Shown in pieces: positions 1 through 56,250 of a DNA stretch of 56,250 bases; the stretch's first letter is position 1; each line of letters opens with the position of its first letter. A program made the translations under genes and the position numbers. Origin of the DNA: Burkholderiales bacterium (lineage in GTDB: Bacteria > Pseudomonadota > Gammaproteobacteria > Burkholderiales > Casimicrobiaceae); NCBI GenBank assembly GCA_025354165.1, contig JANXNI010000070.1, positions 1 through 56,250 on the forward strand, read 5' to 3'. The notes beneath the pieces are model-generated. The model was not told where the DNA came from and ran no database searches. It was given only the letters and a program-made list of their open reading frames with translations.

Positions 1-47
1 CTTGCCGCGACCCGGCAAGAGCTGTCGCGGCAAGCCGCTCCTACAAA
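1..47. repeat. REP-like hairpin at the window edge
   Basis: An 11-bp perfect inverted repeat (CTTGCCGCGAC at 1-11, GTCGCGGCAAG at 24-34) is followed by CCGCTCCTAC. This resembles the short palindromic intergenic repeats common in proteobacteria whose core reads GTAGGAGCGGCTTGCCGCGA. It lies just upstream of the peroxiredoxin gene and could stabilise or end the transcript of a gene outside the window. It may extend to the left. Confidence 0.55.
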
Positions 48-71
48 ATATTCATTAAGGAATTCTCAAAC

Positions 72-581
72 ATGACCATCAAAATCGGCGACACACTCCC
101 CGCAGCCACCCTCACCGAATCCGCCGGTCAGGACGAGGCAAAAAATTGCCCAATGCCACCGATGCCGGTGGATATCGCCGCGCTCGCCGCTGGCAAAAAG
201 ATTGTGATCTTCGGCCTGCCGGGTGCGTTCACGCCAACCTGCTCGGCGCAACACGTTCCTGGTTACGTCAAAAACTACGATGCGCTCAAAGCCAAAGGCG
301 TTGACGAAATCGTCTGCATGGCCGTCAACGACGGCTTCGTGATGGGCGCATGGGGCCAGACGCAAAACGTCGCAGGTAAAGTGCGCATGATGGGCGACGG
401 CTCAGCCGTGTTCACCAAGGCGCTCGGCCTTGAACTGGATCTGACGGCCAAAGGCATGGGCGTTCGCTGCCAGCGCTTCTCGCTGCTCGTTGAGAATGGT
501 GTTGTGAAGCAGGTGAACGTCGAAGGCGTCGGCCCAGCAAACTGTTCGTTTGCTGAGAACATGCTGGCGCAACTCGGCTAG
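72..581 (+). CDS. Peroxiredoxin, Prx5 type
   Basis: A 169-residue thiol peroxidase that would reduce hydrogen peroxide and alkyl hydroperoxides in the cytoplasm using glutathione or thioredoxin. The Prx5 active-site motif PGAFTPTCS occupies residues 50-58, with Thr54 and the peroxidatic Cys57. The conserved Arg region (R132 to R135, followed by FS) is present. The length fits stand-alone Prx5 proteins, with no glutaredoxin domain fused. The start is ATG at 72, preceded by an AAGGAATT-type ribosome site. The gene appears monocistronic and is followed by a strong hairpin at 591-618. The family is certain; the reductant cannot be read from the sequence. Confidence 0.93.
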   Translation: MTIKIGDTLPAATLTESAGQDEAKNCPMPPMPVDIAALAAGKKIVIFGLPGAFTPTCSAQHVPGYVKNYDALKAKGVDEIVCMAVNDGFVMGAWGQTQNVAGKVRMMGDGSAVFTKALGLELDLTAKGMGVRCQRFSLLVENGVVKQVNVEGVGPANCSFAENMLAQLG

Positions 582-590
582 TTTTTTGCC

Positions 591-618
591 AACGGCACCC
601 GCCAGTGCGGGTGCCGTT
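591..618 (+). terminator. Perfect 12-bp hairpin after the peroxiredoxin gene
   Basis: AACGGCACCCGC (591-602) and its exact complement (607-618) flank a CAGT loop. It lies 10 bp after the peroxiredoxin stop codon. The T-run (582-587) comes before the stem rather than after it, so this is not a textbook intrinsic terminator. It could act as a 3' stabiliser or an atypical terminator. The rest of the 582-803 gap shows no gene. Confidence 0.4.
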
Positions 619-803
619 AAATCGCCGCTGGCGGCGCGTGCGGGCGCTATTGCAGCCAAAGTGCAGCCGCCCGACGAACCCATGAAATCCTTCTTTGCTT
701 TTGTGGCGCAACCATAGTCGCCGCCAGGAACGCTAGCCCCGACTCGTTTCAGAGTAAAAGATTTCCGTATCATGCGGCTTCTGTCCACGCTTGACGATCA
801 TTC

Positions 804-1205
804 ATGCTGCAACTCCCCACCGACAAACCCCTCGCCCTGCGCGTCATTCCCATGCCCGCCGACGCCAACGCCAACGGTGACATTTTCGGCGGCTGGATCA
901 TGTCGCAGGTGGATCTGGCCGGCAGCATTCCGGCGGTGCGTCGCGCGAAAAGTCGCATCGCGACCGTGGCCGTGAATCAGTTCGTGTTCAAGCAGCCGGT
1001 GCAGATCGGCGATGTGGTCAGCTTTTACGCGTCGGTCAAGCGCGTAGGCCGCACGTCCATCACCGTGGATGTAGAGGTTTATTCGGAGCGAAATCGCGGC
1101 ACGTTTGTTGTGAAAGTGACCGAAGCCGAGTTGACCTATGTGGCGATTGGCCCCGACGGTCGACCGCGCGAACTGCCGCCTCAGGGCGACACGGTACTGG
1201 TGTAA
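804..1205 (+). CDS. Acyl-CoA thioesterase, YciA-like hotdog protein
   Basis: A 133-residue single hotdog-fold enzyme that hydrolyses acyl-CoA to free acid and CoA in the cytoplasm. The YciA/BACH signature NGDIFGGWIMSQVDLAG (residues 24-40) is intact, including the Asn-Gly-Asp at the helix start that carries the active site. The length matches YciA (about 130 residues). ATG at 804 is chosen because the hotdog domain begins within about 10 residues. The stop codon is followed after 2 bp by the hydrolase gene at 1208, so the two probably share a transcript. Chain-length preference is unknown. Confidence 0.88.
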   Translation: MLQLPTDKPLALRVIPMPADANANGDIFGGWIMSQVDLAGSIPAVRRAKSRIATVAVNQFVFKQPVQIGDVVSFYASVKRVGRTSITVDVEVYSERNRGTFVVKVTEAELTYVAIGPDGRPRELPPQGDTVLV

Positions 1206-1207
1206 TC

Positions 1208-2116
1208 ATGCGCATTTCAACCGCATTGGCAGCCTGTGTAACGGCGTTTGCAACCTGCTTTGCGCAGGCGGAAGTGGTCAACATCCCGGCATCTCATCTG
1301 CCCGAAGGCACTACGCTGCGCGTGCAATGGTTTATGCCCGACGCAAAGACTGCCACCGGTGCTGCGGCCATTCTTTTGCACGGTTGCGGTGGTCTTGGCG
1401 CGAGAGGCGGGCTCAATGCGCGGCACAAAGCGGCGAAAGACTGGTTCATCGAACGTGGTATCGCGGTGGTGTTTCCCGAGAGTTTCACGTCGCGCCGGTT
1501 TGAAGAGGTCTGCACAATTAAATTGGCATCACGCACGATCGGGCAAATTGACCGCGTGCAGGACGTCATGGCGGCGCACGCGTGGCTGAAAACGCAGCCC
1601 GGTATCGATGCGAAAAAAATTGTGCTGCTCGGCTGGTCACACGGCGGCTCGACGGTGCTCAACACGTTAACGCATCGCGCGCCGTTTGGTGAGTTCAGCG
1701 ACGACGTGAAATTCATCGAAGCGATTGCGTTTTATCCCGGCTGTTCGCCCTTTGCAAAGGACTCCGCACCGTCAAGAATTTCGTCGCCGCTCACTGTGCT
1801 GATGGGCGACGCCGACGACTGGACGCCCGCAGCGCCGTGCGTCACCTTTGTTTCGCGTCTCAAAAACAACGACCAACCAGCAACGATCACGCTCTACCCC
1901 GGCGCGTATCACGACTTTGACAACCCGGCGGGCAAAAAACGGGTGATTAGTGAAGTGCCCAACGGCGTGAACAAGGAAAAAGGCGTGACCGTCGCGCCCG
2001 ATCCGAAAGCGCGTGAGGATGCGATGGCGCGAATCGATGCATTGCTTAAAGCGCGCGGGCTGACCGCTGTACGCACGACAGATGCTCCGGAGACGCGCCC
2101 TGCAGGCGGGGGCTGA
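1208..2116 (+). CDS. Secreted dienelactone-hydrolase-like alpha/beta hydrolase
   Basis: A 302-residue alpha/beta hydrolase with a cleavable signal peptide (residues 1 to about 21, ending in AQA), so probably periplasmic. The oxyanion segment LLHGCGG (57-62), nucleophile elbow GWSHGGS with Ser144, acid around D203/D204 in GDADDWTP, and His235 in YHDFD make a plausible Ser-Asp-His triad. This layout, including the Cys after the acid motif, matches the dienelactone hydrolase superfamily proteins of Proteobacteria that carry signal peptides. Their true substrates are mostly unknown. It starts 2 bp after the thioesterase stop and converges with the LysR gene at 2118. Confidence 0.82.
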   Translation: MRISTALAACVTAFATCFAQAEVVNIPASHLPEGTTLRVQWFMPDAKTATGAAAILLHGCGGLGARGGLNARHKAAKDWFIERGIAVVFPESFTSRRFEEVCTIKLASRTIGQIDRVQDVMAAHAWLKTQPGIDAKKIVLLGWSHGGSTVLNTLTHRAPFGEFSDDVKFIEAIAFYPGCSPFAKDSAPSRISSPLTVLMGDADDWTPAAPCVTFVSRLKNNDQPATITLYPGAYHDFDNPAGKKRVISEVPNGVNKEKGVTVAPDPKAREDAMARIDALLKARGLTAVRTTDAPETRPAGGG

Positions 2117-2117
2117 T

Positions 2118-3044
2118 TCAATTGCCCGCGTGAATCTCGACGCCGCTTTCATCGGAATCCTCGGGCGAGCACACGAGCATGCGTTCGAGCACCTCGGTGC
2201 GATGGCGGTGCGGCGTTGTGATTGCATAAAAGCGTTCTTGCAATTGTGGCGCCTGACCGACACGAACCAGGCTGCCTGACCGCAGCTCATCCTGAACCAC
2301 CACGTCGGGCAGCACCGTGAGCCAGCCACTGTCGCGTGCGATCAGGCGGAGCATCGCCATGTCGTCGACCTCGGCGCGCAGTCGTGGCGTCACTCCGGCG
2401 GAAACACACAACGCATCAAATTGCGCCCGCAGCGCATGTCTCGGCCCCGGCAGGGCGACGTCGACGGTGTCTAGATCCTCCGGCACGCGCAAACTGAGCG
2501 CCTTCCACTTGCCAGCCGGCCCGACCAGCGAGATCGACTGACTACCGAGAAATCGGCAATGCAAGGGTCGATCCGGATCGACGGGCACGGTTTCGTTAGC
2601 CAGCACCACGTCAAGCTGATGCTGCACCAGTCGCGCCAGCAAGCCATCGAGCAGGCCCGATTCCAGCGTCAGCACCATCGATGGATCGAGCAGCAGCGGT
2701 CGAATCCAGTTCTCCTGATAGTTGCGCGACATCGTGGCCACGCTTCCCACGCGCAGCCTCGTCACCCCTTGGCTTCGGCCCTGTAGTCGACCCAGCATTT
2801 CCTGACCGAGCCCAAATATGTTTTCCGCGTACGACAGTACCAACTGGCCGGTGTCCGTCAACACGAGACGGCGACCTTCTCGAACAAACAACGCGTCGCC
2901 GAAACGATCTTCGAGTTGCCGGATTTGCGCCGAAACCGCCGACTGCGAAGTGTGCAGCTCTTGCGCTGCACGCGTGAGATGGCCGATCTTGGCGACGCGC
3001 CAAAAGTAGAAGAGATGGTGAAAGTTGAGTTGCTCCAGATTCAT
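2118..3044 (-). CDS. LysR-family regulator, NhaR-like
   Basis: A 308-residue LysR-type transcription factor. The N-terminal winged helix-turn-helix (about residues 5-65) contains LTRAAQELHTSQSAVSAQIR, and an effector-binding domain follows. The opening MNLEQLNFHHLFYFWRVA is typical of the NhaR subgroup, which in E. coli senses sodium and pH. It is divergent from dabB with only about 90 bp between start codons, so it most likely controls dabBA. LysR genes beside dab operons are a known arrangement. Whether it senses bicarbonate, pH or sodium cannot be read here. Confidence 0.85.
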   Translation of the reverse strand: MNLEQLNFHHLFYFWRVAKIGHLTRAAQELHTSQSAVSAQIRQLEDRFGDALFVREGRRLVLTDTGQLVLSYAENIFGLGQEMLGRLQGRSQGVTRLRVGSVATMSRNYQENWIRPLLLDPSMVLTLESGLLDGLLARLVQHQLDVVLANETVPVDPDRPLHCRFLGSQSISLVGPAGKWKALSLRVPEDLDTVDVALPGPRHALRAQFDALCVSAGVTPRLRAEVDDMAMLRLIARDSGWLTVLPDVVVQDELRSGSLVRVGQAPQLQERFYAITTPHRHRTEVLERMLVCSPEDSDESGVEIHAGN

Positions 3045-3133
3045 TGTTCGTTTTTTGCGATGCTTTCGTTCTTATCAATGTAATTTACAGAATCATTTGA
3101 AGCAAGCAACATATCGGTATTCCAGTTCTCTTG

Positions 3134-4774
3134 ATGGTGACCGCGATGGAGACATCGAACTTCTTGCCTTATCTGCCTTATTTGTCTTGCGCCAGCGCCC
3201 TTGCACCCGCAGTGCTCATGGGCGCCGCCGCGCTTGTTGCACGAACAGGCCACGCGAACAATGCGCTGAGCTGGCGGCGTTTCCATGTGCTGTCAGGCGC
3301 TGCACTGCTCTGTGCGTTGGTGAAGGCAGTGCTGTCGTTGACGCCGATGACACTGGCTCACAGTACGCCTTCGCTTCCGATGCTTTCCTGGCTAGCAGTG
3401 ACGCCGTTTGGAATGTGGGTGGCGGTGCTGGTGCAACTGCTCGGCAGCATCATCGGCGGATTCTCCTCGCGATACCTGCAAGGCGAGCTGGGTGTGCCGC
3501 GATACATGGCGGCGCTGTCTGGCGTGTTGACGGCAGTGCACGTGTTGCTGCTTGCAAATCATTGGGTCGTTTTAGTGGTCGCCTGGGCGTTGGTGGGTGC
3601 AGCGTTGCGGCCCTTGCTTTGCTTCTATCCGGATCGTCCGTTTGCGCTGTTGGCAGCGCATAAAAAGCGCGTCACGGATCGTTTGGCCGACGTGCTGCTG
3701 GTGACGGCTGCCGCGTTGGCCTGGTGGCACGTCGAGAGCGGCAGTCTGTCGGATTTGTGGCAGTATGTGGCCATTAATGGTGCTTCGGCGCCGCTGCAAA
3801 TCAGCGCGATTTGCCTGGTGCTTGCGGTGATGCTGCGCACCGCGTTGCTCCCGATGCATGGCTGGTTAATTCAGGTCATGGAGGCGCCGACGTCGGTGTC
3901 GGCGCTGCTACATGCGGGCGTAGTCAATCTGGGTGGTTTTGTGCTCATCCGGTTTGCGCCATTGCTGGACGCCGCTCCGGTAGCGCGTTGGTTATTAGTC
4001 GCTTTTGGATTGGCAACGGCATTGCTCGCCGGCATGGTGATGCTGACCCGCGTGAGTATCAAAGTGCGCCTAGCTTGGTCCACCGTGGCACAGATGGGGT
4101 TTATGGTGCTCGAGTGCGGCCTGGGGCTCTATACGCTGGCGGCGCTGCATCTGATCGGCCATTCGTTGTACAAAACGCACGCCTTTCTCTCCGCCTCGAC
4201 TGTGGTGCAGCAGACTAAATTTCGCATGATGCGCGGTGATACGGTGCCCTCGCTAGCGAGCCTCATCGCTGCGCCTGCGCTGGCGGTAAGCATCGTGGCA
4301 TTTGTTCACTGGGGCGTAGGTGCTGTGTCGTGGCCGTGGTGGTGGAGTGGCGTGCTGGCGTTGGCCTGGTCGCCAGCACTTTGGTTGCCCGTCGCGACTG
4401 GCAACAACGCCGCGACGTACTGGTGGCGCGGACTTGCCGCGGTCGGCACGGTGCTGGGGTTAACAACGCTCGCGTTTTTGCTGCATCACGTCCCGTTTGG
4501 CGTGAGTGACATGCCCAATCACGACGCTGGCTTGGTAACGCTGATCGGAATCGCGTTGGTTTATGTCTGGCTTTGTGCATTGCAGCGGCTGCCGCAACGC
4601 TTCGTTAGCTGGCGTCGCTGGACTTACGCCGGGTATTACACCGATGAGCTATTTACACGTCTCGCGCTACGCATGTGGTCGACGCACTGGAGCCCCGCTG
4701 GCAACCCGCAACATCGCAGTGCGCCGGTCGCATTCGCTGCCGCCAACGTTGCAACCACCGCTCCTTCTAAGTGA
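3134..4774 (+). CDS. dabB: DabB, proton-conducting subunit of the inorganic carbon transporter
   Basis: A 546-residue polytopic membrane protein of the NuoL/MrpA-type proton-channel family. In the DabAB complex it is thought to couple the proton gradient to carbon capture by DabA. It has about a dozen hydrophobic segments and the family stretch LPMHGWLIQVMEAPTSVSAL (around residue 240), with conserved charged residues inside helices. The length is shorter than NuoL and typical of DabB. ATG at 3134 is preferred over the overlapping TTG at 3131; ATG at 3146 is also possible. The last codons overlap the GTG start of dabA by 4 bp. Without DabA beside it the gene would be called an NADH dehydrogenase subunit 5. 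Confidence 0.9.
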   Translation: MVTAMETSNFLPYLPYLSCASALAPAVLMGAAALVARTGHANNALSWRRFHVLSGAALLCALVKAVLSLTPMTLAHSTPSLPMLSWLAVTPFGMWVAVLVQLLGSIIGGFSSRYLQGELGVPRYMAALSGVLTAVHVLLLANHWVVLVVAWALVGAALRPLLCFYPDRPFALLAAHKKRVTDRLADVLLVTAAALAWWHVESGSLSDLWQYVAINGASAPLQISAICLVLAVMLRTALLPMHGWLIQVMEAPTSVSALLHAGVVNLGGFVLIRFAPLLDAAPVARWLLVAFGLATALLAGMVMLTRVSIKVRLAWSTVAQMGFMVLECGLGLYTLAALHLIGHSLYKTHAFLSASTVVQQTKFRMMRGDTVPSLASLIAAPALAVSIVAFVHWGVGAVSWPWWWSGVLALAWSPALWLPVATGNNAATYWWRGLAAVGTVLGLTTLAFLLHHVPFGVSDMPNHDAGLVTLIGIALVYVWLCALQRLPQRFVSWRRWTYAGYYTDELFTRLALRMWSTHWSPAGNPQHRSAPVAFAAANVATTAPSK

Positions 4775-7389
4775 ACGCGTTACCGGAAAACATTATGAAC
4801 ACCATGACGCTTGACCCTATCTCTGACAACGTAGAAAGTACCGGCGCGCACATTGGTTCGCCCATGACCGCTTCGGCGAGCAGGGAGGCCCGCATCGAGA
4901 CGGCGTGCGAACAAGCCTGTTCAGCGATTGCACCGGCCTGGCCGCTGGATCGGGCGATTGCGGTCAATCCGCACTGGGCGCGCGTTTCGCGGCCGGTGCG
5001 TCAGGTCGCCGCTCGCATGGCGGTGCTGGGCGGGATCGAACTTTTCCCGTCGCGCAGTTACGTGCAACAGGCGTGGCGAGAGGGGCGCATCAATGAGGCC
5101 GATCTGGCGTGTGGGTTACGCACGCTCGACGCCGCACGCGAGGCGAGACTGAGCGTCGCCCAGTGTGTCGCCGCGTTGACCGAAGCGCCGCGCATCAACC
5201 GTTTGCCCCTCTTGATTGATGTGCTCGATGACGCACCAGAGCGACATACACGGCTATCGTGGCGGCAGGCGATCACCCATCAGGTCAGCCAGACCTGTGC
5301 CGCTTATTTCGACGAACAGCAGGCCGACTGGCAACCCGAGCGCGGTCAGGGGTTGTATGCATTTTGGCGAGACACGTTGACGCACGATCATGGTATTGGC
5401 GTGCTGATGGGTTTGCCTGAGCTGGGCAAATTACTGAATGCGCTTCCGGCAACGCGGCAGGACGCAGAGCGTTGGGTGATTGAACATTTGCAGTTGCCCG
5501 AGGCTGCCTGGGCCGACTATCTGGAGGCCGTGCTGCTAACGGTGAATGGCTGGGCGTCATGGTGCGCTTATTTAAGTTGGGAAGCCAAGCTCACTGGAAA
5601 GAATGACTCGAATTTACGCGATTTGCTAGCCATTCGGCTCGCGTGGGGCGGGATTTTGCTGAACTGTAAAGAGGACGCGGCGATGCGCCGGGCGTTTGTT
5701 GCGTTGCAGTCAGATTGGGCTCACGCCTCCGAGCTGCTTACGCAGGCCGAGCACGCGCTGGTGGTTGATGAACTTTGGCAGGTCGCGCTTGAGACGGGCT
5801 ATCAGCGTCAGCTTGCGCAAAAGCTCGAGATGAACAGTGGCCTCTCCACGGGCACCGCCACAGAGCGGGTGATTGAGGCGCAAGCGGCCTTTTGCATCGA
5901 CGTGCGCAGCGAGCCGTTACGGCGGATCATCGAAACGATATCGCCCGCCGTGGAGACCATCGGATTTGCCGGTTTTTTCGGCTTGCCCATCGCCTATACG
6001 CCGCTGGCGAGCTCAGCGCGTCGTCCCCAATTGCCGGGGCTACTGGCACCCGCACTTGAGGTGACCGATCGCCTTTCGCCCAGCTCCACGGAAGTTTCGG
6101 CGGCGTCAGACAGTGCGGCAATGCATCAGGCGTTGAACACAGCGGCAAGCAAGGCTCGCCAGCGCCAATTTGCGTGGGCGGCACAGTGGCAGAGCGCCGC
6201 ACGTTGGCCCAGTGCCGCGTTCTTTTTCGTGGAAGCAGCGGGGGTCGGGTATCTGGGAAAGCTCGCGAAATTGCTTCGGCCCTCGACCGACGCCCGCGTT
6301 CGGGACGATTTGGCTGGATTGCCTGCTCGATATCAGCGCGTCTGCCGCCCGGGCTTGTCTGACCTGGACACCGATGCCAAGGTGGGTCTGGCGGCTAAGG
6401 TATTGCACGCTATGGGGCTGGATCGAGCGCTGGCACCGCTCGTGTTGCTGGTGGGCCATGGAAGTCAGAGCAGTAACAACGCGCATGCCGCTGCGCTAGA
6501 TTGTGGGGCCTGCTGTGGGCAGACCGGGGAGGTCAATGCCCGCGTACTGGCACAACTGCTCAACGAGCTTGCGGTGCGCGACGGTTTGGCGCGCTTGGGC
6601 ATCACTATCCAGGCACAGACCTGCTTCGTCGCCGTTTTGCACAACACCACGACCGATGAGATTGAGGTGTTTGACATCGATCTACTTCCTACTGCGGCGC
6701 AGGGGCGACTGGATCGGCTGCTGACTGTCTTTGACCGCGCCTGCGAACAGGTTCGCCGGGAGCGTGCCCCGCGCCTTGGGCTCGACCCGCACGCCGAATC
6801 CGCCACGCTGTTGAACCAGCTACGCCGCCGTGCCAATGATCGCGCACAGACACGGCCCGAGTGGGGCCTGGCGGGCAACGCGTCCTTCATCATCGCGCCG
6901 CGACGGCGAACGCGCAGCATGGCGCTCGACGGGCGAAGTTTTCTCCACGACTACGATGCCAGCGCTGACGCCGACGGCAGCGTTCTGGAGCTCCTGATGA
7001 CAGCGCCGATGCTGGTAACGCATTGGATCAACTGGCAATATCACGCCTCCACCTGCGCGCCGCAACGACTCGGCAGTGGCAACAAAACGCTGCATAACGT
7101 CGTGGGCGGTCGGATTGGTGTGTTTGAGGGCAACGGCGGGGACTTGCGCATCGGCTTGTCGCACCAGTCGCTACACGATGGCGAGCGCTGGATGCATGAA
7201 CCGCTGCGACTGACGGTGATTATTGATGCGCCGGCATCGGCCATTGAGCGGGTGATTCAGCAGCACGAGGTGGTGCATCAGCTCATCGACAATGGCTGGC
7301 TGCATCTGTGGCGATTCGATGAAACTCGATTGGTGCGCTATCAATGCGGCGGCTGGCAAGCGCTGGAATTTGAAGCAACGCATGCGTGA
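4771..7389 (+). CDS. dabA: DabA, zinc-dependent subunit of the inorganic carbon transporter
   Basis: An 872-residue member of the DUF2309/UPF0753 family. With DabB it forms an energy-coupled, vectorial carbonic-anhydrase-like module that accumulates bicarbonate inside the cell. The four expected zinc-site residues are visible: C375 and D377 in CIDVRSE, H563 in VGHGS, and C578 in the DCGACCGQTG motif. The H-to-C spacing of 15 equals that of the characterised Halothiobacillus protein (H524/C539, recalled). The GTG start overlaps the dabB stop (GTGA), which suggests translational coupling; ATG at 4795 is an alternative. It is followed by a 114-bp palindromic repeat. No Rubisco or carboxysome gene is in the window. 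Confidence 0.92.
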   Translation: MNALPENIMNTMTLDPISDNVESTGAHIGSPMTASASREARIETACEQACSAIAPAWPLDRAIAVNPHWARVSRPVRQVAARMAVLGGIELFPSRSYVQQAWREGRINEADLACGLRTLDAAREARLSVAQCVAALTEAPRINRLPLLIDVLDDAPERHTRLSWRQAITHQVSQTCAAYFDEQQADWQPERGQGLYAFWRDTLTHDHGIGVLMGLPELGKLLNALPATRQDAERWVIEHLQLPEAAWADYLEAVLLTVNGWASWCAYLSWEAKLTGKNDSNLRDLLAIRLAWGGILLNCKEDAAMRRAFVALQSDWAHASELLTQAEHALVVDELWQVALETGYQRQLAQKLEMNSGLSTGTATERVIEAQAAFCIDVRSEPLRRIIETISPAVETIGFAGFFGLPIAYTPLASSARRPQLPGLLAPALEVTDRLSPSSTEVSAASDSAAMHQALNTAASKARQRQFAWAAQWQSAARWPSAAFFFVEAAGVGYLGKLAKLLRPSTDARVRDDLAGLPARYQRVCRPGLSDLDTDAKVGLAAKVLHAMGLDRALAPLVLLVGHGSQSSNNAHAAALDCGACCGQTGEVNARVLAQLLNELAVRDGLARLGITIQAQTCFVAVLHNTTTDEIEVFDIDLLPTAAQGRLDRLLTVFDRACEQVRRERAPRLGLDPHAESATLLNQLRRRANDRAQTRPEWGLAGNASFIIAPRRRTRSMALDGRSFLHDYDASADADGSVLELLMTAPMLVTHWINWQYHASTCAPQRLGSGNKTLHNVVGGRIGVFEGNGGDLRIGLSHQSLHDGERWMHEPLRLTVIIDAPASAIERVIQQHEVVHQLIDNGWLHLWRFDETRLVRYQCGGWQALEFEATHA

Positions 7390-7412
7390 GATTTCCGCGA
7401 ACAGATGAATAC

Positions 7413-7526
7413 ACCTTTTCGACAAAACAACGACTGAACTACGGCTATAGCGCCAAATCGCTAAAAGTCGCTATTGATCTATTCGTAGCCCCAGCCCCTA
7501 TGCAATAAGGCATCTATAGAAAAGCT
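7413..7526. repeat. 114-bp palindromic repeat, family 1 copy 1
   Basis: The element begins ACCTTTT and ends AAAAGCT. Its right arm (7491-7526) carries CCAGCCCCTATGCAA, close to the family inner motif CTAGCCCTCATGCA. The left arm is more worn (CTACGGCTAT in place of GAGGGCTAG). The length is exactly 114 bp, as in the other four copies. It lies between the convergent dabA and tamB genes and could fold as a bidirectional terminator. Confidence 0.65.
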
Positions 7527-7535
7527 GTTACGACG

Positions 7536-10500
7536 TCATCGCGACGATTTTTCGAAAGGTGATCGATCCCAACGCAGCGTCCAGAACAAATCAATCGCCG
7601 ATTCTTCACCGGATTGGGCGCGGACATTCAGGCTGTTGTTGATGCGGTAAATGAGCTGCAACGTGCCCGTCGTGGCCTTCAGCCCGCGCTCGTAACCGAC
7701 GTAGAGGCGATCTGATATTTGTTTGCCGATGGTGACCACGGTGTCTTTTGTGGTGCCGCTGTTGGTCGCGACGCCAAGCGTGTCGAGACCGAACTTGCTG
7801 CTGATGCTTTCACCATCACCTGAAAGCAATGCGAACGCCGCCTTTTGCACGAGCACCGTGTCATCGCGACTCAGGTTATCCGAGCTTTTGCCCAGCACCA
7901 GCATCGCCAGTTTTTCGGTGTCTGCGCGATCCGGGTCGGCGTAGAGTTTGATGCGCGGCGCCAGCGCCGTGCCCGTGATTGCAACGCCGACGGTTTGGTC
8001 CGGATCGCTTCGGGCGCGGAGAGCCAGAATATCGAGGCGCGGATTGCTCAGATTGCCGGTGAAAGCAATCTGCCCGCGATCAATTTCAAGATCCTGTCCG
8101 TAAGCGCGATAGGTGCCGCGCACGGTGCGAACGTTACCGTTCGCGGCGAGTTGACCGCCCGGCGTCGTAAGCCTCAGTTGCCCGGCGAGGCGTGTGTTAA
8201 TACCGCGACCTTTCAGTTGAAGATCGCTGCCTAGATCGAGCGCTAGATCAACGTCGATCCTGGTCTTGCGCGGTGGCGTGGATGAGGACGAGACCGCCTG
8301 CAATTCCGCAGCAGTAGGCGTCCGTTTTACGTAAACGTCATCTGAAAGCGTCGGCGCATCGGCCTGAGAGATGTCAAACAATCCACGATCTACTTTAAAG
8401 TTGCCGTCGAGCCTGATAGCGTCATTGTTAGCGCTCAAACGCGCCGTACCGCTGACATCGACGCGACGATCCACTCGACCTAGTAGGCGGAAGTTCTCGG
8501 CCTTCAGCGTGAGTTGCACGTCCGGTTTGGTCGAGAGCGTTCCCTTGCCGTCCACCGTAATTCGGCCATCGCCACCGCGCGCGCTGACAGCCTCAAGTTG
8601 CACCTGATCGCCAACAAAAACCACGCGCCCGCGACCTTCAATCAGGTCAACGCCTTCGAGCGAATTTTTGACGCTCAAGTCGTTCAATGCGAGCGCACCC
8701 TGACCGTTCGGATTGCCGACCGTGCCGCTGAATTTCGCTTCGCCATTGAGCCCGCCGCCTACCCGCCAACCCGGCGGCAGGAAACTGCCCCACGCCGCGA
8801 GATTGTCGAGTCGGGCGGTAAGTTTGCCGTCGAGCGGTGACGACATGGGTGGGAATAAGTCTTGCGCCGATGCTGTGATGTTTGCCGTCGCTTCGGCGCG
8901 CCCAACGCGTTCGCCATCGATAATTTGTGACACGCGCCAGATGCCTTGTTCGGCATTCACCGCGAATTTAAGTTCTCGCAGTCCGAGCAACCCCGAGCCT
9001 GTGTTATCGCCGATGCGCAGGTCGCCCGATTGCCGCGTAAGTTCCAGCGTAGCGCGTGTTCCGCTGTCTGTAGACACGGCAAATCGTCCCGCCAACACCA
9101 AGTCGCCGTCGAGATTTTTGCCGCCCAATTGACGCTCAAGCGCAACCACGTTGAATGGGCCGATATTGCCCTTGCCAGAAAATTTTGGCGTGGATTGTGC
9201 GGGGCTCGCAGCGGTGTATTGCAGCGCCGACCAGTGAAGCGGCACGGTTGCGATGACAGCGTTTCCAGCATCCGCAGCAAATGTGCTGCCGGAAGTCGGC
9301 GTGCCACTTTTCCAGCGCAGCGTGAACGGCTCGACGCGCGCCAAGACTTGCTGAGCCGCGCCTTCGCGGGCAGCGGCCTCGTTGACCTGCAAGCGCTCTA
9401 TCGTGCCAGTCCATGCCGCAAGCGCACTGCTCGCCGTACTTTCACTTCGCCCCGCCAGCGCCGCACTCAATTGCAAATGGCGATCACCCTGTTCCAGCGT
9501 TCCCGTGGCTTCGATGCGATGTTCACGCAGACTGCCTTTGCCTTGCAGATTCAGCGAGCCGACAGCGGCGTTTGCCGCTGCGCCGTTGCTAATTCCGTCA
9601 GCGCTGACATCAAGATTGAAAGGGGCGTCGGGTTGCAACGCAACCTGCAATTTGCCCGCGAATTTCTGCACGCGAAGGGTCGCTTGCGCCACATCCTGTC
9701 CGCTCACGCTGGCGTCAACCGCAAGCGCGTTCCACGCACCCGAAAGTGTGCCCTGACCTTTGATCACGCCACTTAGCGTCGCTTTGCTGGCTTCTTCGCC
9801 TTTACGCGGCATCTGATCCAACGCCTGCAATGCACTCAGATTCTGCGCATCAAGCGACCAAGTGAGCACGTCGCTCGCAGCGCCCAGCCGACCACTCCAT
9901 TGCGCTCGGTTGCTGGCGAGCACGAGATTGCCGCTCGTCTCGATGCGTGGCGGCAGGTTCAGCGCATCTGCTGGTCCTAGCAGCACCAGTTTCGCCTCCC
10001 CCGTCAGCGGTTGCGTACCCCAACGACTGTCCTTGACGGTCACATCGGCACTTAAGGCGACGGGTTTCGTCGGTGCTGCCGGGTCAACGATGGCATTGGC
10101 CTTGATGCCACCATTCAGCACTGCGCTCTGGGCGGCACCGATGGGTGGCGGAATAAACGCGAACGGGTCAAACTTTGACCACTGTGTGTCGGCGGTCACG
10201 CGCCAAGGCCGGCTTGTTTTCGCTGTCGTTGTCGCACTGGTGTTGGCAGCAGCGTCACGCTCGGCAACCAGCGTCCCCCGGATTTGGGCGGCTCCGGTGA
10301 CAACGCTTAGTTCGCTCAACTCAATGCGTAATTGCTGAATTCTTCCGGTAATGTTGACGTCGACGCCCGAACGTAAGCCCGTCGGCACGCGCTTCTGATC
10401 AATGAGTGCGGCGAGGGCGGTGCCTTTGAGGGTGGCTTTTAGTGCGATTGGTTTGAGCGCCGTTGTGTCCTCTCCGGAAGCGGTTACTCGCCCTGCCACC

Positions 10501-11684
10501 TGGAGCGCCGGCCAGCGTGCGTCCAGTTCAGCGAGTTTCACGTCGCTGGCATCGAGCGCGAGTTGCCACGGCCCGGTCTTCCATGTGCCGCTGCCAGTGA
10601 TGCGTCCCGCATTGCCTTTGCTGCTCGTTAGCTGCGCGTTGAAGGCTTCGATGACAGCGTCTTGCGGCGTGCCACTGGCGGTAATTTTTAGTGCTGAAAC
10701 AGGAAGAAGCTTCTGATCCAGTGCGCCGGGTGTGGCGTTCGTCGCCTCAACCACGATCCGCATTGGCTGATCGTTGGCGAGCGCAATATCTGCCTTGCCT
10801 GTCAGCGTCGTTGAAGGTGCACCGGGCACCAGTCTGCTCACGTCAAATCGATCAAAGCGCGCAACAAGCGCCGACAATGGAAGCGCCGCAAACGGCTGTA
10901 CACGAGCGGTCGCGTCGAGCGATTGATCGGCGGCGCGCGCCGCCACCGTCGCGCCGAAATTTTCCAGTGGGCCATTGCCGGAAAGCGATGCCGCCCACGG
11001 AATTCCAGCCGCATCGCCCTTCCCTTCTTGTATGGCGGAAACGTTAGCCTTCAAGGTAAGCGGCGCTTGCGGCGTGAGCGTAACGTCGCCGTTGACATGC
11101 AGCGTGTCAAGCGTTGCGTTCGCGAGCTTCACAATATGCGCTTTAGCGCCAAGATCGATTGCGCCGCTTATTTCGGTGACGGTGGTTATGTGGGTTGCGT
11201 CGGTCTTTTCCGAATGAACGCTGAGCTTGCCAATCGTCAGCGCATCAATTGCCAAAGCAAATGGCAACTCCATCGATTTCGGCGGCGGGCTGGGCTCGGT
11301 CGGGCGCGTGCTGACGTCAACTTCATCGGCGCTTAACCGATCAAAATGAAAGCGTGGTGGGCGCAGATCGTAATCGGCGAGCGAGTAGTTCAAGTTGCGC
11401 ACGACGATGCGTGACGAAGCTAACGCGATCTGAACTTCTTTCGCGGAAAATTTGTTGCGAATGTCACCGGCTGGTTCGACTACCGTGACGAGTCCATTGC
11501 TCCACGACTGCACCGCTCCGAACAGCGTTCGCTGGCCGTCTACCGTCTTAATCAGATAGAAAACGGCCGCGACAATCACGGCAAATGTGACCGACAACAA
11601 TGCCACAAGCCCGAGCGACCAGCGCACCGCGTGGTGCCTGAAGGATCTGGCTGGTCTCGGCGGTACCAAAGTCTTGGTGCTCAC
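7536..11684 (-). CDS. tamB: TamB, translocation and assembly module inner-membrane subunit
   Basis: A 1382-residue protein, anchored in the inner membrane by one N-terminal helix (about residues 23-45). It spans the periplasm as a beta-helical groove and works with TamA in outer-membrane protein assembly and probably lipid transport. The long body of repetitive beta-strand sequence and the C-terminal DUF490/TamB domain (ending near WTLRWDRSPFE) are typical. The open frame runs on to 11816, but the GTG at 11684 shares its G with the tamA stop codon and places the membrane helix near the N-terminus, so I take that start. Length and gene order match proteobacterial TamB. Confidence 0.92.
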   Translation of the reverse strand: MSTKTLVPPRPARSFRHHAVRWSLGLVALLSVTFAVIVAAVFYLIKTVDGQRTLFGAVQSWSNGLVTVVEPAGDIRNKFSAKEVQIALASSRIVVRNLNYSLADYDLRPPRFHFDRLSADEVDVSTRPTEPSPPPKSMELPFALAIDALTIGKLSVHSEKTDATHITTVTEISGAIDLGAKAHIVKLANATLDTLHVNGDVTLTPQAPLTLKANVSAIQEGKGDAAGIPWAASLSGNGPLENFGATVAARAADQSLDATARVQPFAALPLSALVARFDRFDVSRLVPGAPSTTLTGKADIALANDQPMRIVVEATNATPGALDQKLLPVSALKITASGTPQDAVIEAFNAQLTSSKGNAGRITGSGTWKTGPWQLALDASDVKLAELDARWPALQVAGRVTASGEDTTALKPIALKATLKGTALAALIDQKRVPTGLRSGVDVNITGRIQQLRIELSELSVVTGAAQIRGTLVAERDAAANTSATTTAKTSRPWRVTADTQWSKFDPFAFIPPPIGAAQSAVLNGGIKANAIVDPAAPTKPVALSADVTVKDSRWGTQPLTGEAKLVLLGPADALNLPPRIETSGNLVLASNRAQWSGRLGAASDVLTWSLDAQNLSALQALDQMPRKGEEASKATLSGVIKGQGTLSGAWNALAVDASVSGQDVAQATLRVQKFAGKLQVALQPDAPFNLDVSADGISNGAAANAAVGSLNLQGKGSLREHRIEATGTLEQGDRHLQLSAALAGRSESTASSALAAWTGTIERLQVNEAAAREGAAQQVLARVEPFTLRWKSGTPTSGSTFAADAGNAVIATVPLHWSALQYTAASPAQSTPKFSGKGNIGPFNVVALERQLGGKNLDGDLVLAGRFAVSTDSGTRATLELTRQSGDLRIGDNTGSGLLGLRELKFAVNAEQGIWRVSQIIDGERVGRAEATANITASAQDLFPPMSSPLDGKLTARLDNLAAWGSFLPPGWRVGGGLNGEAKFSGTVGNPNGQGALALNDLSVKNSLEGVDLIEGRGRVVFVGDQVQLEAVSARGGDGRITVDGKGTLSTKPDVQLTLKAENFRLLGRVDRRVDVSGTARLSANNDAIRLDGNFKVDRGLFDISQADAPTLSDDVYVKRTPTAAELQAVSSSSTPPRKTRIDVDLALDLGSDLQLKGRGINTRLAGQLRLTTPGGQLAANGNVRTVRGTYRAYGQDLEIDRGQIAFTGNLSNPRLDILALRARSDPDQTVGVAITGTALAPRIKLYADPDRADTEKLAMLVLGKSSDNLSRDDTVLVQKAAFALLSGDGESISSKFGLDTLGVATNSGTTKDTVVTIGKQISDRLYVGYERGLKATTGTLQLIYRINNSLNVRAQSGEESAIDLFWTLRWDRSPFEKSSR

Positions 11685-13513
11685 TAAAAAGTGACTCCGA
11701 CCGACACGCCAAAGTTCACTTTTTTCGTCTGCTGCGCGTAGGCGACGTAACCGCTCACCGGGCCGACTGGGCTGCGCCAGCGGGCACCGACGCCGTAACT
11801 TGTATTCGCCTTCCATGCACGCACCGAATCGGCCGCATCACCCACATCTGCGAACACCGTGCCATAAATTCCCGGCTTGATTTCTCGCGCGAGCTCAGCG
11901 CTGCCCGTCATCAAAAAGCGCCCACCCGCGACGTAGGTTCCTGTCGGATTTACACCCTGTATCCCGAGGGTTTGAAAACCATAACCACGCACCGACACTT
12001 CGCCGCCTGCACGGAACAATAGGCTTTGAGGAATGCCCGCAGGTGTGCTCGCAAACACCTGGCCGACTTCAAGACGCGCCTGGGTCAGCCATTCTTCACC
12101 GAGCGGATGAAAGTAGGTCGCACGACCCAACGCTCGCAGAAACGGCTTGCCGCCTTCGGTGTTGCCAAACCTTGTGCCTGCACCGATTTGCCCCGACACA
12201 GCAAGGCCCCGCGTCGGAAAAACTGGGTTATCCACGTTACGCCAAACTATCTCAGAACCGGCGATCACTGCATTACCCGTCAAGTCGCTGTTCGGGTCGC
12301 GCACGGCCGAGCGCAGCACGTCAACAAAGTAAAGCCGTGTGATGCGATCAGCGTCCTGTCGTCGACCCATACGGAGGCGCTGGTTGTCGATCACGAGACC
12401 CGCCACGTCGCTGCGCCCCGCTGATACAGAAACCAGATTTCGATAATTATTGGGTAACGGATACGACAGGAAATCAGCGCTGAAACTACGCTCATCGCGC
12501 GCCCAACGCAGGCGAGTGAGTGATTGCCAGTCGAGGCCGAAAAGGCGCAGATATTCATGCTCGGCGGTAATACGCGGGCCGTTTTCAGTGCTGAAGCCGG
12601 GACCAAACAGCAGGCGATGCAAAGTCTGTTCGCGCAATCGCACTTGCACGGGCACCGCTTCGGCCAACGCGGGATTCGGCTCAATATCGACGACCGCCGC
12701 GCGGAACAAACCACTCGCTTGCAGGCGATCCTGAAAATCCAGCAAGGCCTTTTGTGTGTAGGGCTGACCGACGGTGATCGTAGACAAATTGTCAACGGCG
12801 GAGCGCGGGTAGCGCTGCAATCCGGTGACGGCAATCGCGCCAAAGCGAAATTCGGGGCCGCTGTCGAATTCAACCTTGAGTGCGGCTTCGTTTGCATCGG
12901 CATCAATGGTCGCGGCGCTGTCCGCGATACGCGCGGCGGGATAGCGATCAGCCCAGAGCGCCGTCAACAAAGCACTCTTCGATGCCGACCACACGCCGTC
13001 CTGAAACGGCGCGCCGACCGGCAAGCCCCAGAGACTACGGACGGTGACGATTCGCGTTGCGCCGCCAGCCTCTATAGTGATGGCTCCAGCGGGCGTTATA
13101 GTGACTGAGGCGATGCGAGTGCGCGGCCCCGGCGCGATGGTAACCGTGACTTTGCGCTGGTCCGAGTTCGCATCTTGCAGGCCGGTCGTCTCAATGCGGA
13201 TGTCGGCGTTGAAGTAGCCTTCTGTCGCGAGCAACTTGCGGAGTTGCTCGGGCGTAATTTCAACGAGTCGCGCGATCTCCGCGTTCGTCACATCCACCTG
13301 ATCGGCGAAGCGCGCAACATCGGCAAAGCGGGTGAGCGTTGCGCGTAGCGCCGAGGGCACATCCGGTGCAACGAAAGTCACCTCATATGCCGCAGCGTGA
13401 ATGATCGGCGCACAGCACAGTGCGAAGAACAATGCGGCAGGCCGTCCCGCACGCACATCGGCGCGCCGCTGTGCGTGCGGGACGAAAGTTTTAAGCCAGT
13501 TTGCGCCGAACAA
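11684..13513 (-). CDS. tamA: TamA, Omp85-family outer-membrane assembly protein
   Basis: A 609-residue outer-membrane barrel. A signal sequence (about residues 22-41, ending IIHAAA) is followed by POTRA domains to about residue 300 and a C-terminal Omp85 barrel that contains [11 protein letters not shown] and ends in phenylalanine (SVGVTF), as barrel proteins do. It partners TamB, whose gene follows with a 1-bp overlap. The ATG at 13513 lies 23 bp inside the 3' end of gatB. A later start nearer the signal sequence is possible, because the basic stretch before the hydrophobic core is long. Confidence 0.9.
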
Positions 13514-14927
13514 TGTCGTTCACTTGTGCCGGATTGGCTTTCCCCTGCGAGGCCTTCATGACCATGCCGACAATGCTCATGAGCGCTTTTTCTTTACCGG
13601 CTTTGTAGTCGGCGATTTGGGCGGCGCTTTTTGCGAGGACTTCGTCGACGATTTTTTCTAGTGTGCCGCTGTCGCTGATTTGTTTGAGGCCTTTGGCTTC
13701 GATCACCGCATCAACGCTGGCCGCTTCGCCACTCCAAAGCGCTTCGAAAACGGTCTTTGCGATCTTGTGACTGATTGTGCCGTCGCTGATGCGCGCCACA
13801 AGATTAGATAGGCGCACAGCGTTCACGGGCGATTGCTCAATCGTCTTGTCTTCGCGATTGAGCGATGCCGAAACCTCGCCCAATATCCAGTTAGCGACCA
13901 ACTTGGCATCTGCTCCCGCGTTTACAGCTGTTTCGAAGTAGCTAGCAGTTGAACCGTCTTGCGACAATAGCAACGCGTCGTAGTGCGAAAGTCCGTACTG
14001 CGACGAGAAGCGCGCGCATTTGGCCTCCGGCAACTCCGGCATGCTGGCTTTGATGCGCGCCAGCATCTCGTCACTTACGACGAGCGGCGGCAAATCAGGA
14101 TCAGGGAAATAGCGATAGTCCATCGCATCTTCCTTGCTGCGCATCGCTTTCGTTTCGCCCGTGTCAGGGTTGAACAGCACAGTCGCCTGTTGAATTTTAC
14201 GGCCGTCCTCAATCTCGGCGATCTGCCACTGCACCTCGTAGTCAATCGCTTGTTGCATGAACTTGAAACTGTTCAGGTTCTTGATTTCGCGGCGAGTGCC
14301 GAACTCTTTTTGCCCCATCGGTCGCACCGACACGTTAACGTCGCAGCGGAACGAGCCTTCCTGCATATTGCCATCGCAAATGTCGAGATAGCGAACCAAG
14401 TTGTGCAGCGTTTTGGCGTATGCAATGGCTTCTTTCGCCGAGCGCATCACGGGTTCAGTGACGATCTCCAGCAGCGGCGTACCAGCCCGGTTGAGGTCGA
14501 CGCCAGACTCCGCGTCAAACTGCTCGTGAACGCTCTTGCCCGCGTCTTCTTCGAGATGTGCACGTGTCAGTTCAATGAATTTAGTCGCGCCATCGTCGAG
14601 CGTGATCGTGAGCCCGCCGCCCTGCACAATCGGCGTCTCAAATTGCGAAATTTGGTAACCCTTGGGCAGGTCGGGATAGAAGTAGTTTTTGCGCGCAAAG
14701 ATCGAGCGGCGGTTGATCTTCGCGCCAATGGCGAGACCGAATTTCACAGCGCGTTCAACTGCGCCTCTATTCATCACCGGCAATGCGCCGGGCATGGCCA
14801 GATCGACGACGCTCGCCTGCGTGTTCGGAGCAGCACCGAACTCGGTGCTGCTACCACTGAAAATTTTTGATACGGTCGTGAGCTGGGTGTGTGTTTCCAG
14901 CCCGATGACCACTTCCCACTGTGCCAT
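13491..14927 (-). CDS. gatB: Asp-tRNA(Asn)/Glu-tRNA(Gln) amidotransferase subunit B
   Basis: A 478-residue tRNA-binding and kinase subunit of GatCAB. It activates mischarged Glu-tRNA(Gln) or Asp-tRNA(Asn) so that ammonia from GatA can amidate it. The N-terminus [13 protein letters not shown] and the central [12 protein letters not shown] motif are diagnostic, and the C-terminal YqeY-like tail is complete. The length is normal. It follows gatA after 9 bp and overlaps tamA at its 3' end. The order gatC-gatA-gatB opposite mreB is common in Betaproteobacteria. Confidence 0.96.
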
Positions 14928-14936
14928 GTTCGTACT

Positions 14937-16406
14937 CTAAATAGACGGATGGCACTTGTGCCAGTCCGTCGCCAATTGAAACTGATGCGCCACATTCAGC
15001 ATGCGTGCTTCATCCAGATAATTCCCGATAATTTGCATACCGACGTGTTGGCCGCTTTCATCGACGCCACAAGGGTGACTCATCGCCGGCTGACCAGTGA
15101 GATTTGCGCAAATGGTGAAGATGTCATTCAAGTACATTTTCACCGGGTCATCGCTCTTGGAGCCAAACTGGAATGCGGTTTCCGGTGCAGTTGGGCCCAT
15201 CACCACATCACACACCTCGTAAGCGCGCTTGAAATCCTCTGCGATCAGGCGGCGTAGCTTGCCCGCTTGCAGGTAATACGCGTCATAGTAACCAAGCGAA
15301 AGCACATAGGTGCCTATCAAAATGCGGCGTTTGACCTCGGCTCCGAAGCCCTCGGCGCGAGAGCGTTTGTACATATCCATCAGGTCGCTGTATTCGGCAG
15401 CCCGGTGACCGTAACGAACGCCGTCGAAGCGCGATAAATTGCTTGATGCCTCAGCAGGAGCCACAACGTAATACGCGGGAACCGAATACTTGACGTTCGG
15501 CAGCGAAACTTCGACCGTCACCGCGCCAAGCTTGCGATAGACAGCCAGCGCCTCATCGACGGCTTTTGCAATTCCGGATGCGACGCCTTCGCCGAAAAAT
15601 TCCTTAGGCAACCCAACACGTAAACCAGCGAGTGGTTTGGCCAAATCGCGCGAATAATTCTCTTTCGGACGATCGAGCGACGTTGCGTCATTTGGATCGA
15701 ATCCAGCCATCGCGTTTAGAAGCAACGCGCAATCTTCGGCCGTCTGCGCGAAGGGCCCTGCCTGATCCAGAGACGAGGCGAACGCGATGATGCCAAAGCG
15801 TGAACACACGCCATAAGTGGGCTTGAGGCCTGTGAGATTGCAGAACATGGCGGGCTGACGAATTGATCCGCCGGTGTCAGTACCAGTCGACGCAGGAGTG
15901 AGGCCAGCCGCCACACTGGCCGCAGAGCCGCCTGATGAGCCGCCAGGCACGCGGGAGATATCCCAAGGGTTTTTTACTGTGCCGAAATACGAGGTCTCGT
16001 TCGACGAGCCCATCGCAAATTCATCCATATTGAGCTTGCCGAGCGTGACCATGCCCGCCGCCGACATGTTTTGCACGACCGTCGAGGTGTAAGGCGCGAT
16101 AAAGTTCTCCAGCATCTTCGACCCGCAGGTGGTGCGCCAGCCGTCGATCAGGTAGATGTCTTTGTGGGCCACGGGAACACCGAGCAGAGGTGCGGCAACG
16201 TCGGCGCCACCTACGGCGCGCTTGTCATCGGCAGTTTTAGCGTCGGCCAGTGTCTTTTCGCGATCCAGCGTCACGTAGGCGTTGAGTACGGGCTGAAGCG
16301 CGGCGGCACGGTCGAGGTAATGCGTGGCGAGTTCAACGGCGCTGACTTTTTTGTCGTTGAGCGCTTTAACTGTCTCGGCAACAGTCGAGAAGGTGTTCCA
16401 GCTCAT
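14937..16406 (-). CDS. gatA: Asp-tRNA(Asn)/Glu-tRNA(Gln) amidotransferase subunit A
   Basis: A 489-residue amidase-signature enzyme that frees ammonia from glutamine for tRNA-dependent amidation. The Ser-cisSer-Lys triad is visible as Lys82 (AHKDIY), Ser157 (PGGSSGGS) and nucleophile Ser181 ([10 protein letters not shown]). The spacings match characterised GatA proteins (recalled K79/S154/S178 in Staphylococcus). The start overlaps the gatC stop by 4 bp, so translation is probably coupled. It differs from the secreted amidase at 49184 in lacking a signal peptide. Confidence 0.96.
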
Positions 16407-16690
16407 TCAATGACCCTCGGCACAAGAAAATAGCCTTCCGCCGCCTGCGGTGCATTTTTCTGATATTTCTCCCGATGGTCGGTCTCGGTCACCACGTCGT
16501 CACGCAAGCGCAGCACCATATCGAGACCGTGCGACATCGGTTCGATGCCTTGCGTATTAACGGCCTGCATTTCGTCAATCAGCTTGAAAATGCCGTCCAG
16601 TTTGGCCTGGACGTCGGCGACGTCGGCGGGAGTAACGCGGATACGGGCGAGATGCGCGATCCGCTCGATATCTTGGGTTGTGAGGCTCAT
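16403..16690 (-). CDS. gatC: Asp-tRNA(Asn)/Glu-tRNA(Gln) amidotransferase subunit C
   Basis: A 95-residue scaffold subunit that wraps around the GatA-GatB interface. The sequence opens with [16 protein letters not shown], carries the middle motif [16 protein letters not shown], and ends with the usual YFLVPRVIE that contacts GatB. It is the first gene of the gatCAB-tamAB run and lies divergent from mreB across a 257-bp gap. Confidence 0.95.
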
Positions 16691-17991
<1,301 letters not shown>

Positions 17992-18074
17992 GAAAGCCCG
18001 AAAAGTGACCTCCAGCTGCCCACGCCTTCACATGATGAGCGTCGGCAGCAGGATCACGACGCCGTTGAAGTTGT

Positions 18075-18989
18075 ATGCACGGTAGATTCACCTCGTTGCC
18101 CTCCGAGCCGCCCCGCTTTTTTAATCGTGGGCCGAGTCCGATTGCGCGCCTGACTTTCTTTGGTGTGATCTCCATCGCAATCATGTTCATTGATGCGCGT
18201 TTTCGTACGCTTGAAACGGTGCGTATGGCCATTGCCACCGTCGTTTACCCAGTACAACAGGCGGCACTTTTACCAGCTCAAATGGCAACGCGTGTTGGTC
18301 AGTTTTTCGATACGCGGGACGACCTTCGTGCTGAAAATACGAAACTCAAAGCAGAACTGCTGGTTGCTTCGCAAGCACAGCAATCGCAAGTGGCGGCAAA
18401 ACAGGAGTCTGACCGCCTGTCAAAGCTTTTGAATATTTCGCAAACGGCATCGACAAAAGCGCAGGCCGCGAGAGTAGTCTATCTGGGGCGAGATCCGTTC
18501 TCGCAGAAAGCGTTCGTGGATCGCGGCGCAACGCAGGCCTTCGAGTCTGGCTCTGCTGTGGTTGACGAACTCGGCTTACTCGGACAGCTAACGCGCGTAC
18601 ATCCGCTATTTGCCGAAATCACGCTACTCACCGAAAAAGATTTCGCGGTGCCGGTAAAAATCGAGCGCACTTCAATGCGTGCACTACTCTACGGTCGCGG
18701 ACCGGGCAAGTTGCCGGAACTGCGTTATGTTGCGAGTAACGCCGACGTGAAAGAAGGCGATCTGCTGCTGACATCAAGCATTGATGGTTTGTACCCCAGC
18801 AACATTCGCGTCGCTCGCATTACCGGGGTGCAGCGCGATGCCGAGAGCGCTTTCGCCCGCATTGAATGCATGCCGACTGCCGCTGTAGCGGGTGCCGAGA
18901 CGGTGCTGGTGCTCGATAAACCGCCTGCACCCGCACCGCGACCGGCGCTTGAAGTGGCCACCGAATCATCAGCAAAGAAGCGTCGATGA
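18075..18989 (+). CDS. mreC: Rod shape-determining protein MreC
   Basis: A 304-residue bitopic inner-membrane protein whose periplasmic part activates PBP2. The N-terminus has the typical PPRFFNRGPSPIARL. A transmembrane helix follows (about residues 25-45), then a coiled coil rich in Lys, Glu and Gln (about 70-115) and the beta-barrel MreC core with LLGQLTRVHP and VLLTEKDFAVPV-like segments. The C-terminus is Pro/Ala-rich. It overlaps the mreD start by 4 bp (ATGA). Confidence 0.94.
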   Translation: MHGRFTSLPSEPPRFFNRGPSPIARLTFFGVISIAIMFIDARFRTLETVRMAIATVVYPVQQAALLPAQMATRVGQFFDTRDDLRAENTKLKAELLVASQAQQSQVAAKQESDRLSKLLNISQTASTKAQAARVVYLGRDPFSQKAFVDRGATQAFESGSAVVDELGLLGQLTRVHPLFAEITLLTEKDFAVPVKIERTSMRALLYGRGPGKLPELRYVASNADVKEGDLLLTSSIDGLYPSNIRVARITGVQRDAESAFARIECMPTAAVAGAETVLVLDKPPAPAPRPALEVATESSAKKRR

Positions 18990-19528
18990 ACCGATTTCAT
19001 CTGCCGGATTCGCCACTGTTCAAAATCGCGAGCCCGGAGGACATCCTGCTGTCTGCAAAGCCGTGGTTCGTTGCGATTACGATGGCTTTGGCGTTCACGA
19101 CCAATTTGCTGCCGCTGTCGGGGTTTGTGCTGGCGTTGCGGCCTGATTTTTTCGCACTGGTGCTGCTCTATTGGGCAATCCATCAGCCACGATGGATCGG
19201 CATTGGTGTGGCCTGGGCCTGCGGACTGTTAACCGACGTCGTGGAAGCCAACCTGTTCGGTCAGCACGCGCTGGCCTATGCAATTCTTGGGTTTGCGGCA
19301 GGCTATTTTCATCGCCGCGTGTTGCGTTTCCCGGTGTGGCAACAGGCTCTGCATGTGCTCGGTTTATTGCTGATTGCACAGCTTGTCGTGCTGGTGTTGC
19401 GTCTCATGAGTGGCGCTTCGCCGCCCAGTGCTGCGTTTGTGCTTGGAAGCGTGAGCAGTGCACTGCTGTGGCCGGTGTTGTCCGCTTTGCTACAGTGGCC
19501 GCAGCGGGTTCGCTCGCTGCTGGATTAG
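18986..19528 (+). CDS. mreD: Rod shape-determining protein MreD
   Basis: A 180-residue inner-membrane protein with about five hydrophobic segments that modulates MreC and PBP2. Family features are LRPDFFALVLLYWAIHQP and GLLTDVVEANLFGQHALAYA. The length is normal. The start codon overlaps the mreC stop, and mrdA follows after 15 bp. Identification rests on motifs and on the fixed mreBCD order. Confidence 0.92.
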   Translation: MNRFHLPDSPLFKIASPEDILLSAKPWFVAITMALAFTTNLLPLSGFVLALRPDFFALVLLYWAIHQPRWIGIGVAWACGLLTDVVEANLFGQHALAYAILGFAAGYFHRRVLRFPVWQQALHVLGLLLIAQLVVLVLRLMSGASPPSAAFVLGSVSSALLWPVLSALLQWPQRVRSLLD

Positions 19529-19543
19529 GGCGGCAAGTCGCAG

Positions 19544-21469
19544 ATGTCCGCCGAACTCAGAAATCATGATCGGGAGCTGTTCTGGTTTCAGCGGCGACTG
19601 TCGCTCGCGGCGGTGCTTGTCGTGATTGGTTTTCTGGCGCTGCTTGGCCGTTTTGTATACCTGCAGGTCATTCAGCACAAGCATTTCGCGACGCTGGCTG
19701 AAGCCAATCGTATCGACATACAGCCCGAGGCACCGAATCGCGGCATCATCACTGATCGCAATGGCGTGGTGTTGGCCTCCAACTACTCGGCCTATACGCT
19801 TGAGATGAATCCGCAAAAGATTGCCGATCTCGACGTGGCGATCGACGAGATCGGCAAAATCGTCGAAATCTCCGCACGTGATCGCCGTCGCTTCAAGCGT
19901 CTCTACGAGGAATTTCGCACCAACGAAAGCCTCCCCCTGAAGTCACGCCTGACTGACGAAGAGGTGGCTCGCGTGGCCGCAAATCGTTATCGATTGCCGG
20001 GCGTGGAAATCAAGGCACGGCTGTTTCGGCAATACCCATTTGGCGAGGTCGCGTCACACGTCGTTGGCTACATCGGCCGCATCAGCCAAAGCGAAAAAGA
20101 GCGCATCGAGCAGCAGGAATTGAGCGCGAGCTATAAGGGCTCGGACTACATTGGCAAGCGGGGCATCGAGCTCTCCTATGAGCGTGATCTGCATGGATCG
20201 GCCGGCTCAACCGAAGTTGAAGTCGACGCAAACCGCCGCGTGGTTCGCGTGTTATCGCGCAAACCGTCGGTCATCGGCAATAACCTTCAACTCTCGCTCG
20301 ATATTCGTTTGCAAAAAATTGCCGAAGATGCCTTCGGCAACAAACGGGGTGCGCTGGTAGCCATTGAGCCCGCTACCGGTGATGTACTCGCGTTCGTCAG
20401 CAAGCCCGGCTATGACCCGAATCTGTTCGTAGACGGAATCGACCCCCAGAGTTGGGACGCGCTGCGCGATTCGCCCGACAAGCCCATGCTGAACCGCCCA
20501 TTACAAGGCGGCTATCCGCCAGGGTCTACCTACAAGCCGTTCATGGCATTAATGGCACAGGAATTGGGCGTCAGAACGGCATCGCAGGCGATTAACGATC
20601 CGGGATATTTTCGTCTCGGCGCTGGGCATTGGCGCGATGACAAAGTCGGCGGGCACGGTATCGTGGACATGGTGAAGTCGATCGTGATTTCCTGTGACAC
20701 CTATTACTACCAGCTAGCGTCCGAACTCGATATCGACGAATGGTCAGGCTTTATGAAGCAGTTTGGCTTCGGGCAAAAGACGGGCATCGATATCGATGGC
20801 GAATTGACTGGCATCCTGCCCAGCCGCGAGTGGAAAGCGAAGCGCTTCCCCAAAGATCCGAAATTGCATGTGGGCGATCAGGTGTCACTAGGTATCGGTC
20901 AGGGTTTCAATACATTTACGCCTATGCAAATGGCCTACGCGACCGCGGTGCTCGCCAATCGCGGCGTCGCGTTCAAGCCGCATCTGGTCAAGCGTGTGCA
21001 GGATGCGCGAACGGGCGAATCGCGTTTGACGCAACCTAGTCCAGCCTACACTGTCCCGCTCAAGCAAGCGCACGTTGATGTTGTGCTTAAAGGACTAGAA
21101 GGCGTGGTTACTGCTGGCACTGGGCGAACGGCTTTTCTCAATGCGAAGTACAGCAGCGGCGGCAAAACCGGCACGGCGCAGGTTTTTGGTTTGCGTGGCG
21201 GTGATTACAAAGCTTCGCAGGTGACGGAGCGCTTGCGGGATCATGCCTGGTACATCGCGCTGGCGCCGCTGGATAGCCCCAAAATTGCGCTAGTGGCCTT
21301 TGTTGAAAACGGTGGTTTCGGCGCAGAAGCGGCCGCTCCCATCGCGCGCAAAGTGCTCGATGCCTACTTCGATCCAGCCTTACTGGATGCCGCCATCAAA
21401 AAGGCCGTTTCTCCAGCGGAGGCCTTAGCCAGTGCAAGTCTTCAACGCGAGGTTAAACGGGCGCGATGA
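19544..21469 (+). CDS. mrdA: Penicillin-binding protein 2 (elongasome transpeptidase)
   Basis: A 641-residue class B PBP that cross-links peptidoglycan during side-wall growth with RodA. One N-terminal membrane helix (about residues 22-42) precedes the pedestal domain and the transpeptidase domain. The active-site Ser328 is in PPGSTYKPF, the second motif is SCDTYYYQL, and the third is KTGTAQV. The SCD variant in place of SxN is normal for PBP2. The start lies 15 bp after mreD, and the 3' end overlaps rodA (ATGA). Confidence 0.95.
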   Translation: MSAELRNHDRELFWFQRRLSLAAVLVVIGFLALLGRFVYLQVIQHKHFATLAEANRIDIQPEAPNRGIITDRNGVVLASNYSAYTLEMNPQKIADLDVAIDEIGKIVEISARDRRRFKRLYEEFRTNESLPLKSRLTDEEVARVAANRYRLPGVEIKARLFRQYPFGEVASHVVGYIGRISQSEKERIEQQELSASYKGSDYIGKRGIELSYERDLHGSAGSTEVEVDANRRVVRVLSRKPSVIGNNLQLSLDIRLQKIAEDAFGNKRGALVAIEPATGDVLAFVSKPGYDPNLFVDGIDPQSWDALRDSPDKPMLNRPLQGGYPPGSTYKPFMALMAQELGVRTASQAINDPGYFRLGAGHWRDDKVGGHGIVDMVKSIVISCDTYYYQLASELDIDEWSGFMKQFGFGQKTGIDIDGELTGILPSREWKAKRFPKDPKLHVGDQVSLGIGQGFNTFTPMQMAYATAVLANRGVAFKPHLVKRVQDARTGESRLTQPSPAYTVPLKQAHVDVVLKGLEGVVTAGTGRTAFLNAKYSSGGKTGTAQVFGLRGGDYKASQVTERLRDHAWYIALAPLDSPKIALVAFVENGGFGAEAAAPIARKVLDAYFDPALLDAAIKKAVSPAEALASASLQREVKRAR

Positions 21470-22569
21470 TTCAGCATCTTTGGGCCAAACTGACGGATCA
21501 TCTGGATCCTTTTCTATTTGCCGTGGTGACGGCGATTGCTGCCCTCGGTTTATTAGTGCTCTACAGCGCAGTGGGCGAATCGCTGGGACGCGTGATCTCG
21601 CAATCGCAAAAAATGGCAGTCGCTGTGGCGATCATGATTGTGATCGCCAATCTTTCACCGCAATTTATTGCGCGTTTTGCCGTACCGCTTTACGCCATCG
21701 GCATCTTGCTGCTATTGGGCGTTGCACTTGGCGGCGAGGTCGTTAAGGGTGCGCGGCGCTGGCTGAAAATCCCCGGCGTGGGCAATGTTCAGCCCTCAGA
21801 AATTATGAAAATTGCGCTACCTCTGATTCTGGCGTGGTACTTTGAGCGCCACGAAGGCAGCATGAACTGGCGCAACTTTCTGGTAGCGTCAGCGTTGGTG
21901 GTGATTCCGTTTGGGCTGGTTGTGCGACAGCCGGATCTTGGCACTGCGTTGTTGATTGGAGCGTGTGGTTTTTACGTGCTCTTTCTCGCGGGACTCGACT
22001 GGCGCATCATCGTCGGCGGGGCGATTCTAGGAGGTCTCGGCCTGTGGGCAGCATGGGAGTTCAACTGGCTGCATGACTACCAGAAAGAGCGCGTACTCAA
22101 CTTCATTAATCCGGAGAATGACACGCAGGACGCGGGCTGGCACACGATTCAGGCCGCGATCGCGATCGGCTCGGGCGGTCTGTTCGGTAAGGGTTGGGGC
22201 AATGGCACGCAGACCCACCTGGAGTTTTTGCCGGAGAAGCATACCGACTTCATTTTCGCGGTGTATGGTGAAGAATTCGGCCTGCTGGGCGGTGTGGTGC
22301 TGATCGTGCTTTATCTGCTGTTCATTGGGCGGAGTTTCGTGATCACTGCAAACGCGTCGACCCTGTTTGGAAGATTGATGGCGGGATCGATGACATTAAT
22401 GTTTTTCACTTATGCTTTTGTCAATATCGGCATGGTCACTGGCATGTTGCCCGTGGTCGGCGTGCCGCTGCCATTTGTGAGCTTTGGTGGAACTGCACTT
22501 ATAACGTTGTTCATTGCGGTCGGCATTTTGATGAGCGTGCAATCGCACCGGAAGCTGGTGAACTCGTGA
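21466..22569 (+). CDS. rodA: RodA, SEDS-family peptidoglycan glycosyltransferase
   Basis: A 367-residue polytopic protein (about ten helices) that polymerises glycan strands from lipid II as the partner of PBP2. SEDS signatures include the basic loop GARRWLKIPGVGNVQPSE, the segment RQPDLGTALLIG, the DAGWHTIQAAIAIGSGGLFG loop and the C-terminal VPLPFVSFGGTAL. The length is normal. It overlaps both neighbours by 4 bp, consistent with stoichiometric expression with PBP2. Confidence 0.95.
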   Translation: MIQHLWAKLTDHLDPFLFAVVTAIAALGLLVLYSAVGESLGRVISQSQKMAVAVAIMIVIANLSPQFIARFAVPLYAIGILLLLGVALGGEVVKGARRWLKIPGVGNVQPSEIMKIALPLILAWYFERHEGSMNWRNFLVASALVVIPFGLVVRQPDLGTALLIGACGFYVLFLAGLDWRIIVGGAILGGLGLWAAWEFNWLHDYQKERVLNFINPENDTQDAGWHTIQAAIAIGSGGLFGKGWGNGTQTHLEFLPEKHTDFIFAVYGEEFGLLGGVVLIVLYLLFIGRSFVITANASTLFGRLMAGSMTLMFFTYAFVNIGMVTGMLPVVGVPLPFVSFGGTALITLFIAVGILMSVQSHRKLVNS

Positions 22570-23486
22570 CGCATTTCGAGCGTTGCACCAAATTTCTTCT
22601 ACTAATCGGCGTTGCTGCGCTGCTTGCCGCCTGCGCCAGCAAACCCAAGGTTTCGACCAACGCAAAGTCCTCCAGCGCGCGGCCCGGTGCGTACTATAAA
22701 GACGACGGCCCAGCGGCATCGGTACCCGCCGACATTGATCGCATTCCCGATGCCGTCGCTCGCGCGGAACCATTGCACCGTTTCGCTAACCGGCCGTACA
22801 ACGTCTTTGGTGTTGAGTATCGACCAATGACCAGCCTTGGGTCGCTGCGCCAACGCGGTATCGCCTCATGGTACGGGCGCAAATTTCACGGGCAAAAGAC
22901 GGCGATTGGCGAAACCTACGACATGTTTGCGATGACTGCGGCGCATCCCACCGCGCCTTTGCCAAGCTTTGCGCGCATAACGCATACGCAATCCGGGCGC
23001 AGCGTGGTGGTGCGCATCAATGATCGTGGCCCTTTCCACGCAGGGCGTATCGTGGATTTGTCCTACGCCGCGGCGAGCCGTCTGGGCATTGCTCAGGGTG
23101 GCAGCGGTGAGGTAGAGTTTGAACTGCTGGTTCCACCGTTCCAGCCAAATGCAGCGAATGAGTCGGTGGCTACATTCTCGCCGTCGCCGCCCGCTCCTGT
23201 AGCACCTGCTGATCCGCCCGCCATTGCAATTTCCTCCACACTACCGAGTTCTCAAGATTTTTATTACGTTCAATTGGCCGCATTCGGAAACTTTGCTAAC
23301 GCTCAAGCGTTCCAACAGCGAATGAGCATCGAACTAGCCAGCACCCCGCGCGTTCAACAAGTCGAGTCGTTGTACCGGGTACGCTTGGGCCCATTCGCGA
23401 CCCGAAGTGAGGCAGAAACAGCGCGCGACCGCGCACAATCTGTCCTGTCGACACCGCTCATCATTTCTTCTACGCTTGCCCGATGA
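22566..23486 (+). CDS. rlpA: RlpA-like septal-ring lipoprotein with SPOR domain
   Basis: A 306-residue lipoprotein (lipobox LLAAC, Cys23) with a double-psi beta-barrel (about residues 95-190; RQRGIASWYGRKFHGQKTA, INDRGPFHAGRIVDLS). A linker follows, and then a C-terminal SPOR domain (about 230-306) that binds denuded glycan strands. In Pseudomonas RlpA is a lytic transglycosylase; the His and Asp of that barrel appear to be kept (FHG, NDRGPF). The GTG start overlaps the rodA stop (GTGA), and the stop overlaps the tolB start (ATGA). Confidence 0.92.
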   Translation: MTHFERCTKFLLLIGVAALLAACASKPKVSTNAKSSSARPGAYYKDDGPAASVPADIDRIPDAVARAEPLHRFANRPYNVFGVEYRPMTSLGSLRQRGIASWYGRKFHGQKTAIGETYDMFAMTAAHPTAPLPSFARITHTQSGRSVVVRINDRGPFHAGRIVDLSYAAASRLGIAQGGSGEVEFELLVPPFQPNAANESVATFSPSPPAPVAPADPPAIAISSTLPSSQDFYYVQLAAFGNFANAQAFQQRMSIELASTPRVQQVESLYRVRLGPFATRSEAETARDRAQSVLSTPLIISSTLAR

Positions 23487-24775
23487 AAAAAACTGTTCCT
23501 TCAGTCCTGCGATTGGCGCTCGCCGTTTCGGCGTTCGGATTCTCGGCTTTGAGCACGAGTACACACGCGCAACTCACCATTGATATCGTGGGTGTGGGTG
23601 CGCAACAGATTCCAGTTGCCGTTGCCGCTTTTGCCGGAAACGATGCGCTGGCACAGCAAGTATCGAGCGTCATCGAGGCCGACCTCGCGCGAAGTGGTTT
23701 GATCAAGACGATCAATGCCGCAGGCCTCCCGCGCAGCGGCGAACTGGCTGCGGTGCAATTCTCAGAGTTGAAAGCGCGCGGCGCAGACGCAACCGTGATT
23801 GGCGCCGTGCAGTCGGGGGACGGCGGCATGATGAACATCAGTTTTCGTCTCATTGATGTGCCAAAGCAAACCCAGCTTACGGGTCTGAATTTCAACGTGG
23901 CGGCGCGAGACTCGCGTGCCACTGCACACCGAATTGCCGACATCATTTACGAGCAGTTGACCGGCGAGAAAGGCGTGTTTAGCACGAGGCTCGCGTATGT
24001 GTCGAAATCGCCGGGTCGCTTTCAGTTGATCGTGGCCGATAGCGATGGCTTCAACGCGGTGCCTGCACTGAATTCTTCCGAACCGATCATCTCACCTGCA
24101 TGGTCGCCTGATGGCGGTCGACTTGCCTATGTGTCGTTTGAAGGTCGCAAGCCAAGCGTTTATGTGCAAAACATCGGCTCCGGTGCGCGCACGCTGCTGG
24201 TTCGTGCAGCGGGCAATCAGTCGGCGCCTGCATGGTCACCCGACGGCAGCCGGATCGTTTATGCATCATCGCAGGCGGGCGGCACGCAACTTTTTATCGT
24301 CAACGCCGATGGCAGCGGTTCGCGCCGTTTGACCAGCAGCGGCGCGATTGATACCGCGCCGAACTGGGCTCCTGACGGGCGCATTTATTTCATGAGTGAT
24401 CGCGGTGGTTCGCCGCAAATCTATCGCACGTCGCCCGAGGGCGGCAACGCCGAGCGGGTGACGTTTGAAGGCAGCGAGAATGCCAATCCGCGCGTTGCGG
24501 CCGACGGCAAGAGCATGGTGTTCGTGAAGCGCGAGGGCTCCCGCTACATGCTCGCGGTACAGGATTTTGCGTCGCGTCAGGTGCAGGTTTTGACACAGGG
24601 GCCGGTCGATGAATCGCCCTCCTTCGCACCGAACGGCAAGCTGATTGTTTATGCGTCGGTGTATAACGGCAAGGGTATTCTTGCCGCCGTATCCGCTGAC
24701 GGGCGCGTCAAGCAAAGGCTGGGCGCTATGAACGCCGACGTGCGCGAACCGGCTTGGGGGCCATTGCCAAAGTAG
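23483..24775 (+). CDS. tolB: TolB, periplasmic beta-propeller of the Tol-Pal system
   Basis: A 430-residue periplasmic protein with a signal peptide (cleavage near STHA/Q30), an N-terminal alpha/beta domain, and a six-bladed propeller built from repeats such as PAWSPDGSRIVYASSQAG. It binds Pal and takes part in outer-membrane constriction and stability. Its start overlaps the rlpA stop, which ties it to the rod-shape operon. tolQ, tolR and tolA, usually immediately upstream, are absent here. Confidence 0.95.
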   Translation: MKKTVPSVLRLALAVSAFGFSALSTSTHAQLTIDIVGVGAQQIPVAVAAFAGNDALAQQVSSVIEADLARSGLIKTINAAGLPRSGELAAVQFSELKARGADATVIGAVQSGDGGMMNISFRLIDVPKQTQLTGLNFNVAARDSRATAHRIADIIYEQLTGEKGVFSTRLAYVSKSPGRFQLIVADSDGFNAVPALNSSEPIISPAWSPDGGRLAYVSFEGRKPSVYVQNIGSGARTLLVRAAGNQSAPAWSPDGSRIVYASSQAGGTQLFIVNADGSGSRRLTSSGAIDTAPNWAPDGRIYFMSDRGGSPQIYRTSPEGGNAERVTFEGSENANPRVAADGKSMVFVKREGSRYMLAVQDFASRQVQVLTQGPVDESPSFAPNGKLIVYASVYNGKGILAAVSADGRVKQRLGAMNADVREPAWGPLPK

Positions 24776-24785
24776 CAGCGCGGTT

Positions 24786-24819
24786 GCACAATTCGCCCAA
24801 TGAGCTAGGCACAATTCGC
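24786..24819. promoter_or_regulatory. 11-bp direct repeat upstream of pal
   Basis: GCACAATTCGC occurs twice (24786-24796 and 24809-24819) with starts 23 bp apart, about two helical turns. It lies in the 116-bp gap between tolB and pal, the only sizeable gap inside the second half of the operon. This suits a regulator-binding site or a secondary promoter region for pal-cpoB. No factor is assigned. Confidence 0.35.
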
Positions 24820-24891
24820 TAGATTTACTTGGTCGATTTTGTCGACTTCGCGCAGAACCGGGACATCTTGTCCATCTCGAAAGGAAACTTT

Positions 24892-25479
24892 ATGAATCGT
24901 CTCTGGAAATCCACCCTCGCCGTGCTCGCGGCAACCACGCTTGTCGCTCTGACCGGCTGCTCGTCAACCCCCGATTCGGCGAAGCCTGTGGAAGACCGCA
25001 CCGCTGCAACGACCGGCGCGACCACAACCGGCACTGACGCGTCCACTAACGGCGTTGGTTCGACCGGCCCCGCAGTGGCTACGGTCACTGCCGGTACCCC
25101 CGCTGGCGCGGGTAACAGCGCGCTGCGTGATCCAAGAAGCCCGCTCTCTCGTCGTGAAATTTTTTACGATTACGACAGCTTTATCGTGAAAGACGAATAC
25201 AAGCCTTTACTTGAAGCGCACGCGGCTTATCTCAAAACCAATCGCAATGCGCGCATCAAAGTTGAAGGCAATACCGACGAGCGCGGTAGCCGTGAGTACA
25301 ACCTGGCGCTAGGGCAGAAACGCTCGGAAAGCGTCAAGCGCGTATTGACGCTGCTCGGTGTGAACGATTCACAAATAGACACCGTGAGCCTCGGTGAAGA
25401 AAAACCGCGCAATCCCGCCTCCAATGAGGCGGCCTACGCGGAAAACCGTCGTTGCGATCTCGTATACGCTGGAGAGTAA
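24892..25479 (+). CDS. pal: Pal, peptidoglycan-associated lipoprotein
   Basis: A 195-residue outer-membrane lipoprotein (lipobox LTGC, Cys23) with a Thr/Ala/Gly-rich linker and a C-terminal OmpA-like domain that grips peptidoglycan. The diagnostic segment is EGNTDERGSREYNLALGQKR. ATG at 24892 is preferred over the upstream in-frame TTG at 24829, because AAAGGAAAC precedes it and the lipoprotein signal begins there. It acts with TolB and is followed 3 bp later by cpoB. Confidence 0.95.
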   Translation: MNRLWKSTLAVLAATTLVALTGCSSTPDSAKPVEDRTAATTGATTTGTDASTNGVGSTGPAVATVTAGTPAGAGNSALRDPRSPLSRREIFYDYDSFIVKDEYKPLLEAHAAYLKTNRNARIKVEGNTDERGSREYNLALGQKRSESVKRVLTLLGVNDSQIDTVSLGEEKPRNPASNEAAYAENRRCDLVYAGE

Positions 25480-25482
25480 TTG

Positions 25483-26415
25483 ATGCAGTTGGTGCGATTG
25501 ATACCGTCAGATCGGGCTACGATCAGGCATTTCTACTTTGTAATGAAAGCGGGGGCAGCGGCGCTGGCCATGGCTGGCATCAGCATCGCCCACGCCGGAG
25601 TGTTCGACGACGAGGAAGCGCGAAAGCAGATTCTGCAATTGCGCGCGCAAGTCAGTGAGACCCAACGCGCGATCGATCAACGTGTCGCTGAACTCGAAGC
25701 GCAAGCGCGCAACCGCAGCATCATAGACTTGTTCAATCAGGTCGAAACGTTAAAGACCGAGTTCGCTCGACTGCGCGGACAGATCGAAGTATTACAGAAC
25801 GAAATGGAGAACACGCAGAAGCGTCAGCGTGATCTCTATGTCGATCTCGATGGTCGTTTGCGCAAAATGGAAGCCGCTATGGCCGAGCAGGCGGCGCACG
25901 CAGTTCAAGCACCGGCAGCAGCCCCGTCGGTGGCGGTATTGGGGTCGTCCGCGCAGCCCGGTACTGGTGCGCCGCCCACAGCAAACGACCCCTCTCGCGC
26001 CATGCCACCCGCAGTCGCCTCGTTGCCACCAGCGATTGATCCGGTGGCCGAGCAACGTGCTTACGATCAGGGTCTGGAACATTTCCGGGCCGGCCGCTTT
26101 GGCGAAGCGGTCACCACGTTCCAGCTTTTCACGCGCAATTTCCCCAGGAGCACGCTGGTTCCGTCAGCCCAATACTGGATCGGAAATTCGCTTTACGCCG
26201 TGCGTGATTTTCGCGGAGCGATTGCGACACAGCGCCAATTGTTGACGCAGTTTCCTGATAGTGCCAAGGCCTCCGACGCATTGCTGAATATCGCGTCAGC
26301 GCAAGGTGAATTGGGCGATTTGCAGGGATCGCGCGCCACCATGCAAGAGGTCGTCGCGAAGTACCCGACGTCGGAAGCGGGCGTTAAGGCGAAGCAAAGA
26401 CTCGGCATTCGCTAG
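25483..26415 (+). CDS. cpoB: CpoB/YbgF, Tol-Pal-linked periplasmic TPR protein
   Basis: A 310-residue periplasmic protein. In E. coli CpoB links PBP1B activity with Tol-Pal during division. A signal-like hydrophobic stretch (ending SIAHAG) is followed by a trimerising coiled coil (about residues 45-130), an Ala/Pro-rich linker and C-terminal TPRs (DQGLEHFRAGRFGEAVTTFQ and following). GGAGAG at the end of pal supports ATG 25483. A start at 25543 would give a more standard signal peptide but has no clear ribosome site. A family 2 repeat begins 6 bp after the stop. Confidence 0.92.
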   Translation: MQLVRLIPSDRATIRHFYFVMKAGAAALAMAGISIAHAGVFDDEEARKQILQLRAQVSETQRAIDQRVAELEAQARNRSIIDLFNQVETLKTEFARLRGQIEVLQNEMENTQKRQRDLYVDLDGRLRKMEAAMAEQAAHAVQAPAAAPSVAVLGSSAQPGTGAPPTANDPSRAMPPAVASLPPAIDPVAEQRAYDQGLEHFRAGRFGEAVTTFQLFTRNFPRSTLVPSAQYWIGNSLYAVRDFRGAIATQRQLLTQFPDSAKASDALLNIASAQGELGDLQGSRATMQEVVAKYPTSEAGVKAKQRLGIR

Positions 26416-26421
26416 TCACGG

Positions 26422-26560
26422 CTCTGAAAATTCATTTGTAGGGATGCAGTCTTAGGAACCCGGAGCGCAGCAACCGCCGCGCTGGAGCGTGAGCGTGAGC
26501 GCTTTTGGCAAATAGGCGAGTGCCTCGCGAAGACACAATGGCCAGAGAAATGAATTTTTC
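26422..26560 (+). repeat. MITE-like repeat, family 2 copy A
   Basis: A worn, internally shorter copy (about 139 bp) of the element seen at 42943 and 47412. The left end is CTCTGAAAATTCATTTG; the right end reads ACACAATGGCC...ATGAATTTTTC. It shares the inner stretches GGATGCAGT, CGGAGCGCAGCA and GAGCGCTTTTGGCAAAT with the other copies. The right terminal repeat contains the mutY start codon, so the element overlaps the coding region by 23 bp. Confidence 0.75.
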
Positions 26561-27587
26561 ACGTCGCGTCGTCGAATGGCAGCGCTCGCATGGTCGCCAC
26601 GGCCTGCCCTGGCAATCGACGCGCGACGCCTACAAAATCTGGCTCTCGGAAATCATGTTGCAGCAGACGCAGGTTTCGACGGTTCTGCCTTACTACGCGA
26701 AGTTTCTGGAGCGCTTTCCCAACGTCACGACGCTCGCGGCGGCCAGTGACGACGATGTCATGGCGCATTGGGCCGGGCTTGGCTACTACAGCCGCGCGCG
26801 CAATTTACACAATGCCGCGAAACAGGTCGTCGCAAAACACGGCGGCGTTTTCCCGGACGACGTTGAATTGCTGGCAGATTTGCCCGGCATTGGGCGCAGC
26901 ACGGCGGCCGCCATCGCCGCGTTCGCGTACGACGTCATCGCGCCAATCCTCGATGGCAACGTCAAACGAGTGCTCGCGCGACATGCGGCGATTGAAGGAT
27001 TTCCCGGCGTCAGCGCGGTGGAAAAGCAGTTGTGGATAGAGGCGGCGGTACGGCTCCCAAAAAAGCGCGAAGACATGGTGGCGTACACGCAAGGGCTCAT
27101 GGACTTGGGCGCAGCAGTGTGCACCAAAAGCGATCCGCATTGCCTGCTCTGCCCCATCGCCGATGATTGCGCCGCAAAGTCTGATGGGCGCATCGCCGAC
27201 ATTCCCGCGCCGAGGCCCAGCAAAAAAATCCCGGAACGATCACAGCGCTACCTGCTTGCGCTGCATGGCGATGCGGTGTTGCTGGTAAAGCGTCCCGCAC
27301 CGGGCATATGGGGCGGTCTGTGGTGCTTGCCTGAGCTGGCGGAGGCGGACGATCCGGCAACCGTTGCCAGTTTGCGATTTGGCGTGCGCAAGGTCGCGGC
27401 CACCACTGAATTGCCCGCGTTCAAACATACGTTCACGCATTTCCGCTTGACGCTTGCCGTGACGCAATTGTTGGCGTCGCGAATTGACCCTGCCACGAAC
27501 ACGCCCGGTACGATCTGGCTTGCCCGAAACGAGCTGAAAACAGCGGCACTGCCGAAGCCAATTTCCACATTGCTGGCCGAACTTTAG
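26538..27587 (+). CDS. mutY: MutY, adenine DNA glycosylase
   Basis: A 349-residue base-excision repair enzyme that removes adenine opposite 8-oxoguanine. Catalytic Glu38 lies in KIWLSEIMLQQTQV. The helix-hairpin-helix is LPGIGRSTAAAI, catalytic Asp139 is in PILDGNVKR, and the [4Fe-4S] ligands are C195, C202, C205 and C211 in the usual 6-2-5 spacing. The C-terminal Nudix-like 8-oxoG recognition domain is present. ATG at 26538 (or 26550) lies inside the right end of a family 2 repeat, so the first residues MAREMNF are repeat-derived. A frame open to 26505 adds only more repeat sequence. Confidence 0.95.
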   Translation: MAREMNFSRRVVEWQRSHGRHGLPWQSTRDAYKIWLSEIMLQQTQVSTVLPYYAKFLERFPNVTTLAAASDDDVMAHWAGLGYYSRARNLHNAAKQVVAKHGGVFPDDVELLADLPGIGRSTAAAIAAFAYDVIAPILDGNVKRVLARHAAIEGFPGVSAVEKQLWIEAAVRLPKKREDMVAYTQGLMDLGAAVCTKSDPHCLLCPIADDCAAKSDGRIADIPAPRPSKKIPERSQRYLLALHGDAVLLVKRPAPGIWGGLWCLPELAEADDPATVASLRFGVRKVAATTELPAFKHTFTHFRLTLAVTQLLASRIDPATNTPGTIWLARNELKTAALPKPISTLLAEL

Positions 27588-27605
27588 AGCGGTCTACTCG
27601 TAATC

Positions 27606-27719
27606 AGCTTTTTCGCGTAATCGCCATTGCATTTGGGCTAGAAGCAATAATCAGCGCTAGTCGACTATTGCACGTTTCATCACGTAGCCCCTAATCCAGC
27701 GAGCTTTCAGCAAAATGCT
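27606..27719. repeat. 114-bp palindromic repeat, family 1 copy 2
   Basis: The left arm runs from AGCTTTTT (27606) to TTTGGGCTAG (ending 27641). The right arm runs from GTAGCCCCTAA (27684) to AAAATGCT (27719). The centre carries GTCGACTATTGC. The length is 114 bp, as in the other copies. It fills the gap between the convergent mutY and lipoprotein genes. Confidence 0.75.
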
Positions 27720-27759
27720 GTGCTTGTCAAACGCCTCGCAGGCGACGCGTAGCAAAGCG

Positions 27760-29040
27760 CTACTTTTCACACGGCGTCAGCTTGAATTCCACGCGCCGAT
27801 CCTGCAAATCGGTCAAGTCGTCGGCACCACTGCCGACTACGTTTTCCCGATAGCCAACGCCACTAGCTCGGGTGCGCGCGGCCAGTTTTGGCGCGGCGGC
27901 GTCCATGCGCTTTTTCACGTAGTTGGCGCGCGCCAGACTCAACCGGTCATTCGCCGGTTCGCTGCCGGAGTGACTGGTGTGTCCGACGATGTCGAGGCAG
28001 GATTTGTTATCCGTATTCCTGGCCATGCGCGTCGCGATGCTGCGCAACCAGATCGGATACGGCCCGCTCACGTTCGCGTCCGACCAGAAGTCAGTTCGTG
28101 CCGGCTGGAACAAAAATTTCACCGAGAGCTTATGAGCGGCGAGGCCGTGGTCGACGATGTTGCCAAAAGCTTTTTCGGCGTCAGCCCTTTTGCCGAGCTT
28201 CCAGTTCGCGAGGTAGAGTCCGCTGTGCACGCGCAACTGGTCGCCCGTCGCTGAGCGCACGGCCTTCACATAAAGATCGAGCGCCTGCTTGAATTTGCGC
28301 GCCTCGTAGGCAACGATGGCGTCTGAAATCACCGTCGCCGTATCGATGCGCTCGCGATAAATAGGGTCAATCGTGTCGCCGACCTTGGTGGCCTGACAGG
28401 TCTTGATGTAGGCATCAACCGACTCGTCCTTCACCCACACCGGTGTGTCCGAGAAGTACGGCGTTGGCGTCGTGTTCACGCCGTCGAGCATGGCGCGGGC
28501 GACGCCTTTCGAGATGATTTTGTTGGTCGATAAATCTGCGAGCGCGAGACAAATACGGAACGCCTCGGGTTTGCCGACAGTCTTGTTTTCGAGGGTAATT
28601 GCAGTAAACGTTCCGACCAGCACAATCGGCGATTTTGCAACGTTGCTCGATGTGAATTCGCGCACATCGGCCGCCGGGAATTGATCGCGCGCGACATCAC
28701 GCAAGCGTGTTTCGATGTAGCGGCTGGCGACGGTTTGCTGTCCGCTGACGCCGTCAATCAGCGGGTCAATCACGATCATGCGTGGGCCGGGCGTGGGCAC
28801 GTTTTTGAACAGCGCAGTTGCCGCGTTAACGATAGCGATGTCAAATGGAACCGGACTCGGCGGTGCAGGCGGTGGTACAGGCGCAGCAGGCGGCACTGCG
28901 ACCACCACTGGCGCGGGCGGCGGTGCGGGCGGCGCGGCGTGGTCGACCGTGGGCGTCGGTGTCGTTGCGCATCCGGCGAGCAGGAAAATGCCCAGCGCAG
29001 CGATTGCCGTGAGTTTCAGATGGGGTTGCAGGCAGTTCAT
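27760..29040 (-). CDS. OmpA-like lipoprotein coupled to a Ser/Thr kinase
   Basis: A 426-residue predicted outer-membrane lipoprotein (lipobox LLAGC, Cys24) with a Pro/Ala/Val-rich tether (about 25-65). A FlgO/CsgG-like alpha/beta region follows (about 66-200; IDPLIDGVSGQQTVASRYIE, SPIVLVGTF), then a TPR-like helical part (about 235-300) and a C-terminal OmpA-type peptidoglycan-binding domain (about 310-426; DIVGHTSHSGSEPANDRLSL). ATG at 29040 overlaps the kinase stop (ATGA) and has GGAG 8 nt upstream, so I prefer it to ATG 29046. The tight coupling implies a joint role with the kinase. The exact function is unknown. Confidence 0.8.
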   Translation of the reverse strand: MNCLQPHLKLTAIAALGIFLLAGCATTPTPTVDHAAPPAPPPAPVVVAVPPAAPVPPPAPPSPVPFDIAIVNAATALFKNVPTPGPRMIVIDPLIDGVSGQQTVASRYIETRLRDVARDQFPAADVREFTSSNVAKSPIVLVGTFTAITLENKTVGKPEAFRICLALADLSTNKIISKGVARAMLDGVNTTPTPYFSDTPVWVKDESVDAYIKTCQATKVGDTIDPIYRERIDTATVISDAIVAYEARKFKQALDLYVKAVRSATGDQLRVHSGLYLANWKLGKRADAEKAFGNIVDHGLAAHKLSVKFLFQPARTDFWSDANVSGPYPIWLRSIATRMARNTDNKSCLDIVGHTSHSGSEPANDRLSLARANYVKKRMDAAAPKLAARTRASGVGYRENVVGSGADDLTDLQDRRVEFKLTPCEK

Positions 29041-30731
29041 TTGCATTTCTCCGTCAAAAAATCTTGCTCTTCATCGCTCAGTGCTGCACCCAGCCCCCAA
29101 CGATCAATCAAACCTGAACAGCGTGCCGGACGCCGTGATTCACGGGGTTCAGCCTGCCCACGTTGAGTGCGTGGTGGACGCGTGGTCGTCCTAGGGTCAA
29201 TCTTACGCTCCGGTATCGGCACGATCTCTGTTCGCGCTGCCTCATTCTTCAGCTCTGACGTCGCTTTTGCGGGCGCGGTAAGGGCTTCCGCCGAGGGGAC
29301 TTCCTTAGGTAAAGACGCTTTCGGAGACAAGGTCGTGTCACTCGACGGCAAAACAGTTGTCGGGTCAGCGACGGGAGGCGTCTTTTTGGGTGAAATCTCC
29401 GTCGGGTTCTGTGCGCGGGCTGGAGGCGATTCGCGCGCACTTCGAACCCCCGACATTGACCACCACGCCAGGAGCGCGGCACCGAACAACCCGGCGGCAA
29501 TCGCGATCCATCTTCCCGTTTTGTTGGGCTCAGCTCCGGATGCAGGTTCCGGGCGGGGCGACGGCGTCGCTCGATCAGTGACATCCTCAACTGGAGGCGG
29601 TGTCACACTCCGGAACGGCGGTGACGGGGCGGGTGTGGGTGCTGGTTCAAGCGCGGGTTTGGGTGCGACACGAGACGCAATGATTGTGCGTTCGTTATCG
29701 ACGATCTGCGTTTCTGCCAAACGACTGACCATCGGCTCAGGCGGCGGGGTCGGTGGCACGACAATCACAGCCTCTGCCCACACCGGTGGCGGCAAATCCG
29801 CACGAACCTCGCGCGTCACCACATCCACCACCGGCGCGGACATCTCGTCCCAGCCCATCAACGCGATAAATTCCCCGATGCTTTGGGGTCGATCCTCCGG
29901 TTTAACTGCCAGGGACAACGCCATCGCATCGAGCCAGCGCTCTGGCAATCGTCCGGCAAACACATCGCGCGGACGTGGCATCGAATCACGCAGCATGCGA
30001 CTGATGGCAGTGGGCGGTGGACCACCTGACAAGGTGAAATAAACGACGCCCGCAAGCGCGTAAATGTCCGTCCACGGCCCCTGCTTCAGCTCGCCATCGC
30101 CGTATTGCTCAATCGGTGCATAGCCAGGCTTCAGGATCGCAGTGAACACCTGAGTGCCCTCAATGGCCTTCCTTGCCGCGCCAAAATCCAGTAGTACCGG
30201 CCAATAGTTTTCGCCCAGCAAAATGTTGTCTGGCGCGACATCGCGGTGGTAGCAGTGCGCCGCGTGCAACACCTCCAGCGCCTCACACACCGGCAACAAC
30301 AGCGCAGGCAACGTCTGCTCATTCGCGCTCCAGCTGCCCGCGCTCACCGCATCACGCAACGTGACACCGCTATAAAGCCGCATCGCCAGATACGCCGTCC
30401 CGCGCTCTTCCCAAAAGCGATACACGCGCACCAGCGCCGGATGGTCAAACTGCGCCAGCAGCTTACCTTCGTTCAGGAAGCTTTCGATCCCCTTGCCAAA
30501 AGCAGCGGTCTCGCGCGGCTGTGAGCGCACGCTTCCATCATTGTCGCGCAGCGAAATTCCGCCGGGAAAATATTCCTTGATCGCCACTTCGCGCATGAGC
30601 GAAGTGTCCATCGCCTTGTAGACGATGGAGAAACCGCCGATCCCGATGACCGAGACGATCGTGTAGTCACGAATCCGCGTACCCGCGGGCAGGGCGTTCG
30701 GATAGGCGTTCGAAGTTGCGTCAGACGACAC
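29037..30731 (-). CDS. Transmembrane serine/threonine protein kinase
   Basis: A 564-residue eukaryote-like kinase. The glycine loop is GIGGFSIVY (30-38). Lys52 is in VAIKEYFP, Glu88 is a plausible C-helix glutamate, the catalytic loop is YHRDVAPDN (Asp164, Asn169), and the metal-binding motif is DFG (182-184). The substrate segment GYAPIEQY follows, so the enzyme should be active. A Pro-rich linker (about 325-400) leads to one membrane helix (407-426) and a periplasmic tail with two cysteines near the C-terminus. The VAIKEYFP subtype is common in proteobacterial kinases tied to envelope or secretion clusters. The downstream lipoprotein overlaps it by 4 bp. Confidence 0.88.
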   Translation of the reverse strand: MSSDATSNAYPNALPAGTRIRDYTIVSVIGIGGFSIVYKAMDTSLMREVAIKEYFPGGISLRDNDGSVRSQPRETAAFGKGIESFLNEGKLLAQFDHPALVRVYRFWEERGTAYLAMRLYSGVTLRDAVSAGSWSANEQTLPALLLPVCEALEVLHAAHCYHRDVAPDNILLGENYWPVLLDFGAARKAIEGTQVFTAILKPGYAPIEQYGDGELKQGPWTDIYALAGVVYFTLSGGPPPTAISRMLRDSMPRPRDVFAGRLPERWLDAMALSLAVKPEDRPQSIGEFIALMGWDEMSAPVVDVVTREVRADLPPPVWAEAVIVVPPTPPPEPMVSRLAETQIVDNERTIIASRVAPKPALEPAPTPAPSPPFRSVTPPPVEDVTDRATPSPRPEPASGAEPNKTGRWIAIAAGLFGAALLAWWSMSGVRSARESPPARAQNPTEISPKKTPPVADPTTVLPSSDTTLSPKASLPKEVPSAEALTAPAKATSELKNEAARTEIVPIPERKIDPRTTTRPPRTQRGQAEPRESRRPARCSGLIDRWGLGAALSDEEQDFLTEKCK

Positions 30732-30828
30732 AGGCAGGCCGCTCCACGTGGGGTGGGGTATTCAGTCTAGCGCAGTGTTGCAACACATCATCGCGCAACG
30801 AAACCTTCATCCGCGATACATTTCGCGC

Positions 30829-32328
30829 ATGAACTCGCAATCCTTTGACCACAGTCGCCCGCCGAACCACAGCAACAATCGCGTTGATCTCGCGCAAATT
30901 GCCAAACAGGCAATGACCGATCGCGGGCTGGAGCCGGAATTTTCGCCCGCTGTCGAAAAAGAGATGGCGCAGATTACCGGCCCTTCCCACGAGCAAGGCC
31001 CAGATATTCGCGATCAGACAAAACTGCTCTGGTGTTCCATCGACAATGATGATTCTCGCGATCTCGATCAGCTCTCGGTGTCCGAGACGTTGCCGAACGG
31101 TGCCACCAAAATTCTTGTCGCCATTGCCGACGTTGATGCGCTCGTTAAAAAGGGCACTGCGATTGACGATCATGCGCATAACAACACGACCTCGGTTTAC
31201 ACCGCTGCGCGAATTTTCCCGATGTTGCCGGAGCAATTGTCGACCGATTACACCTCGTTGAACGGCGGCGAAAAGCGACTGTCCGTGGTGACCGAAATGG
31301 TGTTCGACGCCAATGGTGAAATGACGGCGACCACCTGTTACCGCTCGCTCGTTTTTAATCACGCCAAGCTTGCGTACGACTCGATTGCGTCATGGCTAGA
31401 CGGTCAGGGCGAATTGCCCGAGGCAGCGCGCTCAGTGCCCGGAATGGACGCCCAGCTCCGCGTACAGGACGCGGTTGCCCAGAAGCTGCGGCAGAAGCGG
31501 CGTGAGAACGGCGCGCTGGAATTCGAATCGATTGAAGCGAAGGCCGTATTCGAAGGCGATCAGGTCGTGCGGCTCGATGTGCAAGCGCACAACCGTGCGC
31601 GGCAACTGATTGAAGAGTTCATGATCGCCACCAATCAGGCGACTGCGAAATTTTTAACTGAAAAGGGTTTTGCGTCGCTGCATCGCGTAGTGCGCTCGCC
31701 CGAGCGCTGGCAAAAGATTGTCGACGTTGCGAAAGAGTTCGGCGAAGTGCTGCCACCGGAACCCGAATCAAAAGCGCTGGAAGATTTCCTCGTACGCCGT
31801 CGCGCGGCTGATCCCGTGCGCTTTCCCGATCTGTCGCTCACCATTGTCAAGCTCATGGGTGCGGGCGAATACGTGATCGACAAGCCGGGCAGCGCTGGCA
31901 TCGGTCATTTCGGACTTGCGGTGCATGACTACGCGCACTCTACGGCGCCCAATCGCCGCTTTCCAGACCTCGTCACGCAACGTCTGGTGAAAGCCGCGTT
32001 CGTCGGCGCGCCATCGCCGTATTCCGACGCCGAACTGTTCGCGCTCGCCAAGCATTGCAGCGAACAGGAGGACGACGCCAACCGGGTGGAGCGTCAGGTG
32101 CGCAAGTCCGCCGCCGCGTTGCTGCTCGCCTCGAAAATCGGCCAAAGCTTCGACGCCATCGTCACCGGCGCGTCGGATAAAGGCACGTGGGTACGGGTGT
32201 TTTCGCCGCCCGTTGAGGGTCGATTGGTGCAGGGCTATGAAGGCTACAAGGTGGGCCGCAAGCTTCACGTCGAACTGGTCGGCGTGAATGTCGCCAAAGG
32301 CTTCATTGACTTTGTGCGCCGTGATTAA
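30829..32328 (+). CDS. Short RNB-domain (RNase II/R family) ribonuclease
   Basis: A 499-residue protein with the RNB 3'-5' exoribonuclease domain and a C-terminal S1-like domain (about residues 440-499). It lacks the usual N-terminal cold-shock domains. The metal-binding loop IDNDDSRDLDQL (71-82) keeps D72, D78 and D80, but has Gln81 where RNase II and RNase R have a fourth Asp. Later motifs (AHNRARQLIEEFMIATN, HDYAHSTAPNRRFPDL) are intact. This matches a distinct short RNB subfamily rather than the main rnr gene. ATG at 30829 is preferred over the frame opening at 30748. It is divergent from the kinase. Confidence 0.85.
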   Translation: MNSQSFDHSRPPNHSNNRVDLAQIAKQAMTDRGLEPEFSPAVEKEMAQITGPSHEQGPDIRDQTKLLWCSIDNDDSRDLDQLSVSETLPNGATKILVAIADVDALVKKGTAIDDHAHNNTTSVYTAARIFPMLPEQLSTDYTSLNGGEKRLSVVTEMVFDANGEMTATTCYRSLVFNHAKLAYDSIASWLDGQGELPEAARSVPGMDAQLRVQDAVAQKLRQKRRENGALEFESIEAKAVFEGDQVVRLDVQAHNRARQLIEEFMIATNQATAKFLTEKGFASLHRVVRSPERWQKIVDVAKEFGEVLPPEPESKALEDFLVRRRAADPVRFPDLSLTIVKLMGAGEYVIDKPGSAGIGHFGLAVHDYAHSTAPNRRFPDLVTQRLVKAAFVGAPSPYSDAELFALAKHCSEQEDDANRVERQVRKSAAALLLASKIGQSFDAIVTGASDKGTWVRVFSPPVEGRLVQGYEGYKVGRKLHVELVGVNVAKGFIDFVRRD

Positions 32329-32669
32329 CAGTCGCTAAACGCGACTGATCCGTGCGGGATCTCTGGCGAGCTTTTCAGCGAATTCGCTGGCTCTGCCTCC
32401 ACCGTCATGCTTGGCGAGCAAGCGGCTTTTGCATGGGTGTGTGATCAATACCGTCGATTTGTGGCGAAGTCAGCTTTCCGCTACAAACCTTTCTTTATGA
32501 GGGCTAGCAGCAAAAAAGTACATATGTCGACAATTGCCATTTATTGCGTCTAGCCCTCGTGCAGACGTACTTTAAGTGCAAAGCTAATATGGAGCAGCGA
32601 CTCGGACGTACTCCTGCAACGCCCACCGGAACAGAAACAAGCCATGATTGCCTGCGCCGAAATGACCGC
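32329..32669. other. 341-bp convergent intergenic region
   Basis: The gap separates the converging RNB and ThDP-enzyme genes. Its recognisable content is the 114-bp family 1 repeat at 32472-32585. The remaining about 140 bp on the left and 80 bp on the right show no open frame with good coding character, no tRNA and no further repeat. Confidence 0.6.
32472..32585. repeat. 114-bp palindromic repeat, family 1 copy 3
   Basis: This is the best-preserved inner stem. GAGGGCTAG (end of the left arm) and CTAGCCCTC (32550-32558) are perfect 9-bp complements, and the ends AGCTTT and AAAGCT are also complementary. The two 36-bp arms match at 24 of 36 positions when one is reverse-complemented. The centre holds ATATGTCGACAATTGCC. 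It sits between convergent genes. Confidence 0.8.
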
Positions 32670-34310
32670 CTAGTGCTTGATGTTCGGCGCTGGAAGGCCT
32701 TCGATAAAGACGTTGACACAAGCCGGTTTGCGCGAGGCGACAGCGCGTGCGACTGCGGGTTTCATCTGGTCTGCCGAACTCACGCTTTCGCCGTGCGCGC
32801 CAAACGCGGCTGCCACCTTGTCGTAGTGCGAGGGCAACAATTCGCAACCAATCATGCGCTCTCGCCCATAGTCGCGCAACTGAATCTGATATTCGGCATT
32901 CCAGCGTGCGTCGTTGCCGATCACCATGACGAACGGCAACCCGTAGCGCACAGCGGTATCAAACTCCGAGCAATGAAAACCGAAGGTGCCGTCACCCATG
33001 ACCGCAACAATCGGCGCGTTGGGCAAAGCCACGCGTGCCGCGAGCGCAAACGGGAGCGCAGCGCCAATGGCACCGGCGACACCGTTAATCACACGATGCG
33101 GCGCACTCAGAAGCGCTTGTGCCCACTGTCCGATCTCACCACCATCGGAAATGAACACCGCGTCCGGGTGGCCGTCGAGCAGGGCTTGCAGCGGAGCCAA
33201 AGCCTGCACTGGATGCAATCGATCCGGCATGTGGCTCTTCGCCGTAGACCACGCGGATGGACGATACGCGATCGACGTTTTGACTTTCTGGAACCACGCA
33301 GGTGAGCCGCTCGGGTTCCACAGGTGCGACAACGTCAACGCGTCGACGGCTGAGGCTGCATCGGCAATCGTTACGACTTCGAGTCGCGAACCGAGCGCTT
33401 TAATCGCGCGATCAATTTCACTTTGTTCTGAATCAATTTGCAGCCAGGCGCAGTTCGCGGCAAAGGTCGGCGTCGAGCCAAACTTGAGCGTGAAATCCAG
33501 CGGCTTACCGAGCAGCAAAGCGCAATCACTCTCGGCCAAACATTCCGCAAATGCGCCCAGACTCGGATCGGTTACGCCGCGCGGACTTTCCATGCCAACG
33601 ACAGGGATTCCAGACGCCGCTTCAAGCGCGGCAACTCGTTCGCGATGCGCAAGCGTCAAGCTCGCGGGACCGGTGAGAATTAACGGGCGCGATGCCGTGG
33701 CAAGTCGCTTCGCGATGGCATCTGCGTCAGTGCCGCTTATCGGCAACGCCTGTGCGGCAAACGCGTCTGGTGACGGCAACGCAGCGCTGGTCGTCGCTTC
33801 TAGTACATCCGAAGGCAGACTCAAATGAACCGGCCCTGGACGTCCTGATTTTGCGATGCGGATGGCTTTGGCCATATCGGCGGCAATCTCATCGACGCTC
33901 ATGCACGTCCACGACGCCTTGCACAAAGGCGCGGCTAAATCGGCTTGGCGCATTTCCTGAAATGCGCCCTTGCCCAGTTGCGAAATGGGCGCATGACCGG
34001 ACAGCAACACCACCGGGGCTTCGGCCATTTTTGCCGTGTAGAGCGCCGAGATGGCATTGGCATGGCCCGGCCCGCCGGTAACGAGCGCGATACCGACCTC
34101 GCCGGTGATGCGCGCAAAGGCATCGGCCATGTGAACGGTCGCCGCTTCATGACGTGTGTGAATCAGTTCAATGTCGGTCGCAAACGCCGCGTCGAAGACG
34201 GGCATGATGTGATTGCCTGAGAGCGTGAAGACCTTTTTAACACCAGCCAGCAAGAGTGTTTGAATAAGGGCGTCTGCGCCGCGAACGGCTGAATTTTGCG
34301 GTGATGACAT
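32670..34310 (-). CDS. Thiamine-diphosphate-dependent enzyme (acetolactate synthase-like)
   Basis: A 546-residue three-domain ThDP enzyme of the acetohydroxyacid synthase / decarboxylase / 2-hydroxyacyl-CoA lyase superfamily. Glu55 in HTRHEAATVHMA activates the cofactor. The Mg/ThDP motif begins GDGTFGF at residue 439 and ends at IGNDARWN. No regulatory-subunit gene is adjacent, and its place as the last gene of a dicarboxylate-type operon argues against a branched-chain amino acid role. It more likely decarboxylates or cleaves a 2-oxo or 2-hydroxy acid made upstream. The substrate is not determinable. It follows the flavoprotein gene after 23 bp. Confidence 0.82.
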   Translation of the reverse strand: MSSPQNSAVRGADALIQTLLLAGVKKVFTLSGNHIMPVFDAAFATDIELIHTRHEAATVHMADAFARITGEVGIALVTGGPGHANAISALYTAKMAEAPVVLLSGHAPISQLGKGAFQEMRQADLAAPLCKASWTCMSVDEIAADMAKAIRIAKSGRPGPVHLSLPSDVLEATTSAALPSPDAFAAQALPISGTDADAIAKRLATASRPLILTGPASLTLAHRERVAALEAASGIPVVGMESPRGVTDPSLGAFAECLAESDCALLLGKPLDFTLKFGSTPTFAANCAWLQIDSEQSEIDRAIKALGSRLEVVTIADAASAVDALTLSHLWNPSGSPAWFQKVKTSIAYRPSAWSTAKSHMPDRLHPVQALAPLQALLDGHPDAVFISDGGEIGQWAQALLSAPHRVINGVAGAIGAALPFALAARVALPNAPIVAVMGDGTFGFHCSEFDTAVRYGLPFVMVIGNDARWNAEYQIQLRDYGRERMIGCELLPSHYDKVAAAFGAHGESVSSADQMKPAVARAVASRKPACVNVFIEGLPAPNIKH

Positions 34311-34333
34311 CGGATGAGCGGGTGTGTGAGTAA

Positions 34334-36058
34334 CTATTGAGTGATCAGGCTCTCGCCCGGTTTGATGCGGGTGAAAACGACACGCTCGGTGGCGAGAGTG
34401 AGCTTTTCGCCGACCTGACGAACGAGCGTGTAACTCGACGTTGGCAGATCCCCGGTATCCGGAAAGTCTTCACGGAAATGCGCGCCGCGCGAATCTTCCC
34501 GAGCGATCGCAGCGATCACGATCGCGCGGCTGACCGCGATCAAACTGCGCAGATTTAGCCAGTCGTGCCAGCTCAAATTGAAGGCATGTGTATCGCCGTT
34601 CACGCCGGTGCGATTCAATTCTTGCTGTAGTCCCGCGAGGCTTGAATCGGCCCGCGCGAGCCCGCCTGCGGAGCGTGCGATGCCAACGTCGTCCCACATG
34701 ATTTCGTAGAGCGCTTCACGCAGCGCGTTGGTGTTGCCATGAGGTCGTGAAAACGGCGCTTCGTGTTCACCGACGACTTGAGCGATCGCCTCTGCGTCCG
34801 GTTCGCGAAATGCGCCGTGCGTCGCGACCCACGCGGCCATGCAGTCGCCCGCAATGCCGCCGTAAACCGTTGAATTGGCCACGCCGTTGCCACCCAGACG
34901 ATTGGCACCGTGTACGCCACCGGTGTCTTCGCCAGCGGCGAAAAGCCCCGGAAGTGCGGTCGACGTGTCGCCAGAAAAAACGACGCCGCCCATCATGTAA
35001 TGCGCTGTCGGCACGACTTCAACGCGGCCACCCGCCAGATCAAAACCACAGTCTGCACAGCGCTCCACCATGCCTTTAAAACTGTTGCGAACAGTGTCGA
35101 CGCCGAGATGTTTCATCTCGATGAACACGCCACCGTTCGGCGACGTGCGGCCCGCGCGCATCTCGGAGTTAATGCTGCGCGAAACAATGTCACGCGTCGC
35201 GCGCTCGCCGCGAGGATCGTAGTTGTGCATGAAGCGCTCGCCATTGCCGTTGAGCAGGTAGCCGCCCGCACCGCGCAAGCCCTCTTCGAGCACCGTACCC
35301 GTCATGCGCGTGCCCGTTCCGGCGAGGAGTCCTGTGGGATGAAACTGCACCATCTCCATGTCGCGCAACGCGAGGCCCGCATCGAGCGCCATCGACAGAC
35401 CATCGCAGCTTTTTTCACCGCTCGGCGTGTGGTACTTGTACATCGTCGGGCCACCGCCGGTGGCGAGCAGTACCGCTTTTGCCTGCACGAACACAAAGCC
35501 GCCCGTGCGCAAATCAATCATCAAAACGCCAGCCAGCGCATCACCCGAGCGCGTCTTGATGAACGCAATGGCGCGATGCTCCTCCATGCGCTCGATTTTT
35601 CGTGCCCACACCTGCTCTGCCAGGCGATTGATGATCTCGATGCCGGTCTGATCACCTTTGTGAACGGTACGATCAAACGTTTGCCCGGCGAATGCTTTTT
35701 GATGCACGGTGCCGTCGGGATTGCGATCAAAGAAGCAGCCAAGTTCGTTTTCAAGTTCGTGAATGCGTTCGACCGCTTTGGTCACCAGCGTCCACGCCAG
35801 ATCCTGATCGGGCAACCACTTGCCGCCCTCAATGGTGTCCTGAAAATGTCGTTCGACCGAGTCACCCGCCGCCAGCGCAACGTTGTAACCGCCCTGCACC
35901 ATGCGCGTACAGCCGCTCTTTCCGAGCAGACCTTTCACAGCGACCGTGATCCGCAATTCGGGCGACGCCTGATGCGCGTGCAGCGCGGCGAACAAGCCGG
36001 CCCCGCCCGAGCCCAGAATCAGTATGTCCGTTTTGCGGTACTGAATATCGGGCTTCAA
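34334..36058 (-). CDS. Succinate dehydrogenase/fumarate reductase-like flavoprotein
   Basis: A 574-residue FAD subunit with the dinucleotide-binding motif GSGGAG (16-21), substrate-site segments QFHPTGLL and VVPTAHYMMGGV, and GANRLGGNGV. In SdhA/FrdA a histidine in the SHTV motif binds FAD covalently; here the aligned segment reads KSGCTRMVQGG with Cys50, so FAD is probably non-covalent. It is separated from its likely iron-sulfur and membrane partners by three other operon genes. It overlaps the hydratase beta subunit by 4 bp. The substrate may be succinate or a substituted succinate. Confidence 0.88.
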   Translation of the reverse strand: MKPDIQYRKTDILILGSGGAGLFAALHAHQASPELRITVAVKGLLGKSGCTRMVQGGYNVALAAGDSVERHFQDTIEGGKWLPDQDLAWTLVTKAVERIHELENELGCFFDRNPDGTVHQKAFAGQTFDRTVHKGDQTGIEIINRLAEQVWARKIERMEEHRAIAFIKTRSGDALAGVLMIDLRTGGFVFVQAKAVLLATGGGPTMYKYHTPSGEKSCDGLSMALDAGLALRDMEMVQFHPTGLLAGTGTRMTGTVLEEGLRGAGGYLLNGNGERFMHNYDPRGERATRDIVSRSINSEMRAGRTSPNGGVFIEMKHLGVDTVRNSFKGMVERCADCGFDLAGGRVEVVPTAHYMMGGVVFSGDTSTALPGLFAAGEDTGGVHGANRLGGNGVANSTVYGGIAGDCMAAWVATHGAFREPDAEAIAQVVGEHEAPFSRPHGNTNALREALYEIMWDDVGIARSAGGLARADSSLAGLQQELNRTGVNGDTHAFNLSWHDWLNLRSLIAVSRAIVIAAIAREDSRGAHFREDFPDTGDLPTSSYTLVRQVGEKLTLATERVVFTRIKPGESLITQ

Positions 36059-36675
36059 GCTGAAACGCCCAGACTCGCCAGCGCGGCGGCACGACGATCT
36101 GCTACAGACGCATTCACGGTGTCGTAAAGCGACCCGCCATTCGAGTCCATCGCAACAAGCAAAGGCCCAAAACCGGCAGGTTCACGCAGTGCAAATTTCC
36201 AGAGTGATTCGGGGTTGAGGTCATCCAGATCAACGTCCTCGATTTGCGCGATCCACGTCGTTTCAAGTGCGGCTGTGCCACCGACGATCGCCAGATAAGC
36301 GCCGCCCAGTTCGCGAAACGCCGCCAGCGACCCGTCCCGCATGCCGCCTTTACCGATGATGAAGCGCGCACCCGTTTGCGTCATGAGCTGGCGCGTGAAG
36401 CGCTCCATGCGGTCACTGGTCGTGGTGCCAATGCAAACCGCCGCATAGCCCGCAGGATACTCCGGCGATACCGGCACTTTTTTAACGTTGGGTGCCGTGT
36501 GAATCACCGCATGTCCGTTCAAATCAAAACGCGTTGTTCGCTGCCGGTCGAACAGCGCGATGTAGCTCGCGTCGCGTATACCGAACAGCGTGTCGTGCAG
36601 TGTCACCGTGTCGTTAATACGAAGCTGGCGTACATCGGCTTCGCTGACTGGCATGTGCAAATCGTAATGCGCCAT
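36055..36675 (-). CDS. Class I fumarase/tartrate dehydratase family, beta subunit
   Basis: A 206-residue C-terminal-type subunit of an iron-sulfur hydro-lyase, the mobile swivel domain that completes the active site. Family motifs are TVTLHDTLFGIRDA near the start, the GKGGM turn, and AYLAIVGGTAALE. ATG at 36675 is chosen because it lies 2 bp after the alpha subunit stop and the domain starts at once. The open frame to 36741 only extends back into the alpha gene. It could be fumarase, L(+)-tartrate dehydratase or mesaconase-like. Confidence 0.88.
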   Translation of the reverse strand: MAHYDLHMPVSEADVRQLRINDTVTLHDTLFGIRDASYIALFDRQRTTRFDLNGHAVIHTAPNVKKVPVSPEYPAGYAAVCIGTTTSDRMERFTRQLMTQTGARFIIGKGGMRDGSLAAFRELGGAYLAIVGGTAALETTWIAQIEDVDLDDLNPESLWKFALREPAGFGPLLVAMDSNGGSLYDTVNASVADRRAAALASLGVSA

Positions 36676-36677
36676 GA

Positions 36678-37553
36678 TCAGTATCCAAATGCGACGCCGT
36701 TGGGCGTAAACGTAGCGCGCGCGCGTCGTGCCGAATGGCATTGCATATTCACGGCCACGGGATTCATGGTGATGTGCGTCGCGGCCAATTCAACGTGCAC
36801 CGCAAACGCCGTAGCGTCGCCGCCCAATCCTTGCGGCCCGACGCCCAACAAGTTAACGGCTTTGGACAGAGATGCTTCCAGTGCGGCGCCGTCGGCATCG
36901 CCGCACGTTGAGCCAAGAGGACGTGTTGCGGCACGCTTGGCCAGATGCACGCACAAATCTGACGTGCCACCGACGCCGACACCGACAATGGTTGGCGGGC
37001 AGGTCTTGCCACCAGCGGCAATCACACAGTCGACGACGAAGCGTTTGATTGCATCGATGCCTTCGGCCGGTATAGCCATCCGAAGAAACGAATTATTCTC
37101 AGAGCCACTGCCCTTCGGAATCATTTCTATCTCGACCGTCTCGGCACGTTCATCAAATTCAAAGTGGATGACGGGAACGCCGATGCCACCGCTGGTGTGT
37201 TCGTTCTTGCGCGTCAGCGGATGCACGACCGACGAGCGCAGCGGGTGCTCTTGGGTGGCGCGCGTGCAGCCGCGAACGAGCGCTGCCTTTAGCGCCGCGC
37301 CGTCAAAGCTCACATTGGAACCGATGACCACGTTGTAGATGGGAATGCCTGTGTCCTGACACAACAAATTATCGGTCTGCTCCGCGACGGCGATGTTGGT
37401 CACCATCGTGCGCAGCACCGACTTTGCGGTGGCGTCGGTCTCTCGCGCCTGCAAGCGCGTCATACCTTCCTTGATATCGGGCGGCAGTGATTTGAGCGCG
37501 CGGATGTAGAGCGTTTTAGCGGCCTCTTCAACCGCAGTCATGTCAAGCTTCAT
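36678..37553 (-). CDS. Class I fumarase/tartrate dehydratase family, alpha subunit
   Basis: A 291-residue catalytic subunit carrying the labile [4Fe-4S] cluster of class I hydro-lyases. Likely ligands are C65 (CQDTG), C185 (KTCPP) and C272. Their spacing resembles TtdA (recalled C71/C190/C277). It begins 3 bp after the Bug receptor stop, and the beta subunit follows after 2 bp. It would interconvert an unsaturated dicarboxylate and its 2-hydroxy form; which one cannot be decided from sequence. Confidence 0.9.
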   Translation of the reverse strand: MKLDMTAVEEAAKTLYIRALKSLPPDIKEGMTRLQARETDATAKSVLRTMVTNIAVAEQTDNLLCQDTGIPIYNVVIGSNVSFDGAALKAALVRGCTRATQEHPLRSSVVHPLTRKNEHTSGGIGVPVIHFEFDERAETVEIEMIPKGSGSENNSFLRMAIPAEGIDAIKRFVVDCVIAAGGKTCPPTIVGVGVGGTSDLCVHLAKRAATRPLGSTCGDADGAALEASLSKAVNLLGVGPQGLGGDATAFAVHVELAATHITMNPVAVNMQCHSARRARATFTPNGVAFGY

Positions 37554-37556
37554 AAG

Positions 37557-38549
37557 TTACTGCTGCTGAATCTTTCGTTCGCGAACAATCTTTGCCCAGT
37601 TAGCACTTTCGGCACGGATCGCTTCTGCGAACTGGCCTGGCGTATTGGCCACCGGCACCATGCCCACAGCGATCAGCCGCTGCTTCATATCGTCGGTTCG
37701 AAGTGCCTTGGCGGCGTCACGCTGGATTTTCTCGACGATATCTTTCGATGTTCCGGCCGGGGCAAGAAGTCCAAACCACCCCACGTTCACAAAACCAGGC
37801 AAACCGGCCTCAGCGACCGTCGGAATATCAGGCGCGGCCGGGCTGCGTTCGGCACCGGTCACGCCGAGCGCCCGTACCTTACCGCTCTTGATGAAAGGAA
37901 GCATTGCCGCCAGATTGCCCGGCACCATCTCAACGCTGCCACCGGCCACGTCGGTCAGCGCGAGCGACTCGCCTTTGTACGGCACATGCTTTAGATCGAT
38001 ACCGGCACTGTAGAGAAAGTTCTCGCCCGCCATATGAACCTGACTTCCGACGCCCGCAGAACCGAAGTTCAGCACGCCCGGTTTGGTCTTGGCCAGCGCG
38101 ATGAACTCGGTCACGTTCTTTGCCGGTACGTTTGGATTCACGACAATCACCATCGGCCCTGAGGCGACGTTGGTGATTGGCACAAAATCCTGTACGGCAT
38201 CAAACGGCATCTTGGCGTAGATATGCGGGTTGACTGTCAGGATCGAACCCGACGCCATCAACAGCGAATAGCCGTCGTTTGCAGACTTGGCGACGTCGGC
38301 AGCACCAATATTGCCACCCGCGCCCGTCTTGTTTTCGATGATAACGGTCTGACCCCACGCTTCCTGCAGTCGTTGGCCCAGAATGCGCGCTACGACATCG
38401 GTAGTGCCGCCGGCGGGAAATGGCACCACAATGCGCACCGGTTTGCTCGGCCATGCCTGCGCGAACGCACTGCTGCATGCCAACGTGGTGGCGACTGTTA
38501 GCGCGACCGTCAGCGCACTCTTTACGAAATTCCTGCGAATCATTCGCAC
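37557..38549 (-). CDS. Bug-family periplasmic solute receptor (TctC type)
   Basis: A 330-residue periplasmic binding protein of the tripartite tricarboxylate transporter family. The signal peptide (about residues 1-31, ending AFAQA) is followed by WPSKPVRIVVPFPAGGTTDV, the standard Bug opening. The conserved GVLNFGSAGVGSQVHMAGE segment, which contacts the ligand carboxylate, is also present. No TctA/TctB membrane genes are nearby, which is usual for orphan Bug proteins. Its place in the operon suggests it captures the pathway's di- or tricarboxylate substrate. Confidence 0.9.
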   Translation of the reverse strand: MRMIRRNFVKSALTVALTVATTLACSSAFAQAWPSKPVRIVVPFPAGGTTDVVARILGQRLQEAWGQTVIIENKTGAGGNIGAADVAKSANDGYSLLMASGSILTVNPHIYAKMPFDAVQDFVPITNVASGPMVIVVNPNVPAKNVTEFIALAKTKPGVLNFGSAGVGSQVHMAGENFLYSAGIDLKHVPYKGESLALTDVAGGSVEMVPGNLAAMLPFIKSGKVRALGVTGAERSPAAPDIPTVAEAGLPGFVNVGWFGLLAPAGTSKDIVEKIQRDAAKALRTDDMKQRLIAVGMVPVANTPGQFAEAIRAESANWAKIVRERKIQQQ

Positions 38550-38564
38550 TCCTCCTTATTTTAT

Positions 38565-38939
38565 TTAAACCACCATTAGCGCGGCAAGCAGGATTGCAAC
38601 CGACAGGGTTGTCCCCACCATTGCCGCAATCCAGCTAATGCGTATTCCGCGCCACGGCGCAAATTCGATCAGCAACAAGCGGACCCCACCGACCAGATGA
38701 GCAGCGAGTAGACACACCAATCCCCACTCGGCAAACTTGAATAGCGCGGTATCAGTCCAGCGCAAGAAGGAGTTCAGCGCGACTTCGCCTTGAAGACTCC
38801 TTGACAGCGCCCAGAAGTGCACCGGAATAAATAAGGCAAGGCCAACGCCGGACAACCTGTGCACGACAAACGCCCAGTAACCGGGCATGCCGCGCGCACG
38901 AAAGTCATTGCGTCGGGCCGAGTTCGCGCTAGCCGCCAT
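38565..38939 (-). CDS. Succinate dehydrogenase-like cytochrome b subunit
   Basis: A 124-residue membrane protein with three hydrophobic helices and the SdhC-type signature VVHRLSGVGLALFIPVHFWA, plus a second conserved His in AAHLVGGVRLLL that may ligate haem b. ATG at 38939 overlaps the previous anchor gene by 11 bp. The frame is open to 39005, but that extension is basic and not family-like. It should anchor the iron-sulfur/flavoprotein pair and pass electrons to quinone. Confidence 0.82.
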   Translation of the reverse strand: MAASANSARRNDFRARGMPGYWAFVVHRLSGVGLALFIPVHFWALSRSLQGEVALNSFLRWTDTALFKFAEWGLVCLLAAHLVGGVRLLLIEFAPWRGIRISWIAAMVGTTLSVAILLAALMVV

Positions 38940-39270
38940 ACAGTCCCCATACCGCCGAGAAGCCGGTAAAAACAAGCACTGCTGCAAATACCGATAGCAG
39001 CGCATTCAGTGAACGCCCTCGCCACTGCAGCCACTCTTCGGCAATGCGGGCCAGACCGATCGGCGCGTGAATCGCGGCGCTCAAAACAAACAGGACGTAG
39101 AACGCAGCGAAAGCGAAGTTGCCGCGCGTTCGGCCAAGAATTTCCGCGCCCGTCAGTCCGCCGCGTACGGCATACAGAATGGTGATGATGTGCACGACCA
39201 CGCACAGCGCCAACACCATTGCGCTGATGCGTTGGGCATACCAAAGTTTCGCCTGAGTCGCCGCGCTCAA
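38929..39270 (-). CDS. Fumarate reductase/succinate dehydrogenase-like membrane anchor
   Basis: A 113-residue protein with three predicted membrane helices. The segment AFYVLFVLSAAIHAPIGLARIAEEWL has the His/Arg pattern of small SDH/FRD anchor subunits, with His90 as a possible haem ligand. It lies between the iron-sulfur gene (4-bp overlap) and the second anchor (11-bp overlap), so a two-anchor complex is likely. Confidence 0.8.
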   Translation of the reverse strand: MSAATQAKLWYAQRISAMVLALCVVVHIITILYAVRGGLTGAEILGRTRGNFAFAAFYVLFVLSAAIHAPIGLARIAEEWLQWRGRSLNALLSVFAAVLVFTGFSAVWGLYGG

Positions 39271-39992
39271 TCGAGCTCTCCGCGAATCGCCGCCCGAGCG
39301 GTGATGCGTTTCAGACCGCTAATGCCTAGTGTCGGGGCGATGCCTTTTGGACAGCGCTCGGAACAGCTCGTATGCGTGTGGCAGGCGTGACATCCCGAGT
39401 CTCCAGCCACAGCTTGCAAGCGCTCGCGGCCGGCAACGTCGCGTTCATCATTCACCAGCGTCCATGCGCGATTAAGTGCCGCTGGGCCGAGATAATCAGG
39501 TCGCCACGTTACGGTATCGCACGAGGCGTAACACACGGCGCAGCCGATACATTCAATGCCCGCATCGGCGGCTTTACGGGCCGCTGAGCTCGGCGATACG
39601 TTCGCGAAGTCCTGATGACGTGTGCGCTCACCCCGAAACTGCCCTTTAGCGCCTGCCCATTTGTCAAAAAACGTACTCATGTCGGTCGCCAGGTCTTTAA
39701 CAACAGGCAAATTGGACAGCGGCGCGAGTTCAAGCGCGCCGTTGACTGCCACCTTTGACACATGGGTGCGACACGTCCAGCGCGCCACTCCGTTCACGGT
39801 CATGGCGCACGAGCCACACATACCGACGCGACACGAAAAGCGATAGCTCAACCCCGGGTCAATCGTGCGTTGAACGTAGGTGACCACATCGAGCACGGTC
39901 TGACTGTCAAGGCGAGGCACGTCATAGCTGACGAATTGACCGTCCGCCTGTCCGCGCCAGATGCTTACTTTCAATGTCTCAGTATTCAACAT
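39267..39992 (-). CDS. Succinate dehydrogenase/fumarate reductase-like iron-sulfur subunit
   Basis: A 241-residue electron-transfer subunit. The N-terminal ferredoxin domain has the [2Fe-2S] motif CRVGMCGSC with a later Cys in RWTCRT. The C-terminal domain has CIGCAVCYASC and CHACHTHTSCSERCPKG for the other clusters, matching SdhB/FrdB. It is the first gene of the operon, downstream of a palindromic operator shared with the divergent LysR gene. Its flavoprotein partner is encoded three genes beyond the two anchors. Confidence 0.9.
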   Translation of the reverse strand: MLNTETLKVSIWRGQADGQFVSYDVPRLDSQTVLDVVTYVQRTIDPGLSYRFSCRVGMCGSCAMTVNGVARWTCRTHVSKVAVNGALELAPLSNLPVVKDLATDMSTFFDKWAGAKGQFRGERTRHQDFANVSPSSAARKAADAGIECIGCAVCYASCDTVTWRPDYLGPAALNRAWTLVNDERDVAGRERLQAVAGDSGCHACHTHTSCSERCPKGIAPTLGISGLKRITARAAIRGELD

Positions 39993-40038
39993 GCAATCAT
40001 TATCGGCCAGTCAATCCCATAGTAAAAGCGATTAATAG

Positions 40039-40056
40039 TTCTTTCATACGAAAGAA
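40039..40056. promoter_or_regulatory. Palindromic operator between the SDH-like operon and its LysR gene
   Basis: TTCTTTC, ATAC, GAAAGAA: a perfect 7-bp inverted repeat with a 4-bp spacer, in the 94-bp gap between divergent start codons (39992 minus, 40087 plus). The size and placement match a LysR-type activation/recognition site, here 31 bp before the regulator's start. Binding by the adjacent regulator is inferred. Confidence 0.6.
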
Positions 40057-40086
40057 AAACTAAGCAATTGGACGTGTGTAAACCCT

Positions 40087-40971
40087 ATGCCATCGATCCG
40101 TGTTCTAAAGACATTCCTTGTCGTTGCGCGTACCGGCAGTTTCGCTGCGGCTGGGGGCGAAGTCGGGCTGACGCCAGCCGCTGTGGGATTGCAGGTGCGA
40201 TCGCTGGAGGAAGACATAGGTCGCAAACTGTTTGACCGTGTTGGACGCTCGATCATTCTCAACACGCAAGGGCGTGAATTGGTGCCAGCAGCGCTTGATC
40301 TGGTCAGCCGTTATGCGGCGCTCTCCGCGTCCGCTACGGAGGGCCTGGCCGGAACGGTTGTGATGGGTGCGCTGGTTTCGGCGCTGATGGGCGCGTTTTC
40401 TGGCGCGCTATGGCACATGAAGCGCGATTATCCCGCGCTGGACATCAAACTCTTCGCGGGCATGTCGGCTGATTTTGTGACGCGCGTGGAACGCGGCGAA
40501 CTCGACGCGGCAGTGACGACGCAGCCGCCGCGCGTGCTGCCAGCGGCGCTCAAATGGAGATCGCTTTATTCCGAACCAATGGTGCTCATCGTGCCAACGC
40601 GGCCTCACTTTGAGCTCACGGATGATCCGTTCGAGATTTTGCGCTCGGCGCCGTTTTTACGGTTTGATCGCTCAACCTGGACGGGCGATCTGGTGACGCG
40701 TGTGCTCTCACGAGCGCGGGTCACCGTGGTCGAAGGGCTCGAAGTGAACTCGGTGGAAACCATTGTGGCACTAGTGCGCCAAGGATACGGCGTGTCCATC
40801 GTGCCGAAGCTGGACAACGTCCAATGGCAGCGGGACAGCCAGCTAAAAATCATCGATATCCCCGGCAATTCACTGGACCGGAAAGTCGGACTACTTGAGC
40901 GAACCGATCATTCGCGCATGCAATTCACGTCGGCGATCAAGGAACACTTCCGTTTTCGCCGACAAAAGTAG
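40087..40971 (+). CDS. LysR-family regulator of the SDH-like operon
   Basis: A 294-residue LysR-type regulator with an N-terminal winged helix-turn-helix (about 5-62; GSFAAAGGEVGLTPAAVGLQ) and a two-lobed effector domain (about 90-290). It is divergent from the iron-sulfur gene and shares an 18-bp palindromic site with it, so it most likely controls that operon in response to its substrate. It ends 69 bp before a family 1 repeat and converges with hppD. Confidence 0.88.
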   Translation: MPSIRVLKTFLVVARTGSFAAAGGEVGLTPAAVGLQVRSLEEDIGRKLFDRVGRSIILNTQGRELVPAALDLVSRYAALSASATEGLAGTVVMGALVSALMGAFSGALWHMKRDYPALDIKLFAGMSADFVTRVERGELDAAVTTQPPRVLPAALKWRSLYSEPMVLIVPTRPHFELTDDPFEILRSAPFLRFDRSTWTGDLVTRVLSRARVTVVEGLEVNSVETIVALVRQGYGVSIVPKLDNVQWQRDSQLKIIDIPGNSLDRKVGLLERTDHSRMQFTSAIKEHFRFRRQK

Positions 40972-41040
40972 CGCGTCGAGCTGGTTTCAACCTGCGGCGT
41001 TGGCGTCGGATGTTCTCAATCAGACATTTGCGAAAGTATC

Positions 41041-41154
41041 AGCTTTTGGCTACAAGCGCTGCTGCATTGGGTCTGGTAGCCAGAAAGTACATTTATCGAC
41101 ATTCGCACTTTCTGCAATTTAGCCCTCATGCAGCGGTGTTTATACGAAAAAGCT
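41041..41154. repeat. 114-bp palindromic repeat, family 1 copy 4
   Basis: The left arm starts AGCTTTTGGCTACAAG and the right arm ends ACGAAAAAGCT. GCTGCAT in the left arm pairs with ATGCAGC in the right arm, and the centre holds ATCGACATTCGC. The length is again exactly 114 bp. It lies between the convergent LysR and hppD genes, close to the hppD stop codon. Confidence 0.78.
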
Positions 41155-41181
41155 ATAACAATAGCGACGCCGTTAAGTTGC

Positions 41182-42261
41182 TTACCCCGTCAACACCCCG
41201 CGCCGAATTTGATCGAGCTCGATTGATTCGAACAACGCCTTGAAGTTGCCTTCACCGAAGCCCTGATTGCCTTTGCGCTGAATGATCTCGAAGAAGATTG
41301 GGCCGAACAGGTTTTGCGTGAAGATTTGCAACAGCATGCCAGAGTCTTCGGGCGCGCCGTCGACCAGAATATTGAGCGCTTGCAGTTTGGCAACATCCTC
41401 ACCGTGGTTCGGAATGCGCGTTGGCAGTTGCTCGTAGTAAGTCGCAGGCGTCGTCTGAAACGGTACCGATTTCTTGGCGAGCGCTTCAACCGTGATGTAA
41501 ATGTCTTTCGCGCCAAATGCGACGTGCTGGATGCCTTCACCGTGATACGCGTGCAGGTATTCCATGATCTGCGATTTGTCGTCGCTCGACTCATTGATCG
41601 GAATGCGAATCTTGCCACAGGGGCTGGTCATCGCCTTGCTTTTCAGGCCCGTCAGCTTGCCTTCGATATCGAAATAGCGCACTTCCTTGAAGTTAAACAG
41701 GCGCTCGTAAAAGCCCGCCCACTCGTCCATGCGGCCGCGATGCACGTTGTGCGTCAGATGATCGAGGTAGGTAAGGCCCGCACCTTCAGGAATGCGCGGC
41801 GCACCGGCAATCGGCACAAAATCGATATCGTAAATGGTGACGTTGTTGCCATTGCCTTCGTAGCGATCCACGAAGTAAAGCAGCGAGTCGCCAATGCCCT
41901 TGATCGCGGGAATGTTCAGCTCCATCGGACCTGGCTTCATGTCGACGCCCCACGCGCCCGAATCCACGGCGCGCTTGTACGCAAACGCAGCATCCTTCAC
42001 ACGAAACGCAATCGCGCAGATCGAAGGACCATGCACCCGCGCGAAGCTCTGCGCGAATGAACCGGGCTCGGCGTTCAGGATGAAATTGATGTCGCCCTGC
42101 TTGTAGAGCAACACATTCTTCGAGCGATGTTTGGCGACGGCGGCAAAGCCCATCTGCTCAAACAGTTGGCCCATCGCCACGGGATCCGGCGCGGCGAATT
42201 CGATGAATTCGAAGCCGTCGGTGCCCATTGGATTGTCCCAAGTCTGAAATTGCGATGTCAT
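41182..42261 (-). CDS. hppD: 4-hydroxyphenylpyruvate dioxygenase
   Basis: A 359-residue non-haem iron enzyme that converts 4-hydroxyphenylpyruvate to homogentisate in tyrosine catabolism. The iron ligands are visible as His168 (LDHLTHNV), His246 (GIQHVAFG) and Glu325 ([18 protein letters not shown]), and the C-terminal gating helix ([16 protein letters not shown]) is complete. Homogentisate dioxygenase and later genes are not in the window. It is divergent from an Lrp-type regulator, a common pairing. Confidence 0.96.
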
Positions 42262-42347
42262 CTGAGTGGCCTTTTCGTTGTGCTTTCGCTGTGCGTCGGC
42301 GTTGCGTGTAAATTTTCAGACTAAGTTTTATCTCAAGCGCTACGCAA

Positions 42348-42406
42348 TGATGATGCAATCGTGCTCAAAATATTCGTTTTTTGGAGCTTACAATTGCGCA
42401 TCATCA
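42348..42406. promoter_or_regulatory. Interrupted inverted repeat between hppD and the Lrp gene
   Basis: TGATGATGCAAT (42348-42359) is mirrored by ATTGCGCATCATCA (42393-42406) with a 2-nt insertion, arms about 33 bp apart. The AT-rich middle includes AAAATATTCGTTTTTT. It lies in the 166-bp divergent gap and suits an Lrp-type regulator, which usually contacts several phased sites. The assignment is by position only. Confidence 0.4.
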
Positions 42407-42427
42407 AACAATAAGGGCACGTAAGTC

Positions 42428-42895
42428 ATGGATCGCACCGATTTGCGCATTTTGGAGACACTACAAGCCGACGGCCGTCTCTCCAACATTGAGCTGGCCG
42501 AGAAGGTTTCGCTATCCGCCTCTCCCTGTCTGCGCCGGGTGCGGGCGCTGGAGGAGGACGGAATCATCTCAAGTTATGCCGCGTTGCTTAACCCCGAGAA
42601 AGTCGGGCTCGGTCTGACCGTGCATCTGGACGTGGCGCTGGACAAACGCGATGCCAAGGCGCGCGATCGTTTGAAAGCGGCGGTGCAGACGTGGTCTGAG
42701 GTGACGTGGTGCCACTCGCTCTCCGGCGAGATGGACTACACCATGCAGGTGGTGATGCCGGATCTGAAGCACTACACCGCGTTTCTCATGGATCGCGTGC
42801 TGACCCTGCCAGGCGTGGTTAACGTGAAGTCAGCCTTCGTCCTCGAAAAAGTAAAAGAAACGACCGTGCTGCCCTTGAATTACATCGCCAGCTAG
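42428..42895 (+). CDS. Lrp/AsnC-family transcriptional regulator
   Basis: A 155-residue regulator with an N-terminal helix-turn-helix (LRILETLQADGRLSNIELAE, residues 5-24, followed by VSLSASPCLRRVRALEEDG) and a C-terminal RAM ligand-binding domain (about 65-145). The length is typical for the family. The divergent position suggests it controls hppD in response to tyrosine, phenylalanine or a derived keto acid; this is an inference from context. Confidence 0.9.
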   Translation: MDRTDLRILETLQADGRLSNIELAEKVSLSASPCLRRVRALEEDGIISSYAALLNPEKVGLGLTVHLDVALDKRDAKARDRLKAAVQTWSEVTWCHSLSGEMDYTMQVVMPDLKHYTAFLMDRVLTLPGVVNVKSAFVLEKVKETTVLPLNYIAS

Positions 42896-43253
42896 GAAGC
42901 GCACATCGTCGGGGAGCGTGCGCAGAAACGGGGGCGGGTGTAGGGCACCTCTAAAAATTCGTTTTTGGGATGCAGTGTTAGGAGCCCGGAGCGCAGCAGC
43001 CTTCGCTCCCGCCCTGGTACGTGAGCGCTTTTGGCAAATGCGCGAGCACCGTGCGACGACACAATGCGCCCCACAAATGAATTTTTAGAGGTGCCCTGTT
43101 GTGAATGTGATTTCCGGATCGAGCGGATACCCTGCCCAAGAGTCGTAGGGGTTGCCTCTTTTCGACAATATGGGCTTAATTAGGGTGATCGTCTTTCCTG
43201 AAGCATCCCTGTTTATTCCGTAGCGCGACCCTACTCCCAAGTGCATTCAACGC
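42896..43253. other. 358-bp gap upstream of the PAS-GGDEF-EAL gene
   Basis: The gap contains the intact family 2 repeat (42943-43096) and then about 157 bp leading to the GGDEF-EAL start, which should hold its promoter. A weak open frame on the minus strand through the repeat is not considered a gene. No RNA gene is recognised. Confidence 0.5.
42943..43096 (+). repeat. MITE-like repeat, family 2 copy B (intact)
   Basis: A 154-bp element bounded by near-perfect terminal inverted repeats: GGGCACCTCTAAAAATTCGTTT on the left and the complement AAATGAATTTTTAGAGGTGCCC on the right, one mismatch in 22. The inner sequence includes GGATGCAGTGTTAGGAGCCC, GGAGCGCAGCAG, TTTTGGCAAATGCGCGAGC and GACGACACAATGCGCCCC. 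It encodes no transposase. The ends and size fit a non-autonomous mobile element. Confidence 0.8.
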
Positions 43254-45350
43254 ATGGCTGATGACAATTTCTCGTCGCTGTTTGACCTGCTGCCGATTGG
43301 CGCATATCGCTCAATGCCTGACGGTCGGCAGTTGCGTGCCAATGCCGCGTTGGTCAAGCTCAACGGTTACAGCTCGGAAGCCGAGATGCTGCTGGCGGTT
43401 AATACCATCGGGGCAGAGTGGTACGTTGAAGCGGGGCGGCACGATGAGTTCATGCGGCTCGTTCAGACACAGAGCTTTGTCTCCGATTTCATTTCCGAAA
43501 TCTATCAGCACAATTCACCAAAACCCATCTGGGTTCGCGAGCATGCGCACGCGGTACGCGATACGTCGGGGAATATTGCCTACTATGAAGGTACCGTCGA
43601 GGACATTTCGGCGGAACGGGCGGCCCAGCAAGAAATCGCCACCTCGGAGCGGCGCTTCCGAGCCATGACCGAGAAGGCGCAGGTGGTCACCGTAATTTGC
43701 ACGCGCGAGGGCATCATCACTTATGCCAGCCCCGCCTGCCAATCAACGTTGGGGGTCGAGCCGCACGGACTCATCGGTACGCTGATATTTGACTGGGTAC
43801 ATCCCGACGACCTCGCGAAGGGCGAAAGCGAGTTCGCGCTGGTTGTCGCGGGCACTAATTCAGGAGCCGAGACGGTGTCGCGTTTTCGCCATAGCGACGG
43901 ATCATGGCGTCACCTCTCGGCGGTCGGCAACAGCGCGCTGGCTGACGACGCAGTGCGCGGTGTCATCCTGAATTTCCGCGATGTGACCGACGCGCGCCGC
44001 GCTGAAGAGCGGCTCACGATTTTGGCCACTATCGATATGTTGACGGCCCTGAAAAACCGGAGCGCGTTCGAGGCGGCCGCCATCGCCGAACTGGAAGTGG
44101 TTCGGGGAACGCCTGGGCGTTGCGCCGCGCTGTACTTTATCGATCTGGACCGGTTCAAACTCATCAACGACTCGGTCGGGCACGCGATCGGGGATCGGGT
44201 GTTACGCGAAATCGGGCGAAGGCTCAATCACAGCGCACCTCCACGCGCCACCGTTGGACGGCTAGGCGGGGATGAGTTCGCGATGCTGCTGCCGTGCGGC
44301 GATACGCCCTCGGAACCCGAACTTATCGCGGCAGGCATCGTTGCGGCGCTTTCCGCGCCCATGCAGATTGGTGACATGGCTTTCACGGTGACGGCCAGCG
44401 TAGGCGTATGCGTGTTTCCCGATCATGCCGATTCGTTTGAGCTCATGTTGCGCTACGCCGATCTGGCGATGCTGGACGCAAAGTCAACGCGGCGTGATGC
44501 GTTTCGCGTGTTTCACAGCTCATTAGCCGTAGTCGCTCAGGATCGGCTTTCGCTGGTGGAGGAACTGCGCGAGGCGCTGTTGCTCGGCCAGCTGGAAGTG
44601 TTCTACCAGCCTCAGGTATCGCTGGTGGATGCGGAATTGATGGGACTGGAAGCGCTGGTACGCTGGCGGCATCCGACCCGTGGCCTGATTGCACCGGATA
44701 CCTTCATCTCGCTCGCTGAGGATGTGGGGCTGATCAGTGCCATTGGCGAAATCGTCGCCGAGCGTGCCGTGAGCGATATGGCGCGCTGGCAGATCGCTTA
44801 CGGTCGTCCGCTCACGCTCGCGCTGAATGTTTCAGCGATGCAATTGCGTGATGCAACGTTTATCGAACAACTGAGCGACATTCTGAGGCGACACGATTTT
44901 CCGGCGCAAAGTCTGGAGCTGGAAATTACCGAGAGCGCGCTGGTCGCCTCGCTCGATCTTGCACCTGGCGTGCTGCGTGCACTACATCGTCTGGGCGCGC
45001 GCGTGGTGCTTGATGATCTAGGCGTCGCTTATTCATCTTTTGCTTATCTTAAGCAGTTTCAGGTACACGGCGTCAAACTGGATCGCGGCTTTGTCGATGG
45101 CGTACCCGGCGACGCTACGGATTCCGCCATTGTCCGGGCAATCATTTCGCTTGCCCGTAGCCTCAAATTGCGCGTGGTGGCCGAAGGTATCGAACACGCC
45201 GAACAGCGCATGTATCTGATCGATCAAGGCTGTGCGGAAGGGCAGGGGTTTCTATTTTCCAAGCCGTTGCCGTGGGCCAGTATCGACGCATTGTTTGCCG
45301 CCCCTTCACACGTCATAGGGCAGCGCGTTTTGTTGCTGCCCAATCGGTAA
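43254..45350 (+). CDS. PAS-PAS-GGDEF-EAL cyclic-di-GMP signalling protein
   Basis: A 698-residue cytoplasmic sensor with two PAS domains (about 8-125 and 135-250), a diguanylate cyclase domain (GGDEF at 338-342) and a phosphodiesterase domain (EAL at 466-468). The EAL metal and catalytic residues look intact (LNVSAMQL, EITES, DDLGVAYSS, KLDRGF, AEGIEHAE), so cyclic-di-GMP hydrolysis is likely. GGDEF is also canonical, but no RxxD inhibitory site precedes it. There is no membrane segment. The ATG at 43254 starts just before the first PAS domain. Confidence 0.92.
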   Translation: MADDNFSSLFDLLPIGAYRSMPDGRQLRANAALVKLNGYSSEAEMLLAVNTIGAEWYVEAGRHDEFMRLVQTQSFVSDFISEIYQHNSPKPIWVREHAHAVRDTSGNIAYYEGTVEDISAERAAQQEIATSERRFRAMTEKAQVVTVICTREGIITYASPACQSTLGVEPHGLIGTLIFDWVHPDDLAKGESEFALVVAGTNSGAETVSRFRHSDGSWRHLSAVGNSALADDAVRGVILNFRDVTDARRAEERLTILATIDMLTALKNRSAFEAAAIAELEVVRGTPGRCAALYFIDLDRFKLINDSVGHAIGDRVLREIGRRLNHSAPPRATVGRLGGDEFAMLLPCGDTPSEPELIAAGIVAALSAPMQIGDMAFTVTASVGVCVFPDHADSFELMLRYADLAMLDAKSTRRDAFRVFHSSLAVVAQDRLSLVEELREALLLGQLEVFYQPQVSLVDAELMGLEALVRWRHPTRGLIAPDTFISLAEDVGLISAIGEIVAERAVSDMARWQIAYGRPLTLALNVSAMQLRDATFIEQLSDILRRHDFPAQSLELEITESALVASLDLAPGVLRALHRLGARVVLDDLGVAYSSFAYLKQFQVHGVKLDRGFVDGVPGDATDSAIVRAIISLARSLKLRVVAEGIEHAEQRMYLIDQGCAEGQGFLFSKPLPWASIDALFAAPSHVIGQRVLLLPNR

Positions 45351-45463
45351 ACCAGATCACCATTTAATGGGCTACTTTGCCTCTTCGTTTGATGTTTTGC
45401 ACACCGTAATCCCGTGCCCCATGCCCGTGTTGTTTTTGACTTGCACTTTTAACTGTCCTCTGC

Positions 45464-46168
45464 ATGACTAAAACGCTCAGTTACCGACAACCAGCGACGG
45501 GCACGGCATGCCTCGAGTCGCAAGCTGTGGGTATCGCTGCGGCCTTAACACTGGTGTTGTTGACACTGATGACGGGATGCATGACGCCAACCGTCGCGCC
45601 AGCAACGTCGGCCGCTGCGGCATCCTCGGTTGTTGCGCCCGCCGCCCCGCAATCGCCGTCGCCGCCGCTACCTGCGGTCAGCGCTCCGGCACCAGCGCTG
45701 ACCGTGCCGGAGCCCGTCGTGCAACCGAAAGAGCCGCCCCCAGTCGAGCTGCCCGGTTATGCCAAGCGTGGCAAACGTTTGCCCGCCAACGGCGGTGCGC
45801 CCGGTCGCGCCGTGACCTCCTATTGCCGCAGTTTCGAGATCGACAAAGACGCGGCTACTTACTTCAAAACATTAGCGCGCACGAAACGGCTGCCGAGCGC
45901 TGCCGAGGTCGCCGAGCGCAGCCGCCTTGTCGGTCAGCCCCAGACCGTGCAACAGGTGGTGGAACGCGAATGGGCGCTACGCCGCGAGAGCAACAAGAGC
46001 GCACCGCAGCGCTGCAAAGTGCTCGGCGGATCGATTGATGGCGCGACGGCGTTGATCGTGTTTGAGGCGGAGCTGAACGGACGCCGTCAGCGCGGCATTG
46101 CCACGGTGCTACAGACTGACAAGAAATGGCGCGTGAGCGATCACGGTGATTGGGTTCCAGTCAAGTAG
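45464..46168 (+). CDS. Hypothetical lipoprotein
   Basis: A 234-residue protein of unknown function. A hydrophobic stretch ends in the lipobox LMTGC (Cys39). A Pro/Ala/Val-rich low-complexity tether (about 42-105) follows, and then a compact C-terminal domain (about 110-234) with two cysteines (SYCRSFEID, QRCKVLGG) and a WRVSDHGDW end. The n-region is long; an inner start near the hydrophobic core is possible. It follows the GGDEF-EAL gene after 113 bp and converges with phaZ. Confidence 0.7.
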   Translation: MTKTLSYRQPATGTACLESQAVGIAAALTLVLLTLMTGCMTPTVAPATSAAAASSVVAPAAPQSPSPPLPAVSAPAPALTVPEPVVQPKEPPPVELPGYAKRGKRLPANGGAPGRAVTSYCRSFEIDKDAATYFKTLARTKRLPSAAEVAERSRLVGQPQTVQQVVEREWALRRESNKSAPQRCKVLGGSIDGATALIVFEAELNGRRQRGIATVLQTDKKWRVSDHGDWVPVK

Positions 46169-46188
46169 CGTTCTTTAACGCCAAGCAG

Positions 46189-47409
46189 CTACGCCGCGTT
46201 CGCATAAATCATCTCGCGAACGCGCGGATAAATCTGCTGCTTCCACTTGCTGCCACTGAATACGCCGTAGTGGCCAACACCCATCTGGATGTGATGTACG
46301 CGGCGGAATGGTTTCACACTGCTCGCCAGCTCCTGCGCGGCCATTGTCTGCCCGATGGAGCAGATGTCGTCGCGTTCACCTTCGACGGTCATCAGCGCCG
46401 TTCGGCGAATGGCGGCCGGATTGACCAGACGATCGCGATACCTGAAGTTACCTTTCGCCAGATCATAGGTTTGAAAGACCTTCTCAACCGTCTCCAGATA
46501 GAACTCGGCGGGCAGATCATTCACTGCAAGATATTCGTCGTAGAACGTACGAATCGTGTCGGCCTTGTCGATCTCGTCATTGACCAGAAACTGATACATG
46601 TCGCGGAACGATTTTTTGTGCCGTTCGGGATTCATGCTCATGAAGGCGGAGAGCTGCATAAAGCCCGGGTAAACACGGCGACCATGACCCGAATGTGGCA
46701 ACGGCACGCGGCTGATCAGGTTTTTCTCGAACCAGGAGATCGGTTTGCTCACGGCCAACTCGTTGACCGCGCTTGGGTTGACGCGGCAATCAACCGGTCC
46801 CGCCATGAGCGTGAGGCTTCTCGGTTGCGCGGGATTGTCGTCTTCCGCCATGATCGCCACCGCTGCGAGCGCCGCCACGCAAGGCTGGCACACGGCCACC
46901 ACATGCGCGCCCGGCCCAATCGCCTCCAGAAACAACATCATGTATTCGATGTAATCGTCGAGCGAAAACGCGCCATGTTGCATCGACACATCGCGCCCGT
47001 TGTGCCAGTCGGTGATGTAGACATCATGGTCCTGCAACAGCGTATGAGCGGTCTCACGCAGCAACGTGGCAAAGTGGCCAGACAGCGGCGCGACGAGCAA
47101 CACGGGCGGATGCGCAGGCACACCAGCAGGCAGCGACTTTTTGAAACGCAGCAGCGTGCCGAACGGCAGGCTTAACCGTTTTTCTTCTACGACCGGCGTT
47201 GTCTCACCTGCCACCTGCACCTTGTCGATGCGGTACGCGGGCCGCTTGTGAGTGAGCTTCATGCGCGAGAACACTTCGCTCGCAGCCGAGAGCTTCCTGA
47301 ACGGCGATCCCGGCGGATGGCGCAGGCTCAGCACATAGCTGGTGTGCGACGCGAGGTAGCGCAGCGGCGACATGAGATCGGATTGAGTCTGAAAAGCCTG
47401 ATACATCAT
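46189..47409 (-). CDS. phaZ: Intracellular polyhydroxyalkanoate depolymerase
   Basis: A 406-residue enzyme of the PhaZ1 family that mobilises stored PHB granules. The nucleophile is Cys174 in VAVCQP, where PHB depolymerases of this family use Cys instead of Ser. The LLVAPLSGHFATLLRET segment and a late HIQMGVGHYGVFSG motif, with the catalytic His, are typical. The length is normal. The start is ATGATG at 47409; a family 2 repeat ends only 2 bp upstream, so the normal ribosome-binding region is repeat-derived and no clear Shine-Dalgarno is visible. Confidence 0.92.
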   Translation of the reverse strand: MMYQAFQTQSDLMSPLRYLASHTSYVLSLRHPPGSPFRKLSAASEVFSRMKLTHKRPAYRIDKVQVAGETTPVVEEKRLSLPFGTLLRFKKSLPAGVPAHPPVLLVAPLSGHFATLLRETAHTLLQDHDVYITDWHNGRDVSMQHGAFSLDDYIEYMMLFLEAIGPGAHVVAVCQPCVAALAAVAIMAEDDNPAQPRSLTLMAGPVDCRVNPSAVNELAVSKPISWFEKNLISRVPLPHSGHGRRVYPGFMQLSAFMSMNPERHKKSFRDMYQFLVNDEIDKADTIRTFYDEYLAVNDLPAEFYLETVEKVFQTYDLAKGNFRYRDRLVNPAAIRRTALMTVEGERDDICSIGQTMAAQELASSVKPFRRVHHIQMGVGHYGVFSGSKWKQQIYPRVREMIYANAA

Positions 47410-47411
47410 GG

Positions 47412-47566
47412 GGGCATGTCTAAAAATTCATTTGTGGGGCGCATTGTGTCGTCGCGCGGTGCTCGCGCATTTGCCAAAAGCGCTCACGTACCAGGGCGGG
47501 AGCAAAGGTTGCTGCGCTCCGGGCTCCTAACACTGCATCCCCAAAAATGAATTTTTAGAGCTACCC
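47412..47566 (-). repeat. MITE-like repeat, family 2 copy C
   Basis: A near-intact copy in the opposite orientation to copies A and B. The plus-strand left end is GGGCATGTCTAAAAATTCATTT and the right end is AAAATGAATTTTTAGAGCTACCC. The inner sequence matches copy B over most of its length when reverse-complemented. It abuts phaZ with 2 bp between its end and the start codon. With copy B it forms an inverted pair enclosing about 4.3 kb. Confidence 0.8.
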
Positions 47567-47694
47567 AAAGGTCGCTGGACAGTGAAAGGAGTGTTTTGTA
47601 CAGGCAAGTTGCGGGCCAATGGCGGCGCTTTTGTGTGAGGGCGGCGCGATGGCACGTCGCTTGCTGCACCGGGCTTCAATCTTCCGAGGTTCCT

Positions 47695-48495
47695 ATGGCT
47701 AAAGTTACTGCTAAATCCGCTGCCAAGCCGCAAGTTAAAGCGGCCACAAAAATCGCAGTCAAGCCCAAGCCAAAAGCCGTGGCAAAACCGGTTGCGAAGG
47801 TCGTGGCTCCCGCCGTGAAGCCCAAGGCTGTGAAAGCCAAAGCGGAAGCGGTGCTCACGATCAGCAGCAAAAACTACGGCGCATGGGCGCTGCGTGGCTG
47901 GTTGCTGGCCAAGTTCTCGGGCCTCGATTTCACCGAGAACATCGTGCCGCCAGACGATCCGGATATGAAAGCGGAAATGCTCCTGCTGTCCCCGTCGATG
48001 CTTGTACCGTCGCTCATGCACGATGGCATCAAAGTGTGGGACACGCTGGCGATTGGCGAATATCTCAATGAAGTGAAACCGAAGGCGGGCTTGCTTCCCA
48101 CCGACGCTAAAGCCCGCGCGCATTGCCGCGCCATTTGCGGCGAGATGCATTCTGGATTCACGTCGCTGCGCTCGGCGTTGCCAATGAATATCAAAGGCAA
48201 ATTTCCAAAATACAAAGTCTGGTCGCGCGCGCAGGCCGACATTGACCGTATCGCGGAAATCTGGGCACTCTGCTTCAAAACTTACGGCGGGCCGTATCTG
48301 TTTGGCGAGAAGCCGTGCGCGGCAGATGCAATGTACGCGCCGGTCGTAACGCGATTTTTGACCTATGACGTCACGCTCGACAAGACGAGCGCAGCGTATT
48401 GCAAAGCGATAATGGCGCTTCCGGCGATGGCGGAATGGGTGGCCGCAGCCAGGCTTGAACCGGAAGAAATTGACGAGCTGGACGCAGAGTTTTAG
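47695..48495 (+). CDS. Glutathione S-transferase-like protein with Lys/Ala-rich N-terminal tail
   Basis: A 266-residue protein. Residues 1-51 form a disordered tail rich in Lys, Ala, Pro and Val (14 Lys), resembling histone-H1-like or AlgP-type nucleic-acid-binding tails. A GST fold follows: thioredoxin-like N-domain from 53 (LTISSKNYGAWALRGWLLAK) and an all-helical C-domain (about 140-266). ATG at 47695 has GAGGT just upstream; the in-frame start at 47596 adds implausible sequence. GSTs of this SSKNY type normally lack the tail. The function is unknown. Confidence 0.82.
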   Translation: MAKVTAKSAAKPQVKAATKIAVKPKPKAVAKPVAKVVAPAVKPKAVKAKAEAVLTISSKNYGAWALRGWLLAKFSGLDFTENIVPPDDPDMKAEMLLLSPSMLVPSLMHDGIKVWDTLAIGEYLNEVKPKAGLLPTDAKARAHCRAICGEMHSGFTSLRSALPMNIKGKFPKYKVWSRAQADIDRIAEIWALCFKTYGGPYLFGEKPCAADAMYAPVVTRFLTYDVTLDKTSAAYCKAIMALPAMAEWVAAARLEPEEIDELDAEF

Positions 48496-48514
48496 GGCAG
48501 ATCGTGGGAGCGGC

Positions 48515-48937
48515 TTATTTCCACGGGGTAGCCGCGGGCACCTCGCAAAACGGCTCAATATCCACGCTCTTGAAATCCGCAGGAGACACAATCTCCAGAT
48601 ATTCCATGTCTTCTGAATAGTCAAAAAGATAGTGCGCAATACCCGGCCGCTGATGCACCACGTCGCCCGCCTCGACTAGCGTCTCTTTGTCCTCGTACAT
48701 GAACTTGGCCCAGCCTTTGGTCATGATCACGATCTGAAAATCTGCCTCATGTTTGTGCCAGCCGGTTCCCGTTTCTGGTGCCATGTTCGCCTTCACAAGG
48801 TGCGCGATGACCTTGCCGTTAGTCGCCTCGGCGATGCCCAGATCACGATAAAGGAAAAAATCGCGCAATCCGCCGGGCACGAATTGAGTGTCGGCAGGCT
48901 TGACGTGAGAAAAGCTGGTTTCGGTGCGTTTGAGCAT
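48515..48937 (-). CDS. Single-domain cupin protein
   Basis: A 140-residue small beta-barrel protein. The motifs GTGWHKHEADFQIVIMTKG (about residues 56-74) and AGDVVHQRPGIAHYLFDYS (about 90-108) are the two cupin motifs, with His residues and a Glu suitable for a metal. ATG at 48937 is preferred over 48982 because AGGAGAG precedes it. The substrate is unknown; similar proteins include small oxygenases, isomerases and sensors. It converges with the GST gene and has a family 1 repeat upstream. Confidence 0.8.
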   Translation of the reverse strand: MLKRTETSFSHVKPADTQFVPGGLRDFFLYRDLGIAEATNGKVIAHLVKANMAPETGTGWHKHEADFQIVIMTKGWAKFMYEDKETLVEAGDVVHQRPGIAHYLFDYSEDMEYLEIVSPADFKSVDIEPFCEVPAATPWK

Positions 48938-49051
48938 GGCCTCTCCTGATGCTGGTGCGTAAATGGTGCGCTGCACAAACATGCATTTATCGTTCCAGAT
49001 CGGGCTGCGGCCGGGTTTGGCGAAGGCATCGCCATCACTCGGCCAGTCAGT

Positions 49052-49165
49052 AACTTTTCCATGAAAGCCTTATTTAACGAGGGCTGGACCACTAATAGGC
49101 CAATACTCGACTTTAGGCGAAATCATCGTCTAGCCCTTATGCAATGGTTGTTGCAGGCCTAAGTC
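49052..49165. repeat. 114-bp palindromic repeat, family 1 copy 5
   Basis: The left arm starts AACTTTT and ends GAGGGCTGG (49087). The right arm starts CTAGCCCTTATGCAA (49130) and ends AAGTC. The centre has ACTCGACTTTAGGC. The length is 114 bp. The outer ends have drifted, but the inner stem is clear. It lies between the amidase stop and the cupin start (both minus), the only copy not between convergent genes. Confidence 0.7.
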
Positions 49166-49183
49166 ATAAGCAAAAAATTCGCG

Positions 49184-50797
49184 CTACCTAGACTTTGCGG
49201 TCTTCAAATACCGTGGCGCACGCCGATGTTTCGTCGCCTGCTCGAACGCGTAAGCCATTGCGATCAGTTTCGGCTCACTCCACGCGGTGCCGACGAACGA
49301 AATCCCGACTGGCAAGCCGCTGACGAACCCGGCGGGCACTGTGATGTGCGGATAGCCGGCCACCGCCGCGGGCGAGGAAAACCCGCCGCCGCTGTTGTCG
49401 CCGCGAATAAAGTCTGTGAGCCACGCCGGGCTGCCGCTGGGCGCGACCAGCGCGTCGAGCTTACCTTCTAGCAAAGCTTTGTCGATACCCTCTTCGCGCG
49501 AGAACTGCAGATTGTTGGCGAGCGCATCGAGATAAACCTTCTCGTCGAGTCCGCCTTTGGCAACAGCGCGCGCCATGTGCTCCTGTGCGAAATACGGCAT
49601 CACGCGGTCGCGATTTTTCTCGTTGAATGCCATGATGTCGGCGAGCGACTTGATTGGCAGATTCGGTGCGAATTCGGCGAGGTAGGATGCCATGTCCGCC
49701 TTGAATTCATAGAGCAGCACTTCGTATTCGCTCTGTCCGTATTTGCTGGCGTTCGGCAGCTCGGGCAAATCAATGAGCGTCGCTCCCTGCGCCTTCAACA
49801 CGTCCAGCGCTTTCTCAACGACGGCAGAAGCGAGATCGTTGCGCCCGCCAAACTGGCTGCGCACGACGCCGATGCGTTTGCCTTTCAAGCCATCACGATC
49901 CAGAAATTTTGTGTAGTCGGTCGCTTTGGACGACGCGTCTTTCGTTACCGCATCACGTGCGTCCGTCCCCGCGAGCACGGTCAGCAGCGCGGCGGCGTCC
50001 GCCACGTTACGCGCCATCGGCCCGGCTGTGTCCTGCGAATGCGCAATCGGCACGATGCCATCGCGGCTGATGAGGCCCAGCGTGGGTTTGAAGCCGACGA
50101 CGCCGTTCGCCTGCGCGGGCGACACGATGGAGCCGTCAGTCTCGGTACCCACCGCCACCGCCGCCAAGCTCGCAGCAATGGCCGCGCCCGAGCCCGAGCT
50201 GGAGCCACTGGTGTTGCGATCCAGCGCGTAAGGATTCTTCGTCAAGCCACCACGCGAACTCCAGCCCGACGTAGACCGCGTCGAGCGAAAGTTCGCCCAT
50301 TCCGACAAATTGGTCTTGCCCAAAATCACCGCGCCCGCTTCACGCAACCGAGTAACGATGAAGGCATCGCGAGGTGCTTGCGCGCCCACCAGCGCGAGCG
50401 AGCCAGCCGTCGTCTGCATCGAATCCATCGTCGCGATGTTGTCCTTGATAAGCACCGGAATGCCGTGCAATGGGCCGCGCATCTTGCCCGCTTTACGCTC
50501 ACGATCCATCGCTCGTGCGATGCTGATGGCGTCCGGGTTTAACTCAATGACCGAATTGATGCGCGGCCCGGATTTGTCGATGGTGCGGATGCGCGCGAGG
50601 TACGTCCGCACCAGCCCCAGCGAAGTCGTTTTGCTGGATCGCATCGCCGCTTGCAACGTCGCGACGTCGGCTTCGACTATGTCAAGAGTGGCGGTGAGTT
50701 TTGTTGCGGCCATTGCGTTGCTTCCGATTGCTGTTGCCGATGCTGCGATTGCCAGCGCGGCGGAGGATTGCAGGAACTTGCGGCGAGTGGGTTTCAT
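49184..50797 (-). CDS. Exported amidase-signature hydrolase
   Basis: A 537-residue amidase with an N-terminal twin-arginine signal (TRRKFLQSSAALAIAAS, cleavage near AMA/A31), so it should be exported folded to the periplasm. The Ser-cisSer-Lys triad can be placed at Lys118 (VLIKDN), Ser199 (TSGSSSGSG) and Ser223 (TDGSIVSPA). It therefore hydrolyses an amide or peptide-like bond; the substrate is unknown. It is distinct from gatA, which is cytoplasmic and lies in the gatCAB operon. Confidence 0.88.
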   Translation of the reverse strand: MKPTRRKFLQSSAALAIAASATAIGSNAMAATKLTATLDIVEADVATLQAAMRSSKTTSLGLVRTYLARIRTIDKSGPRINSVIELNPDAISIARAMDRERKAGKMRGPLHGIPVLIKDNIATMDSMQTTAGSLALVGAQAPRDAFIVTRLREAGAVILGKTNLSEWANFRSTRSTSGWSSRGGLTKNPYALDRNTSGSSSGSGAAIAASLAAVAVGTETDGSIVSPAQANGVVGFKPTLGLISRDGIVPIAHSQDTAGPMARNVADAAALLTVLAGTDARDAVTKDASSKATDYTKFLDRDGLKGKRIGVVRSQFGGRNDLASAVVEKALDVLKAQGATLIDLPELPNASKYGQSEYEVLLYEFKADMASYLAEFAPNLPIKSLADIMAFNEKNRDRVMPYFAQEHMARAVAKGGLDEKVYLDALANNLQFSREEGIDKALLEGKLDALVAPSGSPAWLTDFIRGDNSGGGFSSPAAVAGYPHITVPAGFVSGLPVGISFVGTAWSEPKLIAMAYAFEQATKHRRAPRYLKTAKSR

Positions 50798-50869
50798 GAT
50801 GCATTCTCGGGTGTTGTTTGGCTTTTATTTCATCATGACCGTCAGCAAGTGCATGGTAAATATTCACGG

Positions 50870-50977
50870 CGTCATCCTCGGCGCGAACCGGGGATCCAGC
50901 AGTTGGCGCGCGAAACGCATGTTCATCGCAATTGCGGTAGCCACCGTTCTGGATTCCCGCCTGCGGCGAGAATGACG
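50870..50977. repeat. Pair of inverted REP-like elements
   Basis: CGTCATCCTCGGCGCGAACC...GGATCCAG (50870-50898) is mirrored by CTGGATTCCCGCC...GAGAATGACG (50949-50977). This is the common proteobacterial CGTCATTCCCGCG...GGGAATCCAG dispersed repeat type, arranged head to head. The right element ends 2 bp before the start codon of the small hypothetical gene at 50980. Confidence 0.6.
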
Positions 50978-50979
50978 TC

Positions 50980-51357
50980 ATGAAGTACAAACTCATCCGC
51001 TCGATGGCGCACAACTGGTCGCATTCCTTTATGAGTTGGAATAACTACTTGGACGGTGCCCACGTATTCGAAGACATGTATTCGCTCGCAAGAACGCGCC
51101 GAGGCGAAAAGGTTATCGTGAGTTGGATACCCATTCGAGACGACAAAATGGCAGGCCTCACCCCGCGAATACGGTACTTCGTAAACGCTTATCGAAGCGG
51201 GCTCGATAAGCACCTGCTGCATCACAAAGTTGAGCTAACGGCTCTCTTAGAACTGCGTACAGAAGTGTATGTGGCCGGGAATTTCCGCATGTACGTACGA
51301 GCTTATGCGCTCGATGATCGCGGCAAAGAGCACGCAGCATTCGTTTGGGCCAGTTGA
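50980..51357 (+). CDS. Hypothetical protein, 125 residues
   Basis: A 125-residue protein that I do not recognise. It is hydrophilic with no signal peptide or membrane segment and contains HNWSHSFMSWNNYLDGAHVF (residues 11-30), a basic middle, and strand-like repeats towards the end (TEVYVAGNFRMYVRAYALDD). Composition looks like a real small globular protein. The only start is ATG at 50980, directly after a REP-like repeat, with no obvious Shine-Dalgarno. It lies opposite the tRNA-Gly gene. Confidence 0.55.
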   Translation: MKYKLIRSMAHNWSHSFMSWNNYLDGAHVFEDMYSLARTRRGEKVIVSWIPIRDDKMAGLTPRIRYFVNAYRSGLDKHLLHHKVELTALLELRTEVYVAGNFRMYVRAYALDDRGKEHAAFVWAS

Positions 51358-51375
51358 TCAGTGGCATGATCGTTT

Positions 51376-51449
51376 TGGAGCGGGTGAAGGGAATCGAACC
51401 CTCGTCAGTTGCTTGGGAAGCAACAGCTCTGCCATTGAGCTACACCCGC
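51376..51449 (-). tRNA. tRNA-Gly (anticodon CCC)
   Basis: Read on the minus strand, the sequence starts GCGGGTGTAGCTCAATGGCA and folds as a cloverleaf of 74 nt including an encoded CCA end. The acceptor stem GCGGGTG pairs with CACCCGC. The D-loop has the AATGGCA type, the anticodon stem GTTGC/GCAAC encloses TTCCCAA, and the T-arm carries GTTCGATTC. Anticodon CCC reads GGG. It stands alone with no integrase or duplicated 3' end beside it. Confidence 0.95.
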
Positions 51450-51685
51450 AATAGGCGTAACTTTATCTCAACTTTTTTGTCTGTACATCCGTACAACAAA
51501 TACTTCGTCAGAAGGCCGGAATGCCCGACTTTGTTCGGCTAAACTCCGTGTACAAGCGCGAGCGCGCCCATTGCCTCATTCTTTAGCTACTCACAATAAG
51601 CGCGGAGGCGGCATTGTGAACGATGCGTGGAACCCTTGATGGGTTTGGCATCGGACGTTATTCAACTCAAATAAAGAGGAAAACT

Positions 51686-52555
51686 ATGCACACGAGTACT
51701 GGAAAAAAACGCATTCTTGCGGGCGGCATAAAACGCTGGGTGAAGACGCACGTGACGGGCATTGCGCTTGCGGGTGTACTCGTTGCTGTATCGCAGACTG
51801 TCGCCGCGCAAGTACTGGTCTTTGACCGTGGATTGCCGACTGCGAACTTGAACAACGCGGCGGGTGCAAACCAGAGCAACGTCTTATGGGCAGACATTGA
51901 GACAGCACCGACCACGCCGTATCTGCCAGGCGATGACTTTACATTGGCGGGGTCTGGCCCCTACGTTGTCAACAAAATTCGCGTGTGGTCGACGGAGAAT
52001 ACCGGACTCTCTCTGCAAGGCGGCATAGCAGGCGGGACGATTGGCCTGCTCTCAACCACGTTCACAGCGACTGCGGCGACTTATACAAATTCGCAGAGTT
52101 ACCAAAACTCAGTCGGAGCATTTTTGCCGTTGTACCAAATTGATTTCACGGTGAACATCCCGTTGAACGGTGGCGTTACCTATCAGTTCTTTTTAGGTGG
52201 CCCTGCGGTTACGGCAGGTGGCAATGACTTCCGCGGCGTCAGGCTTCACGCATCAAATGCAGCGCTGAGCGGATCAACTCAAACCGGGTCAAACGGCACT
52301 TTCCTGTTTCTCGCAAATAACGGCACAGCGCAAACCTGGAATTCTCTGGATGGCACGGGAACGTATTGCGCTCCGGGCACGTGCCCAGGTTGGAATAAAG
52401 TATCTGACGGAAACGTGCAAGTCTTTGCCGCGCTGCCACAGGTCGCCTCCGCAATTACGCAGGTGCCAACCATGACGGGTGTTGGACTGGCTGGAATGGC
52501 GTTATTGCTCGCCGGTGCTGGCGTATTCGTTACGAGGCGTCGTCGCAACGTCTGA
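51686..52555 (+). CDS. Secreted protein with IPTL-CTERM-like sorting signal
   Basis: A 289-residue exported protein of unknown function. The N-terminal signal (ending SQTVAAQ) is preceded by a basic stretch. The body is Gly/Thr/Asn-rich and beta-strand-like. The C-terminus has the sorting-signal layout: VPTMTGVG, a hydrophobic helix, then RRRRN at the very end, close to the IPTL-CTERM class handled by exosortase/archaeosortase-like enzymes. ATG at 51686 follows AGAGGAAAAC, a good ribosome site, and is preferred over 51623. No sortase-like gene is in the window. Confidence 0.8.
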   Translation: MHTSTGKKRILAGGIKRWVKTHVTGIALAGVLVAVSQTVAAQVLVFDRGLPTANLNNAAGANQSNVLWADIETAPTTPYLPGDDFTLAGSGPYVVNKIRVWSTENTGLSLQGGIAGGTIGLLSTTFTATAATYTNSQSYQNSVGAFLPLYQIDFTVNIPLNGGVTYQFFLGGPAVTAGGNDFRGVRLHASNAALSGSTQTGSNGTFLFLANNGTAQTWNSLDGTGTYCAPGTCPGWNKVSDGNVQVFAALPQVASAITQVPTMTGVGLAGMALLLAGAGVFVTRRRRNV

Positions 52556-52752
52556 CCGTCGCTTATCTGAGATCGCGCGGCTTAAGGCATCTGTGATCTT
52601 CGCGGCGCATGCCGCGGATGTAACGAAGGCTCGAGGTCGGCGACTCGTCAATGGACGGATGCATGATGCTGTAAATCGCAGTGTCAAATCTGGCTCAGAT
52701 ACGAGTAGCAGGAGTAGCGCGGGCTACTGTTGAATACGGTGGTGACGCGGCG

Positions 52753-52780
52753 TAAGTGCAGGCAATGTTGCCTGCACTTA
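52753..52780. promoter_or_regulatory. Perfect 13-bp inverted repeat
   Basis: TAAGTGCAGGCAA (52753-52765) and its exact complement (52768-52780) are separated by TG. No T-run follows, so it is not a standard intrinsic terminator. It lies about 200 bp after the IPTL-CTERM-like gene and 47 bp before the thioredoxin-like start. It may be an operator for the latter or a transcript hairpin. The rest of the 52556-52827 gap shows no gene. Confidence 0.5.
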
Positions 52781-52827
52781 CCGCACTAGGGTAGTCTCTA
52801 GCGTTGCTCCAACCCAGTATTTCAACC

Positions 52828-53295
52828 ATGAAGTCACTTTCGGCATTTTTCCTTTCCGCACTGCTTTCGATCCATGTTCTTGCTGCAGACGCCCCCGTCT
52901 ACGACGAATCAGCCAACGGGCAAGCCCAGGCGTCGCAAGCGCTAACCAAAGCAAAAGCCGAAAACAAGCAGCTGATGATCGTGTTCGGTGCCAACTGGTG
53001 CGGCGACTGCAAGATGCTGGACGGCGAGTTCAAGAAGCCCGCGATGAAGGCGCTGCTTGACGCGAATTACGTGGTTGTAAAGGTGGATGTCAACCGCTTC
53101 AACAAGAACCTTGACGTAGTAAAGCCGTATGGCGACGTAATCAAAAAGGGCATTCCGTCCATCGTGATCGCGACACCCGCGAACCAGCTCGTGTACGCGA
53201 CCAATGGCGGTGAACTGGCCGATGCGAGGAAAATGGGAGAAACGGGCGTGGCTGAGTTCTTTCGCGTGCTGGTTGCGCGTAAGGGGCGGGGTTAG
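52828..53295 (+). CDS. Periplasmic thioredoxin-like protein
   Basis: A 155-residue exported thioredoxin-fold protein. The signal peptide (about 1-20, ending VLAA) is followed by the redox motif WCGDC (Cys58, Cys61) and the cis-Pro segment KKGIPSIVI. The CGDC active site occurs in thioredoxin-like proteins of the thioredoxin_7 / DsbD-gamma type. The partner is unknown. ATG at 52828 is preferred over an in-frame TTG at 52804, since the signal peptide begins there. The next gene follows after 28 bp. Confidence 0.83.
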   Translation: MKSLSAFFLSALLSIHVLAADAPVYDESANGQAQASQALTKAKAENKQLMIVFGANWCGDCKMLDGEFKKPAMKALLDANYVVVKVDVNRFNKNLDVVKPYGDVIKKGIPSIVIATPANQLVYATNGGELADARKMGETGVAEFFRVLVARKGRG

Positions 53296-53323
53296 ACAAC
53301 AGCTTCTCGCCGGAAAGCATAAA

Positions 53324-54058
53324 TTGACCGTCTCCAGCACACCGCCGAATTTGGGCACTAACGAACCCATTCGCATCTCAAAAATCCTCGCGCAGCGCGG
53401 CATTGCGTCGCGCAGCGAAGCCGACCGCATGATCGAAAAAGGCTGGGTGGCGGTGAATGGGTTTGTGGCGATTCCCGGTGATCGCGCGGCACCGGATGCC
53501 GAGATCACGCTGTCGGCCGAAGCGCACGCGCAACTGGACGACACCCTCACCGTGATCATGAATAAACCGCGTGGATTTACGTCGGCGGCCGATGAGTTCG
53601 GTGGTGCGCCTGCGATGACCTTACTCACATCTCAAAATTTCTTCACGACGGCACCAAGTGCCGACGATGAACCACAAGCGCCTAGGCTTCCCGGTAGCGG
53701 CTTGCGCGTCGCGGGTCGCTTGTCCACGCGCGAAATGGGCCTCGTCGTTTTCACGACTGACACTGCACTCGCGCGCCGCCTTGCCGCCGCCGACGTTGAA
53801 GAAACATGGTGCATCGATTTCCGCGCTGCGCCACCAGATAACGCCGCTGAAATCATTTCGAATGCGCTGCACAATGCCGTACAAGTTGCGAACGATCCTG
53901 ACAATGCAAACGCGCTGCTGCTCACGACACCGTCGCTCGCCAAAGGCATTCTCTCCTCCATCTGCGACGGGCAAAACTGGCGCACGGATTTATCACGAAT
54001 CCGGCGTGGCGAAATCGTGCTTGGCGATGTGCCGTCTGGTCGTTGGCGAGTGCTCTAG
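53324..54058 (+). CDS. RluF/RluB-like pseudouridine synthase homologue, probably inactive
   Basis: A 244-residue protein with an N-terminal S4 RNA-binding domain (about residues 15-65; IRISKILAQRGIASRSEADR) and a degenerate RsuA/RluF-type synthase domain. Where active enzymes have GRLD with the catalytic Asp, this reads AGRLSTREMGLVVFTTD with Ser134. The usual Lys-x-Tyr motif is replaced by EETWCIDF. It is shorter than RluF. TTG at 53324 is taken as the start because GGAAAG lies 6 nt upstream and the S4 domain begins soon after; the frame is open to 53204 inside the thioredoxin gene. It may be an RNA binder without catalytic activity. Confidence 0.75.
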   Translation: MTVSSTPPNLGTNEPIRISKILAQRGIASRSEADRMIEKGWVAVNGFVAIPGDRAAPDAEITLSAEAHAQLDDTLTVIMNKPRGFTSAADEFGGAPAMTLLTSQNFFTTAPSADDEPQAPRLPGSGLRVAGRLSTREMGLVVFTTDTALARRLAAADVEETWCIDFRAAPPDNAAEIISNALHNAVQVANDPDNANALLLTTPSLAKGILSSICDGQNWRTDLSRIRRGEIVLGDVPSGRWRVL

Positions 54059-54068
54059 AGAACGATTC

Positions 54069-55097
54069 ATGGAAGCAGCACCACAAACCAGCGGACGCAT
54101 CTTGCTCGCCCCAATGGAGGGCCTGCTCGATTTCGTGCTACGCGACATTCTGACGCGCGTGGGTGGCGTGGATCGCTGCGTTTCGGAGTTCATTCGCATC
54201 ACTGAGCGGCTAATGCCAGCGCGCACTTTTATCCGCATCATGCCGGAGCTTTTGAATGGTGGGTGCACGTTTGCGGGCGTTCCCGTGCGTGGCCAATTGC
54301 TCGGCTCCGATCCCGTTTGTCTCGCTGAAAACGCAGCGCGTTTGGCCGAACTCGGTTCGCCCGGAATCGATCTCAATTTCGGTTGCCCGGCGAAAGTTGT
54401 AAATCGTCATGGCGGCGGCGCAATGCTGCTAGAAACGCCTGAGCTGGTGAGCCGGATCGTCTCCGCCGTGCGGCGTGCTGTGCCAGCGCATATCCCCGTC
54501 TCCGCCAAGATGCGCCTCGGTTTCAACGACGACACGCGCGCCGAAGAATGCGCGCAAGCCATCGCCGATGCGGGCGCGGCGGAGCTCGTCGTGCACGCTC
54601 GCACCAAGGCGCATGGCTACCGCCCACCCGCGTACTGGGAGCGCATCGCGGACATCCGCGCTGCTGTGAATATTCCGCTCGTCGCCAACGGTGAAATCTG
54701 GACCGTGACCGACGCCCTGCGCTGCCGCGAAGTGAGCGGCTGTCAAGACATCATGCTTGGTCGCGGCATGGTGGTTGATCCGGGGTTGGCGTGGGCGGTA
54801 CGCGCGGTTGCGTTCGCCAAGCCAGACGAATCAACGCCCGGCGAACCGCATGTATCGTGGCAAACGCTGCGCCCGCTGCTCAACGATTTCTGGGCACTGG
54901 TCGCCACCCGCGTGGAGAAAAAGCATCGCGCTGGGCGACTCAAACAGTGGCTCAATTTTTTACGCCGCCGATACCCCGAAGCCGAGGCAATTTACGCCGA
55001 GCTGCGCACTATCAATGATGCGGCGTTCATTGATGGGTGGTTACAAAAAAACAGCCCTGTGCCCGCTTGCGGCATCCGCGCGCTTCAGGCCGCATAG
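54069..55097 (+). CDS. dusC: tRNA-dihydrouridine synthase, DusC-like
   Basis: A 342-residue FMN-dependent enzyme that reduces uridine to dihydrouridine in the tRNA D-loop (U16 for DusC). Family motifs are LLAPMEGLLDFVLRD (12-26), DLNFGCPAKVVNRHGGGAML with catalytic Cys106, SAKMRLGF, LVVHARTKAHGY and VANGEIWTVTDA. The opening PMEGLLD and the C-terminal helical domain fit DusC better than DusA or DusB. ATG at 54069 lies 10 bp after the previous stop; the frame upstream of it is a shadow of that gene. Confidence 0.9.
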   Translation: MEAAPQTSGRILLAPMEGLLDFVLRDILTRVGGVDRCVSEFIRITERLMPARTFIRIMPELLNGGCTFAGVPVRGQLLGSDPVCLAENAARLAELGSPGIDLNFGCPAKVVNRHGGGAMLLETPELVSRIVSAVRRAVPAHIPVSAKMRLGFNDDTRAEECAQAIADAGAAELVVHARTKAHGYRPPAYWERIADIRAAVNIPLVANGEIWTVTDALRCREVSGCQDIMLGRGMVVDPGLAWAVRAVAFAKPDESTPGEPHVSWQTLRPLLNDFWALVATRVEKKHRAGRLKQWLNFLRRRYPEAEAIYAELRTINDAAFIDGWLQKNSPVPACGIRALQAA

Positions 55098-55221
55098 TCC
55101 GCACTACTTCTGCGGCTGAACCCGCCGCGCCGTTTCGAGATGTGTTCGCGGGTAATTTATGCTTTTTGGTCCATCCTCCATTTCGCTACATTCGTCACTT
55201 TGGCGCGGGCCGCGCAAATGA

Positions 55222-55250
55222 GTGTCACAGAGCCGTAACATCATTGTCAT
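55222..55250 (+). promoter_or_regulatory. Pho box upstream of phoB
   Basis: Three 7-bp direct repeats, GTGTCAC (55222), CCGTAAC (55233) and TTGTCAT (55244), are separated by 4-bp spacers AGAG and ATCA, with AAAA after the last. This is the architecture of PhoB-binding sites (7-bp CTGTCAT-like half-sites with 4-bp spacers). It ends 14 bp before the phoB start and implies autoregulation. Confidence 0.7.
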
Positions 55251-55264
55251 AAAACATCGGTCTT

Positions 55265-55951
55265 ATGCCAGCCACTATCCTCATTGTCGAAGACGAGCCC
55301 GCGATTGCGGAGCTGGTCGCCCTCCACTGCAAACACGCGGGCTACACCGTAAAAGTAGTGCACGCGGTGCTCGATGCGCGTGATGCCGTCGATGAAGCGC
55401 TGCCGGATTTGATCGTGCTTGACTGGATGTTGCCGGACAAATCGGGCATCGATTTCGCGCGCGAATTGCGCAAGGATGACCGCACGAAAGACCTGGCGAT
55501 TCTGATGCTGACGGCGCGCGCGGCTGAGGACGACAAAGTGCGCGGGCTGGAAGTCGGCGCAGATGATTACGTCACCAAACCGTTCTCGCCGAAAGAGCTG
55601 ATCGCGCGGATCAAAGCGCTGCTGCGTCGCGCTGCGCCGGAGTCGAGCGACGAGCCGATTGAGGTGGCGGGCCTTCGACTTGAACCCGCTGCGCATCGTG
55701 TTTCCGGCAATGGCACCGAGCTTAAAGTCGGGCCGACAGAATTCCGTTTGCTGCGATTTTTGATGTCGCGCCCGGATCGGGTGATGACGCGGCAAGCCTT
55801 GCTCGATGGCGTGTGGGGTGATCATGTGTTCATCGAAGAGCGCACCGTGGATGTACATGTCCGTCGCCTGCGGATCGCGCTGGAACCAACCGGCCACGAT
55901 GCCCTGGTGGAGACCGTGCGCGGCGGTGGGTATCGCCTTCGCAAGCGGTGA
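55265..55951 (+). CDS. phoB: Phosphate regulon response regulator PhoB
   Basis: A 228-residue OmpR/PhoB-type regulator. The receiver domain has the acidic pair ED (9-10), phospho-acceptor Asp53 (VLDWMLPDKSG), Thr83 and Lys105. The C-terminal winged-helix domain contains KVGPTEFRLLRFLMSRPDRV and RTVDVHVRRLR. VLDWMLP and GPTEFRLL are strongly PhoB-like. It follows a three-repeat Pho box and precedes a histidine-kinase-like gene, as phoBR operons do. Confidence 0.94.
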   Translation: MPATILIVEDEPAIAELVALHCKHAGYTVKVVHAVLDARDAVDEALPDLIVLDWMLPDKSGIDFARELRKDDRTKDLAILMLTARAAEDDKVRGLEVGADDYVTKPFSPKELIARIKALLRRAAPESSDEPIEVAGLRLEPAAHRVSGNGTELKVGPTEFRLLRFLMSRPDRVMTRQALLDGVWGDHVFIEERTVDVHVRRLRIALEPTGHDALVETVRGGGYRLRKR

Positions 55952-56076
55952 TTCGGCAAGCGGTGATCACGCCTAACCCTGTTACCGAATCGCACCCGTT
56001 ATACGGACTGGGCGATATCTCGCGACCGGATGCGCGTGACATCTCGCTGACGCTTCCGCCCGCTAAACTCGCGCCC

Positions 56077-56250
56077 ATGAATCGATTGCCGCATATCGTC
56101 GGCGCCGTGACGGTATGTGCAGCGCTGCTCTCGTTTATCTGGACGCCGTGGATTGCTGTCGGCGCGCTCGCCGCACTTTGTTTTTGGCTGGCCTTTGAAG
56201 TGCAGTCCCGCAACCGCGCCGCCAACGATCTGCTGCGTGACGCGAACGCC
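56077..56250 (+). CDS. phoR: PhoR sensor kinase, N-terminal fragment (runs off the window)
   Basis: The first 58 codons of a protein opening MNRLPHIVGAVTVCAALLSF, with two hydrophobic segments and then a basic region (FEVQSRNRAANDLLRDANA), as at the N-terminus of PhoR. Identification rests mainly on its position after phoB. The frame is also open back to a GTG at 55948 that overlaps the phoB stop (GTGA). That start would add 43 polar residues not typical of PhoR, so I prefer 56077, though neither has a clear ribosome site. Confidence 0.65.
   Translation, partial: MNRLPHIVGAVTVCAALLSFIWTPWIAVGALAALCFWLAFEVQSRNRAANDLLRDANA

What the first reader, a model, noticed from the sequence alone, without database searches (positions are those of the whole stretch)
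7413..49165. Family of five 114-bp palindromic repeats, four between convergent genes
Copies at 7413-7526, 27606-27719, 32472-32585, 41041-41154 and 49052-49165 are all exactly 114 bp. Each has 36-bp arms with outer ends AGCTTTT/AAAAGCT, an inner stem GAGGGCTAG/CTAGCCCTC often followed by ATGCA, and a 42-bp centre that varies but often contains TCGAC. Constant length with diverged sequence suggests selection on the folded shape. The bias to convergent gaps (four of five) suggests a bidirectional terminator or a structural DNA role. I do not recognise the family.
Basis: seen in the sequence. Interest (0 to 1): 0.72.

Follow-up and report, generated by a model that had tools for sequence, protein, structure and literature searches.

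The report
Evenly spaced 120-bp symmetric DNA sites
The repeats are real and belong to a genus-wide family of large, mirror-symmetric intergenic DNA sites, estimated at several hundred in this genome and spaced about every ten thousand bases; they look more like docking sites for an unidentified protein complex that organises the chromosome than like hairpins or jumping DNA.

Summary
The five copies are real and exactly 114 bp. They belong to a family found so far in one Burkholderiales genus, about 415 copies here by extrapolation. In 123 copies of this genome the motif is dyad-symmetric, about 120 bp and 84 bits; 57-bp half-sites sit head to head. Folded shape is not what is conserved: paired positions do not compensate (28.50 of 57 against 28.24±0.28 after re-pairing halves). 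No recent copying: no pair among 123 copies exceeds 0.70 identity; a MITE-like repeat of this genome reaches 0.95. In syntenic gaps, 8 of 9 sites of species G001 have a counterpart here. Spacing is even: mean 10.2 kb, minimum 2258 bp, CV 0.62 against about 0.95 for random gaps. Sites often lie just behind stop codons. Convergent bias holds here (28 of 96 convergent gaps) but not in G005 (2 sites in 51). Between species bases change while much of the A/T-versus-G/C pattern persists. Best reading: a DNA-wrapping, chromosome-organising site; the protein is unknown, and gyrase fits only partly.

The parts
7413..7526 (.). Copy 1 of the dyad-symmetric site (dyad between 7469 and 7470; motif extends about 3 bp beyond each end). 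Between the DabA gene (ends 7389, +) and the TamB gene (7536 on, -).
27606..27719 (.). Copy 2 (dyad 27662/27663). Between a MutY-like gene (HhH-GPD plus NUDIX domains; ends 27587, +) and a gene with an OmpA domain (27760 on, -).
32472..32585 (.). Copy 3 (dyad 32528/32529). Between an RNase II-type gene (ends 32328, +) and a thiamine-pyrophosphate enzyme gene (32670 on, -). Highest-scoring window copy.
41041..41154 (.). Copy 4 (dyad 41097/41098). Between a LysR-type gene (ends 40971, +) and an HPPD gene (41182 on, -). A site also lies behind HPPD in species G001 and G006.
49052..49165 (.). Copy 5 (dyad 49108/49109). Tandem gap, 18 bp from the stop end (49184) of the amidase gene (-). The same gap in G001 holds a site (L211:1231-1344) that keeps 0.81 of high-information and 0.33 of low-information positions.

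Best explanation
Each repeat is one copy of a large protein-binding site in double-stranded DNA. Shown: two 57-60-bp half-sites face each other at nearly fixed spacing; A/T and G/C blocks alternate roughly every 9-10 bp over about 120 bp; sites are intergenic, often just behind a stop codon, about one per 10 kb, more evenly spaced than chance, and mostly kept in place between close species while their low-information positions have drifted. Inferred: a dimeric or multimeric complex wraps or bends about 120 bp at each site, reading shape (A/T against G/C) plus some bases such as GGGGCTA and the central TCGA. Placed at ends of transcription units every ~10 kb, it anchors or insulates chromosomal loops, or absorbs the torsion that transcription builds up. 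The protein is not identified. The base-level motif differs between species at many loci at once, as expected if sites track a changing binder.
For: Dyad symmetry without compensating changes in G000. Geometry: 228 of 240 half-site hits are in head-to-head pairs, 104 of 114 such neighbouring pairs at exactly 57 bp; 152 of 168 half-sites with no shift between blocks. Columns that are A or T with almost no G or C (44, 45, 53, 54). W/S profile correlation with G000 of 0.57-0.95 in seven other species, higher than the G-versus-C correlation in six of the seven. 84 bits against about 14.5 needed to pick 420 places. Even spacing: 74 sites on four contigs, CV 0.62 against 0.94-0.98, none under 2 kb against 9-12 expected, p<0.0002 in the orientation-matched test. 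Position kept: 8 of 9 (G001) and 3 of 3 (G006) syntenic sites matched. Constraint on the motif: 0.80 identity at high-information and 0.42 at low-information positions in 8 orthologous G001 pairs, against 0.70 and 0.33 for unrelated pairs. In 35 tandem gaps the median distance behind the upstream stop is 28 bp. Supercoils are reported to diffuse within about 10-kb domains of a bacterial chromosome (PMC3420936, start of abstract seen in listing).
Against: No binding protein was found and no binding, footprint, expression or chromosome-contact data exist here, so wrapping and domain function are inference. Sites in G002 and G007 are not under-dispersed (20-kb counts mean 3.0 var 3.3 and mean 3.5 var 4.3), though their motif models are weaker. 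Two small genomes of the genus have few or no detected sites: G009 8 matches at 4 places with R2, G016 none with R1, and none in 20 kb of each by profile; so the system seems dispensable. Weak extra complementarity remains in some species (G001 z 2.16, G005 z 3.09, G007 z 2.21); true G000 sites fold slightly better than chimeras (z -2.06) and than draws from the profile (mean z -2.46 against -1.46). The 3 orthologous G006 pairs keep only 0.62 of high-information positions, partly because G006's own consensus differs. The W/S period of 9.3-9.4 bp is short for a DNA wrap.
Confidence: 0.5

Rival explanations
1. The sites are strong DNA gyrase wrapping sites: gyrase wraps 120-140 bp symmetrically and is drawn to positive supercoils behind transcription units.
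For: Size, dyad symmetry, alternating GC content and placement behind genes resemble the 130-bp E. coli gyrase motif (PMC6379681, passages read). Type II topoisomerases of different species differ in sequence preference (PMC12324340, passages read). ~10-kb spacing. The -2A preference is partly matched: position 54 is A in 59%.
Against: If cleavage is at the dyad, the -4G preference reported for all enzymes tested (PMC12324340) falls on position 52, which is A in 56% and G in 6%. The +1G preference, which that paper ties to the drug and finds variable, falls on position 56, T in 93%. The overall period is 9.3-9.4 bp, not the 10.75 bp reported for E. coli arms. The E. coli motif is described as degenerate; here it holds 84 bits. 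No match outside the genus in the genomes sampled, although gyrase is near-universal (recalled).
Confidence: 0.2
2. They are an old non-autonomous mobile family (REPIN/BIME or MITE type) that no longer moves and has been kept for some use.
For: High copy number, intergenic, palindromic, two inverted units that each contain a small palindrome in some species. Y1-type transposases occur in 12 of 14 genomes scanned. Site gaps are synteny breakpoints with G001 more often than other gaps of at least 100 bp (5 of 10 against 1 of 16; one of the five is only a contig end), less clearly with G006 (2 of 5 against 2 of 8).
Against: No similar pairs among 123 copies (max 0.693) while a MITE-like family of the same genome reaches 0.95; no consistent target duplication; even spacing; positions kept; strongly uneven constraint along the site, unlike uniform decay; of 22 transposase loci (about 1.5 kb of flank or less) 21 have no site score above 12 bits and one (L271, G001) has 26 bits.
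Confidence: 0.13
3. Bidirectional transcription terminators between genes.
For: Sites lie within 40 bp of a stop codon in 26 of 28 convergent gaps and 24 of 35 tandem gaps; convergent enrichment in G000. Gene ends facing a site have terminator-like elements somewhat more often than shuffled sequence: 20 of 56 in convergent gaps (9 shuffled), 10 of 35 in tandem gaps (4 shuffled), half of them inside the site.
Against: Only 15 of 148 site strands themselves hold one, against 6 shuffled; site-free gaps have ordinary terminators (23 of 76 gene ends in convergent gaps against 2 shuffled, 37 of 218 in tandem gaps against 14); 10 divergent gaps carry sites; no clear stem covariation; even spacing is unexplained.
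Confidence: 0.1
4. A structured RNA or cruciform/attC-like element recognised in folded form.
For: Two of five window copies fold well (z -4.1 and -5.0); a small residual pairing excess in some species and in folding energy.
Against: No covariation in G000 with 123 copies; no Rfam match at gathering score in the window but a tRNA, and for the copy at 32472 only chance-level miRNA matches at E 0.18 and 0.47.
Confidence: 0.04

Closest known systems
E. coli DNA gyrase binding motif / strong gyrase sites (phage Mu SGS, BIME-2)
   Same: About 130 bp, symmetric about a centre, periodic GC content thought to be read by shape; gyrase enriched downstream of transcribed units (PMC6379681, passages read).
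   Different: Here a strong 84-bit motif with fixed bases; the -4G core preference is not met; 9.3-bp rather than 10.75-bp period; found in one genus only; binding by gyrase untested.
REPINs / BIMEs (inverted pairs of REP palindromes)
   Same: Hundreds of intergenic copies; two inverted units separated by a spacer; overall length of the same order.
   Different: REPINs have invariant 16-mers, common compensatory changes and linked RAYT transposases (PMC3116915, passages read); these were looked for and not found here, and spacing is even.
ERIC and Correia-type MITEs (recalled, not compared here)
   Same: Imperfect palindromes of about 105-155 bp, intergenic.
   Different: Those copies are close to one another in sequence (recalled); these share only the motif.
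Chromosome-organising sites such as matS and parS (recalled, not compared here)
   Same: Palindromic protein sites with a chromosome-scale function.
   Different: Those are about 13-16 bp (recalled); these are about 120 bp and dispersed over many contigs.

Membership tests
REPIN / REP doublet | Highly conserved or identical short core shared by many copies | tested here: not met
   123 copies: mean pairwise identity 0.517, max 0.693, none above 0.7 of 7503 pairs; for 84 copies close to independent draws from the motif (max 0.693 against 0.667 simulated)
REPIN / REP doublet | Arms pair with compensatory changes | tested here: not met
   G000 z 0.93 with n=123; small excess in some other species
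REPIN / REP doublet | RAYT transposase gene near copies | tested here: not met
   22 Y1_Tnp loci from 12 of 14 genomes; with about 1.5 kb of flank or less, only L271 has a site-like score above 12 bits (26 bits)
MITE | Similar copies | tested here: not met
   a 155-bp MITE-like repeat (12 copies, median identity 0.80, max 0.95) serves as positive control
MITE | Target-site duplications | tested here: inconclusive
   No consistent duplication at nine edge definitions over 123 sites, but old insertions could have lost them and no positive control was run
Strong gyrase site | Symmetric footprint of about 120-140 bp with GC alternation | tested here: met
   Motif spans -2 to 117 (120 bp), dyad-symmetric, W/S alternating
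Strong gyrase site | Cleavage-core preferences -4G and -2A (+1G variable and drug-linked) | tested here: not met
   At the dyad, -4 is A (G 6%), -2 is A 59% / T 37%, +1 is T 93%, compared with PMC12324340; -2A partly met
Strong gyrase site | GC period near 10.75 bp in the arms | tested here: inconclusive
   Whole-motif peak 9.3-9.4 bp; arm-only peak near 7.3 bp, unreliable on 45 positions
Strong gyrase site | Binding and cleavage by gyrase | not testable with these tools
   needs Topo-Seq or footprinting
Intrinsic terminator | Stable hairpin followed by a T run in most copies | tested here: not met
   15 of 148 site strands against 6 shuffled
Structured RNA / attC-like folded site | Stem covariation | tested here: not met
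Known Rfam RNA family | Match at gathering score | tested here: not met
   Window scan gives only a tRNA
ERIC | Sequence relation to the ERIC consensus | not tested
   considered from memory only

The most novel reading that the evidence does not exclude
A bacterial genus has a sequence-addressed chromatin-like system: several hundred ~120-bp dyad sites, about one per 10 kb and kept apart by selection, each wrapped by a dedicated complex that sets the ends of topological domains behind genes, with site and binder co-evolving so that hundreds of sites are re-tuned together while the A/T-G/C shape code is largely kept.
Probability: 0.3. Interest if true: 0.93.

Novelty: categorically new. Interest (0 to 1): 0.78.

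Why it matters
Whether supercoil or loop domains of bacterial chromosomes have fixed, sequence-encoded boundaries is, to my knowledge, an open question. A genome with an estimated 400 or so evenly spaced, conserved, mirror-symmetric sites at roughly the reported domain size makes that directly testable: find the binder, remove or move single sites, and map supercoiling. Different versions of the motif at many loci in different species, without signs of copying, would also be an unusual case of many sites following one binder.

Tried and rejected
Folded RNA or cruciform: rejected for G000 by the half-swap test. A large excess in a pooled G002/G007/G011 set (z 6.85) shrank when each genome was tested alone: 1.54, 2.21 and 0.49. 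In G005 the excess (z 3.09) goes with weak hits (half-score correlation 0.70).

Clusters of sites in G005 with offsets of 66-95 bp came from weak hits: only 28 of 41 pass when both halves must score, and the half-site scan of the densest stretch (L139) shows lone halves. I dropped the 13 others for G005 context and spacing; with all 41 the per-20-kb variance was 3.73 at mean 2.05. Context with all 41 also showed no convergent bias: 3 of 15 convergent, 17 of 86 tandem, 8 of 43 divergent gaps of at least 100 bp.

'No match in G002, G011' and '2 matches in G007' (R1) were false negatives: iterated profiles found sites there. Presence or absence by R1 alone is therefore not used.

REPIN/RAYT link: not supported. 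G009 was examined for a telling neighbour gene; the one locus whose ORFs were listed lies by what I read as TetR-like and phasin-like genes, not instructive. Plasmid and viral collections gave no match, but both searches were insensitive: one copy by blastn, which in the own genome finds few others, and one exact pattern.

Limits: genes were called by my own codon-usage script, not a standard program, and a site may overlap a called gene by up to 30 bp and still count as in the gap. Of the contigs of the spacing test, C4 and C79 were chosen because one search showed many hits there, which affects density but not the spacing null. The 'unbiased' stretches were picked by position, on contigs known. 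The 20 stretches were chosen partly for hits and are kept apart. Parts of the G001, G006, G002, G007 and G011 sequence were fetched around homologues of window genes, so their densities are rough. Species compared are 83% identical in DNA or less over long matches, so strain-level mobility could not be tested. Random-model thresholds come from first-order Markov sequences.
Full report
WHAT WAS CHECKED. The five stretches are at the stated coordinates, each exactly 114 bp. Arms are weakly complementary (18-24 of 36). Their symmetrised profile separates them from the rest of the window by more than 100 bits.

WHERE IT OCCURS. R1 found the family in 10 of 30 genomes (own one included), all of one genus. 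Equal contig lengths tie three of these species to 'Burkholderiales bacterium' metagenome assemblies (32,116, 19,804 and 25,683 bp; inference). Iterated profiles showed that R1 misses diverged versions: G001, G006, G012, G002, G011 and G007 all carry the family at about 100-195 hits per Mb, 101-162 per Mb with strict criteria. A multi-species model (R2) found it in 6 of 250 genomes of the order, all of this genus (1 of 120 genera), and in 1 of 274 genomes of the class, the own one (stricter filters can lose weak matches). In 400 kb of G000 picked by position there are 35 sites, 88 per Mb, about 415 per genome by extrapolation.

ANATOMY. In 123 copies of G000 the motif spans 120 bp and 84 bits, from aaCAGCTTTT to its mirror; information is near zero outside. 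Half-site consensus: aaCAGCTTTT.gcTGAAA.caC.acTgcAtaGGGGCTA.a.gc.aAWWa.g.caaWWGTC, then the dyad (W marks the columns that one search shows to be A or T). Half-sites are nearly always paired head to head: 228 of 240 half-site hits, 104 of 114 neighbouring pairs at exactly 57 bp. In G000, 152 of 168 half-sites show no shift of outer or middle block; in G005 the full length varies by 1-2 bp, so constant length is not absolute. A/T-rich and G/C-rich blocks alternate with an overall period of 9.3-9.4 bp. In seven other species the A/T-versus-G/C profile correlates with G000 at 0.57-0.95 (best circular shifts 0.29-0.37), while the G-versus-C preference falls to 0.33-0.34 in G011 and G007.

NOT RECENTLY COPIED. 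Among 123 copies (7503 pairs) no pair exceeds 0.70 identity, close to what independent draws from the motif give (84 copies). No consistent target-site duplication appears at nine edge definitions. A 155-bp MITE-like repeat of the same genome has median identity 0.80 and maximum 0.95 among 12 copies, so recent copying would have been seen. In orthologous site pairs with G001 (n=8) high-information positions are 0.80 identical and low-information positions 0.42, against 0.70 and 0.33 for unrelated pairs; the 3 G006 pairs give 0.62 and 0.37. Of 9 G001 sites in gaps syntenic with the G000 sequence held, 8 have a site in G000; for G006, 3 of 3 (11 further G001 and 11 further G006 sites could not be scored). 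The one gap without a site in G000 lacks the site together with further flanking sequence, about 200 bp in all, so it shows neither a clean insertion nor a clean excision.

PLACEMENT. On 773 kb of four contigs 73 of 74 sites lie in gaps between called genes and one at a contig end: 28 of 96 convergent, 35 of 450 tandem and 10 of 96 divergent gaps; among gaps of at least 150 bp, 22 of 36, 33 of 131 and 10 of 60. In tandem gaps the median distance is 28 bp from the upstream stop and 85 bp to the next start. In G005 the 28 strict sites show no convergent bias (2 in 51, 14 in 247, 8 in 54 gaps; 4 not in scored gaps). Sites are too evenly spaced for chance: 70 distances, mean 10.2 kb, minimum 2258 bp, CV 0.62; random places or gaps give CV 0.94-0.98 and 10-12.5 distances under 2 kb, orientation-matched gaps 0.94-0.96 and 9.1-10.5. 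Counts per 20 kb are under-dispersed in G000 (mean 1.75, var 0.83, 20 stretches), G005 (1.40, 0.67, 20 stretches), G011 (2.00, 0.33, 7 stretches), G012 (1.80, 0.70, 5) and G001 (2.00, 0.67, 4), but not in G002 (3.00, 3.33, 7) or G007 (3.50, 4.30, 6).

FUNCTION. A general terminator role is not supported: 15 of 148 site strands hold a terminator-like element against 6 shuffled. Gene ends facing a site do show some (20 of 56 in convergent gaps, 9 shuffled; 10 of 35 tandem, 4 shuffled), about as often as ends without a site (23 of 76, 2 shuffled; 37 of 218, 14 shuffled). Size, symmetry, A/T-G/C alternation and location behind genes point to a wrapped protein site, and E. coli gyrase is the nearest described model (PMC6379681 and PMC12324340, passages read). 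But the -4G preference shared by the enzymes of the second paper is not found at the dyad (-2A is partly met), the period differs, and the motif is much stronger than the degenerate one described. I therefore favour an unidentified dimeric or multimeric DNA-wrapping complex marking chromosomal domains; that step is inference. With G001, 5 of 10 scorable site gaps are synteny breakpoints (one, C44/C75, is only a contig end) against 1 of 16 site-free gaps of at least 100 bp; with G006 2 of 5 against 2 of 8. The sample is small and the four real ones are all convergent gaps, so I draw no conclusion.

LITERATURE. Six searches of the held library listed REP, REPIN, gyrase and stem-loop papers; none of the listed titles and abstract starts describes such a family. 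Most subscription papers are not held, so this is weak evidence of novelty. Seen: PMC6379681, PMC12324340, PMC12393610 and PMC3116915 by passages; PMC3420936 by the start of its abstract in a listing. Statements on ERIC, Correia elements, matS and parS are recalled.

Noticed in passing
window 42943-43097, 47412-47565, 26422-26561: A second dispersed repeat of about 155 bp with terminal inverted repeats (GGGCACCTCTAAAAATTC...), 12 copies compared in the G000 sequence held (median identity 0.80, max 0.95), with matches also in G001, G004 and G006: MITE-like; no Rfam match for the first copy.
   Followed up: partly
window 27587-27760, 32328-32670, 40971-41182: Three site-bearing convergent gaps are synteny breakpoints between G000 and G001; the 8.3-kb block 32658-40972, flanked by two sites here, sits differently relative to HPPD in G001 and has a site on each side (the second about 0.8 kb away) in G006.
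   Followed up: partly
sites in L223-L224 and L238-L244 (G011), L225-L226 and L245-L250 (G007), L222 and L230-L237 (G002): In these species each half-site tends to carry its own small palindrome (for example GCCTTATGAAATAAGGC or GCCCAATTTAATTGGGC) and the centre tends towards TTATCGATAA instead of GTCGAC.
   Followed up: partly
G009, G016 (2.5-2.6 Mb genomes of the genus): The two smallest of the 17 genus genomes listed have very few or no detected sites: G009 8 matches at 4 places, G016 none with R1, none in 20 kb of each. Possible loss with genome reduction, or origin after their split.
   Followed up: partly
window 4771-7389: DabA inorganic-carbon transporter gene, preceded by a 547-aa ORF at 3131-4774 that could be its partner (not scanned).
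   Followed up: no
G000:C58:14400-14648: The only Y1-type transposase match found in this genome has a stop codon inside.
   Followed up: no
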